From the NCBI RefSeq assembly GCF_000832305.1, contig NZ_CP010537.1, forward strand, positions 2,170,001-2,234,000: a stretch of DNA of 64,000 nucleotides. Reading direction: 5' to 3'. Every line of letters begins with the position of its first letter. The first letter of the stretch is position 1. The notes beneath the pieces were generated by a model. The model was not told the origin of the DNA and ran no database searches. It saw only the letters and a list, made by a program, of their open reading frames with translations. Of this stretch, positions 1-64,000 are shown in pieces. The DNA comes from Cupriavidus basilensis. Lineage in GTDB: Bacteria; Pseudomonadota; Gammaproteobacteria; Burkholderiales; Burkholderiaceae. A program made the translations under genes and the position numbers.

Positions 1-283
1 GTCCTGGCCTTATCGGCGTCAAAGGACAGGAATTCCGCTGGATTCCCGGACTCGGGCCGTTGATCCGCGCATGAGCGGCGCTCACCATGCCCATGTACGC
101 CCCGACAGCGGTTGACTAATACGAAAAGACAATGGCGACGAGCATCATGCAGCCTTAACCTTTGTTCGAGGTGCTTGTGCAGAGATCCGCCACACTCCCG
201 CGCCGCACCCGACCGGGGATCGGCCGTCGCCTGTGCCGCGCCATGCCGGCACGATCCCGCCAACCCAACTTCAGGAAGAAATC

Positions 284-970
284 ATGACCAACGCCAAGCT
301 CGAAGTACTGACCCCGCAAAACAGCCAGCTGATCTTCATCGACCAGCAGCCGCAGATGGCCTTCGGCGTGCAGTCGATGGACCGCCAGGTGTTGAAGAAC
401 AACGTGGTCGGACTGGCCAAGGCCGCCAAGATCTTCAACATCCCCACCACCATCACCACGGTGGAAAGCGAATCCTTCTCCGGCTTCACCTATCCCGAGT
501 TGCTGGACGTATTCCCCGGCCAGCAGACGCTGGAACGCACCTCGATGAACTCATGGGACGACCAGAAGGTGCGCGACGCGCTGGCCGCCAACGGCCGCAA
601 GAAGGTCATCGTCGCCGGCCTGTGGACGGAGGTCTGCAACACCACCTTTGCCCTGTGCGCCATGCTCGAAGGCGACTACGAGATCTACATGGTGGCCGAC
701 GCCTCCGGCGGCACCACCAAGGAAGCGCACGACTACGCCATGCAGCGCATGGTGCAGGCCGGCGTGGTGCCGGTGACCTGGCAGCAGGTGCTGCTCGAAT
801 GGCAGCGCGACTGGGCCCACCGCGACACCTATGACGCCGTGATGAAGGTGGCCAAGGAACACTCGGGCGCCTACGGCATGGGCGTGGACTACGCCTACAC
901 CATGGTGCACAAGGCCGAGCAACGTACCGCCACGCCGCACGCCTCGCTCGCGCCGGTGCCGGCACGCTGA
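284..970 (+). CDS. YcaC-like isochorismatase-family hydrolase (cassette A)
   Basis: The protein has 228 residues and the isochorismatase/cysteine-hydrolase fold, probably cytosolic with an unknown amide or ester substrate. The nucleophile is seen as Cys118 in the motif TEVCN, the same position as in E. coli YcaC, and Asp20 lies in FIDQQP. The usual catalytic Lys region reads RTSMNSW, with Arg at the expected position. The ATG at 284 was chosen because GGAAG lies just upstream and the paralogue at 31515-32201 starts at the same residue. It opens a + strand run with an alpha/beta hydrolase, an amidohydrolase, DoxX and XapX. It is roughly 90% identical in protein to the cassette B copy, but the DNA is clearly more diverged. 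The family is certain; the substrate is not known. Confidence 0.9.
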
Positions 971-1010
971 TTCGCCCACAACACCACCCTTATCTCTCGG
1001 GCAGACAAGC

Positions 1011-2009
1011 ATGAGCGCGCAATCCAATCAGCAAGGCATAGCCCTGAACCCATCGCGGCGCGAGTTGCTGGTATCCGGCGCCAGCACGGCCGGCGCCGCC
1101 GCCCTCGCGGCCCTGGGCAGCACCGCCGCCGTTGCCGCCGGCAAGCCGCAGGGCCACGCCGCACCCCACCATACCGGAGCAAGCAGCATGAACACCATCA
1201 CTACCAAGGATGGCACCCGGATCTACTACAAGGACTGGGGCACCGGCCGCCCGGTCGTGTTCTCGCACGGCTGGCCGTTGAACGCCGACGCCTGGGACGC
1301 GCAGATGCTGTTCCTGGTGCAGCACGGCTTTCGCGTGATCGCGCATGACCGCCGTGGCCATGGCCGCTCCGACCAGCCCGCCAAGGGCAACGACATGGAC
1401 ACCTATGCCGACGACCTGGCCGCGCTGATCGAAGCCCTGGACCTGAAGGGCGCGGCGCTGGTCGGCCACTCCACCGGCGGTGGCGAGGTGGCCCACTACA
1501 TCGGGCGCCATGGCACCAAGCGCGTGTCCAAGGCCGTGCTGATCGGCGCGGTGCCGCCGATCATGGTCAAGACCCCGTCCAACCCCGGCGGCCTGCCGAT
1601 GGACGTGTTCGACGGCATCCGCAAGAGCACGGCTGAAAACCGCTCGCAGTTCTTCAAGGATCTGGCGGTGCCCTTCTTCGGCTTCAACCGTCCCGGCGCC
1701 AAGGTCTCGCAAGGCACCATCGATGCGTTCTGGGCGCAGGGCATGACCGGCAGCATCCTGGGCCAGTACCTGTGCATCAAGGAGTTCTCGGAAGTCGACT
1801 ACACCGAGGACCTGAAGAAGATCGACGTGCCCACGCTGATCCTGCACGGCGATGACGACCAGATCGTGCCGATCGACGATGCGGCCAAGCTCAGCGCCAA
1901 GATCGTCAAGAACGCCACGCTGAAGGTCTACCCGGGCGCCTCGCATGGCATGTGCGTGGTGCAAGCCGACAAGGTCAACGCCGACCTGCTGGCCTTCCTC
2001 TCGGCCTGA
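1011..2009 (+). CDS. Haloperoxidase/arylesterase-type alpha/beta hydrolase with Tat-like leader
   Basis: This 332-residue protein belongs to the non-haem chloroperoxidase/arylesterase family, cofactor-free serine hydrolases. The nucleophile elbow GHSTGG places Ser154, the acid lies in HGDDDQ near residue 286, and the His lies in SHGM near residue 313. Residues 1-59 are extra compared with ordinary family members and contain a twin-arginine-like SRRELL followed by an Ala-rich hydrophobic stretch, which suggests export. Family members usually begin where Met60 stands (ATG at 1188), and GGAG lies 8 nt before that codon, so a second cytosolic start is plausible. The gene sits 40 bp after the isochorismatase-like gene and 4 bp before the amidohydrolase. 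Cassette B has no counterpart. Confidence 0.9.
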
Positions 2010-2013
2010 TAAC

Positions 2014-4014
2014 ATGCCGTCCCGCGACCAGCAGACAGGCCGGGACGGCCTGTGCGCATCCGATGCCTCCCTGTCCTCCTCGCCTTTTGCCTCACTGACC
2101 CGCCGACAGTTCATTGCCGGCGCCGCCGCGCTCGGCGCGGCAGCCGCCAGCCGGAGTTTCGCCATGACCCAAACCAGCACGCCCGAGCTCATCCTCGTCA
2201 ACGGCAAGTTCGCCACGCTCGACCGCGCCAATCCGCAGGCCGAAGCCGTAGCCATCAGCGACGGCAAGTTCATCGCCGTCGGCACCCGGCACGAGATCAT
2301 GCAACTGGCCGGCGCCGCCACCAAGGTGGTCGACCTGCAAGGCCGCCGCGCCATTCCCGGGCTGATCGACAGCCACATGCACATCATTCGCGGCGGGCTG
2401 AACTACAACATGGAGCTGCGCTGGGATGGCGTGCGCTCGCTGGCCGATGCCATGCGCATGCTCAAGGACCAGGTGGCGCGCACGCCCGCGCCGCAGTGGG
2501 TACGCGTGGTCGGCGGCTTCACCGAGCATCAGTTCGCCGAAAAGCGCCTGCCGACCATCGAGGAGCTGAACGCGGCGGCGCCGGACACGCCGGTGTTCAT
2601 CCTGCACCTGTACGACCGCGCCATCCTCAACGGCGCCGCCCTGCGCGCCGTGGGCTATACCAAGGACACGCCGAACCCGCCGGGCGGCGAGATCGTGCAC
2701 GACAAGGCGGGAAATCCCACCGGCTTGCTGCTCGCCAAGCCAAACGCCACCATCCTCTACGCCACGCTGGCCAAGGGCCCCAAGCTGCCGCCCGAATACC
2801 AGAAGAACTCCACGCGCCATTTCATGCGCGAGGTGAACCGTCTTGGCGTGACCGGCGTCATCGACGCTGGCGGCGGCTACCAGAACTACCCGGAGGACTA
2901 CCACATCATCGAGGAGCTGCACAAGGACGGCCAGCTCACGGTGCGCCTGGCCTACAACCTGTTCACGCAAAAGCCCAAGGACGAGCTCAGCGATTTCAGC
3001 GGCTGGTCCAAGCAGATCAAGCCTGGCCAGGGTGACGACCTGTACCGCCACAACGGCGCCGGCGAGATGCTGGTCTACAGCGCCGCCGACTTCGAGGACT
3101 TCCGCGTCGAGCGGCCCGACATGCCACCGTCGATGGAAGGCGACCTGGAGCCGGTGATCCGCCTGCTGGCGGAGAACCGCTGGCCCTGGCGCCTGCACGC
3201 CACCTACAACGAGACCATCTCCCGCGCGCTGGACGTCTACGAGAAGGTAGCGAAGGATGTGCCCTTCGATGGCTTGCACTGGTTCTTCGACCACGCGGAG
3301 ACCATCACCGACCGCAACATCGACCGCATCGCGGCGCTGGGCGGCGGCATCGCCGTGCAACACCGCATGGCCTACCAGGGCGAGTATTTCGTCGAGCGCT
3401 ACGGCGCGCGCGCGGCCGAGGCCACGCCGCCGATCAAGCGCATGCTCGAGCGCGGCGTCAAGGTCGGTGCCGGCACCGATGCCACGCGCGTGGCCTCGTA
3501 CAACCCGTGGGTGTCGCTGTACTGGCTGACTACCGGCAAGACCGTGGGTGGGCTGTCGATGTATCCGCAAGCGAACCTGCTCGACCGCGAAACGGCGCTG
3601 CGGCTGTGGACCGAAGCCAATACCTGGTTCTCCTCCGAGGAGGGCAAGAAGGGCCAGATCCAGGCCGGCCAGCTGGCCGACCTGGCGGTGCTGTCCGCCG
3701 ACTACTTCAGCGTGCCCGGAGACGAGATCCAGGACATCACCTCGGTGATGACGGTGCTGGGTGGCAAGGTGGTGTATGGCGACGGCGACTTCGACAAGCT
3801 CGCACCGGCACTGCCGCCGGCGATGCCCGACTGGTCACCGGCGCGCCACGGCAGCCGTTACCAGGCACGCCCGCTCGCGGTGACGGCCTCCTGCTGCGCC
3901 ACGGCCTGCGGACTGCACGGCCATGGGCACGCGAAGGCATGGACCGCTGAGGTGCCGGCCTCGGACGAGAGTACCTTCTGGGGCGCGCTGGGCTGTTCGT
4001 GCTGGGCCTTCTGA
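2014..4014 (+). CDS. YtcJ-like metal-dependent amidohydrolase with Tat leader and Cys/His tail (copy A)
   Basis: The protein has 666 residues and belongs to the amidohydrolase superfamily (Amidohydro_3, YtcJ-like), which hydrolyses C-N bonds with a metal centre. The first metal motif is SHMH (His121, His123). Residues 29-50 form a twin-arginine leader (TRRQF plus an Ala-rich stretch), so this copy is probably exported. An in-frame ATG at 2164 (Met51) has GGAG 7 nt upstream and could give a cytosolic form. The last 45 or so residues are rich in Cys and His and end in GCSCWAF. DNA at 2212-3792 is almost identical to 29798-31378 on the other strand, where copy B lacks the Tat leader. DoxX follows after 16 bp. 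The substrate is unknown. Confidence 0.9.
   Translation: MPSRDQQTGRDGLCASDASLSSSPFASLTRRQFIAGAAALGAAAASRSFAMTQTSTPELILVNGKFATLDRANPQAEAVAISDGKFIAVGTRHEIMQLAGAATKVVDLQGRRAIPGLIDSHMHIIRGGLNYNMELRWDGVRSLADAMRMLKDQVARTPAPQWVRVVGGFTEHQFAEKRLPTIEELNAAAPDTPVFILHLYDRAILNGAALRAVGYTKDTPNPPGGEIVHDKAGNPTGLLLAKPNATILYATLAKGPKLPPEYQKNSTRHFMREVNRLGVTGVIDAGGGYQNYPEDYHIIEELHKDGQLTVRLAYNLFTQKPKDELSDFSGWSKQIKPGQGDDLYRHNGAGEMLVYSAADFEDFRVERPDMPPSMEGDLEPVIRLLAENRWPWRLHATYNETISRALDVYEKVAKDVPFDGLHWFFDHAETITDRNIDRIAALGGGIAVQHRMAYQGEYFVERYGARAAEATPPIKRMLERGVKVGAGTDATRVASYNPWVSLYWLTTGKTVGGLSMYPQANLLDRETALRLWTEANTWFSSEEGKKGQIQAGQLADLAVLSADYFSVPGDEIQDITSVMTVLGGKVVYGDGDFDKLAPALPPAMPDWSPARHGSRYQARPLAVTASCCATACGLHGHGHAKAWTAEVPASDESTFWGALGCSCWAF
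2212..3792 (+). repeat. 1.58-kb inverted repeat, arm 1 (amidohydrolase core)
   Basis: This stretch matches the reverse complement of 29798-31378 at equal length (1581 bp). The encoded proteins agree residue for residue across the segment, and the sampled DNA differs by roughly one base per hundred. Outside the segment the two amidohydrolase genes diverge sharply, and so do the neighbouring isochorismatase-like and XapX paralogues. Sharp borders suggest gene conversion or a recent exchange between two older cassettes. The arms are inverted and about 26 kb apart, so recombination would flip the intervening DNA. Confidence 0.9.
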
Positions 4015-4030
4015 GCCGGGGAGCATCGTC

Positions 4031-4471
4031 ATGAACCGTCCCGCTTCCGCCTTCGCGCCGGCCGCCGGCGCCGTGCGTCCGCCGGCATGGCTGCGCTGGC
4101 TTGCACTGCTGGCGCTGTGCGCCGCCTACCTGCAAGGCGGCCTGGTCAAGGTCATGAACTTCGCCGGCGCCATCGGCGAGATGCAGCACTTTGGCCTCGC
4201 GCCGGCGGCGCCGCTGGCAGCCGCGGTGATCGCGCTGGAGCTGGGCGCGTCGCTGATGATCCTGTGCGGCTTCTACCGCTGGCTCGGCGCACTGGCGCTG
4301 GCGGTCTTCACGCTGCTGGCGACCCTGCTGGCCAACCGCTTCTGGGCGGCGCCGCCAGCCGAGCAGTTCATGCTGGCCAACGCCTTCTTCGAGCATGTCG
4401 GCCTGGCCGGCGGCTTCGTGCTGGTGGCATGGGAAGACCTCGCCCGCCGCGCGGCCGGGAAAGCAGCTTGA
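4031..4471 (+). CDS. DoxX-family membrane protein
   Basis: The 146-residue protein has four predicted hydrophobic segments (about 18-37, 55-78, 83-103 and 115-137) in the DoxX pattern, with the family-like stretch GGLVKVMNF after the first helix. DoxX proteins are small inner-membrane proteins linked to thiosulfate:quinone or other thiol redox reactions, though many have no known role. The ATG at 4031 follows a GGGGAG-type ribosome site and lies 16 bp after the amidohydrolase stop. Cassette B has lost or never had this gene. The neighbouring Cys-rich amidohydrolase tail makes a redox partnership conceivable, but that is inference. Confidence 0.85.
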   Translation: MNRPASAFAPAAGAVRPPAWLRWLALLALCAAYLQGGLVKVMNFAGAIGEMQHFGLAPAAPLAAAVIALELGASLMILCGFYRWLGALALAVFTLLATLLANRFWAAPPAEQFMLANAFFEHVGLAGGFVLVAWEDLARRAAGKAA

Positions 4472-4539
4472 AGCTGGCCATGGCCCGCCCATGCCGCGAG
4501 ATCCGCAACCCACACTGAACTCAGAATATTGGAAATGCG

Positions 4540-4836
4540 ATGAAGCTCTATATCGTTTCGCTTGGCGCCGGCATCCTCGTCGGCATCATCTACGCCCTGC
4601 TGCAGGTCCGCTCGCCCGCTCCGCCCGTGGTCGCGTTGATCGGGCTGCTCGGCATGCTGATCGGCGAGCAGGTCGTGCCGCCGATCAAGCGCATGCTGGC
4701 AGGCGAGCCCGTCACCGCCGCCTGGTTCCACGCCGAGTGCGTACCCAAGATCACCGGCACACCGCCGCCGGCAACCTTGGTCGCGGCCCGCGACGGCATA
4801 CCACCAGCGCCGCGCGGCACCACTGATTCGCGCTGA
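4540..4836 (+). CDS. XapX-domain small membrane protein (cassette A)
   Basis: The 98-residue protein begins with the XapX (DUF1427) domain: two hydrophobic segments separated by LQVRSPAPP and followed by GEQVVPPIKR. A soluble C-terminal tail carries one Cys (HAECVPKI). XapX proteins have no assigned biochemical role. A paralogue of 95 residues lies at 29201-29488 in cassette B and keeps the same tail motif (RAECVPKI). It is the last gene of the + strand cassette, with a convergent toxin-antitoxin pair starting 31 bp later. Confidence 0.85.
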   Translation: MKLYIVSLGAGILVGIIYALLQVRSPAPPVVALIGLLGMLIGEQVVPPIKRMLAGEPVTAAWFHAECVPKITGTPPPATLVAARDGIPPAPRGTTDSR

Positions 4837-4867
4837 GCCCGCCTCACAAGCCAAGCCTTCCGGCGAT

Positions 4868-5383
4868 TCAAGGCTGTACCTGCGCTGCTCCCGCAGCCAT
4901 CCGCTGCAAGCGCAGGTCTTCCGCGCGCGCCTCGGCCAGTAGCTGATTCCAGTCGTCTGGAGGGTGGCCGCTTTCCAGCATCTTGCGGAATACGCGGTAG
5001 GCGTCGTCGCTGCTCTCGCAGGCGCGCTTGGTGTCTTCATCGTTGACCCAGGCAAATACGATTACCCTGCTTTGCGCGTGGTAGCGAAAGAACAGCCGGT
5101 ACTGTTGAAAGAACTTGGCCCGGAACCAATGTTTGTGATCGTCGCCGAGAGTGCCGCGCTGCCGGTATTCCGGCCGTGCCGGGTCCTGCGCGATCACCTC
5201 GAACGCCAGCCTGGTGATCGCCGCCAGCCGTTTGCTGGCGTTCTTCTTCACGTAGCCGGTTGGGTCTCTTTGCTTGAGCGCTTCGACTTGTCGGGTCAGC
5301 CCCTCAAGTTGAGCGAGAAACAGCGGATGGGCGAAAACAGTCCAACCGTTGATGATCAAAGGCGCAGGCTGACTCGCGCTCAT
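4868..5383 (-). CDS. yhaV: YhaV-family toxin (mRNA interferase)
   Basis: The 171-residue protein matches the YhaV toxin family of the RelE superfamily, which cleaves mRNA. Visible family features are the start INGWTVFAHPLF, the central WFRAKF-QQYRLFFRY region and the WVNDE segment. The start overlaps the stop of the upstream prlF gene by 4 bp (ATGA), the typical antitoxin-first order. Its activity should be neutralised by the PrlF partner. The gene looks intact and of full length for the family. Confidence 0.92.
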   Translation of the reverse strand: MSASQPAPLIINGWTVFAHPLFLAQLEGLTRQVEALKQRDPTGYVKKNASKRLAAITRLAFEVIAQDPARPEYRQRGTLGDDHKHWFRAKFFQQYRLFFRYHAQSRVIVFAWVNDEDTKRACESSDDAYRVFRKMLESGHPPDDWNQLLAEARAEDLRLQRMAAGAAQVQP

Positions 5384-5709
5384 TCATCGTCAGCCGAAAG
5401 GGCGGCATCAAGATCCACTTCGATGCCACCGACCAGCGACTGGATGCGCCGCACGAAACTGGCATCGACGGCCTGCAGGCGCTCTGGATGGCTGGCGATG
5501 TCGCGGACCAGGAAACTCAGGAAGTTGCCCAGCACCGGATCGTCCCCCTCGGGGGCCTCGGCGCGCGTCAGCACGACTTCGCCGCCGGGGCGGATCGTGT
5601 AGTGGATCTTGTCGCGCTTGCCCAGCCGCAGGGCGCGGCGCACGGTTTCCGGCACGGTGGTCTGATAGCGGTCGGTCAGCGTGGATTCGACTTCAAGGGT
5701 GGCAGCCAT
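5380..5709 (-). CDS. prlF: PrlF antitoxin (AbrB-type DNA-binding)
   Basis: The 109-residue protein is the PrlF (SohA) antitoxin of the PrlF-YhaV type II module. The N-terminal swapped-hairpin AbrB domain is visible in TLTDRYQTTVPETVRRAL, and the rest is the PrlF-specific toxin-binding part. PrlF and the PrlF-YhaV complex are known to repress their own promoter. A 22-bp inverted repeat at 5744-5765, 35 bp before the start, is a plausible operator. The gene is translationally coupled to yhaV. Confidence 0.92.
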   Translation of the reverse strand: MAATLEVESTLTDRYQTTVPETVRRALRLGKRDKIHYTIRPGGEVVLTRAEAPEGDDPVLGNFLSFLVRDIASHPERLQAVDASFVRRIQSLVGGIEVDLDAALSADDE

Positions 5710-5743
5710 GGGGCTCTCAGGTCAAAGGAGTGGATGCCCTGCA

Positions 5744-5765
5744 CGGTAATGCGATTGCCTTACCG
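5744..5765. promoter_or_regulatory. Inverted repeat upstream of prlF-yhaV, candidate autoregulatory operator
   Basis: CGGTAA and TTACCG form perfect 6-bp arms with a 10-bp spacer. The site lies 35 bp upstream of the prlF start, where an antitoxin operator is expected. Binding is not shown by sequence alone. Confidence 0.5.
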
Positions 5766-6161
5766 CGTCAATGCAAGTGCATTGCCTCCGACGTGTGTCA
5801 TCCTGCCCCCAAGCCCGGATGGAGACGTCCTACCAACCACATCTCGATGGCGTTTTCTTCACTTTTCTCCATGAGGGGCCACCAGAACGGCGGCCGAAAT
5901 GGGCCCACATTCCACAATCCACAAGCCTCGGCGCCTGGTCGGGACGGATGCGAGGCTGCCAGCACGCGGCGGCTGCAGACCATGTCAGCAGGTCCAGCGC
6001 GTGCCGGCGCAGGCGCGGATGGAGGCGGTCAGCGATGCAAACGAATGCAGGGTCAAGTTTTCCCCCGGGTGGTCGATAGAGAAGATCACGGCTTGGGTCT
6101 GTGACCGGCCAGGCGCACGCACGCGCATGCGGATCGCTTACGACCATAGGAAAAGACAAAC
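5766..6161. other. Intergenic stretch without recognised gene
   Basis: About 400 bases separate the prlF operator region from the CBS-domain gene. Only short open frames without family resemblance or ribosome sites occur. It presumably holds the promoter of the CBS gene, but I see no clear promoter motif. Confidence 0.5.
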
Positions 6162-6602
6162 ATGGAGCTAGTAGTGAGTATTGATAGCATCATGTCCAAA
6201 AAGCTCGTCACCGTCGTGTTCGACGACACGTTGGAAACGATCAAGAACATCTTCGACGAGGCGAAGTTCCATCACCTGCTCGTCGTCGAGGACGGGAAGC
6301 TGCATGGTGTTGTATCGGACCGCGATCTGCTGCGCGCGATGAGCCCGTTTATAGGCAGCACGGTAGAGTCGGCCAGGGACGTCAATACCCTCAAGAAGCG
6401 CGTGCACCAGATCATGACGCGCAAGCCGGTAACGCTGCGCCCGGAGGCCGGGATTGCCGATGCCATTGCACTATTTCTCGCCCACCAGGTCTCGTGCATT
6501 CCCGTCGTCGACGAGCAGTTTCGGCCGGTTGGCATCGTGAGTTGGCGGGACATCCTGCGATCGTTGGCGGCAAGTTCCACGCCGCCGGATAGCGCCGCAT
6601 AG
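6162..6602 (+). CDS. Tandem CBS-domain protein
   Basis: The 146-residue protein consists of two CBS motifs, about residues 10-65 and 82-137, with the typical ends GVVSDRDLLRAM and GIVSWRDILRSL. Paired CBS domains form a Bateman module that binds adenine nucleotides and acts as an energy or redox sensor. No catalytic domain is attached, so it may act on a partner protein. The ATG at 6162 was used; an in-frame ATG at 6192 would remove the first ten residues but keep both domains. The convergent neighbour is a broken HEAT-repeat gene. Confidence 0.88.
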   Translation: MELVVSIDSIMSKKLVTVVFDDTLETIKNIFDEAKFHHLLVVEDGKLHGVVSDRDLLRAMSPFIGSTVESARDVNTLKKRVHQIMTRKPVTLRPEAGIADAIALFLAHQVSCIPVVDEQFRPVGIVSWRDILRSLAASSTPPDSAA

Positions 6603-6665
6603 GAAGGGCATGGCATCCGAGATATCCGGGCGGGAAGTACTGTCCTCCTCCTTGCAGTACGGCTG

Positions 6666-8043
6666 CTACGCGTAATGCACCGTTCCGATGCCGACGCGAC
6701 GGGATCCGCCACCCTCGTCGGGCATCGCGCCGCTTTCGAGTGCCTCGATCGCCTCCTCCAGCGCTTGCCTCACATCCTCGCGCCGTTTTGGCAGCGCCGA
6801 TAGCAGATCGCGCAGTCCGGACACAACGCAGATCTCGGCCAGCGCCAGGACAGCCTGCTGCCGCACATGGGGATCGCTGTCGCCAAAGCTGCCCGTCAGC
6901 AGCGGCAGCACCTTGCCGGGCGTGAAGAAGCTCAGCGCCCAGACGATGCGGCGCCGGACATCCGGCGAAAGCTCACGCTTGAGCCGCGACGCCAATGGCG
7001 GAACCGCCTCATCGTCACCGATGGCCGCCAGCGCCAACGCCGCCTCGCCACGCACCGCATCGTCGTCATCCCCCAGCAGTCCAAGCAGCAGCGGCATGGT
7101 GCTTCGCGTCGATGCGGCTGATGGCCTCGATGATCTTGCACCAAGCCTCCTCGTCGCCGTCGCTCAGCGCACCGGCAAAAAACGGGACGGCCCGCGCATC
7201 GCGCAAGCTGGCGAGCGCGCCGCAGACGCTGCGCCTGACGTTCGGCTCGGCATCGCTCAGCGCACGGCAGAGGCTTTGCAGCGTGGCCTTGGTGTCGGGA
7301 TGCGCCGCCCACGGGAGGCTGCCGAGCGAGTCGATCAGATGTTGCGTGGCGCCCGCATGCCGCATCTCGCCCAGCGCATTGACCGCGTAATTTCGGACTT
7401 CTTCGTCCGGATCGCTGAAGATGCGGTCGGCGAGGGTGTCGATGGCTTGATGCACCTGCATCGAACCCAGGGCGATCACGGCCTGCAGCCGCACGCCAGC
7501 CACCTCGTCGTTTGGCGCAACCATGAGCGCCGGGATGGCCTCCGGCGACTGGCTCGCCAGGGCCGAAGCCGCGGCCGCCCGGATCGACGCATCGCGGTCG
7601 CCCGCCAACGCCCGATGCACGGCCTGCGCCGCTTGCGCATGCGTCGCCATGTCGTAGTGCCCGAGCGCATGGATCGCGCTGGCGCGGATGTACGGGTCTT
7701 CGTCCCGCGCCGCGGCCAGCAACGGCGCAACAAACGCATCGGCCGTCCCCGGATCGGTGAGGCTGACGTTCGCACCGCGCCGTTCGTCAGGGGGCTGCGC
7801 CCTCAAGAACGCGATCAGGTCTTCGATTTCGCCCGGCGCACGCCCCTCTTCGCCGGCCCGATCGTCAGCAGCGGCATCTCGATTGCCAGCCAGGGCCGCT
7901 TTCGCGCGCATCATCACGCATGTGCCGGCCTCCGGAGCTTTCCTCGTGTCGTTCTCCGCAACCGGCAACGCGCGCAGTCGCCGCCCGTTGAACAGCGCAT
8001 CGGACGCGCAGTCAATGCGCCGGATTTCCTTGATATCTATCAT
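6666..8043 (-). pseudogene. HEAT-repeat protein gene with frameshift
   Basis: Two adjacent frames on the minus strand together encode one HEAT/PBS-lyase-type repeat protein of about 455 residues. The first frame runs from the ATG at 8043 and carries repeats such as DPYIRASAIHALG, DEEVRNYAVNALG and EPNVRRSVCGALA. It leaves the family pattern after AISRIDA near 7105 and stops at 7066. The repeats resume in another frame at about 7097 (DDDAVRGEAALALAAIG, DPHVRQQAVLALAEI) and end at 6666. Removing one A from the GAAG near 7103-7106 would rejoin the frames (RIDASTMPLLLG). It is therefore a pseudogene or carries a one-base sequencing error. HEAT repeats mediate protein binding; the partner is unknown. 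Confidence 0.8.
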
Positions 8044-8134
8044 GATGTCTATCACGATCCTTGATCCGTGCGGCCACTTCCTGTGCCGTGCGTGGGAAGA
8101 ACCCAGAAGACATTCAGCGCCGCGGTTCTCCCCT

Positions 8135-8701
8135 TCAAGCCGCGCGCTGCAGCGGCAATTTGCGGCTGGCCTCGAACAGCGGCGCGCAACGATCCGCGGC
8201 CAGGCGGATGCGTTCGGCCAGCGCGGCGCTGCTGACCTGGTAATTGTGGAAATCCCCCGGGCTGCCATACACGCCGATGGGCAGCGTGAGCGCCTGCAGG
8301 AAGCCGAACAGCGGCCGCAACTGATGCTCCAGCACCAGCGCGTGGCGGTCGCTGCCGCCCGTCGCCCCCAGCAGCACCGGCTTGTCCACCAGCGCTTGCT
8401 GCCCCACCAGGTCGAAAAGGTGCTTGAAGTGGCCGGGATAAGAACCGCGATACACCGGCGCGGCCACCACCAGCAGGTCCGCGGACTCGATGGCGACCAG
8501 CTGGTTTTCAATCTCGGCCGGCAGCTCCGCGCGCGACAGCGCCGCGCCCAGCGGACGCGCGATGTCGCCGAGATTGACGATATGGCTTTGCAAATGCAGC
8601 CGGCTATCCAGCTCCGTGAGCAGTGCCTGCACGAGCGCGAGCGTGCGCGAGGGCTGCTGCGCGCTGCCGTTGACGGCGACCACTTTCAGCGGTGTAGCCA
8701 T
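8135..8701 (-). CDS. NADPH-dependent FMN reductase, MsuE-like
   Basis: The 188-residue flavodoxin-fold protein belongs to the NADPH-dependent FMN reductase family and resembles MsuE, the reductase that feeds FMNH2 to sulfonate monooxygenases. The FMN phosphate loop is near the N terminus (VVAVNGSAQQPSRT), and PVYRGSYPGHFKHLFDL is the typical flavin-binding segment. The start at 8701 has a strong AGGAGGT ribosome site 8 bp upstream. No monooxygenase is nearby, so the partner enzyme must be elsewhere or the enzyme serves general flavin reduction. Confidence 0.85.
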   Translation of the reverse strand: MATPLKVVAVNGSAQQPSRTLALVQALLTELDSRLHLQSHIVNLGDIARPLGAALSRAELPAEIENQLVAIESADLLVVAAPVYRGSYPGHFKHLFDLVGQQALVDKPVLLGATGGSDRHALVLEHQLRPLFGFLQALTLPIGVYGSPGDFHNYQVSSAALAERIRLAADRCAPLFEASRKLPLQRAA

Positions 8702-9239
8702 GGGATGAACCTCCTGTCGATATCGATGGTTTGTGGTTTCACGCGCGGGGCGCATTTCATTGCCGGCCATGCGTCAGGCAAGCAGCAAGCCCGCGTGAAT
8801 GGCCAAGTTCTTTACCTGTGCGCCATTCCTGGCGCGGATCCGCGCCGCTCTCCCGGAGCACACTGTCGATCTGCTATTGCTGGTGCGACAGTGTGGAGAG
8901 AGGGCGTAGCCACCGCAGCCGTCTTGGGCACGCGCTGACAAGTCCCTCACGATAGCGCAATGGAATTGGCCGTCGAAGGATGAATTTCGTCTATGCATAG
9001 ACACGCGAGACGCATATAGGCATGCGGGCTTTGCATCCCCACCCGGCCCCCACAGAGGGTGCCGAAGATGGGTGCCGGCTCCAACCTGAAAACGCTGCGG
9101 CGAAGCATGCAAAGCGAAGGGGGCCCTGCTTGCGGGACCCACTTCGTTCATGCCTTGCCGGATATTTGCCCGGGTCCGCGAGCCCGGGTCCACGACATCG
9201 GCATGGAGCGGACCGGGCACGGCCAGCCTGCCAGCCGGC
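8702..9239. other. Intergenic stretch with a 14-bp perfect palindrome
   Basis: About 540 bases separate the divergent FMN reductase and PAP2 genes. No convincing gene is present. A perfect 14-bp palindrome GTCTATGCATAGAC lies at 8989-9002. The right end carries the PmrA-type box annotated separately. Confidence 0.5.
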
Positions 9240-9256
9240 CTTAAGCGTTTCTTAAG
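9240..9256 (+). promoter_or_regulatory. PmrA/QseB-type box upstream of the pmr-like operon
   Basis: The sequence CTTAAG-N5-CTTAAG is a direct repeat matching the known PmrA binding consensus (CTTAAK with 5-bp spacing). It lies 47 bp before the PAP2 start, and a possible -10 element TATCCT follows at 9268-9273, as in PmrA-activated promoters. Because the operon encodes a PmrA/PmrB-like pair, autoregulation is likely. Confidence 0.75.
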
Positions 9257-9302
9257 CCGCTGTGCCCTATCCTTGTCGCATCGCCAGAATCCAACGCTCC
9301 CG

Positions 9303-9917
9303 ATGCCGACGCTCCTTGCCCTGAACCTCACACTGTTCCAGTGCCTGAACGCCCCCGCCGGGCTGTCTGGCGCCGGCCTCTGGGTGGCCGCTTTCCTTGC
9401 CGAAGGGCTGATCGCAGGCGCGCCGCTGGTGCTGGCCGCAGGCTGGCTGCGCGCGCGGCCGGGCGAGCGCCAGATGGTGACGAGCGCCCTGGCGGCCGTG
9501 GCGCTGGGCGGGCTCTGCTCGACCCTGCTCGGCCTGCTGCTGCCGATGCCGCGGCCCTTCATGGCGGGCATCGGGCATACCTACCTGGCACATGCCGCCG
9601 ACCCCTCCTTCCCGAGCGACCACGTCACGCTGCTGGCCACGCTGGCGTTGGTCCTGCTGCGCGCGCCCGGCAGGGCCCAACGCCTGAGCGGGACCGGCTT
9701 GCTGGTAGCCGCGGCATTCACGGGCTGGGCCCGCGTCTTCCTCGGCGTACACTTTCCACTGGACATCGTCGGCGCATTTGCGATAGCAGCATGCTGCGCG
9801 GCCGTGGCTACGTCTGCCCTCACGCGCCCGCTGCTTGCCGCTGTCACGGTGCGCGCGGAGCAACTCTACCGGCACCTGCTGGCCTACCCCATCGCACGCG
9901 GATGGCTCAACCCATGA
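9303..9917 (+). CDS. PAP2-family phosphatase, BcrC/undecaprenyl-diphosphatase-like
   Basis: The 204-residue membrane protein carries the PAP2 phosphatase signature: PMPRPF, then SFPSDH near residue 102, and finally ARVFLGVHFPLD with the catalytic His. The SFPSDH form is typical of BcrC/YbjG undecaprenyl-pyrophosphate phosphatases, but lipid A phosphatases share the fold. Five or six hydrophobic segments are visible. The ATG at 9303 was chosen because the N-terminal helix starts there. It is the first gene behind the PmrA-type box and overlaps fetA by 4 bp (ATGA). Its likely job is recycling or trimming lipid-linked diphosphates during envelope remodelling. Confidence 0.85.
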   Translation: MPTLLALNLTLFQCLNAPAGLSGAGLWVAAFLAEGLIAGAPLVLAAGWLRARPGERQMVTSALAAVALGGLCSTLLGLLLPMPRPFMAGIGHTYLAHAADPSFPSDHVTLLATLALVLLRAPGRAQRLSGTGLLVAAAFTGWARVFLGVHFPLDIVGAFAIAACCAAVATSALTRPLLAAVTVRAEQLYRHLLAYPIARGWLNP

Positions 9918-10582
9918 CAACGGCTGACACGATGCCCCACCTCGCCAGCGCTGACGCACTGCCGTCAATGCGCGATGCCGACGCCAGCCTGGGCATCAAC
10001 GGCCTTGAAGGCGCTGGCCGCGGGCCCTTCAGCCTCACCGTCGCGCCCGGCAGTTGCGTGATCCTGTCCGGCGCATCCGGCGCGGGCAAGAGCCTGCTAT
10101 TGCGCATGATCGCCGATCTCGATCCCAATCGCGGGCAGGTCCGGCTAGGCCAGTCCCCGCGCGAGAGCATGAGCGGGCCGGCCTGGCGGCGCCAGGTCAT
10201 TTACGTGGCGGCCGAGTCCGGCTGGTGGGGCGACGACGTGCTTGAACATATGACGGACGTGCCGGCCGCCCAGGCGCTGCTGGCGCGGCTGCGCCTGCCC
10301 GCGGACATCCTGGGCGCGCCCGTGAGCCGCCTGTCCACCGGCGAGCGCCAGCGCCTCGCGCTGATCCGCGCGCTGGTGCGCCGTCCGCGCTTCCTGCTGC
10401 TCGATGAACCAACCTCTGCGCTGGACGCCGAGACCACGCTGGCCGTCGAAGCGCTGCTGCACGACTGCAAGGCGCAGGGGCTAGGGCTGCTGATCGTCTC
10501 GCACAATCCCGCGCAGGCGGCACGCCTGCAGGACCGGCACTATCGCCTCGGCGCCGCCGGGCTGGAAGCGGTGCCGGCATGA
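9914..10582 (+). CDS. fetA: ABC transporter ATP-binding protein, FetA-like (YbbL)
   Basis: The 222-residue ATPase has Walker A GASGAGKS, signature LSTGERQR and Walker B FLLLDEP followed by the switch His in VSHN. With the downstream UPF0014 permease it forms the FetAB (YbbLM) exporter, known in E. coli to lower cytosolic iron and protect against peroxide. The start overlaps the PAP2 stop, and its stop overlaps fetB (ATGA each time), so translation is coupled. Confidence 0.88.
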   Translation: MTTADTMPHLASADALPSMRDADASLGINGLEGAGRGPFSLTVAPGSCVILSGASGAGKSLLLRMIADLDPNRGQVRLGQSPRESMSGPAWRRQVIYVAAESGWWGDDVLEHMTDVPAAQALLARLRLPADILGAPVSRLSTGERQRLALIRALVRRPRFLLLDEPTSALDAETTLAVEALLHDCKAQGLGLLIVSHNPAQAARLQDRHYRLGAAGLEAVPA

Positions 10583-11376
10583 GCCCGATCCCGCTCACAG
10601 CCTATGACCTGGCGCTGGCCAGCCTGCTGGTGCTGGCCGGCGCGGGCGCCTCGCTGGTGATGTCGCTGGACGTGCACCGCAGCCTGCTCTGGGCCGCCGG
10701 CCGCATGGTGGTGCAACTGCTGCTGGTCGGCCTGGTGCTGCGCACGGTGTTTGGCTTGTCATCGCCGCTGGTAACCGCGTTGACCGTAGCCGCCATGATC
10801 GCGGCAGCCGCCCGGGAGGTGGGCAGCCGGCAGGAGCGCCGCCTGGCCGGGCCCTGGCACGCGCTGATCGGTGCCGCCGCCGTGAGCCTGCCGACGCTGC
10901 TGGTAACCGTGCTGGCGCTGACCACGGCCTTGCGCCCGACGCCCTGGTACGACGCCCGCCACGCGATCCCGCTGGCCGGCATCATCCTGGGCAATGTGAT
11001 GAACGCCGCGAGCCTGGCGCTCAACGGCGCCTTTACCGCGGTCTGGCACCAGCGCGCGGCCATCGATGCGCGCCTGGCGCTGGGCGACGACCGCCAGGCG
11101 GCGCTGCGCGTGATCGTGCGCCAGGCGGTGCGCAGCGGCATGCTGCCCACCATGAACACCATGGCGGCGGCCGGCATCATCACCATGCCGGGCATCATGA
11201 CTGGCCAGATCCTGGCCGGGATGGATCCGATCGCCGCGGCCCGGTACCAGATCCTGCTGATGTTCCTGCTCGCCGGCGGCAGCATGCTGGGCGTGATCCT
11301 GGCGGCCACGCTGGCGGTCCGGCGGCTGACCGACCACCGCCACCGCTTGCGCCTGGACCGGCTGCAACGCCGTTGA
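10579..11376 (+). CDS. fetB: Iron-export ABC permease, FetB-like (UPF0014, YbbM)
   Basis: The 265-residue inner-membrane protein has about seven hydrophobic segments and the UPF0014 hallmarks AGIILGNVMNAASLALN and AAAGIITMPGIMTGQILAG. It partners with the FetA-like ATPase encoded directly upstream with a 4-bp overlap. Its place between a lipid phosphatase and a PmrAB-like two-component system suggests that iron export is part of the same stress response; that link is inference from gene order. Confidence 0.88.
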   Translation: MSPIPLTAYDLALASLLVLAGAGASLVMSLDVHRSLLWAAGRMVVQLLLVGLVLRTVFGLSSPLVTALTVAAMIAAAAREVGSRQERRLAGPWHALIGAAAVSLPTLLVTVLALTTALRPTPWYDARHAIPLAGIILGNVMNAASLALNGAFTAVWHQRAAIDARLALGDDRQAALRVIVRQAVRSGMLPTMNTMAAAGIITMPGIMTGQILAGMDPIAAARYQILLMFLLAGGSMLGVILAATLAVRRLTDHRHRLRLDRLQRR

Positions 11377-11417
11377 ACCCAAGGCATCCACTGATCACCA
11401 ACCAAGGAACCCATGCC

Positions 11418-12089
11418 ATGCGCCTGCTGCTGGTGGAAGACGACCCGATGATCGGCGAGAGCGTAGAGGAAGGCCTGCGGGCCGAAGGCTACGCGGTCGA
11501 CTGGGTCAGGGATGGCCGCCTCGCCGATGCCGCGCTAGCCGCCAATGCGCCCGGCACCTACGACGCCGTGCTGCTCGACCTTGGCCTGCCCGGGCGCTCC
11601 GGCGAGGCGGTGCTGCGGCAACTGCGCGCCCGCGGGCTGGCACTGCCGGTGCTGATCCTGACCGCGCGCGACGCCACCGCCGACCGCGTGCGCGGCCTGG
11701 ATGCCGGCGCCGACGATTACCTGGTCAAGCCGTTTGACCTCGATGAGTTGTTCGCGCGCATCCGGGCCCTGCTGCGCCGTAGCGCCGGACGCGTCAGCAC
11801 CGAGCTGGCGCATGGCCCGGTGCGCCTGGACCCGGCCACACGCGAGGTACGCCGCACCGGCGAGATCGTGGCGCTGTCGATGCGCGAGTTCATGGTGCTG
11901 CAGGCCTTGATGGAGCAGCCGGGCCACGTTGTGACCCACGAGCGCCTGCGCGAGGCGGTCTACAACATGAACGAGGAAATCAGCAGCAATACAGTGGAAG
12001 TCCATATCCATGCGCTGCGCAAGAAGCTTGGCGCCGACTTTATCCGCAATGTGCGCGGTGTCGGCTACAAGCTGGGCGGTCCGGCATGA
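11418..12089 (+). CDS. OmpR-family response regulator, PmrA/QseB-like
   Basis: The 223-residue protein has an N-terminal receiver domain with acidic pocket EDD (residues 7-9), phospho-acceptor Asp54 in LLDLGLPG and Lys in LVKPF, followed by an OmpR/PhoB winged-helix domain ending VRGVGYKL. This is the layout of PmrA, QseB and BasR. The start at 11418 follows AAGGAACCC. The next gene, its sensor kinase, overlaps by 4 bp. The PmrA-type box at 9240-9256 is the most likely target. Confidence 0.9.
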   Translation: MRLLLVEDDPMIGESVEEGLRAEGYAVDWVRDGRLADAALAANAPGTYDAVLLDLGLPGRSGEAVLRQLRARGLALPVLILTARDATADRVRGLDAGADDYLVKPFDLDELFARIRALLRRSAGRVSTELAHGPVRLDPATREVRRTGEIVALSMREFMVLQALMEQPGHVVTHERLREAVYNMNEEISSNTVEVHIHALRKKLGADFIRNVRGVGYKLGGPA

Positions 12090-13405
12090 GAACGATCCGC
12101 GCCCAGTTGCTGGCCGGCCTGCTCGGGGCCATGCTCGCATGCGCCCTGGTGGCGGGCGCGGCCGCCTATTTCAAGGTGCGCCGCGAAGCCAACGAGGTCT
12201 TCGACGCGCAACTGCAGCAAGCGGCGCGCATGTTGCCGACACATCTGCAGCGCGACGCCACGCCGCCGCTGGACGGCAGCGAACTTGACGAGGAGATCGT
12301 GGTGCAGGCCTGGGATGTGCAGGGCCGCCAGATCTACGCCTCGCACCCGGTCACGCTGCCGCGCGCGGACCTGCCCGGCTTTCATGACCTGCAGGCGCAC
12401 GGCAGCGAATGGCGCATCTACGGCGTGCTCGCCGGGGATCGCTACGTGCAGGCCGCGCAATCGGTGGTGTTTCGCCGCAAGCTGGCGGCCTCGCTGTCGC
12501 TTGGCGCGCTGCTGCCCATCCTGGCGCTGGTGCCAGTGCTTGGCTTGCTGATCCACCTGGTGGTCAGGCGCTCGCTGCGCCCGGTCGAGGAGATCGCGCG
12601 CGCGGTCGGCAGCCGCTCGGCAAACACCCTGGCGCCGCTGGACGCGCACGGCTGGCCGCCGGAACTGGTGCCGGTGGTGGAAGCCCTCAATGCCCTGCTG
12701 GCCCGCCTGCAGCAATCCATGGACACCCAGCGCGCCTTTGTCGCCGACGCCGCGCACGAACTGCGCACGCCGCTCACCGCGCTCAAGCTGCAGCTGCAGC
12801 TGGCCCTGCGCGCCGACAGCGAAGACAAGCAGAAACTGGCGCTCGCCAAGCTGGGCGAGCGCCTGGACCGCACCACGCACCTGGTAGCGCAGTTGCTGAC
12901 GCTGGCACGCAGCGAAGACGGCGCCCCTGCCACCCAGGCCCCGCTCGCCGACGTGCGCTTGCGCGACGTGGCGGTGCAGGTGGTGCGTGAGCTGCTGCCC
13001 ATGGCCGAAGCCAAGGATGTGGACCTCGGCCTGGATGCGAGCGCGCCCGAATGCCGGGTGCGCGGCGTGGATGGCGATCTCTTCATCCTGCTGCGCAACC
13101 TCGCCGACAATGCGATCCGCTATACCAGCCCGGGCGGCCGGGTCGACCTGCGCATCGAATGGCGCAACGGCGCGCCCATGCTGGGCGTGAGCGACACCGG
13201 CCCGGGCATTGCGCCGGCCGAGCGTGACAATGTGTTCCGCCGCTTTCATCGCGGCGCCGCCAGCGACGCGCATGGCAGCGGACTGGGCCTGGCGATCGTG
13301 CAGAGCATCGCCGCGCGCCATGGCGCCACGGTGTTGCTGGAGGATGGCCCGGCGGGCCGCGGGCTCACGGTGGCCGTGGTGTTCCCGGCGCAAAACGGTG
13401 CGTGA
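12086..13405 (+). CDS. Sensor histidine kinase, PmrB/QseC-like
   Basis: The 439-residue protein has two transmembrane helices (about 7-27 and 133-155) enclosing a periplasmic sensor of about 105 residues. A HAMP-like linker follows, then the H-box DAAHELRTP with His224, the N-box NLADNAIRY and G-boxes DTGPGI and GSGLGLAI. It autophosphorylates and passes phosphate to the regulator encoded upstream. PmrB kinases sense Fe(III), acid or cationic peptides; the signal here is not determined. No obvious ExxE iron motif was noted in the periplasmic part. Confidence 0.9.
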   Translation: MRTIRAQLLAGLLGAMLACALVAGAAAYFKVRREANEVFDAQLQQAARMLPTHLQRDATPPLDGSELDEEIVVQAWDVQGRQIYASHPVTLPRADLPGFHDLQAHGSEWRIYGVLAGDRYVQAAQSVVFRRKLAASLSLGALLPILALVPVLGLLIHLVVRRSLRPVEEIARAVGSRSANTLAPLDAHGWPPELVPVVEALNALLARLQQSMDTQRAFVADAAHELRTPLTALKLQLQLALRADSEDKQKLALAKLGERLDRTTHLVAQLLTLARSEDGAPATQAPLADVRLRDVAVQVVRELLPMAEAKDVDLGLDASAPECRVRGVDGDLFILLRNLADNAIRYTSPGGRVDLRIEWRNGAPMLGVSDTGPGIAPAERDNVFRRFHRGAASDAHGSGLGLAIVQSIAARHGATVLLEDGPAGRGLTVAVVFPAQNGA

Positions 13406-13456
13406 AAGACAACGCCGGTCGTGCACGGCTGGACTTCATTCTTATCCGGAGCTCCA

Positions 13457-15196
13457 ATGCATCCCCAATCCGACTCTCGCTCCCCAGCGTTCTTCGCCCG
13501 GCAGGTGGCCGGCCTGCCCACAGCCCTGTGGCTGCTCACCGGCCTGCTGATCCTGCTGCTGTGGTTCGGCACGCTGGATTTTCGCCACCTGCTCAGCTCC
13601 GATGAAGGCCGCTACGCCGAGATCTCGCGCGAGATGTTCGCCAGCGGGGACTGGGTAACGATCCGCTACAACGCGCTCAAGTACTTCGAGAAGCCGCCTT
13701 TCCATATGTGGGTGACGGCGCTGTCGTATACCTTGTTCGGCGTGGGCGACTGGCAGGCCCGGCTATGCGCGGCGCTGTCCGGCATGGTTGGCCTCATCGC
13801 GTCGATGTTTGCGGCAATGCGCTGGTATGGCATTCGCGCTGGCCTGCTGACCGGGCTGGTGCTGGTGGCCGCGCCGATGTGGAGCGTGGCCTCGCACTTC
13901 AACTCGCTGGACATGACGCTGTCCGGCGCCATGGCCTGCGTGCTGGCCTTCATGCTGGTGGCACAGCATCCCGACGCCACGCCTGCGGCCCGCCGCTACT
14001 GGATGTGGGCCTGCTGGGTGGCCATGGGCGTGGCGATCCTGAGCAAGGGCCTGGTGGGCATCGCCCTGCCCGGGCTGGTGCTGGTGATTTACACCCTGAT
14101 CTCGCGTGACTTCGGGCTGTGGCGGCGCCTGCACCTGATCTCCGGCATCGCATTGATGCTGATCGCGACGGTGCCCTGGTTCTGGCTGGTGTCGGCGCGC
14201 AACCCCGAATTCCCGAATTTCTTCTTTATCCACGAGCACTGGCAACGCTATACGTCGACAGTGCACTCGCGCGGCGGGCCGGTCTGGTACTTCGTGCCGT
14301 TGCTGGTGGCGGGCTTCGTGCCCTGGCTGGGGCTGGCGCCGCGCATGTGGGAGGTGGTGCGCGACGATGGCGCCGCAGCCCGCGTGGCGACGGTTCGGCG
14401 CCTGCGGCCAGCGCTGTTGCTGGCTGTGTGGGCCATCGCCATCTTTGTCTTCTTCAGCCTGTCCGGCTCCAAGCTGCCCGGCTATATCGTGCCGGTCTTC
14501 CCGGCGCTCGGCATGCTGGCAGCCATGGCGCTGGAGCGCATCGGCGAGCGCGGCTGGCGACGGCAGCTCAACGCCATGCTGGTAATCATGGCGATCGGGT
14601 TGCTGGCCAGCCCGGTGGTGGCCACGCTGCATTCCAACCACACTGCGGTCGCCGACTACCGCCGCTACGCGGTCTGGGTGGCCGCCGCGTTTGTCGTGAT
14701 GCTGGCGGGCACGTGGCTGGCGCGCCGGCTGCTGCGCACCCACGGCCTGATGCCGAGCATCGTGGCCTACACGCTAGCGCTGCTCACCGGCTTTACCACC
14801 GCGCTGCTCGGGCACGAATCGATCGGCGGCCCGGCCTCGGGCGCCAGCCTGGTGCCAACCATCCGGGCGGTACTCAAGGACGACATGCCGATCTACGGCG
14901 TGCGCACACTGGACCACACCCTGCCGTACTATCTGCGCCACACCACCGTGATGGTGGAACACCCCGACGAGCTGGAGTTCGGCACCCGGCAGGAGCCGCA
15001 GAAATGGCTGCCCACGCTCGACAGCTTTATCGCCCGCTGGCGCGAGGGGCCGCCGGCACTGGCGATCATGTCCGCCGATACCTACCGCGAGCTGACAACG
15101 CGCCAGCTGCCCATGCACCTGGTTGCGCAAGACCAGCGGCGCATCGTGGTGGCTAACTTTCCGGTGGCGGCTTTGCTTGGCCGCCAAGCGCCTTGA
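13457..15196 (+). CDS. ArnT-like lipid A glycosyltransferase (GT83)
   Basis: The 579-residue polytopic protein belongs to GT83 (ArnT/PMT-like) transferases, which move 4-amino-4-deoxy-arabinose or a related sugar from undecaprenyl phosphate to lipid A in the inner membrane. The family motif DEGRYAEISREM follows the first helix, and KPPFHMW and KGLVGIALPG are also typical. The ATG at 13457 was taken, with CCGGAG upstream; an in-frame ATG at 13421 is 12 codons earlier. It closes the PmrA-box operon, 51 bp after the kinase. No arnBCA genes are in the window, so the donor must be made elsewhere. Confidence 0.88.
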   Translation: MHPQSDSRSPAFFARQVAGLPTALWLLTGLLILLLWFGTLDFRHLLSSDEGRYAEISREMFASGDWVTIRYNALKYFEKPPFHMWVTALSYTLFGVGDWQARLCAALSGMVGLIASMFAAMRWYGIRAGLLTGLVLVAAPMWSVASHFNSLDMTLSGAMACVLAFMLVAQHPDATPAARRYWMWACWVAMGVAILSKGLVGIALPGLVLVIYTLISRDFGLWRRLHLISGIALMLIATVPWFWLVSARNPEFPNFFFIHEHWQRYTSTVHSRGGPVWYFVPLLVAGFVPWLGLAPRMWEVVRDDGAAARVATVRRLRPALLLAVWAIAIFVFFSLSGSKLPGYIVPVFPALGMLAAMALERIGERGWRRQLNAMLVIMAIGLLASPVVATLHSNHTAVADYRRYAVWVAAAFVVMLAGTWLARRLLRTHGLMPSIVAYTLALLTGFTTALLGHESIGGPASGASLVPTIRAVLKDDMPIYGVRTLDHTLPYYLRHTTVMVEHPDELEFGTRQEPQKWLPTLDSFIARWREGPPALAIMSADTYRELTTRQLPMHLVAQDQRRIVVANFPVAALLGRQAP

Positions 15197-15306
15197 AGTT
15201 CTTGAACCCGGCGCCTTCGCGAGCAAATCGGTCACCGACCTATGTGCGCCGGGTCCGATCCCTTTGCCGACCCAACAAACACAATCAAAATATGACTGAA
15301 TCCGAA

Positions 15307-15927
15307 TCACCTGGATTGCAGATAGGTTGCAACGGCGTTGGCTTGATCGGTATTCAGATTGTGTGCGACCGCACTCATGACCGGTGCATTGCCGCGCGAC
15401 TTGTCCCTGAAAGCCTCGATCTGACGTAGTAGATAGGATTTATGCTGCCCGGCAAGTCGCGGGAATTGCGCCGCACCCTGTCCCAGCGCGCCATGACAGG
15501 ACGCGCAGGCTGGCACCCCGTCATCGGGAGCGCCATGCTCGAAGATGGTCTGCCCCTTGGACATCAGTGCCGTGTCTCCGGCCGCACCGGGTGCCGCAGT
15601 TTGACCTGCATAGTACTCGGCCAGCGATCGGACGGTTGCGTCGTCAAGTTGTGACGCGATGCCCCACATGAATGAACGCGCCTCCGTTTCGCCACGCGCA
15701 TGCTCCCGAAAGCCTTTGAGCTGCGCCTCCAGGTATTCAGGTGTCTGAGCGTCAAGCCGGGGGAACATCGGCGATTCGCTTCGCCCGTGAATGCCATGGC
15801 AAGTTGCGCATAGCTGGGCAGCGAGCTTGGCGCCATCCTCGCCATAGGCCTGGATGATCGTCATGCCCATGCCCGTGAAGGTCAGCAGCGCAATCAACGG
15901 TACACGGATGGTCAGCGTCATTTTCAT
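15307..15927 (-). CDS. Periplasmic diheme cytochrome c, c4-like
   Basis: The 206-residue protein has an N-terminal hydrophobic signal (residues 5-26) and two c-type haem sites: CATCH at 40-44 and CASCH at 141-145. Each is followed by the c4-type sequence with FPRLAGQ and a distal Met. Cytochrome c4 carries electrons in the periplasm to terminal oxidases. The gene follows the Cyc2-like gene after 52 bp on the same strand, so it may be the direct periplasmic acceptor of that protein. The pairing is inferred from position. Confidence 0.88.
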   Translation of the reverse strand: MKMTLTIRVPLIALLTFTGMGMTIIQAYGEDGAKLAAQLCATCHGIHGRSESPMFPRLDAQTPEYLEAQLKGFREHARGETEARSFMWGIASQLDDATVRSLAEYYAGQTAAPGAAGDTALMSKGQTIFEHGAPDDGVPACASCHGALGQGAAQFPRLAGQHKSYLLRQIEAFRDKSRGNAPVMSAVAHNLNTDQANAVATYLQSR

Positions 15928-15979
15928 AGTCGTACCCAGCCCAGAAAATCTCCAACGGCAGATGTTGCCGGTGGCTCGT

Positions 15980-17323
15980 TCAGAACATAAACCAGCCGAG
16001 CAGATATAGCGTGTTGTTATCGCCAGCATTCCTGCCGTTACCGTCGTAGTTCGAACGTGCACCATTGAATTTAAGGAACCACGTGTACTGCACCGCAAAC
16101 TTGACTTGCGGGTGAGGCAGATAGTTGAGCTCGAAGATCAGCCCGCGCGTGTCGGGATATCCATTGGCACTGCCTGTGACCGGCGCCGGAGCGTACAAGC
16201 CCGTATCCGCGTTTCCGGTGGTCGAGAAGTAAGCCAGCGTGCCGCCATACTTGCGCTGGTAGATATAGGATGCCTTGGCCTTGAAGGTCGTGAGGTGGTC
16301 GGTCGGGTTCGCCGGTGTGGGGCCAGCGCCTATGCCGCCGCTGGGAAAGCTCGCGCGCCAGTCCTGTTTCTCGTAGATCCAGGCTGCCTGGGCAGTAAAG
16401 GCATGAGGTAGCGTGAGGTACTGGTACTGCGCGTCCAACGCATAGTCGCTGAAGCGGTCCGTGGGCGTGCCGGGCAGCGTGTTGTCCGGATACCGGCTGG
16501 CTATCAGGCCGAAGGTGCCCGCCATGATGGAGTGCGGGCCCCACTCCCGGTTGTACGCCACGCGCCAATATGGGTTCGCGCCACTCAGGCGTGCTACGCC
16601 CCCCGGTGTGTTGCTATCTTGTCCGGTCCGGAATACCGAGAATGCCTGGTCGGCCGTCCGATATAGGCCAAATTCGACATAGAGGCTGCGCTGCCAGAAG
16701 AGGTACGCGGACGCGCCCGCCACTTGTTGCGCCAGCCCGCCATCGATGAGCGTGCTCGCCGTTGGCGTGAGCGAAACACTGCTCGACGCGTAGGGATAAC
16801 CGAAAGCTGGCGTGCTGTTCCACACGTCGGAGACCGTCGGGTTGTTGTTGACGGTCATGCCGTAGATGAAGTCGACATCGTTATCTGTCAGGTGCCACGC
16901 GGCGCGGATATCTGTGTTGTCGAGCGCGGCATGGTGGGCGATGCCATCGTAGGTCCATTGCCCAAAGGCACCCACATGGTCAACGATGCGGCCGGCATAG
17001 AAGACGCTAGCCTGCTGCAACGTAGTATCGCCATCGCGCAGGAAGTCGTAATTGGCCCGGTCAAGCGTCCTGGTATGTGTTTTTGAGACCTGCACCATTG
17101 CCGAGACTGGAATGGTGGTGTTGTTCGTCAAGGTGTAGCCAGTCAACTTGAAGAAACGGCCGAACGGGGTCAGTTCGGGAAAACTCACATGGCACGCCAT
17201 GCAGGCCATGCCCGTCTGGCGGGCAAAGGCGGGAACCGCCTCTGCCTCCCTCGGCAGCAGAGCAACCACGCAGGCGAGCGTCAATAGCGCCTTTACGGCG
17301 TACCGTGTGTAAGCCCTCATCAT
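15980..17323 (-). CDS. Cyc2-like outer-membrane monohaem cytochrome-porin fusion
   Basis: The 447-residue protein has a signal peptide (about 1-29), then PAFARQTGMACMACH with one haem site (Cys41, Cys44, His45), then SFPELTPFGRFFKLTGY. The remaining 380 or so residues alternate aromatic and polar residues in beta-strand style and end in WFMF, a C-terminal Phe typical of outer-membrane barrels. This is the layout of Cyc2, the outer-membrane Fe(II) oxidase family, although related barrels of unknown role exist. The next gene encodes a c4-like cytochrome, and the divergent gene a VIT-type iron/manganese transporter. Fe(II) oxidation is a hypothesis; other redox substrates are possible. Confidence 0.72.
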   Translation of the reverse strand: MMRAYTRYAVKALLTLACVVALLPREAEAVPAFARQTGMACMACHVSFPELTPFGRFFKLTGYTLTNNTTIPVSAMVQVSKTHTRTLDRANYDFLRDGDTTLQQASVFYAGRIVDHVGAFGQWTYDGIAHHAALDNTDIRAAWHLTDNDVDFIYGMTVNNNPTVSDVWNSTPAFGYPYASSSVSLTPTASTLIDGGLAQQVAGASAYLFWQRSLYVEFGLYRTADQAFSVFRTGQDSNTPGGVARLSGANPYWRVAYNREWGPHSIMAGTFGLIASRYPDNTLPGTPTDRFSDYALDAQYQYLTLPHAFTAQAAWIYEKQDWRASFPSGGIGAGPTPANPTDHLTTFKAKASYIYQRKYGGTLAYFSTTGNADTGLYAPAPVTGSANGYPDTRGLIFELNYLPHPQVKFAVQYTWFLKFNGARSNYDGNGRNAGDNNTLYLLGWFMF

Positions 17324-17409
17324 GTCCCCCGGCTTCCCTTTGGATTACGTTCTTAGGCTGGCACTTTTTCCAATCCTAGAAAATCAAGTAACCTTTGAAC
17401 AGGAATTCC

Positions 17410-17433
17410 GACGCAAAAAGCTTGTGCTGCGTC
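17410..17433. promoter_or_regulatory. Inverted repeat in the divergent promoter region of the Cyc2-like and VIT genes
   Basis: GACGCA and TGCGTC form perfect 6-bp arms with a 12-bp spacer, in the 202-bp gap between the two divergent genes. The placement suits a shared regulator, but no known consensus is matched. Confidence 0.35.
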
Positions 17434-17525
17434 AAGTTGCAGCGGATGCGGGCGGCCAGCCGCGACTTCGACGATCCCCTTTGCCGCCGTCCAGGCGATT
17501 CTTCCAACCCTCTTGATGAGGAAAT

Positions 17526-18221
17526 ATGCCCAGGCGACATAAAGAACAGCATCGTGTTGAGGCCATTGGGTGGCTGCGTGCCGCGGTGCTCGGCGCCAAT
17601 GACGGCATCGTATCGACCGCAAGTCTCGTTATCGGCGTGGCATCGGCACACACCGCTCACGCAAATATCGTGCTCACGGCAGCCGCGGGTCTGGTCGCAG
17701 GAGCCATGTCGATGGCAACAGGGGAATACGTATCAGTTTCATCTCAGGCAGATACCGAAGCGGCGGCCTTGTTCCAGGAACAGGCTGAACTCGACGCCGA
17801 TTTTCCACGCGAGCAGCAAGAACTGACCGCGATCTATATGCACCGTGGCCTGGATCTTTCGCTTGCCAGGCAGGTTGCCGAAAAGCTGATGGCGCACGAC
17901 GCCCTCGGCACGCATGCACGCGATGAACTGGGGCTTTCGACTGCGACCGCCGCACGGCCTTTGCACGCCGCGCTGGCTTCCGCCAGCAGTTTTTCGGTCG
18001 GCGCTGCCCTGCCGGCTACCGTCGCAGCGCTTGCCCCCGAATCGGCAGTGATCCCGTGCATAGTGATCTCGGCGTTGATATCGCTGGCTGCCCTGGGCGG
18101 CCTGGCTGCAAAAACCGGCGGTGCGAGGGTCGGCCCGGGCGTTATCCGCGTGGTCTTCTGGAGTGCCTTGGCCATGGCTGTGTCATCGGGCATCGGCCTG
18201 TTGTTTGGCAGGACAGGCTGA
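17526..18221 (+). CDS. VIT1/CCC1-family iron/manganese transporter
   Basis: The 231-residue membrane protein has the VIT family start RAAVLGANDGIVSTASLVIGV and the second-helix signature GAMSMATGEYVSVSSQADTE. A charged middle region follows with Glu-rich metal-binding positions (ELDADFPREQQELTAIY) and three C-terminal helices. VIT proteins move Fe(II) or Mn(II) out of the cytosol. The start at 17526 has GAGG 5 nt upstream. It is divergent from the Cyc2-like gene. Confidence 0.88.
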   Translation: MPRRHKEQHRVEAIGWLRAAVLGANDGIVSTASLVIGVASAHTAHANIVLTAAAGLVAGAMSMATGEYVSVSSQADTEAAALFQEQAELDADFPREQQELTAIYMHRGLDLSLARQVAEKLMAHDALGTHARDELGLSTATAARPLHAALASASSFSVGAALPATVAALAPESAVIPCIVISALISLAALGGLAAKTGGARVGPGVIRVVFWSALAMAVSSGIGLLFGRTG

Positions 18222-18452
18222 AACTCCTTAGCTCGACGGCGCGGCGTTCGGGGCGCCGCTTGAAAGGCTCCCGCTCTAGCTAAGCACAAGCCGAATGCGC
18301 CGCGGTGGTATCGAATGGACAGGCATGCTCCTGAATCACGGACCGGCAGATTGAGCACTATACTGAAACGCTACATATCCTCATCGGCGAAGCGGGATAG
18401 CCATTGCGCGATGGCATGAGGCATCCTGCCTATTCGCGATCCGGAGGTTGCC

Positions 18453-19718
18453 ATGAATCCGCTCGTCCAGGCCCTGACTATCTGTAGCGGGAAACTGCTG
18501 GGGGAACTCGAAACGATCTACAAGGATATCCACCAGCACCCGGAACTGTCGATGCAAGAGGTTCGCACCGCCAAGCTCGCGGCCGACTACATCGAAGCGC
18601 TCGGCTACGCGGTGACGCGCGCGGTTGGCGTCACGGGCGTCGTCGGCGTATTGCGCAATGGCGAAGGCCCCACCGTGATGCTGCGCGCCGACATGGATGC
18701 GCTACCCATGGCGGAGAATACGGGCCTGCCCTATGCCAGCACCGTCAAGGCAAAAGATGAAGATGGTGTAGAGGTCGGCGTGGCCCACTCCTGCGGACAC
18801 GACCTGCACGTGACATGGCTGATGGGGGCGTCGCGCATTTTTGCAGAGCATCGCGACGCCTGGAAAGGCACTGTCATGCTCGTGTTCCAGCCCGGCGAGG
18901 AAGTGGGCCGGGGTGCGGCGAGCATGGTTCAGGATTGGGGGGAGGGGCGCTTCCCCAAGCCAGACATTATCCTGGGCCAGCACGTGATGGTAGGACTGAG
19001 TGGAACGGTCCGCTACCGCCCAGGTGTTATCTTGTCAGCCGGTGACAGCTTGAAGATCAAACTATTCGGCCGCGGGTCACATGGCTCACAACCGCAGACC
19101 GCCATCGATCCGGTGATCATGGCTGCCGCCACCACTTTACGTCTGCAAACCATCGTTTCGCGTGAAATCTCGCCGCTGGACAATGCCGTGTTGACCATTG
19201 GCTCGCTGCAGGCCGGCACCAAGGAAAACATCATTCCCGACGATGCCACGATCAAGCTCAATATGCGCACCTTCGACGAAGATGTGCGCGAGTACATGCT
19301 GTCATCCGTCAGGCGAATCTGCTGCGCCGAGTGCGATGCCTCCAACGCCGAGCGGCCGCCCGAGTTCACCACCCTCAGCAGTTACCCGCTAACCGAAAAC
19401 GACGATGCGTCGACGCAGAAGATCGCGGCGGCCTTCAAGGCGCAGTTTGGCGACCAGGCCTATGAGACGGCTCCGGCGTCGGCAAGCGAAGACTTCAGCA
19501 TCTTCGGGCGTACGTGGAATGTGCCGTACGTCTTCTGGTTCGTCGGCGGTACCGACCCCAGTGTGTATGCGCAGGCCAAGAAGGACAAGCAAATCAACAA
19601 GATACCTAGCAATCACTCGCCCAAGTTTGCACCGGTCATCCACCCGACGCTGGAAACGGGGCTGCAGGCCATGTTGACAGCCGCGTCTGCCTGGCTTTGC
19701 GGTCATCAAGAGGCATGA
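18453..19718 (+). CDS. M20-family amidohydrolase (HipO-like)
   Basis: The 421-residue protein is an M20D aminoacylase/hippurate-hydrolase-type metallopeptidase. Metal-site motifs are visible: RADMDALP, HSCGHDLH, QPGEEVGRGA and a late SASEDFS segment. It hydrolyses N-acyl or N-carbamoyl amino compounds in the cytosol; no signal peptide is seen. The start at 18453 follows CGGAGG. The UPF0126 gene overlaps its stop, so the two may be coupled. The exact substrate cannot be told. Confidence 0.88.
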   Translation: MNPLVQALTICSGKLLGELETIYKDIHQHPELSMQEVRTAKLAADYIEALGYAVTRAVGVTGVVGVLRNGEGPTVMLRADMDALPMAENTGLPYASTVKAKDEDGVEVGVAHSCGHDLHVTWLMGASRIFAEHRDAWKGTVMLVFQPGEEVGRGAASMVQDWGEGRFPKPDIILGQHVMVGLSGTVRYRPGVILSAGDSLKIKLFGRGSHGSQPQTAIDPVIMAAATTLRLQTIVSREISPLDNAVLTIGSLQAGTKENIIPDDATIKLNMRTFDEDVREYMLSSVRRICCAECDASNAERPPEFTTLSSYPLTENDDASTQKIAAAFKAQFGDQAYETAPASASEDFSIFGRTWNVPYVFWFVGGTDPSVYAQAKKDKQINKIPSNHSPKFAPVIHPTLETGLQAMLTAASAWLCGHQEA

Positions 19719-20344
19719 TGGAACACAGTCTCTTTGCCTTGGTCGACCTGTTCGGTACCTTCGCCTTTGCAGTCAGCGGTGCCCTTGCCGCCGAACAGAA
19801 ACGCCTCGATCTGTTCGGCGTCGTCGCGATCAGCTACATGACAGCCTGCGGGGGAGGCATCGTTCGGGATCTCTGCCTGGGCTCGTTACCGCCGGTGGGC
19901 ATCTCCGATTGGCGGTATCTCGCGACCTCGGCATTGGCCGCGGCGATGGCAATCTGGGCGAGACCAATCGTCGACCATCTTCAGCATCCTGTCGTTTTTT
20001 TTGACTCGCTTGGACTGGGCTTCTTTGCTGTCGTTGGCGCACACAAGGCGCTGCTGTTTGGCCACAACATCGAGGTGGCCATCGTGCTCGGCATGGTGAC
20101 CGCGGTCGGCGGCGGCGTGGCGCGAGATGTGGTGCTCAATCGCGTACCGATCATCCTGCAGAAGGAAATCTATGCACTTGCCGCACTGGTTGGCGCAGCC
20201 TTGCAGGTGCTTGGACAATTCATGGAATGGAGGGTGGCAGTTACGCCCTGGTTCGCGGCGTCGATCTGCTTCGCAATCCGCCTGCTTGCGCTCCGCTATT
20301 CCTGGAGCCTTCCTGTTTTTCACAAGACGGACGCCGCGCACTGA
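19715..20344 (+). CDS. UPF0126/TRIC-like membrane protein (YicG-like)
   Basis: The 209-residue inner-membrane protein has two repeats of the UPF0126 domain. The first contains GTFAFAVSGALAAEQKRLDLFGV and GGGIVRDL; the second contains FFAVVGAHKALLFGHN and GGGVARDVVLNRVP. Each repeat has three helices, related to TRIC cation channels, and E. coli YicG has been linked to glycine uptake. Start choice is uncertain: ATG at 19715 overlaps the upstream stop, and a second ATG follows at 19718 with better spacing from AAGAGG. Confidence 0.82.
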   Translation: MMEHSLFALVDLFGTFAFAVSGALAAEQKRLDLFGVVAISYMTACGGGIVRDLCLGSLPPVGISDWRYLATSALAAAMAIWARPIVDHLQHPVVFFDSLGLGFFAVVGAHKALLFGHNIEVAIVLGMVTAVGGGVARDVVLNRVPIILQKEIYALAALVGAALQVLGQFMEWRVAVTPWFAASICFAIRLLALRYSWSLPVFHKTDAAH

Positions 20345-20369
20345 AAAAAGGCCGGCAGATCTGCCGGCC
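20344..20369 (-). terminator. Intrinsic terminator downstream of the porin gene
   Basis: A perfect 20-bp palindrome at 20350-20369 is followed on the minus strand by six T residues (20349-20344). It lies about 90 bp beyond the porin stop codon and abuts the stop of the convergent UPF0126 gene. Confidence 0.85.
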
Positions 20370-20461
20370 AAGCGTCCTTGCACCCAGTGAACAAAGGCAA
20401 GGTCGATATGACTTGTCTCCAGCGCACCCCGACAGCACGCTGGCTGAAATCGCGAGCGCTA

Positions 20462-21532
20462 TTAGAAGCGGTGACGCACGCCAACCATGGCGCCGGTCTG
20501 GTTCTGGCCAGGCAGGGTGTTCATTGTGTTGGTCACGCCGTAGGTTGCCTGCCCCTTGTTCTTCACGTAGCCGAGCAGCACGTAGGCATCGGTGCGCTTG
20601 GACAGGGCATAGTCGGCATTCAAGACGTACATCCACGAACTGTTGCTGTCCTTGCGGGCGTCGGTGTAGTAAGCCGCGCCGGTCAGGCTGAAGGCAGGGG
20701 TGAACTTATACAGCGCGCCCAGCCAGTACAGGTTGTCCTGGCGGACTGCGGTCGCGCTGGTGACCTCATCGCGCATCCAGCGATAGCCGGCGAACACCTT
20801 GGCATCGCCGAACGCATACGCGCCACCGATTGCGGCGCGCTTGGCCGCAGCGCCGGACGTGGCAATGGTGCTGCCCTGGTACTGGTCATACGCGACACCC
20901 ACCGAGACCGGGCCGTTCGCGTACGCCAAGCCGCCACCGAAGTTCTTGCCAACCCGGAAGCTACCGGGCACTTCCCCACCATTGGCGACGTTGCTATCGC
21001 GGCCGAAGCTGTAGAAACCCGTGGCGGTCAGGCCGCCGAACTTGCCGGTGTACTTGACGGCGTTGTCGGCGCGGCCGTTGAAGCCCTGGGTATCGACCGA
21101 GTTGAGCGAGTAGCTGCTGCCGACCGCCATCGGGTCGTAGGCGCCGAACAGGTCATACAGGGCGTTTTGCTGGCGGCCCAGCGTGACTGCGCCGAAGTTG
21201 CTCTGCAAGCCGACATAGGCCTGACGGCCAAACAAGCGGTTGCCTTGGCCGGACTTCCCCGTGTCGAGGTCAAAACCGCTTTCCAGCACGAAGATGCCCT
21301 TCAGGTTATTACCCAGGTCCTCCACACCGCGAATGCCCCAGCGCGAACCGGAGAGGCCACCGGACGTCACGCCTGTGACCGAGCCGCCACCGTTAGGGCC
21401 TTGCACGTGACTCTGGAAGCTAACGCCGGCATCGGCGATGCCGTAAAGCGTCACGCCGGACGATTGCGCCGAAGCAGCGGTGGACACGGCGCACGCAGCA
21501 GCTGCTGCCAAAACGAAGAGAGGTTTTTTCAT
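20462..21532 (-). CDS. Gram-negative porin (OmpC/Omp32 type)
   Basis: The 356-residue protein starts with a signal peptide ending AASAQ and continues with SSGVTLYGIADAG, the common opening of Burkholderiales trimeric porins. The constriction-loop neighbourhood GRQQNALYDLFGAYDPM and the C-terminal GVRHRF, ending in Phe, are typical of 16-strand barrels. The start MKK at 21532 was preferred; an ATG two codons earlier (21538) is also possible. A strong terminator lies downstream. It should form a general or anion-selective outer-membrane channel. Confidence 0.92.
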   Translation of the reverse strand: MKKPLFVLAAAAACAVSTAASAQSSGVTLYGIADAGVSFQSHVQGPNGGGSVTGVTSGGLSGSRWGIRGVEDLGNNLKGIFVLESGFDLDTGKSGQGNRLFGRQAYVGLQSNFGAVTLGRQQNALYDLFGAYDPMAVGSSYSLNSVDTQGFNGRADNAVKYTGKFGGLTATGFYSFGRDSNVANGGEVPGSFRVGKNFGGGLAYANGPVSVGVAYDQYQGSTIATSGAAAKRAAIGGAYAFGDAKVFAGYRWMRDEVTSATAVRQDNLYWLGALYKFTPAFSLTGAAYYTDARKDSNSSWMYVLNADYALSKRTDAYVLLGYVKNKGQATYGVTNTMNTLPGQNQTGAMVGVRHRF

Positions 21533-21982
21533 GATCATTTTTCGGTTTCTGATTGATCCGGTAGGGTCGCGCTACCGGGGAAGCCTGCCTTGGCGAGAAG
21601 GCGAGACAACCAAGGCCAACTCCATGCGAGTGACGCATCGTAAGGCACTTATGTGACAGCAATAAGTAAATAGTTATCAGATATAAACATCTATTGTTCC
21701 GCATACGGGAATAACTGTTCGGGCAGGCGGCCAGTGAAGCATCGCCCTGAGGGCGTGCGCGGCGCTAAGCGGGGACGCGACCCACGCGCTTGAGTTGCAG
21801 TAAGGCAGCGAGTTTGGCGAGAGCCCAGAAGGACCTGCCAGGCTATGCCGCCAGGGCATGGAGTTGCCACACTGTGGCGGTAGCGCACCCTCCGGGCCGG
21901 TGGATTCACCCCTTGGCAAGACAGCGATCCACGCAGCGATCGCTGCGTGGCCAGGGCACCACCGCGGTGAACCGCGCGCGCA
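21533..21982. other. Intergenic stretch upstream of the porin, containing a 22-bp perfect palindrome
   Basis: About 450 bases lie between the porin start and the end of the large oxidoreductase gene. The part next to the porin is more AT-rich (about 21640-21710) and likely holds its promoter. A 22-bp perfect palindrome lies at 21929-21950, 33 bp beyond the oxidoreductase stop, without a T-run. No gene is recognised. Confidence 0.5.
21929..21950 (-). terminator. 22-bp perfect palindrome downstream of the GlcD-like gene, hairpin without U-tract
   Basis: The arms CCACGCAGCGA and TCGCTGCGTGG are exact complements with no loop bases left over. The position just past the stop at 21983 suits transcript termination or 3'-end protection. 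The lack of a T-run means a protein-binding site is equally possible. Confidence 0.4.
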
Positions 21983-24900
21983 TCAGGCCTGAGGCCCGCC
22001 CTGCCGCTTCAGCGCCATCGCCAGCACACGCGCCACGTGCATGGCCTCGGTGTCGGCGCCGTCCAGGATCTGGTGGCGGCAGCTGGTGCCGTCGGCCACC
22101 ACGATGGCATTGGCGGCGCGCTTGCGCACCGCGGGCAGCAGCGCCAGCTCGGCCATGGCCTTGGACGCCTCGTAATGCTCGGCCTCGTAGCCAAAGCTGC
22201 CCGCCATGCCGCAGCAGGACGATTCCACCGGGGAGACCTTCAGGCCGGGGATCCAGCCCAGCACGGTCTGCACCGGGGTGAAGGCGTCGAATGCCTTCTG
22301 GTGGCAGTGGCCGTGCACCACGGCCTCGCTCGTCTGCAGCGCATCGAGATCGAGCGCAAGGCGGCCGGCTGCCTTCTCGCGCACCAGGAACTCCTCGAAC
22401 AGGAAGGCCTGCGCGGCCAGCTTCCTGGCGTCGTCGCCGTAGCCATAGCTCAGGAACTCGTCACGCAGGGACAGCAGGCACGAAGGCTCCAGGCCGACGA
22501 TGGGAATGTCGCGATCGACATAGGGCTTGACCGCATCCAGCAGGCGCCGCGCCTCCTCCCTGGCCTGGTCCACCAGCCCCGCCGCAAGAAAGGTGCGGCC
22601 ACAGCACAAGGGGCGCTCGCCTTCGCGGCGGTTGAAATGCACCGTGTAGCCCGCCGCCTCCAGCACCTGCTGCGCCGCCAGTGCGTTCTCCGGCTCCATG
22701 TAGTTGCTGAAGGTGTCGACGAAGAGCATGACTTCGCGGCCCTCCCCGCCCTGGCGCATTGCCTTGGCTTTCGACAGGAACGCGGCCTTGAAGCGCGGCA
22801 GCGAGCGTTGCGGCGCGAACCCCATGGCCCGCTTCACCACACCGGAGATGCCGGGGATGCCATCGGCCAGCGCCAGCAGTGCGGCAAGGCGGCTCGCCAC
22901 GCTCGCATAGCGCGGCATGAACGCCACCATGCGCTCGCGCAGGGTGATGCCGTGCCGCCGGGCCCAGGCATGGCGCGCTTCGATCTTGAACCTGGCCATG
23001 TCCACGCCGGTCGGGCAATCGCGCTTGCAGCCTTTGCAGGCGACGCACAGGTCGAGCGCTTCCTTGACTTCGGGGCTGGCAAGGCCGTCATCGCCCAGCT
23101 GCCCCGACACTGCCAGGCGCAGCGTATTGGCACGGCCGCGCGTGACGTGCTGCTCGTCCTTGGTCACGCGATAGCTCGGGCACATGGTGCCCGCATCGAA
23201 CTTGCGGCAGTGGCCGTTGTTGTTGCACATCTCCACCGCCGCAGCCAGGCCGCCGGCGCGGTCGGTGCCCGTGCCGGGCGCCGTTTCCTCGCCGGTGAGC
23301 GGGTTGCGGCTGACGTTCCATGCGGACCAGTCGAGCGCCGGCGTGAGCGGCAAGGCGGCATAGCCCGGCGCAAAGCGGAAGTTCTCGCGCGCGTCCATCC
23401 TGGGCGGGCGTACGATCTTGTCCGGGTTGAAGCGGTTGTCCGGATCGAACAGCGCCTTGATCTCGCCGAAGGCGGCGTTGATGCGCGGGCCATACTGCCA
23501 GGCCACCCATTCGCCCCGGCACAGGCCATCGCCGTGTTCTCCGGAGTACGCGCCCTTGTACTCGCGCACCAGCTCGGCGGCTTCCTCGGCGATCTCTCGC
23601 ATGCGCTCCGCGCCGTCGCGCCGCATGTCCAGGATTGGGCGCACATGCAGCGTGCCCACGCTGGCATGGGCATACCAGGTGCCTTCGGTCTCGTGCTTGT
23701 GGAACACGGCGGTAAGCCGGCGGGTGTACTCGGCCAGGTGCTCCAGCGGCACGGCGCAATCCTCGATAAAGGAAACCGGCTTGCCGTCGCCCTTCATGCT
23801 CATCATGATATTGAGCCCGGCCTTGCGCACGTCCCACAACGCCTTCTGCGACTTGGCGTCGGCCATCTTGACCACCGAGCCGGGCAACCCCAGGTCGCTC
23901 ATCAGCGCCGCCAGGTCGTCGAGCTGCGCCAGCAGCGCGCTGTGTTCCTCCCCCGCGAACTCGACCAGCAGGATGGCCTGCGGCTCGCCAGACAAGGCGC
24001 TCTCGATGACGGGGCGGAACGCCGGGTTCTCCATCGACAGGTCGATCATGGTGCGATCCACCAGTTCCACCGCAACCGGCTTGAGCCTGACGATATGCTG
24101 CGTCATGTCCATGGCCTGGTAGAACGTGGGGAAATTCACCACGCCCAGCACCTTGTGCCGCGGCAGCGCAGACAGCTTCAGCGTGACCTGGCGGCTATAA
24201 GCCAGCGTGCCTTCCGAGCCCACGAGGATATGCGAGAGATTGGCGTAGCCGTCGTCGGTATAGGCGCGCGGATTCTGGCATGCGAACAGGTCGATGTTGT
24301 AGCCGGCCACACGGCGCAGCACCTTGGGCATGCGCTCGGCAATCTCGTCGCGCTCGCGCGTGGCAATGCGTTGCAAGCCCTGCAGAATGCCCGCCACGCG
24401 CGCGTCGGAAACGGGTGCCTTGAGCGTGCCGAAATGGCATTGGCTGCCATCTGCCAGCACGGCATCGATGCCCAGCACGTTGTGCACCATGTTGCCGTAC
24501 TCGATGGAGCGCGAGCCGCAAGAGTTGTTGCCGGCCATGCCGCCGATGGTGCACTGCGCCCCCGTCGATACATCCACCGGGAACCACAGCCCGTGCGGCT
24601 TGAGCCAGGCGTTGAGGTGGTCCAGCACGATGCCGGGCTCAACCGTGACGGTGGCGGCCACGGGATCGAAATCCACCACGTTGTTCAGCCACTTGCTGTT
24701 GTCGATCACCAGCGCCTCGCCAACCGTCTGGCCGCACTGGCTGGTGCCGGCGCCGCGCGCCAGCACCGGGGCCTTCTCGTCGCGGGCGATCTCCAGCGCC
24801 AGCAACAGGTCCGCCTGGTCCCGCGGCACCACCACGCCGATCGGCGTGATCTGATAGATGGAGGCATCGGTGGCGTAGCGGCCCCGGGTGGCGCGGTCGA

Positions 24901-25027
24901 AGAACACGTCGCCGCGCAGTTCCTTGCGCAAACGGGCCGAGAGCGGCGACAGGGCCGGGCCGGCGCGGCCCGGCGACGGCACCAGATGGATCGGCTTGAC
25001 GAGCATCGGGGAGGAGGATGGGTTCAT
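21983..25027 (-). CDS. FAD-linked oxidase fused to Fe-S (GlpC-like) domain, D-2-hydroxyacid dehydrogenase (YdiJ-like)
   Basis: The 1014-residue protein joins a GlcD-type FAD-binding oxidase (about 40-560) to a 4Fe-4S/CCG-domain part (about 600-1000). The FAD segment RGAGTSQCGQTVG and GGMAGNNSCGSRSIEYG are clear. The Fe-S ligands appear as CNNNGHCRK...CPSY and CVACKGCKRDCPTG, and CCG-type motifs follow (LCCGRTF, SSCCGMAGSFG). Such enzymes (YdiJ, D-lactate dehydrogenase 2) oxidise D-2-hydroxy acids and pass electrons to the respiratory chain. It is the distal gene of a minus-strand set with an MFS permease and a class V aminotransferase, probably under the GntR regulator at 28024. Confidence 0.9.
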   Translation of the reverse strand: MNPSSSPMLVKPIHLVPSPGRAGPALSPLSARLRKELRGDVFFDRATRGRYATDASIYQITPIGVVVPRDQADLLLALEIARDEKAPVLARGAGTSQCGQTVGEALVIDNSKWLNNVVDFDPVAATVTVEPGIVLDHLNAWLKPHGLWFPVDVSTGAQCTIGGMAGNNSCGSRSIEYGNMVHNVLGIDAVLADGSQCHFGTLKAPVSDARVAGILQGLQRIATRERDEIAERMPKVLRRVAGYNIDLFACQNPRAYTDDGYANLSHILVGSEGTLAYSRQVTLKLSALPRHKVLGVVNFPTFYQAMDMTQHIVRLKPVAVELVDRTMIDLSMENPAFRPVIESALSGEPQAILLVEFAGEEHSALLAQLDDLAALMSDLGLPGSVVKMADAKSQKALWDVRKAGLNIMMSMKGDGKPVSFIEDCAVPLEHLAEYTRRLTAVFHKHETEGTWYAHASVGTLHVRPILDMRRDGAERMREIAEEAAELVREYKGAYSGEHGDGLCRGEWVAWQYGPRINAAFGEIKALFDPDNRFNPDKIVRPPRMDARENFRFAPGYAALPLTPALDWSAWNVSRNPLTGEETAPGTGTDRAGGLAAAVEMCNNNGHCRKFDAGTMCPSYRVTKDEQHVTRGRANTLRLAVSGQLGDDGLASPEVKEALDLCVACKGCKRDCPTGVDMARFKIEARHAWARRHGITLRERMVAFMPRYASVASRLAALLALADGIPGISGVVKRAMGFAPQRSLPRFKAAFLSKAKAMRQGGEGREVMLFVDTFSNYMEPENALAAQQVLEAAGYTVHFNRREGERPLCCGRTFLAAGLVDQAREEARRLLDAVKPYVDRDIPIVGLEPSCLLSLRDEFLSYGYGDDARKLAAQAFLFEEFLVREKAAGRLALDLDALQTSEAVVHGHCHQKAFDAFTPVQTVLGWIPGLKVSPVESSCCGMAGSFGYEAEHYEASKAMAELALLPAVRKRAANAIVVADGTSCRHQILDGADTEAMHVARVLAMALKRQGGPQA

Positions 25028-25102
25028 GGCTTTCTACCAGGGCTTGTGTGGCGCGGTGCCGTGCCGGCGCGCCTTGTCATGCGAGGATCAGTTCTGCGTG
25101 GC

Positions 25103-26371
25103 TCAGGCGCGCAACGGCTTCGAGGCATCCGCGGGCTCGGCTTCGAACTTGCTCTCTGGCTGCATGCGCAAGGCCAGGATCACGCCGACGCCCATCAGCA
25201 CCATGCTGCCGATAAAGGGCAGCTCCCAGCTGCCGAAGCGGTCGATCAGGTAGCCCGAGAGCACCGGCGAGATGATCGCGGCCAGCGCCGAGCCGGAATT
25301 CATCATGCCGCTCGCGGTGCCGGAATGCTCCGGCGCGATGTCCATGGGAATCGCCCACATCGGCCCGATCGTCATCTCGGCAAAGAAGAAGCCGGCGGCC
25401 AGGCAAGCCATCGAGACATAGAGGTTGTGCGTAAACAACAGGGGGAGCAGCGACAACATGGTCAGCAGCATGCAGACCGCCACCATCGCGCTGCGCGCGC
25501 GCTTCAGGCTGCCCGTACGGTCGTAGAGCTTGTCGGTGACGACGCCGCCCAGGGTATCGCCGATCACGCCGGCAAAGAACACGGCGGAGGCAAAGATGGC
25601 GGACTTCTTCAGGTCCAGGTCGTAGCTATGCAGAAAGTACTGCGGAATCCAGCTCAGGAACAACCACAGGGTCCAGCCGTAGCAGAAGTAGACGATGGTC
25701 ACGGGGGCCATGCGCTTGAACAGGCGGCGCCAGGGCACGTCGGCAGCCTTCTTCCTGGGGGCCGGCAGCGTCTCGAGTTCTGCCGGGGTCATGCGGGGAT
25801 GGTCCTTCGGATGCTCGGTGAACGTCACCGCCCACAGCGCCACCCAGACCAGGCTGATCGCGCCGCAGATGTAGAACGACTCGCGCCAGCCGTAGACCGC
25901 CATGATGGCGACAACCGCGGCCGGGGCCACGGCGTTGCCGACCCGGGCGCAGGCATGGGTGATCCCCTGCGCGAAGCCGCGCTTTTCCTTGGGCACCCAG
26001 CGTGCCATGGCGGCGGTGGCAGCCGGAAAGGTAGCGCCCTCGCCCAGGCCCAGCAGCAAGCGCGCGGCGAGCAGGGAAACCAGACCGCCGGCAAAGCCAG
26101 TGAGCAACGTGGCAGCAGCCCACAGCACGCCGCAGACCATCAGGGTGCGCTTGGCGCCGAACCGGTCGCTCACCCAGCCGCCGATGATCTGGAACACCAG
26201 GTAGGGATACGCAAAGGCCGAGAACACCAGGCCGATCTCGGTCTTGCTGAGGTTGAACTCCTGGCCAAAGCCGGCCGCGGCCGTGCTCACATTGACGCGG
26301 TCCAGGTAAGTGATGAAATACATGATGCATAGCATCCCCAGCACGACGCTGGTTGCACGCAGGCGCTTCAT
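25103..26371 (-). CDS. MFS transporter, anion:cation symporter (ACS) type
   Basis: The 422-residue protein has twelve predicted helices and the ACS-family start RVNVSTAAAGFGQEFNLSKTEIGLVFSAF and GGWVSDRFGAKR. This subfamily takes up hexuronates, galactonate, tartrate, phthalate and other organic anions. The ATG at 26371 follows a GGAGAC-type site. It lies between the oxidoreductase and the aminotransferase on the same strand, so its substrate is probably the hydroxy or amino acid that these enzymes process. Confidence 0.87.
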   Translation of the reverse strand: MKRLRATSVVLGMLCIMYFITYLDRVNVSTAAAGFGQEFNLSKTEIGLVFSAFAYPYLVFQIIGGWVSDRFGAKRTLMVCGVLWAAATLLTGFAGGLVSLLAARLLLGLGEGATFPAATAAMARWVPKEKRGFAQGITHACARVGNAVAPAAVVAIMAVYGWRESFYICGAISLVWVALWAVTFTEHPKDHPRMTPAELETLPAPRKKAADVPWRRLFKRMAPVTIVYFCYGWTLWLFLSWIPQYFLHSYDLDLKKSAIFASAVFFAGVIGDTLGGVVTDKLYDRTGSLKRARSAMVAVCMLLTMLSLLPLLFTHNLYVSMACLAAGFFFAEMTIGPMWAIPMDIAPEHSGTASGMMNSGSALAAIISPVLSGYLIDRFGSWELPFIGSMVLMGVGVILALRMQPESKFEAEPADASKPLRA

Positions 26372-26632
26372 GGTTTGTCTCCGTTGTGTTATTCCTGCCC
26401 GCCCGGCGGGACGCCGGGGCCAGGGCAAATTCATCGCGGCCGGCTCTATGGCCGGCTCCATGGCCAGTTCGCGCTACCGCCCACAGGCGGTGGCATGGCT
26501 GCCGAATGGCAAAAATGGGCGGCACCTGTCCCTGACCTCACCCCAAGGAGTGAAGCCACGCCTGCTTGCACTGGTTAACTTCTTGTTGCCTTGCGCGGGT
26601 TCAGGAAGGCCGCCCTGCCCTCCCGTGCTGGC

Positions 26633-27853
26633 TTATGCCGCGGCCTTCAGCACCGGGCTATCCGCATGCGATGCCAGGTACTCCATCGCCGCCACCACGC
26701 CGCTGGCCGCCACCGGCACGCCGGCGAGCTTCAGCCCCATCTCGCAGCCGGACAGCGTGGCCATCAACGTGAGGTCGTTGCAGTCGCCGAGATGCCCGAT
26801 GCGGAACATCTTGCCGCGGATCTTGCCCAGCGCCTGTCCCAACGACATGTCGAAGCGTTCATAGATGCGCTTGCGCACTTCGTCGGCGTCCACGCCGTCG
26901 GGCATCATCACGCCCGTCAGCACGGGGCTGTACATGGAGGCATCCGCGCACTGGATCTCCAGGCCCCAGGCCCGCACCGCGCGGCGGGTGGCTTCGGCCA
27001 GCCGCTGGTGCCGCGCGAAGACGTTGTCCAGGCCCTCCTCCAGGATCATGTCCAGTGCCTCGGACAGGCCATAGAGCAGATTGGTGTTCGGCGTGTACGG
27101 CCAGTAGCCGTTCTTGTTGGCTTCGATGATCTCGTCCCAGGCCCAGAACGCGCGCGGCAGCTTTGCCGCCTTGCTGGCCGCGATGGCCTTGGGCGACAGC
27201 GCATTGAAGCTGATCCCCGGCGGCAGCATCAGCCCCTTCTGCGAACCCGATACCGTCACGTCCACGCCCCACTCGTCATGGCGATAGTCCGCCGAGGCCA
27301 GGCCGGAGATGGTGTCCACCAGCAGCAGCGCCGGGTGGCCGGCCGCGTCGATGGCGCGGCGCACCGCAGCGACGTCGGAGGTCACGCCGGTCGAGGTCTC
27401 GTTGTGCACCACGCACACCGCCTTGATGGCGTGCGCGCTGTCGGCGCGCAGGCGGGCTTCGATCATGTCGGCCCGCACGCCATGGCGCCAGCCCTCGACG
27501 CCCGGCAGCCCGAGAAATTCCGGCTTCAACCCGAGCGCTTGCGCCATTTTTTTCCACAGCGTGGCGAAGTGACCCGTCTCGAACATCAGCACCGTGTCGC
27601 CGGGGCTCAGTGTGTTGGTCAGTGCAGCCTCCCAGGCGCCGGTGCCAGAGGCCGGATAGATGATGACCGGCTGCTCGGTCTTGAAGATCTTCTTGATGTC
27701 CGCCAGCACCTTGCGGCCCAGCGCGCCGAACTCCGGGCCACGGTGGTCGATGGTCGGGTAGCTCATGGCACGCAGGATCCGGTCGGGCACGGGGCTCGGG
27801 CCGGGGATCTGCAGGAAGTGGCGGCCGGCGGGGTGGAAGTCGAGTTTGATCAT
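26633..27853 (-). CDS. Class V aminotransferase (alanine/serine/aspartate-glyoxylate type)
   Basis: The 406-residue PLP enzyme belongs to the alanine-glyoxylate/serine-glyoxylate aminotransferase family. The opening GPSPVPDRILRAMSYPTIDHRGPEF, the VHNETSTGV segment and the Schiff-base Lys in SGSQKGLMLPPG are all visible. BhcA of the beta-hydroxyaspartate route belongs to the same family, but bhcBCD are not nearby. AGGAGGA precedes the start by 7 bp. A palindrome at 27877-27889 just upstream is a candidate operator. Combined with a hydroxy-acid dehydrogenase and a permease, amination of glyoxylate or another 2-oxo acid is likely. Confidence 0.88.
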   Translation of the reverse strand: MIKLDFHPAGRHFLQIPGPSPVPDRILRAMSYPTIDHRGPEFGALGRKVLADIKKIFKTEQPVIIYPASGTGAWEAALTNTLSPGDTVLMFETGHFATLWKKMAQALGLKPEFLGLPGVEGWRHGVRADMIEARLRADSAHAIKAVCVVHNETSTGVTSDVAAVRRAIDAAGHPALLLVDTISGLASADYRHDEWGVDVTVSGSQKGLMLPPGISFNALSPKAIAASKAAKLPRAFWAWDEIIEANKNGYWPYTPNTNLLYGLSEALDMILEEGLDNVFARHQRLAEATRRAVRAWGLEIQCADASMYSPVLTGVMMPDGVDADEVRKRIYERFDMSLGQALGKIRGKMFRIGHLGDCNDLTLMATLSGCEMGLKLAGVPVAASGVVAAMEYLASHADSPVLKAAA

Positions 27854-27876
27854 GGGTTGTTCCTCCTTTGTGAATT

Positions 27877-27889
27877 ATGCATTTTGCAT
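27877..27889. promoter_or_regulatory. Candidate GntR operator in front of the aminotransferase operon
   Basis: ATGCA-TTT-TGCAT is a perfect 13-bp inverted repeat, 24 bp upstream of the aminotransferase start. It lies in an AT-rich stretch and is overlapped by a second repeat, TGAAT/ATTCA (27871-27892). A looser TGCG-N5-CGCA repeat at 27995-28007 lies just before the divergent GntR gene. Confidence 0.45.
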
Positions 27890-28023
27890 TCAAAATACTT
27901 TAGCAGACGAAGCGCGCCACATCCAAGCGCTGTTTTGGCCTGAACACCGGGTGTTTACCCCGGTTCTGGGTGCCTGCCAGGAGATGCAGTAGAATGCGAA
28001 AAACGCAAAGATAAGGACTTTGA

Positions 28024-28749
28024 ATGCAGAATCCATCTGGCAACGACCTCACGCGCCCTGCCGCGGTCCTCCCCAAGGTTGAGCGCCAGCGGCTGCACGA
28101 CACCGTGGTCGACCACCTGCGCAAGTTCATCGTGGAAGGCGTGCTGTCCCCGGGCATGAAGCTCAACGAGCGTGAGCTATGTGAAACGCTGGGCATCTCC
28201 CGCACGCCGCTGCGCGAGGCGTTCAAGGTGCTGGCGGCGGAGGGCCTGATCGAGATCTCGCCCAACCGGGGCGCCAGCGTCTCGCGCATGACCGAGGCGG
28301 AAGTCTGGGAAACGTTCGAGCTGATGAGCGGCCTGGAAGCCTTCTCGGGCGAGCTGGCTTGCGAGCGCATCACGCCGGCCGAGCTCGCCGAGATCAAGGC
28401 GCTGCATTATTCGATGCTGGCCTGCCGCGTGCAGAACGACCTGCCGGGCTACTACAGCCGCAACCAGGAAATCCACGACCGCATCAACGAGGCGGCCCGC
28501 AACACCGCGCTGCGCCAGACCTACCAGGGCATCAACCGCCGCCTGAAGGCGCTGCGCTTTCGCTCCAACCACCAGACGGACAAGTGGGACCGCGCCGTGC
28601 ATGATCACGAAGACATGATCAAGGCACTGGAAGCGCGTGACGGCAAGCTGCTTGGCGCCATCCTCAAGCGCCACTTGCTGGAGAAGCGCGACGCCATCAT
28701 GCAGATCCATCCGGATCCGGTCGGCGACCCGCCTGCCCATAACGACTAA
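28024..28749 (+). CDS. GntR-family regulator (FadR/FCD subfamily)
   Basis: The 241-residue protein has an N-terminal winged helix with LREKFIVEG-type and ERELCETLGISRTPLREAFKVLAAEGLIEI motifs, and an all-helical FCD ligand domain with the metal-binding His positions (NQEIHDRI, HDHEDM). It is divergent from the aminotransferase-MFS-oxidoreductase set and probably controls it in response to a carboxylate ligand. Candidate sites lie at 27877-27889 and 27995-28007. Confidence 0.88.
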   Translation: MQNPSGNDLTRPAAVLPKVERQRLHDTVVDHLRKFIVEGVLSPGMKLNERELCETLGISRTPLREAFKVLAAEGLIEISPNRGASVSRMTEAEVWETFELMSGLEAFSGELACERITPAELAEIKALHYSMLACRVQNDLPGYYSRNQEIHDRINEAARNTALRQTYQGINRRLKALRFRSNHQTDKWDRAVHDHEDMIKALEARDGKLLGAILKRHLLEKRDAIMQIHPDPVGDPPAHND

Positions 28750-28835
28750 AGTCAGACGGTCTCCGATAGCCATGTGCTGGCACTGGACCAAAATGGAGTC
28801 AGCCGCTATCTGCAAGACCCCCACGGGAGATTGTC

Positions 28836-29054
28836 ATGACAGCCCATAACATCCACGTTTTGCCACACGGTTCCGGATGGGACGTGATCCAGGAGGGCGC
28901 GCGGTATGCCAACTCGCATCACGCGTCCCAGGAAGACGCCGTGGAGGCCGGCACGCGCGACGCCCAGCGCGAGCAGGTCGAGTTATTGATTCACGGACAG
29001 GACGGACAGATCCATACCCGCAGCAGCTTCGGGCATGAGCCTCGCTCGATATAG
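28836..29054 (+). CDS. DUF2188-domain small protein
   Basis: The 72-residue protein matches DUF2188: NIHVLPHGSGWDVIQEGA, then a repeat-like QEDAVEAGTRDAQREQVELLIHGQDGQI. Such proteins are small, soluble and of unknown role, often annotated as stress-related. A GGGAG site lies 9 bp upstream. It stands alone between the GntR gene and cassette B. Confidence 0.75.
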   Translation: MTAHNIHVLPHGSGWDVIQEGARYANSHHASQEDAVEAGTRDAQREQVELLIHGQDGQIHTRSSFGHEPRSI

Positions 29055-29200
29055 CATGAAGATGGCCAAGCCGATAAGCGAGACGGATGAGAGAAACCGA
29101 TAAGCGAAACCGAACGGCACGACATGGCATCCAGCAGCCGGAAGGGCAATCCGGGACATAAGCCCAGGTCCTGACGCCATGTCCCCGCGTGGGCTGGCGT

Positions 29201-29488
29201 CTACGTGCCGTTCTTGCCCCCCGTGCTGGCCACCGTTGCCGCCGCCCCCTGTGCCGGCGCGGGCGGCGCTCCACTGATCTTGGGCACGCACTCGGCGCGG
29301 AACCACGCAACGGTGATCGGCTCGCCGGCCATCAAGCGCTTCGCGGTAGGCACCACCTGCTCGCCAACCAGCATCCCAAGCAGCCCGATCAAGGCAATGG
29401 CGGGCGGGGCCGGCGAGCGGACCTGCAACAGCGCATAGATGATGCCAACCAGAATCCCCGCGCCGAACGAAACAAGAAACAGCTTCAT
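29201..29488 (-). CDS. XapX-domain small membrane protein (cassette B)
   Basis: The 95-residue paralogue of the protein at 4540-4836 has the same XapX domain (FGAGILVGIIYALLQVRSPAPP) and the tail RAECVPKISG. It differs mainly after that tail. It is the last gene of inverted cassette B, 66 bp after the amidohydrolase. DoxX, present in cassette A, is missing here. Confidence 0.85.
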   Translation of the reverse strand: MKLFLVSFGAGILVGIIYALLQVRSPAPPAIALIGLLGMLVGEQVVPTAKRLMAGEPITVAWFRAECVPKISGAPPAPAQGAAATVASTGGKNGT

Positions 29489-29554
29489 GGTCCTTCTCCC
29501 TGGAAGTAGCCGCCGCTCAGGATGGTGGTGCGGGCCAAAGCGTGCTCCCTGCCA

Positions 29555-31426
29555 TCAGAATGCCCAGCAGGAGCAACCCAACGCGCCCCAGAACCCGCGG
29601 TGGTCCGACACCGGCGCGCTGGACTGCCACGCGCCCGCGTGCGCATGGCCGTGCACGCCGCAGGCGCTCGCGCAGCCGCAGCCAGCCGTCACGGCCAGCG
29701 CCTGCGCGCCGGGCGCTCGCCGTGGCTGGTAGCCGCCAAAAGCGCGCACCGGCGCCCAGTCCGGCATGGCGGCCGGCAGCGGCGGCGCCAGCGTGCCGAA
29801 GTCGCCATCGCCATACACCACCTTGCCACCCAGCACCGTCATCACCGAGGTGATGTCCTGGATCTCGTCTCCGGGCACGCTGAAGTAGTCGGCGGACAGC
29901 ACCGCCAGGTCGGCCAGCTGGCCGGCCTGGATCTGGCCCTTCTTGCCTTCCTCGGAGGAGAACCAGGTATTGGCTTCGGTCCACAGCCGCAGCGCCGTTT
30001 CGCGGTCGAGCAGGTTCGCTTGCGGATACATCGACAGCCCACCCACGGTCTTGCCGGTAGTCAGCCAGTACAGCGACACCCACGGGTTGTACGAGGCCAC
30101 GCGCGTGGCATCGGTGCCGGCGCCGACCTTGACGCCGCGCTCGAGCATGCGCTTGATCGGCGGCGTGGCCTCGGCCGCGCGCGCGCCGTAGCGCTCGACG
30201 AAATACTCGCCCTGGTAGGCCATGCGGTGTTGCACGGCGATGCCGCCGCCCAGCGCCGCGATGCGGTCGATGTTGCGGTCGGTGATGGTCTCGGCGTGGT
30301 CGAAGAACCAGTGCAGGCCATCGAAGGGCACATCCTTCGCTACCTTCTCGTAGACGTCCAGCGCGCGGGAGATGGTCTCGTTGTAGGTGGCGTGCAGGCG
30401 CCAGGGCCAGCGGTTCTCCGCCAGCAGGCGGATCACCGGCTCCAGGTCGCCTTCCATCGACGGTGGCATGTCGGGCCGCTCGACGCGGAAGTCTTCGAAG
30501 TCGGCGGCGCTGTAGACCAGCATCTCGCCGGCGCCGTTGTGGCGGTACAGGTCGTCGCCCTGGCCAGGCTTGATCTGCTTGGACCAGCCGCTGAAATCGC
30601 TGAGCTCGTCCTTGGGCTTTTGCGTGAACAGGTTGTAGGCCAGGCGCACCGTGAGCTGGCCGTCCTTGTGCAGCTCCTCGATGATGTGGTAGTCCTCCGG
30701 GTAGTTCTGGTAGCCGCCGCCAGCGTCGATGACGCCGGTCACGCCAAGACGGTTCACCTCGCGCATGAAATGGCGCGTGGAGTTCTTCTGGTATTCGGGC
30801 GGCAGCTTGGGGCCCTTGGCCAGCGTGGCGTAGAGGATGGTGGCGTTTGGCTTAGCGAGCAGCAAGCCGGTGGGATTTCCCGCCTTGTCGTGCACGATCT
30901 CGCCGCCCGGCGGGTTCGGCGTGTCCTTGGTATAGCCCACGGCACGCAGGGCGGCGCCGTTGAGGATGGCGCGGTCGTACAGGTGCAGGATGAACACCGG
31001 CGTGTCCGGCGCCGCCGCGTTCAGCTCCTCGATGGTCGGCAGGCGCTTTTCGGCGAACTGATGCTCGGTGAAGCCGCCGACCACGCGTACCCACTGCGGC
31101 GCGGGCGTGCGCGCCACCTGGTCCTTGAGCATGCGCATGGCATCGGCCAGCGAGCGCACGCCATCCCAGCGCAGCTCCATGTTGTAGTTCAGCCCGCCGC
31201 GAATGATGTGCATGTGGCTGTCGATCAGCCCGGGAATGGCGCGGCGGCCTTGCAGGTCGACCACCTTGGTGGCGGCGCCGGCCAGTTGCATGATCTCGTG
31301 CCGGGTGCCGACGGCGATGAACTTGCCGTCGCTGATGGCTACGGCTTCGGCCTGCGGGTTGGCGCGGTCGAGCGTGGCAAAGCGCCCGTTCATCAGAATC
31401 AGTTCGGGCTTGGCGGCGGCATCCAT
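29555..31426 (-). CDS. YtcJ-like metal-dependent amidohydrolase without Tat leader (copy B)
   Basis: The 623-residue protein starts with MDAAAKPELILMNG and lacks the twin-arginine leader of copy A, so it should be cytosolic. Its core (about residues 17-543) is identical to copy A at the protein level. The C-terminal tail has diverged but keeps the spaced Cys and His residues, AxACGxHGHxHA and the last ten residues GALGCSCWAF. Metal-site His residues lie in DSHMH. It lies 88 bp after the isochorismatase-like gene and before XapX. The substrate is unknown. Confidence 0.9.
   Translation of the reverse strand: MDAAAKPELILMNGRFATLDRANPQAEAVAISDGKFIAVGTRHEIMQLAGAATKVVDLQGRRAIPGLIDSHMHIIRGGLNYNMELRWDGVRSLADAMRMLKDQVARTPAPQWVRVVGGFTEHQFAEKRLPTIEELNAAAPDTPVFILHLYDRAILNGAALRAVGYTKDTPNPPGGEIVHDKAGNPTGLLLAKPNATILYATLAKGPKLPPEYQKNSTRHFMREVNRLGVTGVIDAGGGYQNYPEDYHIIEELHKDGQLTVRLAYNLFTQKPKDELSDFSGWSKQIKPGQGDDLYRHNGAGEMLVYSAADFEDFRVERPDMPPSMEGDLEPVIRLLAENRWPWRLHATYNETISRALDVYEKVAKDVPFDGLHWFFDHAETITDRNIDRIAALGGGIAVQHRMAYQGEYFVERYGARAAEATPPIKRMLERGVKVGAGTDATRVASYNPWVSLYWLTTGKTVGGLSMYPQANLLDRETALRLWTEANTWFSSEEGKKGQIQAGQLADLAVLSADYFSVPGDEIQDITSVMTVLGGKVVYGDGDFGTLAPPLPAAMPDWAPVRAFGGYQPRRAPGAQALAVTAGCGCASACGVHGHAHAGAWQSSAPVSDHRGFWGALGCSCWAF
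29798..31378 (-). repeat. 1.58-kb inverted repeat, arm 2 (amidohydrolase core)
   Basis: This is the partner of 2212-3792 in opposite orientation, with equal length and only scattered single-base differences in the parts compared. The borders fall inside the coding sequence, just after the N terminus and just before the Cys/His tail. Confidence 0.9.
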
Positions 31427-31514
31427 GGTGAGGCTCCGGTCGATGGCAACGACTGCAGCGGGGCCGCGGCAAAGCGGCACCCGCCGGTTCGGCAAAGAGC
31501 AGTCTGGCCAAGCG

Positions 31515-32201
31515 CTAGCGGGCGGGCACTGCCGGCAGGGCCTCGTGCTTGCCGCTGGTCCGTTGCTCGGCCTTGTGCACCATCGTGTAGGCATAATCCA
31601 CGCCCATGCCGTAAGCGCCGGAATGCTCCTTGACCAGCTTCATCACGGCGTCATAGGTGTCGCGGTGCGCCCAGTCACGCTGCCATTCGAGCAGGACCTG
31701 CTGCCAGGTCACGGGGACGACGCCGGCCTGGATCATGCGTTGCATGGCGTAGTCGTGTGCTTCCCTGGAAGTGCCGCCCGAGGCGTCGGCCACCATGTAG
31801 ATTTCGTAGTTGCCCTCGGCCATCGCGCACAGCGCAAAACTGTTGTTGCACACCTCGGTCCACAAGCCGGAGACGACGACTTTCTTGCGCCCGTTCGCCG
31901 CGAGCGCGTCACGCACCTTCTGGTCATCCCAGGAGTTCATCGATGTGCGTTCAAGCAGCTTCGTGCCTGGAAACACGTCGAGCAATTCCGGATAGGTGAA
32001 GCCCGAAAAACTCTCGGACTCCACGGTAGTGATCGTGGTGGGAATATTGAAGATCTTCGCGGCCTTGGCCAATCCGACCGTATTGTTCTTCAGGGCCTGC
32101 CGGTCCATGGATTGCACGCCGAAGGCCATTTGTGGCTGGTGATCGATGAAAATCAACTGACTGTTCTGCGGTGTCAATACCTCGAGCTTCGGGTTAGTCA
32201 T
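31515..32201 (-). CDS. YcaC-like isochorismatase-family hydrolase (cassette B)
   Basis: The 228-residue paralogue of 284-970 has the same catalytic Cys118 in TEVCN and Asp20 in FIDHQP. Protein identity is about 90%, but synonymous differences are many, unlike the near-identical amidohydrolase next door. It is the first gene of cassette B on the minus strand. No regulator is adjacent, and the upstream region differs entirely from that of cassette A. Confidence 0.9.
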   Translation of the reverse strand: MTNPKLEVLTPQNSQLIFIDHQPQMAFGVQSMDRQALKNNTVGLAKAAKIFNIPTTITTVESESFSGFTYPELLDVFPGTKLLERTSMNSWDDQKVRDALAANGRKKVVVSGLWTEVCNNSFALCAMAEGNYEIYMVADASGGTSREAHDYAMQRMIQAGVVPVTWQQVLLEWQRDWAHRDTYDAVMKLVKEHSGAYGMGVDYAYTMVHKAEQRTSGKHEALPAVPAR

Positions 32202-32419
32202 GGTGTTTCTCCGATACGGACGTACGGATCGATCGAGGACGCGTGACGCCCTCGCCTTGGATTCACGTCGCGGGTGCAGCGCCCGCGTGCGCGCATGAAG
32301 CGATACGAAGCACGCCCCATGCTTTGGGCCTTACTAATATAGGAACTCTATTCAAACGGGCCAGGCTTTTCTTACGCGGCAGCGTGCACTCTTCAGCCCC
32401 TGCATGGCGTCATGCGCTT

Positions 32420-32435
32420 AGAGGCCGTTTCAAAA
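32420..32435 (+). repeat. Dispersed 16-mer, copy 1 (possible insertion-sequence end)
   Basis: AGAGGCCGTTTCAAAA is identical to 63789-63804 in the same orientation. Here it abuts a truncated SDR gene; there it abuts a small ORF stop. Such sharing fits remnants of an insertion-sequence terminus, but no transposase is present. Confidence 0.45.
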
Positions 32436-32464
32436 AGATGCTGACGTCGTTGCGCGGCCTTGCC

Positions 32465-32557
32465 ATGTCGGTGCTGTACCTGGCATCCGACGATTCAGCC
32501 TTCGTGACCGGAACCGCGCCTCCGGTGGATGGTGGCGCATCGATCACCCGCACCTGA
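32465..32557 (+). pseudogene. C-terminal remnant of a short-chain dehydrogenase
   Basis: About 30 codons read MSVLYLASDDSAFVTG followed by PVDGG, the standard C-terminal segment of SDR oxidoreductases. The Rossmann domain and the YxxxK active site are absent. The fragment begins just after the dispersed 16-mer, consistent with truncation by a mobile element or deletion. Confidence 0.65.
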
Positions 32558-32667
32558 GCGAAAGCCGCCAGCAGGAGGCCACCTGGTGGCGCAGCACATG
32601 ATGGACCGGTCCTCGTTGCCTGCTGGGCAAGCTGGAGACCGGCAGCCGCAATGTTTGCCGACGGCGA

Positions 32668-33375
32668 TCAACCCGCCGAGCTGGCGGGAAGCACCGAAAC
32701 ACGGACGCTGGTAATGCCCAGCGGCTCGCGCCCGGCAGCATCCGCCGCGACCGTCCACGCCTTCAGTGTATCGGCAACCGACTGCAACAGCGCAGCCCCC
32801 GCAGTGGATGCTTGGTCCAGCCCCAGCAACACCTCGAACGACGCGCTGCGCTCGCCCGCCACCTGCAGCCGCGCATCCAGGTCGCCCAGCACGGCGTAGA
32901 CGGCATTGGCCAGCAGTTGCACAAAGCCGCGCTGCAGGCCAAGCGGCTGGTACTGCGGGCGAATCCACGACTCGACCAGCGTGACGAAGATCACACCGGT
33001 TTCGTCGGCATTGATCTCGAACGCGCAGTACCCGACCGGATCCAGGTCCCGCGCGAGGATCAGGCGGTAGAACAGCACCTGGCCGCAAACCTCATCGGTA
33101 TCCATGTCCATCTCGAACGCCTGGCCCGGCTCCCAGTCCTCGCTGTCGAGGACTTCGCCAACGGCCGGCTCGTCGCCGGCGTGCGCGTCGAGATGGCTGC
33201 GCAGCGCAGCGAGCACCTCATCGCGCCCGGGCGCTTCCGGCGGTTCCGTATAGATGGCAAACCGCTCCGCCTCGCCCGCCTCGGCAAAGGCGGTGCCCAT
33301 CAAGGGCGCGAGCTGCAAAGGCAGCGGCTCCTGCAGGGCTTGGCGGAGAGTGTCGGTATTGGTGGACGCGGTCAT
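32668..33375 (-). CDS. Hypothetical soluble protein
   Basis: The 235-residue acidic protein matches no family I recognise. It has no signal peptide or membrane segment. The middle part (DPVGYCAFEINADETGVIFVTLVESWIRPQ) looks like mixed alpha/beta with conserved-looking aromatic positions. The start at 33375 was chosen from composition; an upstream in-frame extension is less protein-like. It is divergent from the HiPIP gene across 235 bp. Confidence 0.7.
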   Translation of the reverse strand: MTASTNTDTLRQALQEPLPLQLAPLMGTAFAEAGEAERFAIYTEPPEAPGRDEVLAALRSHLDAHAGDEPAVGEVLDSEDWEPGQAFEMDMDTDEVCGQVLFYRLILARDLDPVGYCAFEINADETGVIFVTLVESWIRPQYQPLGLQRGFVQLLANAVYAVLGDLDARLQVAGERSASFEVLLGLDQASTAGAALLQSVADTLKAWTVAADAAGREPLGITSVRVSVLPASSAG

Positions 33376-33610
33376 GGGCTTGATTGGGCTTGATGAGGGC
33401 TTGAGGGCTCGGGATTGAATGCGCGCCAGCGGCGCAGGCACAAAAAAAGTCAGCGCCGAGTTTGCCACAGATATGGCGCGGCGAAGCGCTCGGATGGGTC
33501 GGCGCCGCATCAACCCGCAACCAGCCGGCAGCGCCTGTGCCACAATCGCCCCGCCGGATGCCGAAACACCCCGCAAAAACGCCGCCGGCCCACAGAAAAA
33601 AGGAAACCCC

Positions 33611-33928
33611 ATGTCCTCCCGCCGTCAATTCCTGAAAACCATGCCGGTGGCGGTTGTCGCAAGCCTTGCCACCGTCCCGGCCTGGCGTGGCGCTTACGCC
33701 GCCGCGCCCACGCTCGACGAGGCCGAACCGCAGGCGGTCAAGCTGGGCTACAAGGCGGATACCCGCAAGGTGGACCAGGCCAGATATCCCAGGCATGCCG
33801 CCAGCCAGACCTGCGCCAACTGCCAGCTGTTCCAGGAAGGCGCCAACCCGGCAACCGGCGGCTGCGTGCTGTTTGGCGACAAGCAGGTAGCTGCCGCCGG
33901 ATGGTGCAGTTCGTGGGAACAGGGATAA
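33611..33928 (+). CDS. High-potential iron-sulfur protein (HiPIP)
   Basis: The 105-residue protein has a Tat signal (SRRQFLK, cleavage likely near AYA-A) and four Cys ligands for one 4Fe-4S cluster: Cys68, Cys71, Cys85 and Cys99, in the HiPIP spacing C-x2-C-x13-C-x13-C. The cluster is folded in the cytosol and exported. HiPIPs carry electrons in the periplasm, for example to oxidases or photosynthetic centres. It converges with the Mrp operon, 18 bp apart. Confidence 0.93.
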   Translation: MSSRRQFLKTMPVAVVASLATVPAWRGAYAAAPTLDEAEPQAVKLGYKADTRKVDQARYPRHAASQTCANCQLFQEGANPATGGCVLFGDKQVAAAGWCSSWEQG

Positions 33929-33946
33929 AGACCGAAGGTTGCAGGC

Positions 33947-34360
33947 TCAGTTGCCCTGAGCGTCACGGGGCGAAGCCGGTTCCGCGCCCTGCGCCGGCGC
34001 TTCGCTGCGCTCCCGGTCCTGGGCATCCCACAATCGCCCGCGCGTGCGCGGGTCCACCGGCAGCCGCTGCTGCATGGCAGCCTTGGCCAGCATATGGGCG
34101 CTGATCGGCGCGGTAAGAAACAGGAACGCGGTAACCAGCAACGCATGCAGGCTCAGGCCGTCGCCTTGGTTGCTGAAGAACACCACCGACGCCAGCACCA
34201 CGCCGCCAACGCCAAGCGTGGTCGACTTGGTCGGGCCGTGCAAGCGCATGAAAAAATCCGGCAGCCGGACGAGGCCGATGGCGCCGACCAGGGTGAAGAC
34301 GCTGCCGATCAGCAGCAGCGCGCAGGTGGCGATTTCCGCTACAGGGCTCATCAAGTCCAT
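33947..34360 (-). CDS. mrpG: Mrp-type cation/proton antiporter subunit G
   Basis: The 137-residue protein has three helices and the MrpG/PhaG motif GLVRLPDFFMRLHGPTKSTTLGV. A polar C-terminal tail of about 35 residues extends beyond the usual end. It is the last gene of the operon mrpAB-C-D-E-F-G and part of the hetero-oligomeric Na+(K+)/H+ antiporter. Confidence 0.93.
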   Translation of the reverse strand: MDLMSPVAEIATCALLLIGSVFTLVGAIGLVRLPDFFMRLHGPTKSTTLGVGGVVLASVVFFSNQGDGLSLHALLVTAFLFLTAPISAHMLAKAAMQQRLPVDPRTRGRLWDAQDRERSEAPAQGAEPASPRDAQGN

Positions 34361-34378
34361 TGGGTCTCCCGGTGCCGG

Positions 34379-34654
34379 TTACTTGAGCTCGATGATGTCG
34401 CCACGCTGCAGGTACTTGGTCAGCGCGACGGTGCCAATGAAGCCCATCACCGCGATCAGCAGCGCAATCTCGAAGAACAGCGCCGAGCGCAGCCAGATGC
34501 CGAACACCATGATCAGCGCGATGGCATTGATATTGAGCGTATCGAGCGCCACGATGCGGTCGGGCAGGCCCGGTCCGCGCACCAGGCGGATAAAGGTCAG
34601 CAGGCAGGCAATCCCGAGGATCGCCAGCGAGATCGGCATTACGACGGCAAGCAT
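34379..34654 (-). CDS. mrpF: Mrp-type cation/proton antiporter subunit F
   Basis: The 91-residue protein has three helices and the family motif FIRLVRGPGLPDRIVALDTL. Its start overlaps the end of mrpE by 16 bp. It is a small membrane subunit of the antiporter complex. Confidence 0.93.
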   Translation of the reverse strand: MLAVVMPISLAILGIACLLTFIRLVRGPGLPDRIVALDTLNINAIALIMVFGIWLRSALFFEIALLIAVMGFIGTVALTKYLQRGDIIELK

Positions 34655-35142
34655 TCGAATATCTCCCTTAGCGGTGTCTCGTAGCGCGTCTTGATCAGCG
34701 CGATCAGGCGGGCCTCATCGTCAAGATCCAGCACATGCACCAGCAGGCGGCGGCGGTCGTCGCTGAGTTCGGCGCACAAGGTGCCAGGGCTGAGCGACAC
34801 GATGCTGATCAGCGCGGACAGCGCCAGCTCGTGCTCGACATCGATCGGCACCTGGATAAAGGCCACGCGCAGCCGGGACACCGGCCCCAGCACCAGGATG
34901 GCCACTTCCACATTGGCCACCACGATGTCGATGAGCACATGCACGAACAAGCGCAGCATCAGGTCGGGACGAGACACCCGCACCGGCCGCAGCCAGAGCC
35001 GTGCCCCGATCCGCAGCGAAAATGCCCAGCCGAGGAAGGCACCCAGCGCCAGGTTGCCTGGCGATGCGCTATTGGCCAGCAGCAGCCAGATCGCCAGCAG
35101 CGCCAGGCTGAGCCAGGGATGCGGGAACAAGCGTTTCCACAT
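34639..35142 (-). CDS. mrpE: Mrp-type cation/proton antiporter subunit E
   Basis: The 167-residue protein has N-terminal helices and the MrpE features NVEVAILVLGP, LSPGTLCAELSDD and HVLDLDDE. The start at 35142 lies 4 bp after mrpD ends. Confidence 0.92.
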   Translation of the reverse strand: MWKRLFPHPWLSLALLAIWLLLANSASPGNLALGAFLGWAFSLRIGARLWLRPVRVSRPDLMLRLFVHVLIDIVVANVEVAILVLGPVSRLRVAFIQVPIDVEHELALSALISIVSLSPGTLCAELSDDRRRLLVHVLDLDDEARLIALIKTRYETPLREIFECLPS

Positions 35143-35146
35143 GGTG

Positions 35147-36679
35147 TCAGCCTCCCCCGGACGGCAGCACCGCGCGCAGGTACGCGCCACGGTCGAACAA
35201 CTGGGCGCAGGTGTCGGCAAGATACTGGCTCAGCGGACGGGCACCCACGACCAGGGCCAGGCTGCAGGCCAGCAGGAACGCGCAGCAGCCCAGCTTCCAG
35301 CCGTCGGGCGCAATGCGCTGGCAGGCGCGATGGCGCTCCGGATCGTGATCCTGAGGCAAGCGCCACAACAGGCGCGTGCCCGTGCGGCTGACCGCAATCA
35401 GCAGCGCCAGGCTGGACAGCAGGATGCAAGGCCACAACACGGCCGCCGCCGGCAGCGAGGCACTGCGCATGACCATGACCTTGCCGATGAAGCCGGATAA
35501 CGGCGGCAGGCCGATCGCCGCCACCGCCGCGACCAGGAACAGCAAGCCGGCCAGCCGCGAGCCGCGGACCACCGCCACCGGCTCGCGCGCCGGGGCGGCA
35601 GGCGCAGCCGGCTCCAGCGCGTCCGCCAGCAGGAACAGCGCCGCCGTGCACAGCGTGGTGCTGAGCAGGTAATACAGCGCGCCCGCCCAGCTTTGCGCTG
35701 TCTGCATCGACACGCTGGCCGCCAGCAGCCCTACCGATGCCACCACAAGGTAGCAGGTCAGCGATTTGAGGTTCGGGGCGGCCAGCGCGCCGAGGGCGCC
35801 GAACGCCATGGTGGCAAGGGCCAGCCACCACACCCAGTCATGCAGGAACACGCCCAGCATGCCATCCGGGGCATCGAAAACCAGCGCCGCGCAGCGCAAG
35901 ATGGCATAGATGCCCACCTTGGTCATGATGGCGAACAGCGCAGCGGCCGAGCCCGCGGCGCTGGCGTAGGCCTTGGGCAGCCAGAAAACCATGGGAAACA
36001 GCGCGGCCTTGAGCGCGAAGACCAGCATCAGCATGACGCCCGCCGCCGTGGCCAGCGGCACATCGGCCGGCGCCAGCCCGGCCAGCCGCACGCCCATATG
36101 CGCCATGTTGAGCGTGCCGCTCAGCCCGTACAGCACACCGATCGCGATCAGGAAGAAAGCGGATCCGGCCAGGTTCAGCACGACGTAGTGCAGCCCGGCG
36201 CCGATGCGTGCCCGCCCGCCGCCGTGCAGCAGCAAGGCATAGGAGGCGATCAGCAGGATCTCGAAGAAGACGAAGAGATTGAACAGGTCGCCGGCCAGGA
36301 AGGCGCCGTTCAGCCCCATCAGCTGGAACTGGAACAGCGCATGGAAATGCCGCCCGAGGCGCGCATCGCCCCGCCCCGCCGCCACCACGGCAGCCGCGCC
36401 CAGCACCGCGGTCAGCAACAGCATCAGGGCGCCCAGCCGGTCGAGCTGGAGCACGATGCCAAACGGCGCTGGCCAGTTCCCGATGTGATCGACCAGGATG
36501 GCACCCGTGGCCGCCACGCCGACCATGCACGCCGCGACCGGCAACAGCAGCAGCGCGGCCGCGGTGCTCAGCACGCGCTGGGCCCGGCCCCAGCGTGCCG
36601 GCGCGGCCACCAGCAGGCCGCCGGCAAACATCGGCAGCAGGATGGGCAGGAGAATCGATGGCTGGAGGCTGTGGGTCAT
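35147..36679 (-). CDS. mrpD: Mrp-type cation/proton antiporter subunit D
   Basis: The 510-residue protein is homologous to the proton-pumping subunits of complex I. Key features are the conserved Glu in FEILLIASYALLLHGGG and the Lys-bearing helices near AALFPMVFWLPKAYASA and IMTKVGIYAILR. The start at 36679 overlaps mrpC by 4 bp. Confidence 0.93.
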   Translation of the reverse strand: MTHSLQPSILLPILLPMFAGGLLVAAPARWGRAQRVLSTAAALLLLPVAACMVGVAATGAILVDHIGNWPAPFGIVLQLDRLGALMLLLTAVLGAAAVVAAGRGDARLGRHFHALFQFQLMGLNGAFLAGDLFNLFVFFEILLIASYALLLHGGGRARIGAGLHYVVLNLAGSAFFLIAIGVLYGLSGTLNMAHMGVRLAGLAPADVPLATAAGVMLMLVFALKAALFPMVFWLPKAYASAAGSAAALFAIMTKVGIYAILRCAALVFDAPDGMLGVFLHDWVWWLALATMAFGALGALAAPNLKSLTCYLVVASVGLLAASVSMQTAQSWAGALYYLLSTTLCTAALFLLADALEPAAPAAPAREPVAVVRGSRLAGLLFLVAAVAAIGLPPLSGFIGKVMVMRSASLPAAAVLWPCILLSSLALLIAVSRTGTRLLWRLPQDHDPERHRACQRIAPDGWKLGCCAFLLACSLALVVGARPLSQYLADTCAQLFDRGAYLRAVLPSGGG

Positions 36680-37071
36680 TGGCCGCTCGCCGTGTCTGTG
36701 CCAGGGGTGCCGGGGGTGCCGGCCGCCGGCGGCTCGCCCCGCGCCGGGCCCGCCTCCCTGCCGTCCACATGATCGCTGCCCGTGATGCCGAGGGAGCGCA
36801 AGGCCAGCACCACCGCGAATGCCGTCATGGCAAAGCCGATGACGATGGCCGTCAGCACGAGGCCCTGCGGCAGCGGATCGGCATACTGCGCGCCCGTGGC
36901 AATGATCGGCGGGCGGCCGGTGGACAGCCGCCCCATCCCCAGCAGGAACAGGCTCACGGCGTACGAGATCAGCGCCAGCCCCATCACCACGGAAAACGTG
37001 CGGGCACGCAGCAGCAGGTAGATGCCGCAGGCCATCAGGATGCCGAGCGTGCCGGCGTAGACGGCTTCCAT
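36676..37071 (-). CDS. mrpC: Mrp-type cation/proton antiporter subunit C
   Basis: The 131-residue NuoK-like protein has three helices (starting GTLGILMACGIYLLLRARTF), a VLTAIVIGFAMTAFAVVLA helix and a Pro/Gly-rich tail. Its ATG overlaps the stop of mrpAB by one base and its stop overlaps mrpD by four, so the three are tightly coupled. Confidence 0.93.
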   Translation of the reverse strand: MEAVYAGTLGILMACGIYLLLRARTFSVVMGLALISYAVSLFLLGMGRLSTGRPPIIATGAQYADPLPQGLVLTAIVIGFAMTAFAVVLALRSLGITGSDHVDGREAGPARGEPPAAGTPGTPGTDTASGQ

Positions 37072-39884
37072 CAGCCCCCCTCCTTCGCATTGCCATTGAC
37101 ATTGCCATCGAGGCGCTTGTCACGCACGCCGAGGTGGGACACGATCAGCAAGGTCGTGCCCACCACCGTGAAATAAACGCCCAGGTCGAACACCATGGCG
37201 GTCGCCAGTTCGATTTCTCCCAGCACCGGTATGTGGAAATGGCCGAAGGCCGTGGTCAGGAACGGAAAACCGAACGCCCAGCTGCCCAGGCCGGTCAGCC
37301 CCGCCACCAGGATGCCGCCACCGGCCAGCGCGCGATAGTTCAGCGCGATGCGCGCCTCCGTCCACAGCACGCCGCTGGCCACGTACTGCAGCAGCAAGGC
37401 TACCGCCGTGATCAGCGCGGCGACAAAGCCGCCGCCCGGCAGGTTGTGCCCGCGCAGCAGCATGAAGACCGCGACCAGCATGGTCAGCGGCAACATCAGC
37501 CGGGCCAGGATGGCGAGCAGCAAGGGATGGCTCTGGGTTGACCATGGCAGCCCCTTGGGCCCCGCTGGCGGCGCCGTCAGGCGCATGCCCTTGAGCAGCG
37601 CCTGCACCGCCAGGCCGGCGACCAGCAGCACGCAGATCTCGCCCATCGTATCGAAGCCGCGGAAGTCCACCAGGATCACGTTGACCGCATTATGGCCACC
37701 GCCGCCTTCCACGCTGTTGGCCAGGAAGAACGAGGAGATCGCGTCGTAAGGCCGGGTCATCACCGCGTAGGCCAGGATGGCCAGCAACGTGCCGCCGCCC
37801 AGCGCCAGGCAGCCGTCGCGCACATGCCTGCCCAGCGAGGACGAATCCGGCCGGTCGACGGGCAGGAAATACAAGGCCAGCACCAGCAGCAGGATGGTGA
37901 CGATCTCGACCGAGACCTGCGTCAGCGCCAGGTCCGGCGCCGAGAAGCGCGTGAACAGCAGCGCCACCAGCAAGCCGCACGCGCTCAGCAGCACAAGCGC
38001 GTTCAGCCGTTGCCGGTGGGCAATCACCACGCCGATCGCCGACAGCCCCAGCAAACCCATCCCCGCCACCGTCATGAGGTCGAGCGGGATCGCTGGCACC
38101 GGGCCAGCCAGCGTGTCCAGGTCGGACAGGAAGACGGCGGGAATCAGCAGCATGGCGGCCAGCATCCACGCCAGGTAGCCTTGCAGCGAGCCGGTCTCGA
38201 ATGCGCCGGTGACGCGCCCGGCGATCCGCGCCAGGCTGTCGATGCCCGCCTCGAACGCATCGCGCGCATTCAGATGGGCAAAACGCGCTTGCATCCGATG
38301 AAAAGCGTTGCGCCGCAAGAAGAACAGCACGCTGCCGCAGGCCATCGAGACCAGGCTCATCACCAGGGGCAGATTGACGCCATGCCACAAGCTGAGGCTG
38401 TATTCCGGCAGCGGCCCGCCTAGCGTGGCCAGGGCGGCCGTCGCCAGCAAGGGCCCCACCGTATACGCCGGGAACAGCCCGACCACAAGGCAGATGGCAA
38501 CCAGCACCTCCACCGGAATCTTCATGGAGCGCGGCGGCTCATGTGGCGGATAGTTCGGCAGGCCGTCCGGCTCGCCGCCAAAGAACACGCCGTAGATAAA
38601 GCGCAGCGAGTACGCCACCGTCAGCGCCCCGGCAAAGGTCGCCGCCGCCGGGATGATCCAGTTGAAATCCCCCAGCAGGCCCTGTGCGAGCGTCTCGCCG
38701 AAGAACATCTCCTTGCTCAGGAAGCCGTTGAACAGCGGCACGCCCGCCATCGAGAGCGACGCCACGATGGCCAGCAACGCCGTGTGCGGCATATAGCGGC
38801 GCAGGCCCCGCAGCTGCAGCAGGTCGCGCGTGCCGGTCTCATGGTCGATGATGCCCGCCGCCATGAACAGCGACGCCTTGAACACCGCATGGTTGATGAT
38901 GTGGAACAGCGCGGCCACCGTGCTCAACTGCGTGTCCAGGCCGAACAGCAGCGTGATCAGGCCAAGATGGCTGATGGTGGAATACGCCAGCAGGCCTTTG
39001 AGGTCCCGCTGCAGCAAGGCCATGCCCGCGCCAAGCACCAGCGTGGCAAGGCCGGTGAGACTGACCATGTAGAACCACCAGTTGGTGCCGTCCAGCACCG
39101 GATACAGCCGCGCCAGCAGGAAGACGCCGGCCTTGACCATGGTGGCGGAATGCAGGTAGGCGGACACCGGCGTGGGCGCCGCCATCGCATGCGGCAGCCA
39201 GAAACTGAAGGGAAATTGCGCGGACTTGGTAAACGCCGCCAGCAAGATCAAGCTCAGCATCACCGGATACAGCGGGTGGCGCTGCACGGTGCCGGCCTGG
39301 GCCAGCACCACGGAGAGCTCCATGCTGCCGCAGATATGCCCGAGCAACAGCACACCGGCCAGCAACGCCAGCCCGCCCCCGCCGGTCACCGTCAGCGCCA
39401 TGCGCGCGCCCTTGCGCGCATCGGAGCGATAGGACCAGAAGCCGATCAGCAGGAACGACACGATGCTGGTCATCTCCCAGAACACCGCCAGCAGCAGCAG
39501 GTTGCTGGACAGCACCACGCCCAGCATCGCCGCCATGAACAGCAGCAGCAGGGAGAAAAAACGTCCGGTGGATTCGCTGCGCGGCAGGTAGTAGCGCGCA
39601 TAAAGGATGACCAGCAACCCGATGCCCAGCACCAGCAGCGCAAACACGTAGGCCAGGCCGTCCAGCCGCAGGCTGAGGCTTAGCCCGATGTCCTCGAGCC
39701 AGGGCTGGCGCCAGGCAATGGTGCGGCCCTCGAACACCGCGCTGCGCACGCTGAGCAGCAAGCCAAGGCCAAGCAATGGCGTGCTCACCACGATGGGCGT
39801 GGCCAGAAAGGGTACGTGGCGCCGCACCGGCAGCAGCAGCAACGCTGCCAGCAAGGGAAGCGCGATCAACCAGGCCATCACCAT
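37071..39884 (-). CDS. mrpA: Mrp-type cation/proton antiporter fused subunit A/B
   Basis: The 937-residue protein joins an NuoL-like MrpA part (about 1-760) to an MrpB domain (about 790-930), as in other proteobacterial group 2 Mrp/Pha systems. Proton-channel motifs such as WEMTSIVSFLLIGFW, AFTKSAQFPFSFWLPHAMAAPTPVSAYLHSATMVKAG and the HIINHAVFKASLF helix are clear. The ATG at 39884 is preceded by GGAG at 8 bp. It leads the operon that handles Na+/K+ and pH homeostasis. Confidence 0.93.
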   Translation of the reverse strand: MVMAWLIALPLLAALLLLPVRRHVPFLATPIVVSTPLLGLGLLLSVRSAVFEGRTIAWRQPWLEDIGLSLSLRLDGLAYVFALLVLGIGLLVILYARYYLPRSESTGRFFSLLLLFMAAMLGVVLSSNLLLLAVFWEMTSIVSFLLIGFWSYRSDARKGARMALTVTGGGGLALLAGVLLLGHICGSMELSVVLAQAGTVQRHPLYPVMLSLILLAAFTKSAQFPFSFWLPHAMAAPTPVSAYLHSATMVKAGVFLLARLYPVLDGTNWWFYMVSLTGLATLVLGAGMALLQRDLKGLLAYSTISHLGLITLLFGLDTQLSTVAALFHIINHAVFKASLFMAAGIIDHETGTRDLLQLRGLRRYMPHTALLAIVASLSMAGVPLFNGFLSKEMFFGETLAQGLLGDFNWIIPAAATFAGALTVAYSLRFIYGVFFGGEPDGLPNYPPHEPPRSMKIPVEVLVAICLVVGLFPAYTVGPLLATAALATLGGPLPEYSLSLWHGVNLPLVMSLVSMACGSVLFFLRRNAFHRMQARFAHLNARDAFEAGIDSLARIAGRVTGAFETGSLQGYLAWMLAAMLLIPAVFLSDLDTLAGPVPAIPLDLMTVAGMGLLGLSAIGVVIAHRQRLNALVLLSACGLLVALLFTRFSAPDLALTQVSVEIVTILLLVLALYFLPVDRPDSSSLGRHVRDGCLALGGGTLLAILAYAVMTRPYDAISSFFLANSVEGGGGHNAVNVILVDFRGFDTMGEICVLLVAGLAVQALLKGMRLTAPPAGPKGLPWSTQSHPLLLAILARLMLPLTMLVAVFMLLRGHNLPGGGFVAALITAVALLLQYVASGVLWTEARIALNYRALAGGGILVAGLTGLGSWAFGFPFLTTAFGHFHIPVLGEIELATAMVFDLGVYFTVVGTTLLIVSHLGVRDKRLDGNVNGNAKEGG

Positions 39885-40455
39885 CGGCGGGCTCCGCAAG
39901 CGCGCCGCGTGCTGCCGGCGGCGGGGGCATCAATGAGGTTCAGGGGAGTATCGATGGCGTTCAATGTGTCGGCGTCCAGGGAAGCTCCGTGGCGTTCATG
40001 GGCACGCTTGGGGTACGCGGGATGGCGTCCGCGCCTCAGGCAGGTTGACGACAATCACCGGCACATCCGATCTCGCGATGAGGGCGCCGCCGCCGGGGCG
40101 TGCCCACGCTGCCAGCCCCCCGTCCGCTGCCGCAGCCTATTTTGCGCCACAACCACTCACCTCCGGCATGTCCTCTCCATCCCGGATAAAGAATTCAGAT
40201 CCATCTCAAAAGAATTGAACACGGGGTGCGGCAGCGGCAATGCCAAGTCGCTCCAGGTCGCACTGCTGCAGGCGCACCTTCAGGCACAAACACAAACCGT
40301 CGGCCTCTGGCCAGCCGGCGAACAGGCCGGACCGGCGCAAGACGCATGCTGCAGTTGAAGGATAGACACTAAACGAGGTAACTTCAGGATTCTGAGGCGT
40401 TCCTGACTGGCAGTACCCGCAACGTCCATCACAGGGGTTTTTCCAGCCCCCGCCG
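39885..40455. other. Intergenic stretch without recognised gene
   Basis: About 570 bases upstream of mrpA contain no frame with family resemblance. The mrp promoter must lie here, but no consensus stands out. A slightly AT-richer patch is seen at about 40170-40220. Confidence 0.5.
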
Positions 40456-40815
40456 TCAGGGAAAAATGGCGCGAATACGGTCGATGGGATGTGGCGGCAA
40501 GTCAATCGAGCCACTGTCACCGCCGTAGTAAACATGCCTGCCGTTTGCCCCCCATACGAGATGCTTGTCATCAGCTTCATAGCTGCGCTCGGCCAGCACT
40601 GTATTCCCGCCATTGCGCAAGATCCGCACCCGCACCGTAACAACCCCGCGCCAAGAGTCAATGATGCATTGCTCCGCGACATAGGTCCTGTCGTGGGAAA
40701 CGTCACGCGTGCAGCTGTCGGCTTTCGCTCGCAGTCGCGCTCCCAGGACGTAGTTGGCCAGGACGATGAGTACCACGAAATAGACCGGCCAGCGGAAGAT
40801 CTTGAGGCCCCTCAT
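40456..40815 (-). CDS. Hypothetical protein with one N-terminal membrane anchor
   Basis: The 119-residue protein has one hydrophobic segment (residues 9-25) and a periplasmic-looking domain with two Cys residues (DSCTRDV, AEQCII) that could form a disulfide. Its sequence includes HLVWGANGRHVYYGG. I do not recognise a family. It lies upstream of mrpAB and downstream of the OPT gene on the same strand, 63 bp apart. Confidence 0.6.
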   Translation of the reverse strand: MRGLKIFRWPVYFVVLIVLANYVLGARLRAKADSCTRDVSHDRTYVAEQCIIDSWRGVVTVRVRILRNGGNTVLAERSYEADDKHLVWGANGRHVYYGGDSGSIDLPPHPIDRIRAIFP

Positions 40816-40878
40816 ATGTCGAACTCCAAGATGTCGATGCTGCAGGCGGCAGGCTGAGCCTGCGGCGGCGACTGCGCG

Positions 40879-42729
40879 CTAGCGTAAAGCCGTAAACAGC
40901 AGTCCCGCGATGCCAAGCCCGAGCGCCGCCAGCGCATCCCCTGCGATCAGCCCGCCGCCCACCAGCGATGTCGTGCTCATGTCCTCGGGCAAGGTATCCG
41001 GCGCGTCCCCGGGATTGCGCAAGCGGTTGAGCAGGCTGGCCACGACGCCGCCCAGCGCGAACCACGCCGAGGTGGGCAGGTTGACGAAGCCGCCAAAGGA
41101 CGAGGCATAGGGCGACGGCAGCAACACCGCATCCAGCAGGAAATCGGCAACGCGGCCGCCTCTTCCCGCCCGGGCAAAGCGCTGGTAGCGCGGCCACGAC
41201 TTGACCAGAAGGCGCAGCACCGCCGTGGCCAGCCCAAGAACGATGCCCAGCACAACCGCCGTGCGCTGGTGCGGCAAGTCGTTGGTCAAGCCGCGCAACG
41301 CGCCGACGATCTTGTAAGTCATGGCCGAAGCCCAGTGCTGGGGCTGCTCGCCGGCCGAGAGCACAGTCTGGTCGAGCGCCAGCGCCGGATACGCCCGCAT
41401 GAACAGCCTGGCGAACAACACGGCCAGCACCGCGCCGGCAACGATGCCCGCCACCTGGAAGCGAAACTGCACGGTGCGGCTGGTGCCGAGCCGCCAGCCG
41501 GTGGAGCGGTCTTGCTGCATGTCGCACGCCTCGCTGGTCGAGACCAGCAGCACCGTCGCCGCGATCAGCCCCACATTCGGGTCACGCAAACCCAGCGCGG
41601 CCATCAGGATCACGGACAGCACGAATGCGGAAGAAATCGGGTTCTGGTCGACCATGCCCACCGAGATGCCGTTGACCATGGCGAACACGAACACCAGCAA
41701 CACCGCCAGCACCATGTAGCCCGCGGGCTGATGCAGCAGGCCCACGCCCACCGCCACCACCGCGAGCCCCCAGAACAGCACCCACGCCACCATCCGCCAC
41801 AGGCTGCCGTCACCTGCCGCCGCAGAGGGCTCGCGCCGTATCCGTGCGGGCAACTGCCGGCCATGCCGGTACACCTTGAGCAGGATCAGCGAGATATCGA
41901 GCAGCGCGGCGCCCATGATCATGCCGAGCGCAATCAGGAAGGTGATCTTGCGAAAGGGGTCGCCCGGCGCCAGCCAGCCGATCGAGACAAAAAAGGGGAT
42001 CAACGCCTGGCCCGCCAGCCCGGCAACAAGCGCCGCCACGCCGATGCGGGCCCCGACGATCATGCCCGCGCCAAAGGTGGACGCGGACAAATCGATGGCG
42101 GCAAGCCGCTCCACGCGGGCCGCACCGATGCCGCTGACGATGCCCAGCACCGTGCCGCCAGCCAGCCGCGACACCGACTGCCTGAGCAGCACCGGATCCG
42201 TCAGGGCGCGCAGGATGTTGGCCACCGCCAGCCCGGAGGGAAACGTGAGTTGCAGCCGATCGACCAGGATTGGCGTGTACAACATGCCCACGCCCACGCC
42301 GAACATGCCCACGCAAAGCATGTACAACATCAACTGCCATATCGGCGGCTCGGGCAGGCCCATCCAGGTCATCGCCTGGATCACCACGGCCATGCCGCTC
42401 ATGCCGGCGACCGATGCGGCAATGGTCTGGATATAGTTCGCGCCATGGCGGCCGTCCGCGCCATAGCCGTAGGTCACCGTGGAGCCGAGAATGCCTGCCA
42501 GCACCTGCCCGCCCACAAAGAAGCCGAGCGAGAAGTTCATGTACGCCGCCGCAATCCCGCCCAGCGGGCCCAGCACAAGGACCCCGATGGCGCCGAGCAG
42601 CGCATGGTATTTCCAGCCGCCCTGCTCTGGCAGCCATGCCCAGCGCCGGCCGCCGGCGGCAGTGGCACCGAGCCTCCCGGCGTGTGCCGGCGAGGTAGCG
42701 TCTTGCGGTGGCCTGCCGACTGCCGTCAT
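40879..42729 (-). CDS. OPT-family oligopeptide/metal-chelate transporter
   Basis: The 616-residue protein has about 14 hydrophobic segments and OPT/YSL features: ALLGAIGVLVLGPLGGIAAAYMNFSLGFFVGGQ near the start, a TFPSGLAVANILRALTD-like segment and GGLIAGDALAALGLGI near the end. OPT transporters take up peptides or metal-siderophore complexes with protons. The ATG at 42729 was chosen because upstream residues are not membrane-like. No substrate-specific neighbour helps. Confidence 0.85.
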   Translation of the reverse strand: MTAVGRPPQDATSPAHAGRLGATAAGGRRWAWLPEQGGWKYHALLGAIGVLVLGPLGGIAAAYMNFSLGFFVGGQVLAGILGSTVTYGYGADGRHGANYIQTIAASVAGMSGMAVVIQAMTWMGLPEPPIWQLMLYMLCVGMFGVGVGMLYTPILVDRLQLTFPSGLAVANILRALTDPVLLRQSVSRLAGGTVLGIVSGIGAARVERLAAIDLSASTFGAGMIVGARIGVAALVAGLAGQALIPFFVSIGWLAPGDPFRKITFLIALGMIMGAALLDISLILLKVYRHGRQLPARIRREPSAAAGDGSLWRMVAWVLFWGLAVVAVGVGLLHQPAGYMVLAVLLVFVFAMVNGISVGMVDQNPISSAFVLSVILMAALGLRDPNVGLIAATVLLVSTSEACDMQQDRSTGWRLGTSRTVQFRFQVAGIVAGAVLAVLFARLFMRAYPALALDQTVLSAGEQPQHWASAMTYKIVGALRGLTNDLPHQRTAVVLGIVLGLATAVLRLLVKSWPRYQRFARAGRGGRVADFLLDAVLLPSPYASSFGGFVNLPTSAWFALGGVVASLLNRLRNPGDAPDTLPEDMSTTSLVGGGLIAGDALAALGLGIAGLLFTALR

Positions 42730-42970
42730 TGGTTTCCCCCATGCGGGCAAGCCGCATCGGTGGCGCTGGATCGAAGGAAAAGGAAAAAGCCCGCGCAGCG
42801 AGGACAACGCTGCCGGCGCTGGGCAGATGCTACCGCAAGCGGCGCACTAGGTCGTGCGGGATTGCCGAGCAACGGCGGGCTCGTTTTTCATCATAGCCCA
42901 AGCGGTCTGGCGTCATCCAGAGCGAAGAACGCGCAGTCAAGGACCGCGCACATTCATGAATCGAGACGGC

Positions 42971-43936
42971 TTATTGCGCAGACGAATCCTTCCGCGACCT
43001 AACTTTCCTGGTCGAACTACCAAGCTGACCTTTGCTTGAGTTGCTCTCCCTATACCGAAGCGCATCCACAACCAGCGAAAAAGCTGGCGACGGTTGCCGG
43101 CGGCTGGGGTAGTACAGGAAGAACCCCGAGAACGGCTCGCACCAGTCGTCCAGCACGCGTACCAGGCGGCCTTCCTCGATATGCGGTGCGAACTCTTCTT
43201 CGGGCAGACTGGCGATGCCGAGTCCGGCGAGCGCGGCCTCCACTATGTTGTGCGACGTGTTGAAGATGAGCTGTCCATCCACGCGCACATTCAACTGCTT
43301 GCCACGCCGCTGAAAGTCCCATACAAAAATCCCGCCACTGCTCTGCATCCGCATGTTGATGCAGTTGTGATTCAGCAGGTCGTGCGGTTTCTTGGGAATC
43401 GGGTGCGACTTGAAGTACTCGGGCGACGCGGCAATCGCCATGCGCAGTTGCGGCCCGATGGGCACGGCGATCATGTCCTTGTCGATGGTGTCGCCCAACC
43501 GGACACCCGCATCGAAGCGATCCGCAACGATGTCCCGGAAGCCGTAGTTCACGTCGAACTCGACCTTGATGTCGGGGTACTCGCGCAACAACGGGGTGAG
43601 CTTCGGGAGAATCGTGGTTCGTAGAATGTGATCGCCGCAGGTGATGCGCACCGTCCCCGCAGGCTTGTCGCGCAGCTCAGTCAGTTCATCCAACTCGGAC
43701 TCGATCTCGTCAAACCGATGGCCGATGGCATTCAACAGGCGCTCGCCTGCTGCCGTCGGCGAGACGCTGCGCGTGGTGCGAGTCAGCAGCCGGATCTGAA
43801 GTCGTGCCTCCAGGCCGTTGATCGCCTGGCTCAATGCCGATTGCGTCACCTCCAGATGCGCCGCGGCGCGTGTGAAGCTGCCTTCGCGCGCAATGGTGAC
43901 GAAATATAGAAGGTCGTTGAGGTTGCGTCTGGCCAC
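42971..43936 (-). CDS. LysR-family transcriptional regulator
   Basis: The 321-residue protein has the LysR helix-turn-helix (FTRAAAHLEVTQSALSQAINGLEARLQIRLL) and a substrate-binding effector domain (AGTVRITCGDHI, then AVPIGPQLRMAIAASPEYF). It is divergent from the cyclophilin-like gene and probably controls the 44.0-46.4 kb cluster. A direct repeat ATTAGCT at 43970-43976 and 44002-44008 lies in the shared gap and could be part of its operator. Confidence 0.88.
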   Translation of the reverse strand: MARRNLNDLLYFVTIAREGSFTRAAAHLEVTQSALSQAINGLEARLQIRLLTRTTRSVSPTAAGERLLNAIGHRFDEIESELDELTELRDKPAGTVRITCGDHILRTTILPKLTPLLREYPDIKVEFDVNYGFRDIVADRFDAGVRLGDTIDKDMIAVPIGPQLRMAIAASPEYFKSHPIPKKPHDLLNHNCINMRMQSSGGIFVWDFQRRGKQLNVRVDGQLIFNTSHNIVEAALAGLGIASLPEEEFAPHIEEGRLVRVLDDWCEPFSGFFLYYPSRRQPSPAFSLVVDALRYRESNSSKGQLGSSTRKVRSRKDSSAQ

Positions 43937-44043
43937 AGCTCGGTCTCCCGTGTAAAACCAAAAATACTTATTAGCTTACCTTATAGGGCCTTTAAGCATT
44001 CATTAGCTAGTCAACGCGGCCTCCAAAGCTGAAGATAGGAGGC

Positions 44044-44526
44044 ATGAAAATCGTCCCCCTTTCAATGGCGACGGGGAGCGATGGCTCTGCTGGTCGGCTC
44101 GCTTGTGGGGCTGGCAGCTCGGTCGCCCAGACATCGGCCGGCGCGGCCTCTGCGCCTTCCAAGGATTCCGTCATGAAGATTCGCCTGATCGTCGGCGAGC
44201 AGGTCGCCATCGCCACCCTATACGACAACGTCACCGCCCGGGATTTCGCGTCGCTGCTGCCGCTGTCCTTGACGATGACGGACTACGACACCATCGAGCG
44301 TGTCTCCGACCTGCCGCGCACGCTGTCCAAGCAGGGCGCTCCTGAGGGCATGGCGCCCGTGGCCGGTGAGCTGACTCACTACGCGCCTTGGTGCAACCTG
44401 GCGATCTTAATCAAGCCTCGCTCCTATTCGCGCAGCCTGTTGCCGCTGGGCAAGGTTGATGAGGGTCTGCCCATCTTGTCCCGGCCCGGGCCGTACAAAG
44501 TGCGGATTGAGCGCGTAGCACCCTGA
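44044..44526 (+). CDS. Cyclophilin-like fold protein with abnormal leader
   Basis: The 160-residue protein has a cyclophilin-like domain (about residues 44-158: MKIRLIVGEQVAIATLYDN, LTHYAPWCNLAIL, LGKVDEGLPIL), related to bacterial CsaA/DUF3830-like small barrels. The N terminus should be a signal peptide, and AQTSAGAAS resembles a cleavage region, but the encoded residues 8-30 are polar. In the +1 frame at 44081-44119 a hydrophobic stretch MALLVGSLVGLAA is encoded. Two compensating frameshifts may have scrambled the leader. A strong AGGAGG site precedes the ATG. Confidence 0.72.
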   Translation: MKIVPLSMATGSDGSAGRLACGAGSSVAQTSAGAASAPSKDSVMKIRLIVGEQVAIATLYDNVTARDFASLLPLSLTMTDYDTIERVSDLPRTLSKQGAPEGMAPVAGELTHYAPWCNLAILIKPRSYSRSLLPLGKVDEGLPILSRPGPYKVRIERVAP

Positions 44527-44569
44527 ACCGCCTTCCCGTGACATCTACCCGTTGAAAGAAATACCCATC

Positions 44570-44902
44570 ATGACCAAGAGCATTGAAATGAGCAGCGACA
44601 TCGCCACGCTGGACGTTGCCGACGTGGGCCGCCGCAACTTGCCGAAAATGAACGGCACCGGAATCGCCCCCCTGTGCCTCGGCGCCATTGGCGCGAGTCC
44701 ATCAATGGCCCAGGCGCAAGCGCAGCTCGGCACCAAGTGGGACAAGACATTCCCCGAAACAGCCTACACGGCGGCGGCAGAGCCGAAGGAACTCATGATT
44801 ATTCCGGGGGCCGTCCACACGGACTTGTACGACCGCGTCGACGTCATCCCCTTCGACAAGCTGACGGCGTTCTTTCAGAAAAACCTGGCTACGCCGGTAT
44901 AA
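44570..44902 (+). pseudogene. Internally deleted alpha/beta hydrolase
   Basis: About 110 codons remain. The first half (GRRNLPKMNGTGIAPLCLGAIGA...AQAQ) looks like a worn twin-arginine leader. The last half (AAAEPKELMIIPGAVHTDLYDRVDVIPFDKLTAFFQKNL) is the C-terminal end, with the catalytic His, of a dienelactone-hydrolase-like enzyme. The nucleophile and the central fold are missing, so an in-frame deletion of several hundred bases is likely. The product can hardly be active. Confidence 0.7.
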
Positions 44903-45009
44903 AGCCACCGGGGCGGGCGAGCTGCACCCCTCGCGTTTCCATACCTGGCCGCGCACACCCTAACGGGCTGCGCGGCATTTCCTATTGAGCGACAGAAGAA
45001 GAGTATTTC

Positions 45010-46239
45010 ATGACAGCCACCGCCATCGACACCCCCAAGGGCGACACCAACACCCTCAACGAACCTCAAGAGCAGCCGGCGGCCTGGAGCGGCGTCTTTG
45101 CCATGTCGGTTTGTGCTCTCGCACTGATCGCGTCGGAATTCCTACCCGTCAGCCTGCTGACGCCCATGGCAAGAGACCTTCATGTCACCGAAGGCATGAC
45201 CGGCCAGGGCATCGCCATCTCCGGCGCGTTCGCGGTGCTTGCGAGCCTGTTCATCTCGGCGCTGGCAGGCAACCTGAACCGCAAGCCCCTGCTGCTGGGG
45301 CTGACGGCGGCAATGGGCGTTTCCGGCGCGATCGTCGCACTGGCGCCGAACTACTTCACCTACATGCTAGGCCGGGCGCTGATCGGCGTCGTCGTTGGCG
45401 GATTCTGGTCAATGTCGGCGGCCACGGCCATTCGGCTGGTGCCAGCGCGCGATGTGCCACGCGCTCTCGCCATCGTCAATGGCGGCAACGCACTCGCCAC
45501 GGCGGTCGCCGCGCCGCTGGGCGCCTACCTGGGCACTGTCATCGGCTGGCGCGGTGCGTTTCTGTGTCTGGTTCCAGTGTCGCTGATCGCGCTGGCCTGG
45601 CAGTGGAAGACGCTCCCGTCGATGCAAGCGGCGGCACGCGTGTCCGGCATCGGCAATGTGTTCAAGGTGTTCACCCTGTTCGCGCGCCCCGGTGTCGCTG
45701 TGGGCATGCTGGCCAGCAGTTTGCTGTTCATGGGGCAGTTCGGGCTGTTCACCTATGTGCGGCCGTTCTTGGAAACGATCACGGGAGTGCATGGAGCCAC
45801 GATCTCGCTGATCCTGTTGGTGATCGGCGCGGCGGGCTTCATCGGCACCGTACTCATTGGCCGCGTCCTGCAGCGGGGCTTCTATCAGACGCTGATCATC
45901 ATTCCGCTGCTGATGGCCGCGACGGCCCTGGCTCTGATCGCTTTCGGCGGCTGGATCGCCGGCGTTGTCGCGCTGCTCGGCCTGTGGGGCCTGACAGGCA
46001 CCTCGGCGCCTGTGGGCTGGTGGGCCTGGATCGCCAAGGTATTCCCCAAGGATGCAGAGGCCGGCGGCGGTCTGTTCGTCGCCGTGGTTCAGATGTCCAT
46101 CGCACTGGGCTCCACCGTGGGCGGCCTGCTGTTCGACCACAGCGGCTATCAGAGCACCTTCGTGGTAAGCGCGGTGCTGTTGGCGATCTCTGCCGTCCTG
46201 ACGGTCATGACTGCACGCAGATCTGCGGCACATGCCTGA
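45010..46239 (+). CDS. MFS efflux transporter, NepI/YdhP-like (DHA1)
   Basis: The 409-residue protein has twelve helices and the DHA1 start ALIASEFLPVSLLTPMARDLHVTEG and GRALIGVVVGGFWSMSAATAIRLVP, as in the purine-nucleoside exporter NepI. It appears intact, in contrast to the genes on both sides. It was probably one member of a LysR-controlled cluster with the hydrolase and the alcohol dehydrogenase. Confidence 0.87.
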   Translation: MTATAIDTPKGDTNTLNEPQEQPAAWSGVFAMSVCALALIASEFLPVSLLTPMARDLHVTEGMTGQGIAISGAFAVLASLFISALAGNLNRKPLLLGLTAAMGVSGAIVALAPNYFTYMLGRALIGVVVGGFWSMSAATAIRLVPARDVPRALAIVNGGNALATAVAAPLGAYLGTVIGWRGAFLCLVPVSLIALAWQWKTLPSMQAAARVSGIGNVFKVFTLFARPGVAVGMLASSLLFMGQFGLFTYVRPFLETITGVHGATISLILLVIGAAGFIGTVLIGRVLQRGFYQTLIIIPLLMAATALALIAFGGWIAGVVALLGLWGLTGTSAPVGWWAWIAKVFPKDAEAGGGLFVAVVQMSIALGSTVGGLLFDHSGYQSTFVVSAVLLAISAVLTVMTARRSAAHA

Positions 46240-46290
46240 GAAGCCGGCCTGCCGCCTGTCGCTAGTCGATCTGCCTAAAGGAGAAAGAAC

Positions 46291-46392
46291 ATGACCATCA
46301 AAGCCTATGGTGCCCATGCTGGCAACCTTCCGCTCGAACCAATCGGCATTACCCGCCGCGCGCCACGCGCGCACGACGTGCAGAGGGCTTGA
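46291..46392 (+). pseudogene. N-terminal remnant of a zinc alcohol dehydrogenase (YahK/AdhC-like)
   Basis: Only 33 codons remain: MTIKAYGAHAGNLPLEPIGITRRAPRAHDVQ then a stop. This is the well-known start of YahK-type NADP-dependent alcohol dehydrogenases, which normally have about 350 residues. A good GGAGAAAG ribosome site remains in front. The rest is gone and non-coding sequence follows, so the gene was truncated. Confidence 0.75.
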
Positions 46393-46433
46393 GCGCAGTC
46401 CGGCGAAGTGCCGAGCTGAAGTCATGCTGAAAC

Positions 46434-46461
46434 AAAAAAACCGGACACATGACATGTCCGG
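46434..46461 (-). terminator. Intrinsic terminator of the gentisate operon
   Basis: CCGGACA and TGTCCGG form a 7-bp stem with a 7-bp loop (46441-46461). On the minus strand they are followed by seven T residues (46440-46434). It lies about 105 bp beyond the stop of the last gene of the minus-strand operon. Confidence 0.85.
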
Positions 46462-46567
46462 CAACCCATTTGCTGACTCAGATCGTGTCACTAACCCGAG
46501 GCCAGAAATGATAACGATTATCATTTGAACATTCAAGGATGAAACGCGCACCCGCCGCTGGAAGCCC

Positions 46568-47926
46568 TCAGGCCGCCACCGCCATGCGCCGTGCCTGGCC
46601 CGCGCGATGGCGTCCGAACCGGAGCATGGTGGCGCCAGCCATCACCGCCGGTATCCCCACCATCAGGAACAGCGCGGGCATGGTCAGGCCCATCGACAGC
46701 ATCGTCCCGCCCCCGACCGAGCCAACCACCGAGCCCATCCGCCCGACGCCGTTGGCCCAGCTCACGCCGGTGGCGCGGCAATCGGTGGGATAGTAGGCCG
46801 CCGACAAGGCATTGGCGCCCACTTGCGAGCCGGAGATGCAGAAGCCAGCGGCGAATACCGCCACCCCGGCCAGCCATGGCGCCGTGGTCAGGCTGCCGAT
46901 GGCGGTGATGAACACACCTGCCAGCGCGTAGCTTGCGGCCAGCACATAGTGCGGGTTGGCCCGGTCCATCAGCCAGCCCAGCACGATGGCGCCAAGCGTG
47001 CCGCCCACCTGGAACATCATGGTGACAAGGGCCGCCGTCTTGAGCGAGATCCCGGTTGCCCGCAGCAGCGTGGGCAGCCAGCTCGACAGCAGGTAGATCA
47101 CCAGCAAGCTCATGAAGAAGGTCAGCCACAGCAGCAAGGTCCCGCGCACCAGCTCGGGCTTGAACAGGTGCGCAACCGGCGAGCCGGGCGCGCGCTTGTC
47201 CGCCACCACGATGCTGCCAGGCGCGACACGCTCGCGCGGCGCGATCCGCTCCAGGATGGCCGCCACCTTTTCCGGGTGCTTGCCGCTCAGCACCAGGTAG
47301 CGGACCGACTCAGGCAGCTTCCAGACCAGGAGCGGCAGCAGCAGCAACGGCAGCACGCCACCCAGCAGCAGCACGGCGCGCCAGCCGTGCTCTTCGATCA
47401 GGCTCGCCGAGGCCAGGCCGCCCAGGGCCGAGCCAATCGTGAAGCCGCAGAACATGGTCGTGACCAGGAAGGAGCGGCGCTTGGCCGGGCAATACTCAGA
47501 GGTCAGCGTGATGGTATTGGGCATGGCGCCGCCCAGCCCCAGACCGGTCAGGAAACGCAGCGCCACCAGCCCCCACAGCGAGCCGGAGAACGCGCAGGCC
47601 AGGCTCGCGACGCCAAAAAACAGCACACAAAAGAGCAGCACGTTCTTGCGGCCAAAGCGGTCGGCCAGCGGTCCGAACAGGAACGCGCCAGCCATCAGGC
47701 CGGTGAGCCCGGCGCCAAACAACGGCGCCAGGTGCGCCGGCGTGAGCTGCCATTCGGCGCGGATCGCGGGTGCGATAAAGCCGATCGCGGCGGTATCGAA
47801 TCCGTCGATGGCGACGATCAAGAAGCAAAGCACGACGATCGTGACCTGGAAGGCCGATAACGGCTGGCGGTCGATGAATTCGGTGATGCCGATGGATGGT
47901 TGCGTGGGCACAGCGGTCTCCTGCAT
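46568..47926 (-). CDS. mhbT: MFS aromatic-acid:H+ symporter (AAHS family, MhbT/GenK-like)
   Basis: The 452-residue protein has twelve helices and AAHS features: DGFDTAAIGFIAPAI in the first helix, PLADRFGRKNVLL in loop 2-3 and RFLTGLGLGGAMPNTITLTSEYCP. It follows the 3-hydroxybenzoate genes on the same strand, so 3-hydroxybenzoate or gentisate uptake is the likely role. The start at 47926 was chosen because upstream residues are not family-like. Confidence 0.87.
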   Translation of the reverse strand: MQETAVPTQPSIGITEFIDRQPLSAFQVTIVVLCFLIVAIDGFDTAAIGFIAPAIRAEWQLTPAHLAPLFGAGLTGLMAGAFLFGPLADRFGRKNVLLFCVLFFGVASLACAFSGSLWGLVALRFLTGLGLGGAMPNTITLTSEYCPAKRRSFLVTTMFCGFTIGSALGGLASASLIEEHGWRAVLLLGGVLPLLLLPLLVWKLPESVRYLVLSGKHPEKVAAILERIAPRERVAPGSIVVADKRAPGSPVAHLFKPELVRGTLLLWLTFFMSLLVIYLLSSWLPTLLRATGISLKTAALVTMMFQVGGTLGAIVLGWLMDRANPHYVLAASYALAGVFITAIGSLTTAPWLAGVAVFAAGFCISGSQVGANALSAAYYPTDCRATGVSWANGVGRMGSVVGSVGGGTMLSMGLTMPALFLMVGIPAVMAGATMLRFGRHRAGQARRMAVAA

Positions 47927-48034
47927 TGTGTTTCGAAGCGGCCGACTTGCGATCGGCTCGCCATGTTCTGGCGGCTCTTTGGCCGCTCTTTGCTTCTTTT
48001 GCGCACTTTGGGGCACTCCGGGCCGGCGCTCCCC

Positions 48035-49243
48035 CTACCGCGCCCCGCCCAGGCAGTCTTCCGCGCGCCAGCCGTGCAGCCATTGCAGCGCGTCGTAGAA
48101 CTGGTCCTGCGTGCGTCCGACCCACAGCGAATTGCGCACCAGCCGCTCCACGCCCTTGGCGTGATACAGCCGGCCCATCTCGCGCGCGGAGTACAGCACG
48201 CGCGCGGTGCGCGGGATGCGCGCCCTCTCGTACAGGGCAAAGGCCGCCACGAAATCGCCTTCGGTCTCGGCCACGGCCGCGCCCAGTGTCACGGCGTCTT
48301 CCAGCGCCTGGCAGGCGCCCTGCGCGAGGTACTGCGTCATGGGGTGGGCGGCATCGCCCAGGAGGGTGGCGCGGCCAAAGCTCCATTGCGCCACCGGGTC
48401 GCGGTCCGCGGTGGCCCAGCGCCGCCAGGAGGTGGGCCGGTCCAGCATCTGGTGCGGGCGGGCGTGGATGCCCTCGAAGTACGACAGCACTTCTTCCTTG
48501 CTGCCATCGCGCACGCCCCAGACTTCTTGCTCGCGGCTATGGAAGGTCACCACCAGGTTGTACTGCTCGCCGCCGCGCAACGGGTAATGCACCAGATGGC
48601 AGTTGGGGCCGGCCCACACCACCGGCGCATTGATCTGCAGGTCGGCCGGCATGTCGGCCACATCCACCACGGCGCGGTACACCACGTGGCCGGTCACGCG
48701 CGGCTCGTCGCCGAGCAAGGCCTGGCGCACGGCGGATTTCACACCGTCGCAGCCGATTACGGCATCGCCCTGGTGGCGTTCGCCGTGCTGGTCGATCACG
48801 CTCACGCCGCGCTCGTCCTGCTCCAGCGCGCACACCGTGGTGGCGGTGCGGAACTGAATCAGCGGGTGATCCCGCACGGCTTCCAGGATGGACAGGTGGA
48901 TGTCGGCGCGATGGATCACCGCGTAGGGGTTGCCAAAGCGCTGGCGATAGCGCTCGCCGACATCCACCTTGGCGACTTCGGTGGCGTCGAGCGCATCCAT
49001 CATCACCAGGTAGTCGGTGAACACGGAGCGCTTGCGCGCGGCGTCGCCCACGCCCAAGGCGTCCAGCGCGGCAAAGGCGTTGGCACCAAGCTGGATGCCG
49101 GCGCCGATTTCACCGATCTGGGCCGCCTGTTCCAGCAATTCAACGCGGATGCCCTGCCGGGCGAGCGCCAGTGCGGCGGCCAGGCCGCCGATGCCGCCAC
49201 CGACCACGATCACCTTGCGGTCCGTGCTGCGCGTGTTGTTCAT
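48035..49243 (-). CDS. mhbM: 3-hydroxybenzoate 6-monooxygenase
   Basis: The 402-residue FAD monooxygenase hydroxylates 3-hydroxybenzoate to gentisate using NADH and O2. Group A flavoprotein motifs are present: GGGIGGLAAALALARQG for the FAD dinucleotide fold, IGCDGVKSAVR (the DG motif) and ATLLGDAAHPMTQYLAQGACQALEDAVTL (the GD motif). Length fits the family (about 400). The pathway assignment is supported by the maleylpyruvate isomerase, fumarylpyruvate hydrolase and gentisate dioxygenase genes directly upstream. Confidence 0.9.
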   Translation of the reverse strand: MNNTRSTDRKVIVVGGGIGGLAAALALARQGIRVELLEQAAQIGEIGAGIQLGANAFAALDALGVGDAARKRSVFTDYLVMMDALDATEVAKVDVGERYRQRFGNPYAVIHRADIHLSILEAVRDHPLIQFRTATTVCALEQDERGVSVIDQHGERHQGDAVIGCDGVKSAVRQALLGDEPRVTGHVVYRAVVDVADMPADLQINAPVVWAGPNCHLVHYPLRGGEQYNLVVTFHSREQEVWGVRDGSKEEVLSYFEGIHARPHQMLDRPTSWRRWATADRDPVAQWSFGRATLLGDAAHPMTQYLAQGACQALEDAVTLGAAVAETEGDFVAAFALYERARIPRTARVLYSAREMGRLYHAKGVERLVRNSLWVGRTQDQFYDALQWLHGWRAEDCLGGAR

Positions 49244-49304
49244 GTTCGTCTCCTTGGGTGCGCACCCGGTGGCCATCCGGCCTCGGGGTGCCCTGTCGCA
49301 TTGG

Positions 49305-49949
49305 TTAGCGCGCCGTGTAGTCCGGCTGCCGCTGAGGTTCTGCCTGCTGGAAGGCCGGGTGCTCGCAGGCATGGCGGTAAACCGCCATGGTGCGCTCGAA
49401 GCGTTCGGTACGGCAGCCCATGCGCTGCGCATTGGCGATCTGCGGCACCAGGCAGCAATCGGCCAGCGTGGGCTGGTCGCCGAAACACCACGGGCCGCGC
49501 CCGTGCTGCGCCAGCAGCCGCTCCACCGCGCCCAGCCCTTCGTCCACCCAATGCTGGTACCAGGCGTCCTTTTGCTCCGGCGTCACGCCCAGCGTGTCCT
49601 GCAGGTAGCGCAGGATGCGCATGTTGTTGACCGGATGGATATCGCAGGCAATCACATTGGCCAGCTCCAGCACCCGCGCGCGCGGCTCCGCCGCTTGCGG
49701 GATCAGCCGCGGCTCGGGATGGCAGGCGTCGAGGTAGTCGATGATCGCCATCGACTGGCCCAGGTGGAAGTCGCCGTCCACCAGCGCCGGCACCACCGCC
49801 GAGGGGTTGATGGCCGCCACATAGTCCGCGGCGCGATGCTCGCCCACGCGGATATTGACCGGCTGGTAGTCGCATGGCAGGCCCTTGAGCGCCAGCGCGA
49901 TGCGCACGCGGTACGACGTGGAGCTGTTGAAGAAACTATAGATCTGCAC
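49305..49949 (-). CDS. mhbI: Maleylpyruvate isomerase (zeta-class GST)
   Basis: The 214-residue protein is a zeta-class glutathione transferase fold with the active-site opening SSTSYRVRIALALKG. It continues with NPSAVVPALVDGDFHLGQSMAIIDYLD. It isomerises maleylpyruvate to fumarylpyruvate with glutathione as cofactor, the second step after ring cleavage. It sits 61 bp from the monooxygenase gene in the gentisate operon. Confidence 0.9.
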   Translation of the reverse strand: MQIYSFFNSSTSYRVRIALALKGLPCDYQPVNIRVGEHRAADYVAAINPSAVVPALVDGDFHLGQSMAIIDYLDACHPEPRLIPQAAEPRARVLELANVIACDIHPVNNMRILRYLQDTLGVTPEQKDAWYQHWVDEGLGAVERLLAQHGRGPWCFGDQPTLADCCLVPQIANAQRMGCRTERFERTMAVYRHACEHPAFQQAEPQRQPDYTAR

Positions 49950-49990
49950 GGTGAAGCCCTCTTTCTCGAAATTCCGGAATCTCGATGCCG

Positions 49991-50689
49991 TCAGGCCACC
50001 CGCACCGACAGCTCGCCCAGGCGCTCCACGCCGGCAACCATCAGGTCACCCGGCTTGACGGCCCCGACGCCTTCCGGTGTACCGGTGTAGATCAGGTCGC
50101 CTGGTTCCAGGCGGAAGTACTTGGACAGGTCCGCCACGGTCTCAGCCACCGACCAGATCAGGTGCGTGACGTCGCTGCGCTGCTTGTCGGCGCCGTTGAC
50201 GGTCAGCCAGATCGCGGCCTGCTCGAAATGCCCCACTTCGCTAGCCGGATGGATCGGGCCGATCGGCGCCGAGGCGTCGAAGGCCTTGCCGATTTCCCAC
50301 GGGCGCCCCATCTCGCGCATCTTCATCTGCAGGTCGCGCCGGGTCATGTCCAGGCCCACGGCATAACCCCAGACGTGCTCCAGCGCCTGTTCCAGCGCAA
50401 TATCCGAGCCGCCCTTGCCGATGGCGACTACCAGCTCGGATTCATAGTGGTAGTTGCTGGTCTGGGCCGGGTACGCCAGCGTCAGGGTCTCGCCGCAGGC
50501 GACCGGGATCACGGCATCGGCCGGCTTGCAGAAGAAGAATGGCGGCTCGCGGTCGGGATCGAAGCCCATCTCGCGGGCATGCGCGGCGTAGTTGCGGCCA
50601 ACGCAGTAGACGCGGCGCACGGGAAACTGGTCGCTGGTGCCAACGACCGGCACGGCCACGGCGGCGGGAGGGGTAATGACGAAAGACAT
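49991..50689 (-). CDS. mhbH: Fumarylpyruvate hydrolase (FAH family)
   Basis: The 232-residue protein belongs to the fumarylacetoacetate hydrolase family. The metal-binding region YHYESELVVAIGK, YAVGLDMTRRDLQ, KAFDASAPIGP and the C-terminal GDLIYTGTPEGVGAVKPGD are all present. It cleaves fumarylpyruvate to fumarate and pyruvate. The ATG at 50689 was chosen as it matches the family start. Confidence 0.9.
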   Translation of the reverse strand: MSFVITPPAAVAVPVVGTSDQFPVRRVYCVGRNYAAHAREMGFDPDREPPFFFCKPADAVIPVACGETLTLAYPAQTSNYHYESELVVAIGKGGSDIALEQALEHVWGYAVGLDMTRRDLQMKMREMGRPWEIGKAFDASAPIGPIHPASEVGHFEQAAIWLTVNGADKQRSDVTHLIWSVAETVADLSKYFRLEPGDLIYTGTPEGVGAVKPGDLMVAGVERLGELSVRVA

Positions 50690-50755
50690 GGAAGACCTCA
50701 GGCAAGAATCAGGCAAGAGAAGGGGAAAAAGACAAAGTAATGGGACCGCGCCGGA

Positions 50756-51802
50756 TCAGGTGCGCTCCTCGCGCAGCAGGTTGAGCGCGGATAGCACCGG
50801 GCGGTCGGAATAGCTGAACAGCACCGTGTCCTCGACCGAAGCCAGTTGCACCGGCTGCCAGGACGGGGCCACGAAGGTGTCGCGCGGCTCGAACTGGAAC
50901 TGCGCCTCGCCGATGCGCACGGTGCCGCGCCCTTCCACCACGGAATAGATGGTGGCGTCGGTACTGCGATACGTTTTGCCCTGGAAACCGGCAGGGAGGT
51001 ATTGCATGAAGGTAGCCATGGTCGGCATCGGCCAGCCGCCGGTGGTCGGGTTCACATAGCGCAGCTTCACGCCATCCCAGGCATCGAGCTCGCCGTTGCG
51101 GTAGAGCTGGTCCAGCGCCTCGCGGCTGCGGGCATAGGGATAGCTGAAGATTGGCGAGGTGGGATCGGTGACGCGGTGGCGCACCGGCAGCATGTTGTGG
51201 CCGAAGCGGGCAAAGCTGTCGCCTTCGGGACGCAGCACCGGCTGCGAGGCTTCGGGGTAGTTTTCCGCAAAGCCGGCATCCAGGTGCTGCAGCAGCGGGA
51301 TATCCAGCCCGTCGAGCCAGACCACCGGCTCGCCGCCCTGTGCCACGGACGGGTTGCCGTGGTCATGCCAGGTCCAAGATGGCGTGATGATGAAATCGCC
51401 CGGATGCATGGTGGTGCGCTCGCCGTTGACGGCGGTCCAGGCACCGCGGCCCTCCACGATAAAGCGCAGCGCGGACTGGGTATGGCGATGGCTGGGGGCA
51501 ATCTCGCCGGGCAGGATCAGCTGCAAGCCCGCGTACAGCGTGGAGGTGATGCTGGACTTGCCGGGCAGGCCAGGATTCTCCAGCACCAGCACGCGGCGCA
51601 CGGCTTCTTCCGCGCTGATGACCTCGCCCGCCTGCATCACCAGCGGGCGGATCTCGGCGTATTTCCAGATCGCCGGCTGCGCTTGCGGGCGCGGCTCGCG
51701 CGGGACCAACGCGTGCAGCGATTCCCACAGGGGCGCCATCTGGTTGCGGCCGATGCGGCTGTAATAAGCTGAACGGTCGGTGCGCTTCTTTGCGTCTGGC
51801 AT
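50756..51802 (-). CDS. mhbD: Gentisate 1,2-dioxygenase
   Basis: The 348-residue bicupin cleaves the gentisate ring between C1 and C2 to maleylpyruvate, using Fe(II). The N-terminal cupin supplies the metal ligands His105 and His107 ([12 protein letters not shown]) and His146 (TWHDHGN). The second cupin (about 250-335) lacks such ligands, as usual. It is the promoter-proximal gene of the operon and diverges from the LysR regulator across 157 bp. Confidence 0.93.
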
Positions 51803-51885
51803 GGCCTTGTCTCCGATTCATCGCCCGCTCGGGGCGCTGGGCAGCCGCTATGGGCTGCGGGGTGCGATGGAAGATTTATACGCCG

Positions 51886-51945
51886 TGAGATATACCTTGT
51901 AAAATGACAGATTCCTCTTATCCATATGAATATGGATATATCTCA
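51886..51945. promoter_or_regulatory. Nested inverted repeats between gentisate operon and its LysR gene
   Basis: TGAGATATA (51886-51894) pairs with TATATCTCA (51937-51945), and inside the span ATCCATA-TGAA-TATGGAT forms an 18-bp repeat at 51920-51937. The region is strikingly AT-rich for this genome. Two linked palindromic sites in the divergent gap fit the recognition and activation sites of a LysR regulator. Confidence 0.65.
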
Positions 51946-51959
51946 AAGGGAATACCCTG

Positions 51960-52904
51960 ATGGATTGGACCCAGCGGCTCCGGCTGCGCAACCTGCAGAT
52001 GCTGCTTAGCCTGGCGCAGACCGGAAACATGAGCCAGACAGCCGCAGCGCTCAGCACCACGCAGCCCGCCTTGTCGAAATGGCTCAAGGAACTCGAAGAC
52101 GACATCGGGCTGCCGCTGTTCGAGCGCCACGCGCGCGGCCTGCGCCCCACGCCCTATGGCGAATCGATGATTGCCCATGCCAGGCGCATCGAGGCGCACC
52201 TGGATACCGCCCGCGACGACATGCAGGCCATGCGCGAAGGCGGCAGCGGCCTGGTGGTGATCGGCACCTCCGGCGCGTCGGCTGCCGATACCGTGCCGCT
52301 AGCCGTCACCTCGCTGTTGCAGCGCCTGCCGAAAGCCCATGTCCGGCTGGTGGAAAGCACCATGAACCTGCTGATGGCGCAGCTGGCCCGGGGCGAGGTC
52401 GATATCGTGGTGGGCCGCTCCGCGCCGGAACTGCAGGACGGGCAGATGCGCGCCGAGGCGCTCTACATGGAGCCGATCCATTTCGTCACACGCCCGCGGC
52501 ATCCGCTGTTCGAGCTGGCCGAACCGGGCTGGAGCGACCTGCAGGCATACCGGTGGATTGTGTGGCCACGCGGCACGCCCATCCGCAACACGCTGGAGTC
52601 GGCGCTGAACGCGGCTGGCCAGGGCATGCCGGCCGATTGCGTGGAGTCGAACTCGGTCATCCTCAACCTGACCTTGCTCAACCACAGCAATATGATCGGC
52701 GTAGCCTCGCACCGGACCGCACGGCGCCTGGAGCATCTTGGCGCCCTACGCATCCTGCCGCTGCGGCTGGCGGGCTTTGGCTCGGTATCCATGTACTGGC
52801 GCGACGACGGCTTTGGCCGTATCGCGGTCAGTGCCGCGCTGGATGCCCTGCGGCGCGCGGCGGTGCGCTCGGTCGATGAAATCCCCGACGACACGCACGG
52901 ATGA
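51960..52904 (+). CDS. mhbR: LysR-family regulator of the gentisate operon
   Basis: The 314-residue protein has a LysR helix-turn-helix (MSQTAAALSTTQPALSKWLKELEDDIGLPLFERHARG) and an effector domain. It diverges from gentisate dioxygenase and should activate the operon with 3-hydroxybenzoate or gentisate as inducer, as in related clusters. The effector here is inferred from position. Its start lies 14 bp after the second palindrome arm, so autoregulation is likely. Confidence 0.87.
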   Translation: MDWTQRLRLRNLQMLLSLAQTGNMSQTAAALSTTQPALSKWLKELEDDIGLPLFERHARGLRPTPYGESMIAHARRIEAHLDTARDDMQAMREGGSGLVVIGTSGASAADTVPLAVTSLLQRLPKAHVRLVESTMNLLMAQLARGEVDIVVGRSAPELQDGQMRAEALYMEPIHFVTRPRHPLFELAEPGWSDLQAYRWIVWPRGTPIRNTLESALNAAGQGMPADCVESNSVILNLTLLNHSNMIGVASHRTARRLEHLGALRILPLRLAGFGSVSMYWRDDGFGRIAVSAALDALRRAAVRSVDEIPDDTHG

Positions 52905-52961
52905 CGCCAGCCCGCGCGGCTCACGCTCGCCCGTTGCTCACTTCATATCGGGAGGACCCTG

Positions 52962-54386
52962 TCATCCAGCCGCCCGCCGGCTCGACAGATGCCGCCCCGC
53001 ATCCGGCGCGAGCCGGACATAGCCGATCAACGACACCAGCGTCAGCACGCCCGCGAAGAGAAACGCCCAGCGAAAATCACCGAGCGTAAAGTGCGGCACG
53101 TCGCTGGCCTGTGCGCGCAACGATGCGGCAATCCTCAGCGACAGCGAGCCAAACGCAATGCCAAGCCCGATCGACATCTGCTGGGCAGCGTTCCATAGCG
53201 TATTGGCGCTGCTCATCTGGTTTTGCGGGATATCGGCGTAGGCCAGCGTGGCGAGCGTGGAGAACTGCATCGAGCGCGTCACGCCGTAGATAAACACAAC
53301 GAACAGCACGATGGCGAGCGGCGTCTCGGGCGTGAGCAACCCGCACGCAACGATGAACACGCTGGCGAAAGCCACGTCGACGATCGCGGTGGCGCGAAAG
53401 CCGTAGTGTTGCAGCACGCGCGTGGTCAATGCCTTCATGCCGAGGTTGCCGAGCGCGCTGGCGAGCAGCAACAGCCCGGAGCGGAACGCGGACAGCCCGA
53501 AGCCAACCTGGAACAGCAGCGGCATCAGGTACGGCACCGCGCCGATGCCGATACGGGTGACGGACCCGGTGATCACGGTGACCGAGAACGTCGGCACGCG
53601 CAGCGTGGTGAAATCGAGCAGCGGATGCTCACGCCCCGCCGCATGGCGCACGGCAAGCACGCCCAGGACGAGGCCGGCGGCCACGAACGCGCCCGCCGTT
53701 GCCAGGCTGGCGCCTTGCTGGCTGGCCAGTTCCGTGCCATACAGCACGAAGGTGAGCGTGGTGCCACTGAGCACGAAGCCAACGATATCAAGCGGCTTGG
53801 GCTCGCTCGCGCGTTCGTTGCGGATCATCATGAAGGTAGCGATCAGCGCGGCGATGCCGAATGGCACGTTGAGCAGGAAGATCCAGCGCCAGGATGCGTA
53901 GGTAGTGATAAACCCGCCGATGGGCGGCCCCACCACAGGCGCCACGATGGCCGGCCAGGTGATGGTGGAAATGGCCTTGATCAACTGGCGCTTATCCGTG
54001 TTGCGCACCACGATCAGCCGCCCGACCGGCACCATCATCGCGCCGCCAATGCCCTGCAGCACGCGCGCCGCGGTGAACGCGAACAACCCGTTCGATGCGC
54101 CGCACAGCACCGAGGCCACCGTGAAAACAACGATCGCCCCGCCGAACACCGTCCTCGACCCAAAGCGATCCGCGATCCAGCCGCTGATCGGGATAAACAC
54201 CGCCAGCGCCAGCATATAGGCCGTCATACCCAGGCTCAGGTCATTCGGCCCGACCCCGAACGACTGCGCCATCTGCGGCAACGCCGTGGCGAGCACGGTG
54301 GTATCGAGGTACTCCATGAAGAAGGTGGCCGCGACGAGATAGGGCAGGAATCTCATCGACGACGACTGGGTTTGCGTTTGGTCCAT
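52962..54386 (-). CDS. MFS multidrug transporter (DHA2, EmrB/QacA type)
   Basis: The 474-residue protein has about fourteen helices and DHA2 features: FFMEYLDTTVLATALPQMAQSF (motif D1-like), GWIADRFGSRTVF and RVLQGIGGAMMVPVGRLIVVR, then GPPIGGFITTYASWRWIFLLNVPFG. Such pumps export drugs or toxic organics. It stands as a single gene; no membrane-fusion partner is adjacent. Confidence 0.88.
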   Translation of the reverse strand: MDQTQTQSSSMRFLPYLVAATFFMEYLDTTVLATALPQMAQSFGVGPNDLSLGMTAYMLALAVFIPISGWIADRFGSRTVFGGAIVVFTVASVLCGASNGLFAFTAARVLQGIGGAMMVPVGRLIVVRNTDKRQLIKAISTITWPAIVAPVVGPPIGGFITTYASWRWIFLLNVPFGIAALIATFMMIRNERASEPKPLDIVGFVLSGTTLTFVLYGTELASQQGASLATAGAFVAAGLVLGVLAVRHAAGREHPLLDFTTLRVPTFSVTVITGSVTRIGIGAVPYLMPLLFQVGFGLSAFRSGLLLLASALGNLGMKALTTRVLQHYGFRATAIVDVAFASVFIVACGLLTPETPLAIVLFVVFIYGVTRSMQFSTLATLAYADIPQNQMSSANTLWNAAQQMSIGLGIAFGSLSLRIAASLRAQASDVPHFTLGDFRWAFLFAGVLTLVSLIGYVRLAPDAGRHLSSRRAAG

Positions 54387-54541
54387 GGAGCGGCGGGTGC
54401 GGGGGGGGGATGCGTGTCTGCGCGGCGAAGCGAGCGGGCCGCTTTTTGCCACCGGGAAAGCCATTTCAAGCCAGGATGGCAATCATACCGGGCATCGGCA
54501 AACGACGTTTGCCCCGCCCGGCCCACGCCTTGGTCAGTCCA

Positions 54542-55492
54542 TCATGCCGCGCCCGCGCGCGCCGGGTCCTCCGCCTGGTGCCGCGGCACGCGCACCGGGT
54601 CGACATGGGTCATCACATTCAGCACGTCCTGAATCTGCATGGCAGCGAGGCGCGCCTGCACCGCAATACGGTGTCCTTCCTCGACCGTCATTGCGCCATC
54701 GATCTCCAGATGCACATCGACCAGGATCGCGTCGCCCATCTTGCGGGTCTTCAGGTCATGCAGGCCCAGCACGCCTGGCGTGGCCAGAATGGCCTGACGA
54801 ATCGCCTCGATGCTCTGCGCGTCCACGGCACGGTCCATCAGGTCATGCAGGGCATCCCAGGAGAACTTCCAGCCCATTCTGGTCACCATCAGGCCGACCA
54901 CCAGGGCGGCCACTGGATCGAGCATGTGGTAGCCAAGCAGGTTACCGCCAATGCCCACGGCGACCACCAACGACGATGCCGCATCCGAGCGCGCATGCCA
55001 TGCGTTGGCAACCAGCATGCTGGAGCGCACGCGCTCGGCCACGGCGAGCATGTAGCGGAACAACGATTCCTTTGCCGCCAGCGCGCCCAATGCCACCCAC
55101 AGCGCGACACCCTTGACCGGCTGGATCAACTCGGGATACTCCAGCTTTTGCACGGCCGACCACAGCATGCCGGCGCCGACCGCGAGCAGCAGCAAGCCGA
55201 TTGCCAGCGAGGCGGCAGTCTCGAAACGCTGGTGGCCGTATTGGTGGTCGGCATCCGCGCCCTTGCGGCTATGGTGACTGGCGAACAGCACCACAAAGTC
55301 CGAGACCAGGTCGGAAAGCGAGTGAATGGCATCCGCGATCAACGCCTGGGAGCCGGCCACCACGCCCGCCACCAGTTGCATGCAGGTCAGCAGGATATTC
55401 ACGGCCACGCTCACCCAGGTGCTGCGCCGCGCCGCCTGAGCCATGGCGGGCGTCTCTACCTCGGCCTCGTCGATGATCTCATCATTTCGCAT
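54542..55492 (-). CDS. Cation diffusion facilitator (CDF) metal exporter
   Basis: The 316-residue protein has six helices with CDF metal sites HSLSDLVSD in helix 2 and HARSDAASS in helix 5, and a cytosolic C-terminal domain (about 215-300) with HDLKTRKMGDAILVDVHLEID. The first-site HxxxD pattern resembles MamB/MamM-like and FieF-like iron or manganese CDFs rather than CzcD, but specificity is uncertain. Confidence 0.87.
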   Translation of the reverse strand: MRNDEIIDEAEVETPAMAQAARRSTWVSVAVNILLTCMQLVAGVVAGSQALIADAIHSLSDLVSDFVVLFASHHSRKGADADHQYGHQRFETAASLAIGLLLLAVGAGMLWSAVQKLEYPELIQPVKGVALWVALGALAAKESLFRYMLAVAERVRSSMLVANAWHARSDAASSLVVAVGIGGNLLGYHMLDPVAALVVGLMVTRMGWKFSWDALHDLMDRAVDAQSIEAIRQAILATPGVLGLHDLKTRKMGDAILVDVHLEIDGAMTVEEGHRIAVQARLAAMQIQDVLNVMTHVDPVRVPRHQAEDPARAGAA

Positions 55493-55527
55493 CGATGGAT
55501 GACTCCTGTTGTCCGGTTAATGTGCGG

Positions 55528-55794
55528 TTAATGTCCAGCGAATGCCTTGCCAGGCAAAGCGCGGCCGCGCCCCAGCCATTCTAGCCACTCGAACAGCGCC
55601 ATGCCGGCCAGCATGGCCAGCACAGAGACTGCGCCTTGCCATGCGCCCGCGCCCAGCAGCACGAGCGCGGCGGCGGCCAGGCCAATCAGCAAGCCCCCGC
55701 CCAGCGCGGACCAGCGCGCAACATGGCGGTGGCATCGTCCGCGGCGGCGCGCATCGTGTCCATCCAGGCTCAGGGAGGGAGAAGCCCCTTGCAT
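55528..55794 (-). CDS. Hypothetical small membrane protein
   Basis: The 88-residue protein has an Arg/His-rich start (HDARRRGRCHRHVARW) and two hydrophobic segments (about 30-50 and 52-68). No family is recognised and the ribosome site is weak. It lies between the CDF gene and an AT-rich hairpin, all on the minus strand. Confidence 0.4.
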   Translation of the reverse strand: MQGASPSLSLDGHDARRRGRCHRHVARWSALGGGLLIGLAAAALVLLGAGAWQGAVSVLAMLAGMALFEWLEWLGRGRALPGKAFAGH

Positions 55795-55831
55795 GGGTTC
55801 GGCAAAGGCCGGGCGTGACCCCGGCCCGCCA

Positions 55832-55872
55832 ATCAATATATATATTAATATTATATCAATAAATATATTGAT
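55832..55872 (-). other. AT-only hairpin island downstream of the universal stress gene
   Basis: ATCAATATAT (55832-55841) and ATATATTGAT (55863-55872) are perfect 10-bp arms around a 21-base AT-only loop, in a GC-rich genome. It starts 19 bp past the stop of the stress-protein gene. It could act as a terminator, protein-binding site or bent DNA. Confidence 0.55.
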
Positions 55873-55890
55873 GCCGGCCGAGACCAACCT

Positions 55891-56742
55891 TCAATGCGAC
55901 ATCAACACCGGAATGTCGGCGTGGCGCATCAGGGTGCGGGTGGTGCCGCCAGTGACCAGCTCACGCAGCCGGGCGTGCCCATAGCCGCCCGCCACCAGCA
56001 GGTCGGCCTGCAAATGCCGCACTGCCTCCAGCAGCAACTGGCCGACCCGGTGGCTGCCTTGCACGGCGTGCATGACGCTGGTGATGCCCTGGCGTGCCAG
56101 GTGGTCGCGCAGGCCGGCGTGCGCACCGGGCACATCGGGCATGCCGTGGGTCGCCTCGCCGTCATGCGTGCTGGATGCCGACACCACGGTGACACGCTTG
56201 GCCAGGCGCAGCAGGGGTATCGCATCGGCCACGGCCCGGGCGGCCTCGCGCCCGCCATCCCATGCGATGGCGACATGCTCGCAGGGCAGATGCCGCACGC
56301 CCGGCGGCACCAGCAGTACCGGGCGACCGGTGTTGAGCAACACATATTCCGGGGTCTGTGCCACCAGCACCGGGATGGATTCCGGCCCCGGCAAGCGGGC
56401 CAGGACAACCACGTCCGCCACCCGACCTTGCTGGACCAGCGCCCAGCCCACGTCGTCCTCGATGATCCGATGGGTGAAGCCCACGCCGGGCGCCGCTTCG
56501 CTCATGGCCCGATGAAATGCGGCGCTGGCTTCGGCGCCCTGCGCCAGCAACTGGCGCCGGGCCAGTTCCGCGTAGTATCCCGCCTCGTCGCCCGCGCCCC
56601 GGAACGGCTCCAGCCGCATGCCGGTGGCCGTCACCCCGATCACATGGCCGGCCGAGCGCTGCGCCAGCTCCGCCGCCAGGTTGACGCGATCCGCACAGCC
56701 GGGATCGGCGCCGAGTTCGACCAGTACGGTCTTGAAATACAT
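55891..56742 (-). CDS. Tandem universal stress protein (UspA family)
   Basis: The 283-residue protein has two Usp domains (about 1-145 and 150-283). The second carries an ATP-binding-like GGYGHARLRELVTGGTTRTLM segment, the G-x2-G-x9-G-S/T motif; the first is less conserved. Usp proteins protect cells during stress and stasis. The ATG at 56742 follows GGGAGAA. It is divergent from nothing nearby and forms a single-gene unit. Confidence 0.88.
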   Translation of the reverse strand: MYFKTVLVELGADPGCADRVNLAAELAQRSAGHVIGVTATGMRLEPFRGAGDEAGYYAELARRQLLAQGAEASAAFHRAMSEAAPGVGFTHRIIEDDVGWALVQQGRVADVVVLARLPGPESIPVLVAQTPEYVLLNTGRPVLLVPPGVRHLPCEHVAIAWDGGREAARAVADAIPLLRLAKRVTVVSASSTHDGEATHGMPDVPGAHAGLRDHLARQGITSVMHAVQGSHRVGQLLLEAVRHLQADLLVAGGYGHARLRELVTGGTTRTLMRHADIPVLMSH

Positions 56743-56907
56743 GATGTTCTCCCTCCGATCCGCAGACCCCTGCACACGGTTGCTGACGTTTTTTGCGACT
56801 ATCCGAAAATGGACTCTACTCCGTGCGCGGGGCAGTGCAAGCGGACAATGCGGCCGAATTGCGGCAGATCAACGCCGGGACCTGCCGGGCGCGGCCGGCG
56901 CGCGGGG

Positions 56908-57597
56908 CTACGCAAGGCTCGGCGGCTCGATCTGGCTGGCCATTGGCGCCAGCGCACGGATCAGCATGATGCTCATATCGGTGAACGCCGGCGTGCAACT
57001 GGCCAGCGTGCCACGCCAGTGCGCATCGGCCAGCGTCAGATTCTCCCAGACCTCGACCGGATGCTCGGGCGGCGCGCCCTGCGCGACCAGCCAGGCGGCG
57101 ATATCGCTGGGCATGAAATCCCACGGGCGCGGAATCACGATGGCGTTGCGCTGGTCCGCCAGCACGTGCACAAGATGGCGCTTGAACGGCTCCAGGTCTC
57201 CGCGCCGGTGAAAAGTCAGGAAGGTGGTCTCGTCAAAGCAAACCTTGCCGCGCGCGGCCAGCACCTGGGCCGAAGAGATGCCGGGCACGGTATCCACCGG
57301 ATGGCCGCATGCCCGCTCGACCCGCTCCAGGTACTGGAAGCCGCTGAAATGCATGTCGCCCATGAACAGCACCACGCAGCGCCGGCCGCCATGGTGCTCG
57401 GCGGCAACCCAGGCAAGCCGCTCCACCTGGTCCTGGTATCCCATGGTGACCACCTGGGCCGCCGGCGGCACCAGCGGGCGCACGGCGTCGATGACCGTGT
57501 CGAAGCCAGCCACGATGTCGGCGCCACGGATCAGTTCCGCCACGCCGTGGGTCAGGAAGTCGAGGTGCCCGGGGCCAACGCCGGCGCAGATGATCAT
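56908..57597 (-). CDS. CbiE-like precorrin/tetrapyrrole methylase (orphan)
   Basis: The 229-residue protein belongs to the tetrapyrrole (corrin/porphyrin) methylase family: start [18 protein letters not shown], then [15 protein letters not shown] and [15 protein letters not shown]. This resembles CbiE, the precorrin-6y/7 C5-methyltransferase of cobalamin synthesis. No other cob/cbi gene is nearby, so it may act in cobalamin synthesis encoded elsewhere or on another tetrapyrrole. The start could also be 57612. Confidence 0.8.
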
Positions 57598-57837
57598 GAA
57601 GAATCCCCGCATCGATCGATGCAAAAAGGGACGGCGCGCGCATCGCCCCGTCAAGACAGGGCGCAATTATGCCAAGCCATCGGAGCGCAAGGCCTGCGCC
57701 GGGGAACGCCGGCGCAAAAAAAGTACTTCAGGATCCGGCACCGGATGCCGATACCTGCTTCAGAGCCGAGTCAATGTCCCGCGAGCCCCACCGGGCAAGG
57801 CAGGCATCCTCGGTCGTTAGCGACGTTTACCTCACTC

Positions 57838-60405
57838 ATGCCAGATAGAGACAAAGCGCTCAGCATAGCCGACCCCCATCAGTTGTTCCGCACTTCGCTC
57901 GAGCAAGCCACCGATGCCGTCTTCATCCTGAACACGGACAACAAGGTGATCTTCCTGAACGCTGCTGCGGAGGCACTCTATGGCGCATCCCGTACGCAAG
58001 TCTTCGGCATGAACGTGGAGGCGCTCGTGCAAAAGCTGCCGGGTGCCGACGCGCAGCGTGCCCAGCCCTTGCCCGCCGTCCAGATCCTGAGGCCGGATGG
58101 CGAACTTCGCTTTGGCCATGTCGCGGAATCCAGCACCCGCCTGGGAGACGCTACGCTGCGCACGCTGCTGGTGAAGGTGGCCAGCCCCCCGGATGCCAGC
58201 CGCGACGATCACCCGTTGCTATCCGTCATTGCCGACGAGATCGACAGCGCCGTGCTGGTGGTCGATGCCGACTGGCACATCGTGTACGCCAACGCCGGGC
58301 TCACGCGCATGCTGGGCTACAAGCCCTGGGAGCTGAGGGGCAAGACCCCGCGCGAGATACTGGCCGGCGAGTTCACCGATCCCGGCGTGATGCAACGCTT
58401 GCATGCCCAGCGCTCATCCCCGGGCGGCGAGCGCCACGAGGCGCTGGTGTATGCTCGCAACGGCAGCGCACTCTGGGTCAGCGCCACCGTTCGCCATCTG
58501 GTCAGCGCGACCGGCGACCGGCATCACGCCATCGTCATCCTCTCCGACATCACCCAGCAGCGGGCCTACGAGATGCTGCAGCGAAAGGTACTGCAAGCCA
58601 TGGTGATGGAGCAGCCGCTGCCGGCCGTGATGGAGTTGATCTGCGAAGAAGTACAACGCGTGGCACCCTCCGTGATCGCGTCCGTGCTGCGGGTGGACGC
58701 CGATGGCCGCCTGCACCCGCTGGCCGCGCCCGGCCTGCCGCCGGGCTATGCGGCGGCGCTGGACGGCCTGACCATCGGGCCATCCGTGGGCTCCTGCGGC
58801 ACGGCCGCGTGGCTGGGCGAGCCGGTGATGGTCAGTGATATCGCCAACGATCCGCTATGGGTGGATTTTCGTGATCTCGCCCTACCCCTCGGCCTGGCGG
58901 CATGCTGGTCCTATCCGATCAAGGCAAGCGATGGGCGGGTGCTTGCCACGCTGGCCTTCTACTGCCGCACCGTCCGCCAGCCCGACGCCTTCCACCAGCA
59001 ACTGGCCGAGGTATGCGCCTCGCTGTGCAAGCTCGCATTCGAGCGCGAGGAAGCCGCCGAGCGGATCCTGCAGCTCGACCACTACGATTCACTGACCGGC
59101 TTGCCCAACCGCAGCCTGCTGCAGATGCAGGCCGGCACCCTGCTGCTCGCGGCACGCTCGGCCGGCACCACGCTCAGCGTGCTGTTCGTCGACCTGGACC
59201 GCTTCAAGCATATCAACGACTCGCTCGGCCACGTCGGCGGCGACAAGCTGCTGCGCGAGGTTGCGCAACGCCTTAGCGCGCACGCCGGGGATTCCGCGCT
59301 GGTGGCGCGGCTGTCGGGCGACGAATTCGCGCTGGTGCTGCCCGACAGCGACCGCGCCCAGACCATTGCGGCGGGCAAGCGCATCCTGGCCGCGCTGCGC
59401 CAGCCGCTGCGCATCGACCACGCCAGCATTGCACCCTCGGCCAGCATCGGCATCAGCATGTTCCCGGCCGACGGCGACGCGCTGGACTACCTGCTGCACT
59501 GCGCCGAGATGGCCATGTACGACGCCAAGGCCGCGGGGCGCAACCTGTTCCGCTTCTTCAGCATCGAGATGAACTGGGCCGCCCAGGAGCGCCTGGCGCT
59601 GGAGTCCGCGCTGCGCGACGCCCTGCTGGCCGAGGAGCTTCACCTCAACTTCCAGCCCCAGGTGTTCCTGCGCGATGGGCGCCTCTACGGCCTGGAGGTG
59701 CTGGTGCGCTGGCACCATCCGCACTTTGGGATGGTGTCGCCGGACCGCTTCGTGCCGCTGGCCGAAGACAGCGGCCTGATCGGCGCGCTGGATCGCTGGG
59801 TCCTGGAGCAATCGTGCGCGCAGCTGGCCGCGTGGCGCCGGGAAGGGCTTTCCGTACCCACGATCTCCGTCAATATCTCCCCCGCCAGCTTCCGCGACCC
59901 GGGGCTGCCGGCGCAAGTGGCCGAGACCCTGGCCCGCCATGGGCTGCCCGCCCAGGCGCTGGTGCTGGAAATGACCGAAGGGCTGCTGATGGAAGATGAC
60001 GCGAGCCTCGCCGCCACCGTTGCCGCCATCCACGCGCAGGGCGTGCGCTTGTCCATGGACGACTTCGGCACCGGATATTCCAGCCTGGGCTACCTCAGGC
60101 AATTGCCGGTGCACCAGCTCAAGCTGGACAAGAGCTTTGTGATCGACCTGGAAAGCGATGCCGCCGCCCGCGAGCTGGCCAGCGCCGTCATCCGCATTGG
60201 CGACAGCCTGAAGCTTGCGGTGATCGCCGAAGGCGTGGAAAACGAAGCCCAGCGGCGCTTCCTGCTATCGCAGGGATGCCATATGGGGCAAGGCTACCTG
60301 TTCTCGCGCCCGCTGGATGCCCTGGCGGTGGCGAAATGGATCGCCGCGCCGCGGGCGGTTGAGCCGCATCCGGCGGAACATGGAGAGATGCATTCGCGGC
60401 GTTGA
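57838..60405 (+). CDS. PAS-PAS-GAF-GGDEF-EAL cyclic-di-GMP signalling protein
   Basis: The 855-residue protein has PAS domains at about 12-115 and 125-245, a GAF domain at about 260-400, GGDEF at about 415-575 and EAL at about 590-840. The GGDEF motif reads SGDEF, a functional variant, and no RxxD inhibitory site precedes it. The EAL domain keeps EVLVR, NISPASF, EMTEG, DDFGTGYSS, KLDKSF and AEGVE, so phosphodiesterase activity is likely. PAS and GAF may sense redox, gas or small ligands. The layout resembles DosP-like proteins. The ATG at 57838 starts the first PAS; upstream sequence is not protein-like. Confidence 0.9.
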   Translation: MPDRDKALSIADPHQLFRTSLEQATDAVFILNTDNKVIFLNAAAEALYGASRTQVFGMNVEALVQKLPGADAQRAQPLPAVQILRPDGELRFGHVAESSTRLGDATLRTLLVKVASPPDASRDDHPLLSVIADEIDSAVLVVDADWHIVYANAGLTRMLGYKPWELRGKTPREILAGEFTDPGVMQRLHAQRSSPGGERHEALVYARNGSALWVSATVRHLVSATGDRHHAIVILSDITQQRAYEMLQRKVLQAMVMEQPLPAVMELICEEVQRVAPSVIASVLRVDADGRLHPLAAPGLPPGYAAALDGLTIGPSVGSCGTAAWLGEPVMVSDIANDPLWVDFRDLALPLGLAACWSYPIKASDGRVLATLAFYCRTVRQPDAFHQQLAEVCASLCKLAFEREEAAERILQLDHYDSLTGLPNRSLLQMQAGTLLLAARSAGTTLSVLFVDLDRFKHINDSLGHVGGDKLLREVAQRLSAHAGDSALVARLSGDEFALVLPDSDRAQTIAAGKRILAALRQPLRIDHASIAPSASIGISMFPADGDALDYLLHCAEMAMYDAKAAGRNLFRFFSIEMNWAAQERLALESALRDALLAEELHLNFQPQVFLRDGRLYGLEVLVRWHHPHFGMVSPDRFVPLAEDSGLIGALDRWVLEQSCAQLAAWRREGLSVPTISVNISPASFRDPGLPAQVAETLARHGLPAQALVLEMTEGLLMEDDASLAATVAAIHAQGVRLSMDDFGTGYSSLGYLRQLPVHQLKLDKSFVIDLESDAAARELASAVIRIGDSLKLAVIAEGVENEAQRRFLLSQGCHMGQGYLFSRPLDALAVAKWIAAPRAVEPHPAEHGEMHSRR

Positions 60406-60445
60406 AAGAAGCGGCGGTGGCGGCTCGGCCGACACCGCCCGCTGG

Positions 60446-61810
60446 CTACCTGGCGGCGCGCTTTTCCAGCAACGGCTGGCTCACGCCCTGCACGCCCACC
60501 AGCCCGAGCACAGTGGTTAGCCCGACCTGGGCGCCTTCCCAGGCGTTGGTCGGGTCGTACCACTCATCGCGGGCATGGAAGCCGCCGGTCTTGCCGCCGC
60601 TGCCGATGATGATGGCGGGAATGCCGAGCGACATCGGCACATTGGCGTCGGTGCTGCCGCCGCGCAGGCTGGGCGTGCCCTTGCCGTAACCCTTGATGGC
60701 GCGCACCGCCGCCTGCACGATAGTGGCGTCAGGCGGCGTGCGGCCCGCCGGACGGTCGCCGATCTGCTTGACCTGGTAGGTGATCTGGCTGGCCGCGTCG
60801 GCCGGATGCCAGCGGCGGTTTTCCTCGGCAACCCCGGCCTCGATGGCCGCCATGATCTGCTTCTCGGTTTCCAGCAGCGACGGCGTAGCGTTGGAGCGGA
60901 TATCCACCGCCATGCGCGCATCGCCCGCAATCGCGTTGACCGACGTGCCGCCGCCCACCGTGCCCACCGTGAACGTGGTCTTGGGATCCTCGGGCGGGCG
61001 CACGTCGCTCACCTTGGCAATGGCCCGTCCCATCGCGTGGATGGCGCTGGGCAGGCCGAAGGCGCCGAAGCTGTGGCCCCCCGGGCCACGGAACGTCACC
61101 TCGTAACGATGGCTGCCGGTGCCGAGTGACAGCACCCGGTCGCCCACGCCTGGCTCCAGCCCGACCATGCCGTCGATATCCGGGTGGTCGCGGAACACGG
61201 CCTTCATGCCGCGCAGGTTGCCCAGTTCTTCCTCGCCCACGTTGCCAACGAACACCAGGTCTCCCACGGTGCGCACCTGGTTGTCGTTGAGCACCTTGAG
61301 CCATGACAACAGGACCGCCAGCCCGCGCGTGTCATCCGAGATGCCTGGTGCATAGAGACGGCCATCGCGCGGCCTGACCGTGACATCGGTGCCTTCGGGA
61401 AAGACCGTGTCCAGATGCGCCGAGATCAGCAGCTTGGGGCCATTCCCGCTGCCCTTGCGGATGCCGATGGCATTGCCCTCGGCATCAATATGCGCATCGG
61501 CAAGGCCAAGCGCCTTGAGCCGGGAGAGGAAATGCTCGGCCCGTGCCTTCTCCTTGAACGGCGGCGCGGGGATCTCGGTCAGCGCCTTGAGATCGCTCAG
61601 CGAGCGCGCGTCATCCGCCCTCACGTCGGCCAGCACTTTCCTGACCAGCGGGGCGGCTTCGAGCGCGGCGTACGTGCGCTCCACCGCGGGCGAGACCGCT
61701 GGCACGGGGATGGTCTGCGCAACGGCATGGCTGCCTGCCAGGGCGAGCGCCGCGAGCACCACGGAAAGCGGACGGAACGGGACGGCAACAGATTGGGGGC
61801 GTGCTTGCAT
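60446..61810 (-). CDS. Secreted M20-family peptidase (PepT/CPG2-like)
   Basis: The 454-residue protein has a signal peptide (cleavage near AVAQ, residue 32) and M20 metallopeptidase motifs: ISAHLDTVFPEGT, SDDTRGLAVLLSWL, NVGEEELGNLRG and a late GGSTDANVPMSLG. It probably removes amino acids from small peptides or glutamate conjugates in the periplasm. It converges with the signalling gene, 40 bp apart. Confidence 0.88.
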   Translation of the reverse strand: MQARPQSVAVPFRPLSVVLAALALAGSHAVAQTIPVPAVSPAVERTYAALEAAPLVRKVLADVRADDARSLSDLKALTEIPAPPFKEKARAEHFLSRLKALGLADAHIDAEGNAIGIRKGSGNGPKLLISAHLDTVFPEGTDVTVRPRDGRLYAPGISDDTRGLAVLLSWLKVLNDNQVRTVGDLVFVGNVGEEELGNLRGMKAVFRDHPDIDGMVGLEPGVGDRVLSLGTGSHRYEVTFRGPGGHSFGAFGLPSAIHAMGRAIAKVSDVRPPEDPKTTFTVGTVGGGTSVNAIAGDARMAVDIRSNATPSLLETEKQIMAAIEAGVAEENRRWHPADAASQITYQVKQIGDRPAGRTPPDATIVQAAVRAIKGYGKGTPSLRGGSTDANVPMSLGIPAIIIGSGGKTGGFHARDEWYDPTNAWEGAQVGLTTVLGLVGVQGVSQPLLEKRAAR

Positions 61811-62066
61811 GGTGGGGCGATGGCTCCGGAAAGAACATGGCGGCAAGACAAACGGCACAGGCATCGGGCATGGCCGGGCGAAGCCATATTCTGCCAGCGA
61901 GGCGGGAGATAGTGGGCAGCAAGCAGTGGGCGGCATGTGGCATCCATGTGCCGGGCAAGGTAATTGGATTACCATTCAGTACTTGGCGTCAGGCCATGCC
62001 GTGCCTGTTGCCCGCCTTCCGGCTTGCCCGGTGTCCACGCTGCATAGAGGTTTTACCGAGGGTGAT

Positions 62067-62318
62067 GTGGTAGAAGCAACGATTGAGATGTCCAGCCCAC
62101 ACGGCTTGCAGGGCCGCAGGGCCACACGGCTGACCACCACGGCCAGCCAGTTCGAGTGCAACATCCAGCTGAGCAGCAACGACTGCGCGGCGGACGCCAA
62201 GAATGTCTCCGAGGTCATGCGCTTGTCGGCGCGCGCCGGCCTGCGCTTGCGCATCCAGGCCAGCGGCCCGGACGAGTCGGTGGCGCTGCGCGTCATCTGC
62301 GCGTTGCTGACCGACTAA
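62067..62318 (+). CDS. HPr-fold protein lacking both phosphorylation sites
   Basis: The 83-residue protein aligns end to end with HPr of the phosphotransferase system. The active-site loop reads PHGLQGRRA: Gln15 replaces the phospho-His15, Arg17 is kept and Arg18 replaces Pro18. The regulatory Ser46 site reads AKNVSEV, with Asn46. So it cannot accept phosphate from EI or HPr kinase in the usual way. The start is GTG at 62067, with CGAGGG 8 bp upstream; this gives exact HPr numbering. An ATG at 62088 would cut the first strand. It lies 25 bp before the DUF1275-DUF1232 gene, probably in one operon. Confidence 0.75.
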   Translation: MVEATIEMSSPHGLQGRRATRLTTTASQFECNIQLSSNDCAADAKNVSEVMRLSARAGLRLRIQASGPDESVALRVICALLTD

Positions 62319-62343
62319 GCGGCCGGCCCGGCAGTCAGCGACC

Positions 62344-63486
62344 ATGCCCATCACCTACCTGCGCAACCTCACCGGACGGGTACGCAGCCCGCGCGCCAAC
62401 CGGCAGCTTGCCGGCTATCTCAGCTTTGTGGCCGGCGCCACCAACGCCGGGGGCTTCCTTGCCGTCCAGCAGTACACCTCCCACATGACGGGCATCGTCT
62501 CGGCCATGGCGGACCACCTGGCGCTGGGGCAGGTCGGGCTGCTCCTGCAGGGACTTGGCGCACTGCTGTCCTTCCTGGCTGGCGCGGCCACTTCCGCCGT
62601 GCTCATCAACTGGGCGCGGCGCGAGCACCTGAACAGCGAATATGCCCTGCCCCTGATGCTGGAGGCCATTTTGCTGCTGTGCTTTGGCTTGCTCGGCGGC
62701 AACCTTGGCAATCACCAATGGCTGTTCATACCCGCCACGGTGATGGTGCTGTGCTTCATCATGGGCCTGCAAAACGCCATGATCACCAAGATTTCCCACG
62801 CCGAGATCCGCACTACCCATCTCACCGGGATGGTGACCGATATCGGCATCGAGCTCGGCAAGCTGTTCTACTGGAACCTCGCCAAATCCGACGAGGCCAG
62901 GCCGCCGGTGCTGGCCAACCGGTCCCGGCTGCGCATGCTGGCCACGCTGGTGACGCTGTTCTTCTTCGGCGGCGTCGTCGGCGCGCTGGGCTTCAAGCAA
63001 CTGGGATTCAGCGCCACGCTGGCGCTGGCGGCGTTGCTGCTGGTGCTCGCGTTCGTGCCGGTGGTGGACGATGCGCGGGCCCACGGCGCGCGGCTGGCCG
63101 CCAACGGGCGCAAATGGGCGCGCGAGGTCTTGCGCGATGTCCATGCCCTGTGGCTGGCCGCGCGCGACCCGCGCACGCCGTGGTACGCAAAAGCCACGGC
63201 CCTGCTGGTGGCGGGCTACGCGCTGTCGCCGATCGACCTGATCCCCGACTTCATCCCGGTGCTCGGCTACCTGGACGACGTCGTGCTGGTGCCGCTCGGG
63301 GTCATGCTGGCCATCCGGATGATCCCGCCGGACCTCATGCGCGAGTACCGGGCCGCCGCCGTTGCGGCCGGGCAACGCCCAAGCAGCCGCGTAGCGGCCG
63401 CGGTCATCATCGTGCTGTGGATAGGCGGCGCCATTGTGATGGCGGCGCTCCTCGCGCGCTATGTTCCGTGGCTCCGGAGCAACTGA
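62344..63486 (+). CDS. DUF1275-DUF1232 fusion membrane protein
   Basis: The 380-residue protein begins with a YoaK-like DUF1275 domain (about 15-240, six helices: GYLSFVAGATNAGGFL, TSHMTGIVSAMADH, MGLQNAMITKIS, TTHLTGMVTDIGIELG). A DUF1232 domain follows at about 275-335 with ALSPIDLIPDFIPVLGYLDDV, and a final helix. Both domains are of unknown role, and their fusion is unusual to me. The ATG at 62344 lies 25 bp after the HPr-like gene. Confidence 0.85.
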   Translation: MPITYLRNLTGRVRSPRANRQLAGYLSFVAGATNAGGFLAVQQYTSHMTGIVSAMADHLALGQVGLLLQGLGALLSFLAGAATSAVLINWARREHLNSEYALPLMLEAILLLCFGLLGGNLGNHQWLFIPATVMVLCFIMGLQNAMITKISHAEIRTTHLTGMVTDIGIELGKLFYWNLAKSDEARPPVLANRSRLRMLATLVTLFFFGGVVGALGFKQLGFSATLALAALLLVLAFVPVVDDARAHGARLAANGRKWAREVLRDVHALWLAARDPRTPWYAKATALLVAGYALSPIDLIPDFIPVLGYLDDVVLVPLGVMLAIRMIPPDLMREYRAAAVAAGQRPSSRVAAAVIIVLWIGGAIVMAALLARYVPWLRSN

Positions 63487-63609
63487 TTTTCGATTCCAGG
63501 CCCTGAAGGTACGCGTGGACACATTGGTTTGCATTTGGCACGGCCGGCGCTACCTACAATCGAATCGTCGGGAGGCACATCCCGCCCATCACCGAGCCAG
63601 CAACGCATC

Positions 63610-63789
63610 ATGCAGGACCAAGCCTTACCCCCCACCGTGACCTGCCTGCAGGGCCTGCGCGATCTCGCGGCCCTGCTCACCGCAGGCTCCCTGCTCCAGT
63701 CCGCCACCTTGCAGGTCATTGCCGAGTACGAACGGCACGCCCGCACCTCCGAGGACAATTACTGCGCCCGACGACATAGCTGGGATTGA
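63610..63789 (+). CDS. Hypothetical small protein
   Basis: The 59-residue protein has no recognised family, an amphipathic middle (LRDLAALLTAGSLLQSATLQVIAEYERH) and no signal peptide. An in-frame ATG at 63529 would add 27 residues. The stop codon touches the dispersed 16-mer at 63789. Confidence 0.4.
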   Translation: MQDQALPPTVTCLQGLRDLAALLTAGSLLQSATLQVIAEYERHARTSEDNYCARRHSWD

Positions 63790-63804
63790 GAGGCCGTTTC
63801 AAAA
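63789..63804 (+). repeat. Dispersed 16-mer, copy 2
   Basis: Identical to 32420-32435, with different flanks beyond the 16 bases. It lies directly after the small ORF stop. Confidence 0.45.
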
Positions 63805-63886
63805 TGAAGCGAAGCGGTTCTGGCCAGGCGCACGGCCGCAGACACTGCAAGTGGATCGGCCAAGGTTTCCCCGGCAGCGCTGCCGC

Positions 63887-64000
63887 TCAGTGCTTGCACG
63901 CCAGCGGCGAACGCACGCCGCCGTCGCGCACCAGTGGCAGGATGGTAGGCGCCAGCGATTTGAGCAACTGCACGGACAGCGCGCTGGTGAAGGCGTAGCG
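63887..64000 (-). CDS. C-terminal end of a gene running off the window
   Basis: A frame of 37 codons enters from the right edge (YAFTSALSVQLLKSLAPTI, then LVRDGGVRSPLACKH) and stops at 63887. Composition is protein-like, but I cannot assign a family from this piece. Confidence 0.45.
   Translation of the reverse strand, partial: RYAFTSALSVQLLKSLAPTILPLVRDGGVRSPLACKH

Follow-up and report, generated by a model that had tools for sequence, protein, structure and literature searches.

Within the window analysed here—64,000 nucleotides of Cupriavidus basilensis 4G11—the catalytic core of one amidohydrolase gene, A, has very probably been copied over the core of an older paralogue, B. Sequence comparisons place this gene conversion in the 4G11 lineage, after its split from the sister genome G062. 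B is now a mosaic: its core is of A type, its leader and tail of B type. An earlier note on this DNA had proposed recent gene conversion; conflicting core and flank trees and an unconverted relic of B in G062 support that reading strongly, and a direction and a relative age can be added.

Two cassettes and one core

Cassette A lies on the forward strand (+) and begins with an isochorismatase-like (YcaC-like) hydrolase gene (284..970; Pfam PF00857, 1.2e-27), whose best NCBIfam match, YcaC, scores 129 bits, under its cut-off of 310. Next come an alpha/beta-hydrolase gene (1011..2009; PF00561, 1.5e-34), the amidohydrolase ORF (1945..4014, putative start; PF07969, 1.4e-130) with a Tat-like leader (TRRQFIAG) and a Cys/His-rich tail, a DoxX-family membrane protein gene (4031..4471, putative start; PF07681, 6.7e-15) and a XapX/DUF1427 gene (4540..4836; PF07235, 6.1e-38; TIGR03510). 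Cassette B, on the reverse strand (-), comprises a XapX/DUF1427 gene (29201..29488; PF07235, 9.2e-37), the amidohydrolase gene (29555..31426, probably starting at ATG 31426; PF07969, 9.7e-131) and an isochorismatase-like gene (31515..32201; PF00857, 4.6e-27) that matches E. coli YcaC (1yac) and has not been converted by A's. These are older duplicates, as the earlier note held, but of unequal content, B being without the alpha/beta-hydrolase and DoxX genes. We found no Tat-like signal in the leader of the B amidohydrolase, and no literature that joins XapX with an amidohydrolase and an isochorismatase.

Both amidohydrolases share the full profile of the Amidohydro_3 (PF07969) metal-dependent hydrolases (1–472 of 472), scoring 437 and 438 bits, far over the Pfam gathering cut-off of 29.7. 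They differ from that family in the Cys/His-rich C-terminal tail, about 75–80 residues long, which lies outside the domain. In the NCBIfam scan, neither reaches the cut-off of any model.

The donor arm in A (2212..3793, +), which contains the Amidohydro_3 domain (about 2323–3777), and the recipient arm in B (29797..31378, -) differ at 10 of 1,582 bases, nine of them third-position changes and one a synonymous first-position change, so that all are synonymous. A near-identical inverted repeat of 1.58 kb, equal in length and encoding the same protein, had been claimed, and is borne out: the 1,581-base stretches 2212–3792 (+) and 29798–31378 (-) are 99.4% identical with identical 527-residue translations, and the tract runs one identical base further, to 3793/29797. 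Each stretch is the core of a longer ORF (1945–4014 and 29555–31594) and not a whole gene; the tract spans the catalytic domain but stops short of the gene's ends. The alignment is in register, without indels, and both edges are abrupt, with 28 differences within 2146–2211 on the left and 13 within 3794–3842, and many further out, on the right. Aligned base by base, the two cassettes show non-uniform divergence, with sharp tract edges and, as had also been claimed, diverged flanking paralogues: 84.7% over 646 bases for the isochorismatase-like genes (82.8% over 687 bases) and 80.9% over 215 bases for XapX. When the polymorphic sites of 46 aligned genes are permuted, the A–B segment has P<=0.001. 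A highly similar tract with sharp borders, set within older duplicates, is what ectopic gene conversion leaves behind.

Direction and age

Tract and flanks have different phylogenies, another mark of ectopic conversion. In the core tree of 46 genes, A and B fall together (100/99) as sister to the A gene of G062, and a grouping of B with the B-type gene of genome G023 is rejected (p-AU 0.001). In the flank tree B joins that B-type gene (100/94), and it is the grouping of A with B that is rejected (p-AU 0.0003). One gene with a disrupted frame, L134 (G028), was omitted from trees and tests. The B-type reference, G023:C1, sits on a contig that shows no synteny with the window; what ties it to B is therefore the short flank tree, of 270 columns. 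Site by site, where A and the G023 B-type gene differ, B carries A's base at 246 of 250 core sites, the other's at three and neither at one. Across the 60-base N flank (17 sites) the counts are two, 13 and two, and across the tail (67 sites) they are 20, 37 and 10. A and G023:C1 are 84.2% alike, and before the conversion A and B had probably diverged by about 16%, which is high for homologous pairing.

The order of events is read from the decayed B gene of G062. Its leader resembles that of B (71 of 75 bases, 94.7%), but its core start is diverged (97 of 121 bases when aligned with gaps and 77.7% ungapped, i.e. about 78–80%); the overwrite thus postdates the split of 4G11 and G062. At 19 sites in the first 97 core bases the relic differs from A, and at 18 of these B agrees with A. 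About 121 bases of unconverted B core, in G062 only, are found in synteny. Near-identity of the cores is also what one would expect had a copy of the A amidohydrolase recently been inserted into B. We consider this very improbable, however: the identity is confined to the core, in register and free of indels; the leader and tail of B are B-type; and the relic in G062 occupies the same syntenic place as B, which excludes a fresh duplication.

The A core and the B core are equidistant from the A core of G062 (1520/1581 each), and the 10 changes divide into five on A and five on B when G062 A is the only reference used to polarise them; at 2232, 2646 and 3642, the base that would shift the change to the opposite copy is present in one or more further outgroup genes. 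The changes amount to about 16% of the divergence of the 4G11–G062 split. The A core differs from G062 A by 3.9% (96.1% alike), against a background of 4.6% over 31,117 aligned bases, which start beyond 5 kb of the window and include the B relic. The donor core is unchanged, in line with background, and the transfer was non-reciprocal.

Were the sites neutral, 10 synonymous changes out of 10 would arise with a chance of 0.7–4.6e-6; since the conversion, both cores have gained synonymous changes only. This bias is the one point in favour of selection alone keeping the DNA of both cores identical, a notion whose likelihood we put next to nil, given that the core differs from that of a third cassette, C, by 12.8% and from the two G023 copies by 5.8% and 15.8%, and that A and G023:C9 differ 82 times in synonymous codons and 10 times in non-synonymous ones. 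An artefact of assembly or consensus polishing is scarcely credible either. Near-identical repeats are prone to collapse and cross-polishing, and we judged these from the assembled sequence; but the 4G11 assembly combined PacBio (8-kb average inserts, about 150x) with Illumina data (PMC4432324), which should span a 1.6-kb arm together with unique flanks, and 10 differences that are all synonymous and split evenly are unlike errors.

Further exchange in cassettes A and C

The earlier note took conversion to be limited to one gene. For the A–B pair this is right, and within that gene only the catalytic core is affected, but cassette A has taken part in other exchange. A second conversion tract in its isochorismatase gene (554..906, +) is common to cassette C (G000:C2:2432437), 262 kb from A in the same genome, with two differences in 353 bases. 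Over gene bases 285–627 these two genes are 98.8% alike, the next best of 47 genes reaching 94.8% (permutation P=0.0002); cut, shorter or interrupted genes had been dropped from this comparison beforehand.

The C-terminal tail of A itself has also been replaced by a divergent version, which extends into the start of the next gene (3801..4100, +). There, 67–80% of ungapped bases per 60-base window agree with G062 A (77% over 241 aligned bases), whereas the flanking stretches are mostly above 90%. Among the best 25 matches to this tail, none was a close full-length donor: the longest was about 79% over 230 bases, others 77–78% over 221–245, and partial ones at most 87% over 108 bases. Similarity between cassette A and its G062 counterpart is also low before about 140 and at 4461–4520.

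The A tail shows that sequence for which the fetched set contains no close match over its full length has entered this locus, and the 10 differences between A and B could equally be strain-level variation in a donor. Both points would suit an overwriting of the B core by A-type DNA from another strain, through recombination between cells, rather than by resident A. We think this unlikely: a resident donor exists 26 kb away, and the 5:5 split, though compatible with an outside donor, requires none. All 133 PLSDB records matched were at or below 90% identity, and no second strain of C. basilensis was found for comparison.

Conversion from resident A would have proceeded by non-reciprocal homologous recombination, the core of A (2212–3793) being copied over that of B (29797–31378). 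RecA-type repair may have paired the two inverted copies within one cell, with resolution presumably without crossover, and the tract would end where A/B similarity collapses, near the limits of the catalytic domain. The outcome is one enzyme core in two genes that differ in tail and in leader, which is Tat-like in A, whereas in B no such signal was found.

The interval between the arms

In principle, recombination between the two arms could invert the 26 kb that separates them. Synteny was sought with stretch searches, each against 40 Cupriavidus genomes, and one syntenic genome, G062, was followed. Its interior adjoins the B-side outer flank in the same orientation, so no inversion is demonstrated. 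In the stretches fetched from G023 and G021, only cassette genes give matches of at least 100 bases to the window, which makes such a comparison impossible there.

A mobile element carrying the arms was considered and rejected: Pfam searches of 30 further frames between 5.4 and 46.2 kb, some of them overlapping, found no transposase or integrase. Twenty-five gave ordinary gene families and five gave none. The families include YhaV, PrlF antitoxin, CBS, HEAT repeats, FMN reductase, an ABC ATPase, UPF0014 and a two-component system; ArnT-like, peptidase, porin, FAD oxidase, MFS and aminotransferase proteins; and GntR and LysR regulators, Mrp antiporter subunits and an OPT transporter. ARAGORN found no tRNA.

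Recurrence and meaning

Eight of the genomes searched, the window's own included, have at least two full-length copies. Among 11 within-genome pairs, the permutation test gives P<=0.001 for A–B, B–C, G007 and G029, 0.035 for A–C, 0.131 for G032, 0.173 for G024, 0.293 for G023 and 0.057–0.716 for the G002 pairs. A conserved block (core bases 150–675) inflates this test for distant pairs, and the G007 pair was for that reason compared with the other 44 genes: it is 98.5% alike, the next best being 93.1%. By these comparisons, tracts of this kind are clear in 4G11 (A–B) and in at least one other Cupriavidus genome, G007, and ambiguous in G024 (98.6% over 4,081 bases) and G029 (93.6%).

Did conversion rescue a failing B gene and re-target its enzyme? 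We regard this as speculative and rather improbable. The B gene of G062 has an in-frame stop inside the later tract region; B may already have been damaged in the common ancestor, in which case the A core would have erased the damage. 4G11 B is intact where G062 B has large deletions, so those are G062's own, and only point damage could be shared. If rescue did occur, 4G11 gained a second A enzyme with another tail and another leader, without a Tat-like export signal. On the same speculative view, conversion across this cassette family may make catalytic cores alike while address and tail modules continue to diverge.

As a natural conversion in a metabolic gene of a bacterium, this case is unusually well resolved. 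Its donor and recipient, its boundaries, its direction, its relative age and the selection that followed are all legible, thanks to the fossil of the unconverted recipient that survives in a sister genome. Phylogenies of such multi-copy cassettes are mosaics, and the catalytic core alone is no basis for orthology. If the leader difference is real, the case also shows how conversion could put one enzyme core into two compartments.

Comparison with known systems

The process is already known, and A–B is a clean new case of it, not a new system. The tuf copies of Salmonella are much more alike than about 16% diverged; A and B, unlike them, had probably diverged by about that much, and their tract takes in the catalytic domain, the leader and tail still being different. 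No account of this case appeared among the matches listed for Cupriavidus gene conversion and for conversion in paralogues, which is not proof of absence.

In a study of recurrent concerted evolution, paralogues of one genome are closer to each other than to orthologues, and synteny rules out fresh duplication (PMC6053082). Its Table 1 has Burkholderiales genes (eftA, eftB), and its Tables 1 and 2 hold no amidohydrolase. A and B resemble its cases in being closer to each other than to orthologues, with synteny tested. They are unlike them in spread: the study counted genes only if the pattern was present in at least five species, a number that these amidohydrolase paralogues, clear in 4G11 and G007 and ambiguous in G024 and G029, do not reach. 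As in tuf conversion in Salmonella, for which the legend to figure 4 of PMC5485169 describes a model whose walk averages 500 nt each way, the transfer between A and B ran one way between two chromosomal copies of a gene.

A converted core within two diverged cassettes

The window occupies positions 2,170,001–2,234,000 of a contig of 3,898,767 bases in a two-contig genome of 8,421,483 bases, that of Cupriavidus basilensis 4G11, for which a PacBio and Illumina assembly, secondary chromosome included, has been published (PMC4432324). Cassette A (284–4836, + strand) contains isochorismatase-like hydrolase, alpha/beta-hydrolase, Amidohydro_3 amidohydrolase, DoxX and XapX genes; cassette B (29201–32201, − strand), inverted and 26 kb away, contains only isochorismatase-like, amidohydrolase and XapX genes. 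A YhaV/PrlF toxin–antitoxin pair, identified by Pfam, lies directly inside arm A (4868–5709), and just past this pair the sister genome, G062, has ∼16 kb of other DNA.

The earlier note described amidohydrolase cores that are nearly identical, and identical in protein, within duplicates otherwise diverged, and base-by-base alignment of the cassettes bears this out. The cores (2212–3793, + strand, and 29797–31378, − strand) differ at 10 sites, every one synonymous, and their proteins are identical at 527/527 residues. Divergence is far from uniform: identity drops sharply at both edges of the core, and the remaining parts of the cassettes that BLAST can align are 75–85% alike. The Amidohydro_3 domain (residues 127–611 of ORF A; about 2323–3777) falls within the near-identical stretch; the leader and the Cys/His-rich tail fall outside it.

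Donor and recipient

A tree built from 46 cores pairs A with B as sisters (100/99); the A gene of G062 joins them next, and then a G023 gene (G023:C9). Forcing B to group with G023:C1, the B-type gene of another species, is rejected (p-AU 0.001). The flanks tell a different story. In a second tree, built from the final 30 bases of the leader together with the tail—a short one, of 270 columns, with stars on only 14 of 43 inner branches—B joins G023:C1 (100/94), and a forced A–B grouping is rejected (p-AU 0.0003). Individual sites divide the same way. Where A and G023:C1 differ, B has the base of A at 246 of 250 core sites and that of G023:C1 at 3, with one site matching neither; for the N-terminal flank the corresponding numbers are 2, 13 and 2 (17 sites), and in the tail 20, 37 and 10 (67 sites). 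Core and flanks together thus identify B as the recipient, and an A-type gene as the donor.

A fossil of the original B, and a relative date

Apart from insertions and deletions, the corresponding region of G062 runs collinear with the window. Its A amidohydrolase has a complete core, identical to those of A and of B at 1520/1581 positions each, but its cassette B is a relic (L168; G062:C2, about 1544991–1546044). The XapX end is retained; the amidohydrolase is mostly gone, the isochorismatase partly so, and what is left of the reading frame has an in-frame stop. Of 75 bases in the relic's leader, 71 are those of B; at the start of the core the agreement falls to 97 of 121 with gaps in the alignment (77.7% ungapped). 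Over the first 97 core bases the relic departs from A at 19 sites, and B agrees with A at 18 of them. With a leader like B's and a core start unlike it, the relic places the overwrite in the 4G11 lineage, later than the split from G062. A and B differ at 10 positions and A and G062's A at 61, which would place the overwrite at roughly 16% of the divergence of that split, if rates were equal.

With G062's A as reference, the changes divide equally, five to each copy. This 5:5 division could shift at 2232, 2646 and 3642, where one or more of the other outgroup genes (G021, G023, L037) have the opposite base. Under neutrality, 24–29% of single changes are expected to be synonymous; the chance of 10 out of 10 is then 0.7–4.6 in a million, and of 5 out of 5, 0.8–2.1 in 1000. 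Both copies have therefore been conserved as proteins, like the orthologue: between A and G062's A, 57 differences are in synonymous codons and 4 in non-synonymous ones.

One core, two leaders and tails

Conversion of the core has left two genes with the same core protein sequence and different leaders and tails. A Tat-like RRxF motif occurs in the 50 residues preceding the core in 41 of 47 genes, A and third cassette C among them; it is missing from B, from G023:C1 (B's B-type relative) and from four more. A and this relative have 461 of 527 core residues in common, a guide to the protein difference that conversion wiped out. The tails, which are conserved (3793–4014 and 29555–29796; likewise L037–L116), read like CxCxxxCxVHxHxH … FWGxxGCxCW, and look like a putative metal site outside any Pfam domain. 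A strict version of the motif fits 44 of the 47 Cupriavidus-set genes, A being among the three misses; of 80 named beta- and alphaproteobacterial relatives, 30 end in CWAF or CWAI, and in the remaining 50 the ending is almost always CWAV.

Exchanges elsewhere in the family

That a recent gene conversion occurred, as first proposed, stands; that exchange was limited to one gene holds only for the A–B pair. A third full-length copy, C (C2:2433274; 87% alike), lies about 262 kb from A in this genome, and there is a fourth match of just 33 bases. A and C have isochorismatase genes that agree over gene bases 271–623 (window 554–906) but for two differences. Over bases 285–627 they are 98.8% alike; among 47 genes the runner-up stands at 94.8% for A and at 93.6% for C. 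A permutation test on polymorphic sites finds segment 242–618 (4 mismatches, P = 0.0002). The outer parts of C's gene resemble C-type genes from other species at up to 98.2% and 96.7%, and this points to transfer from A to C.

From about 3801 to 4100, over A's tail and into the next gene, identity to G062's A is only 67–80% (ungapped bases), whereas the stretches on either side are mostly >90% identical. G062's tail resembles that of G023, so 4G11's is evidently the one that changed, replaced by a divergent version. This replacement begins almost where the A–B conversion tract ends.

Pairs in other genomes were compared as well. In G007, two amidohydrolase genes are 98.5% alike over core bases 150–675 and 72–87% alike away from them; over those bases, none of the 44 remaining genes compared exceeds 93.1% to either. 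In G024 two contigs (L132/L133, C2 and C3) share 4,081 bases at 98.6%, starting near the amidohydrolase leader with the upstream side diverged; the permutation P is 0.173, and this could be conversion or duplication. The G029 pair (93.6% alike) gives P ≤ 0.001, and within-genome pairs in G002, G023 and G032 give no significant signal. G028 was left out of this test, one of its two copies being frame-disrupted: the reading frame of L134 (G028:C2) shifts around residue 331 (for a query of 633 residues), either a real change or a sequencing error.

DNA matches (E ≤ 0.001), some of them short, occur in 37 of 60 relatives; beyond the genus, the sole nearly full-length one among these is in G042 (74%). 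G062, absent from that sample, surfaced in a later search of the genus, and is a close sister (95% over the stretch searched).

How the overwrite probably occurred

Most likely, recombinational repair brought the two inverted homologous copies, 26 kb apart, into pairing; strand exchange would have passed through the conserved core and ended where similarity falls away, and the intermediate would have been resolved without crossover. Pairing within one cell, a role for RecA, and the absence of crossover are what we infer. In G062 the genes inside B adjoin B's outer flank, arranged and oriented as they are in 4G11, and hence no inversion of the 26 kb fixed between the two is seen, at the one junction that is fully informative, A's outer flank not being conserved.

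The overwrite of B is a real and well-supported gene conversion, for which donor type, recipient and relative date are clear and a clear fossil survives. Gene conversion itself is a process already known; this is a clean case of it, and a sign that the cassette family evolves as a recombining mosaic.
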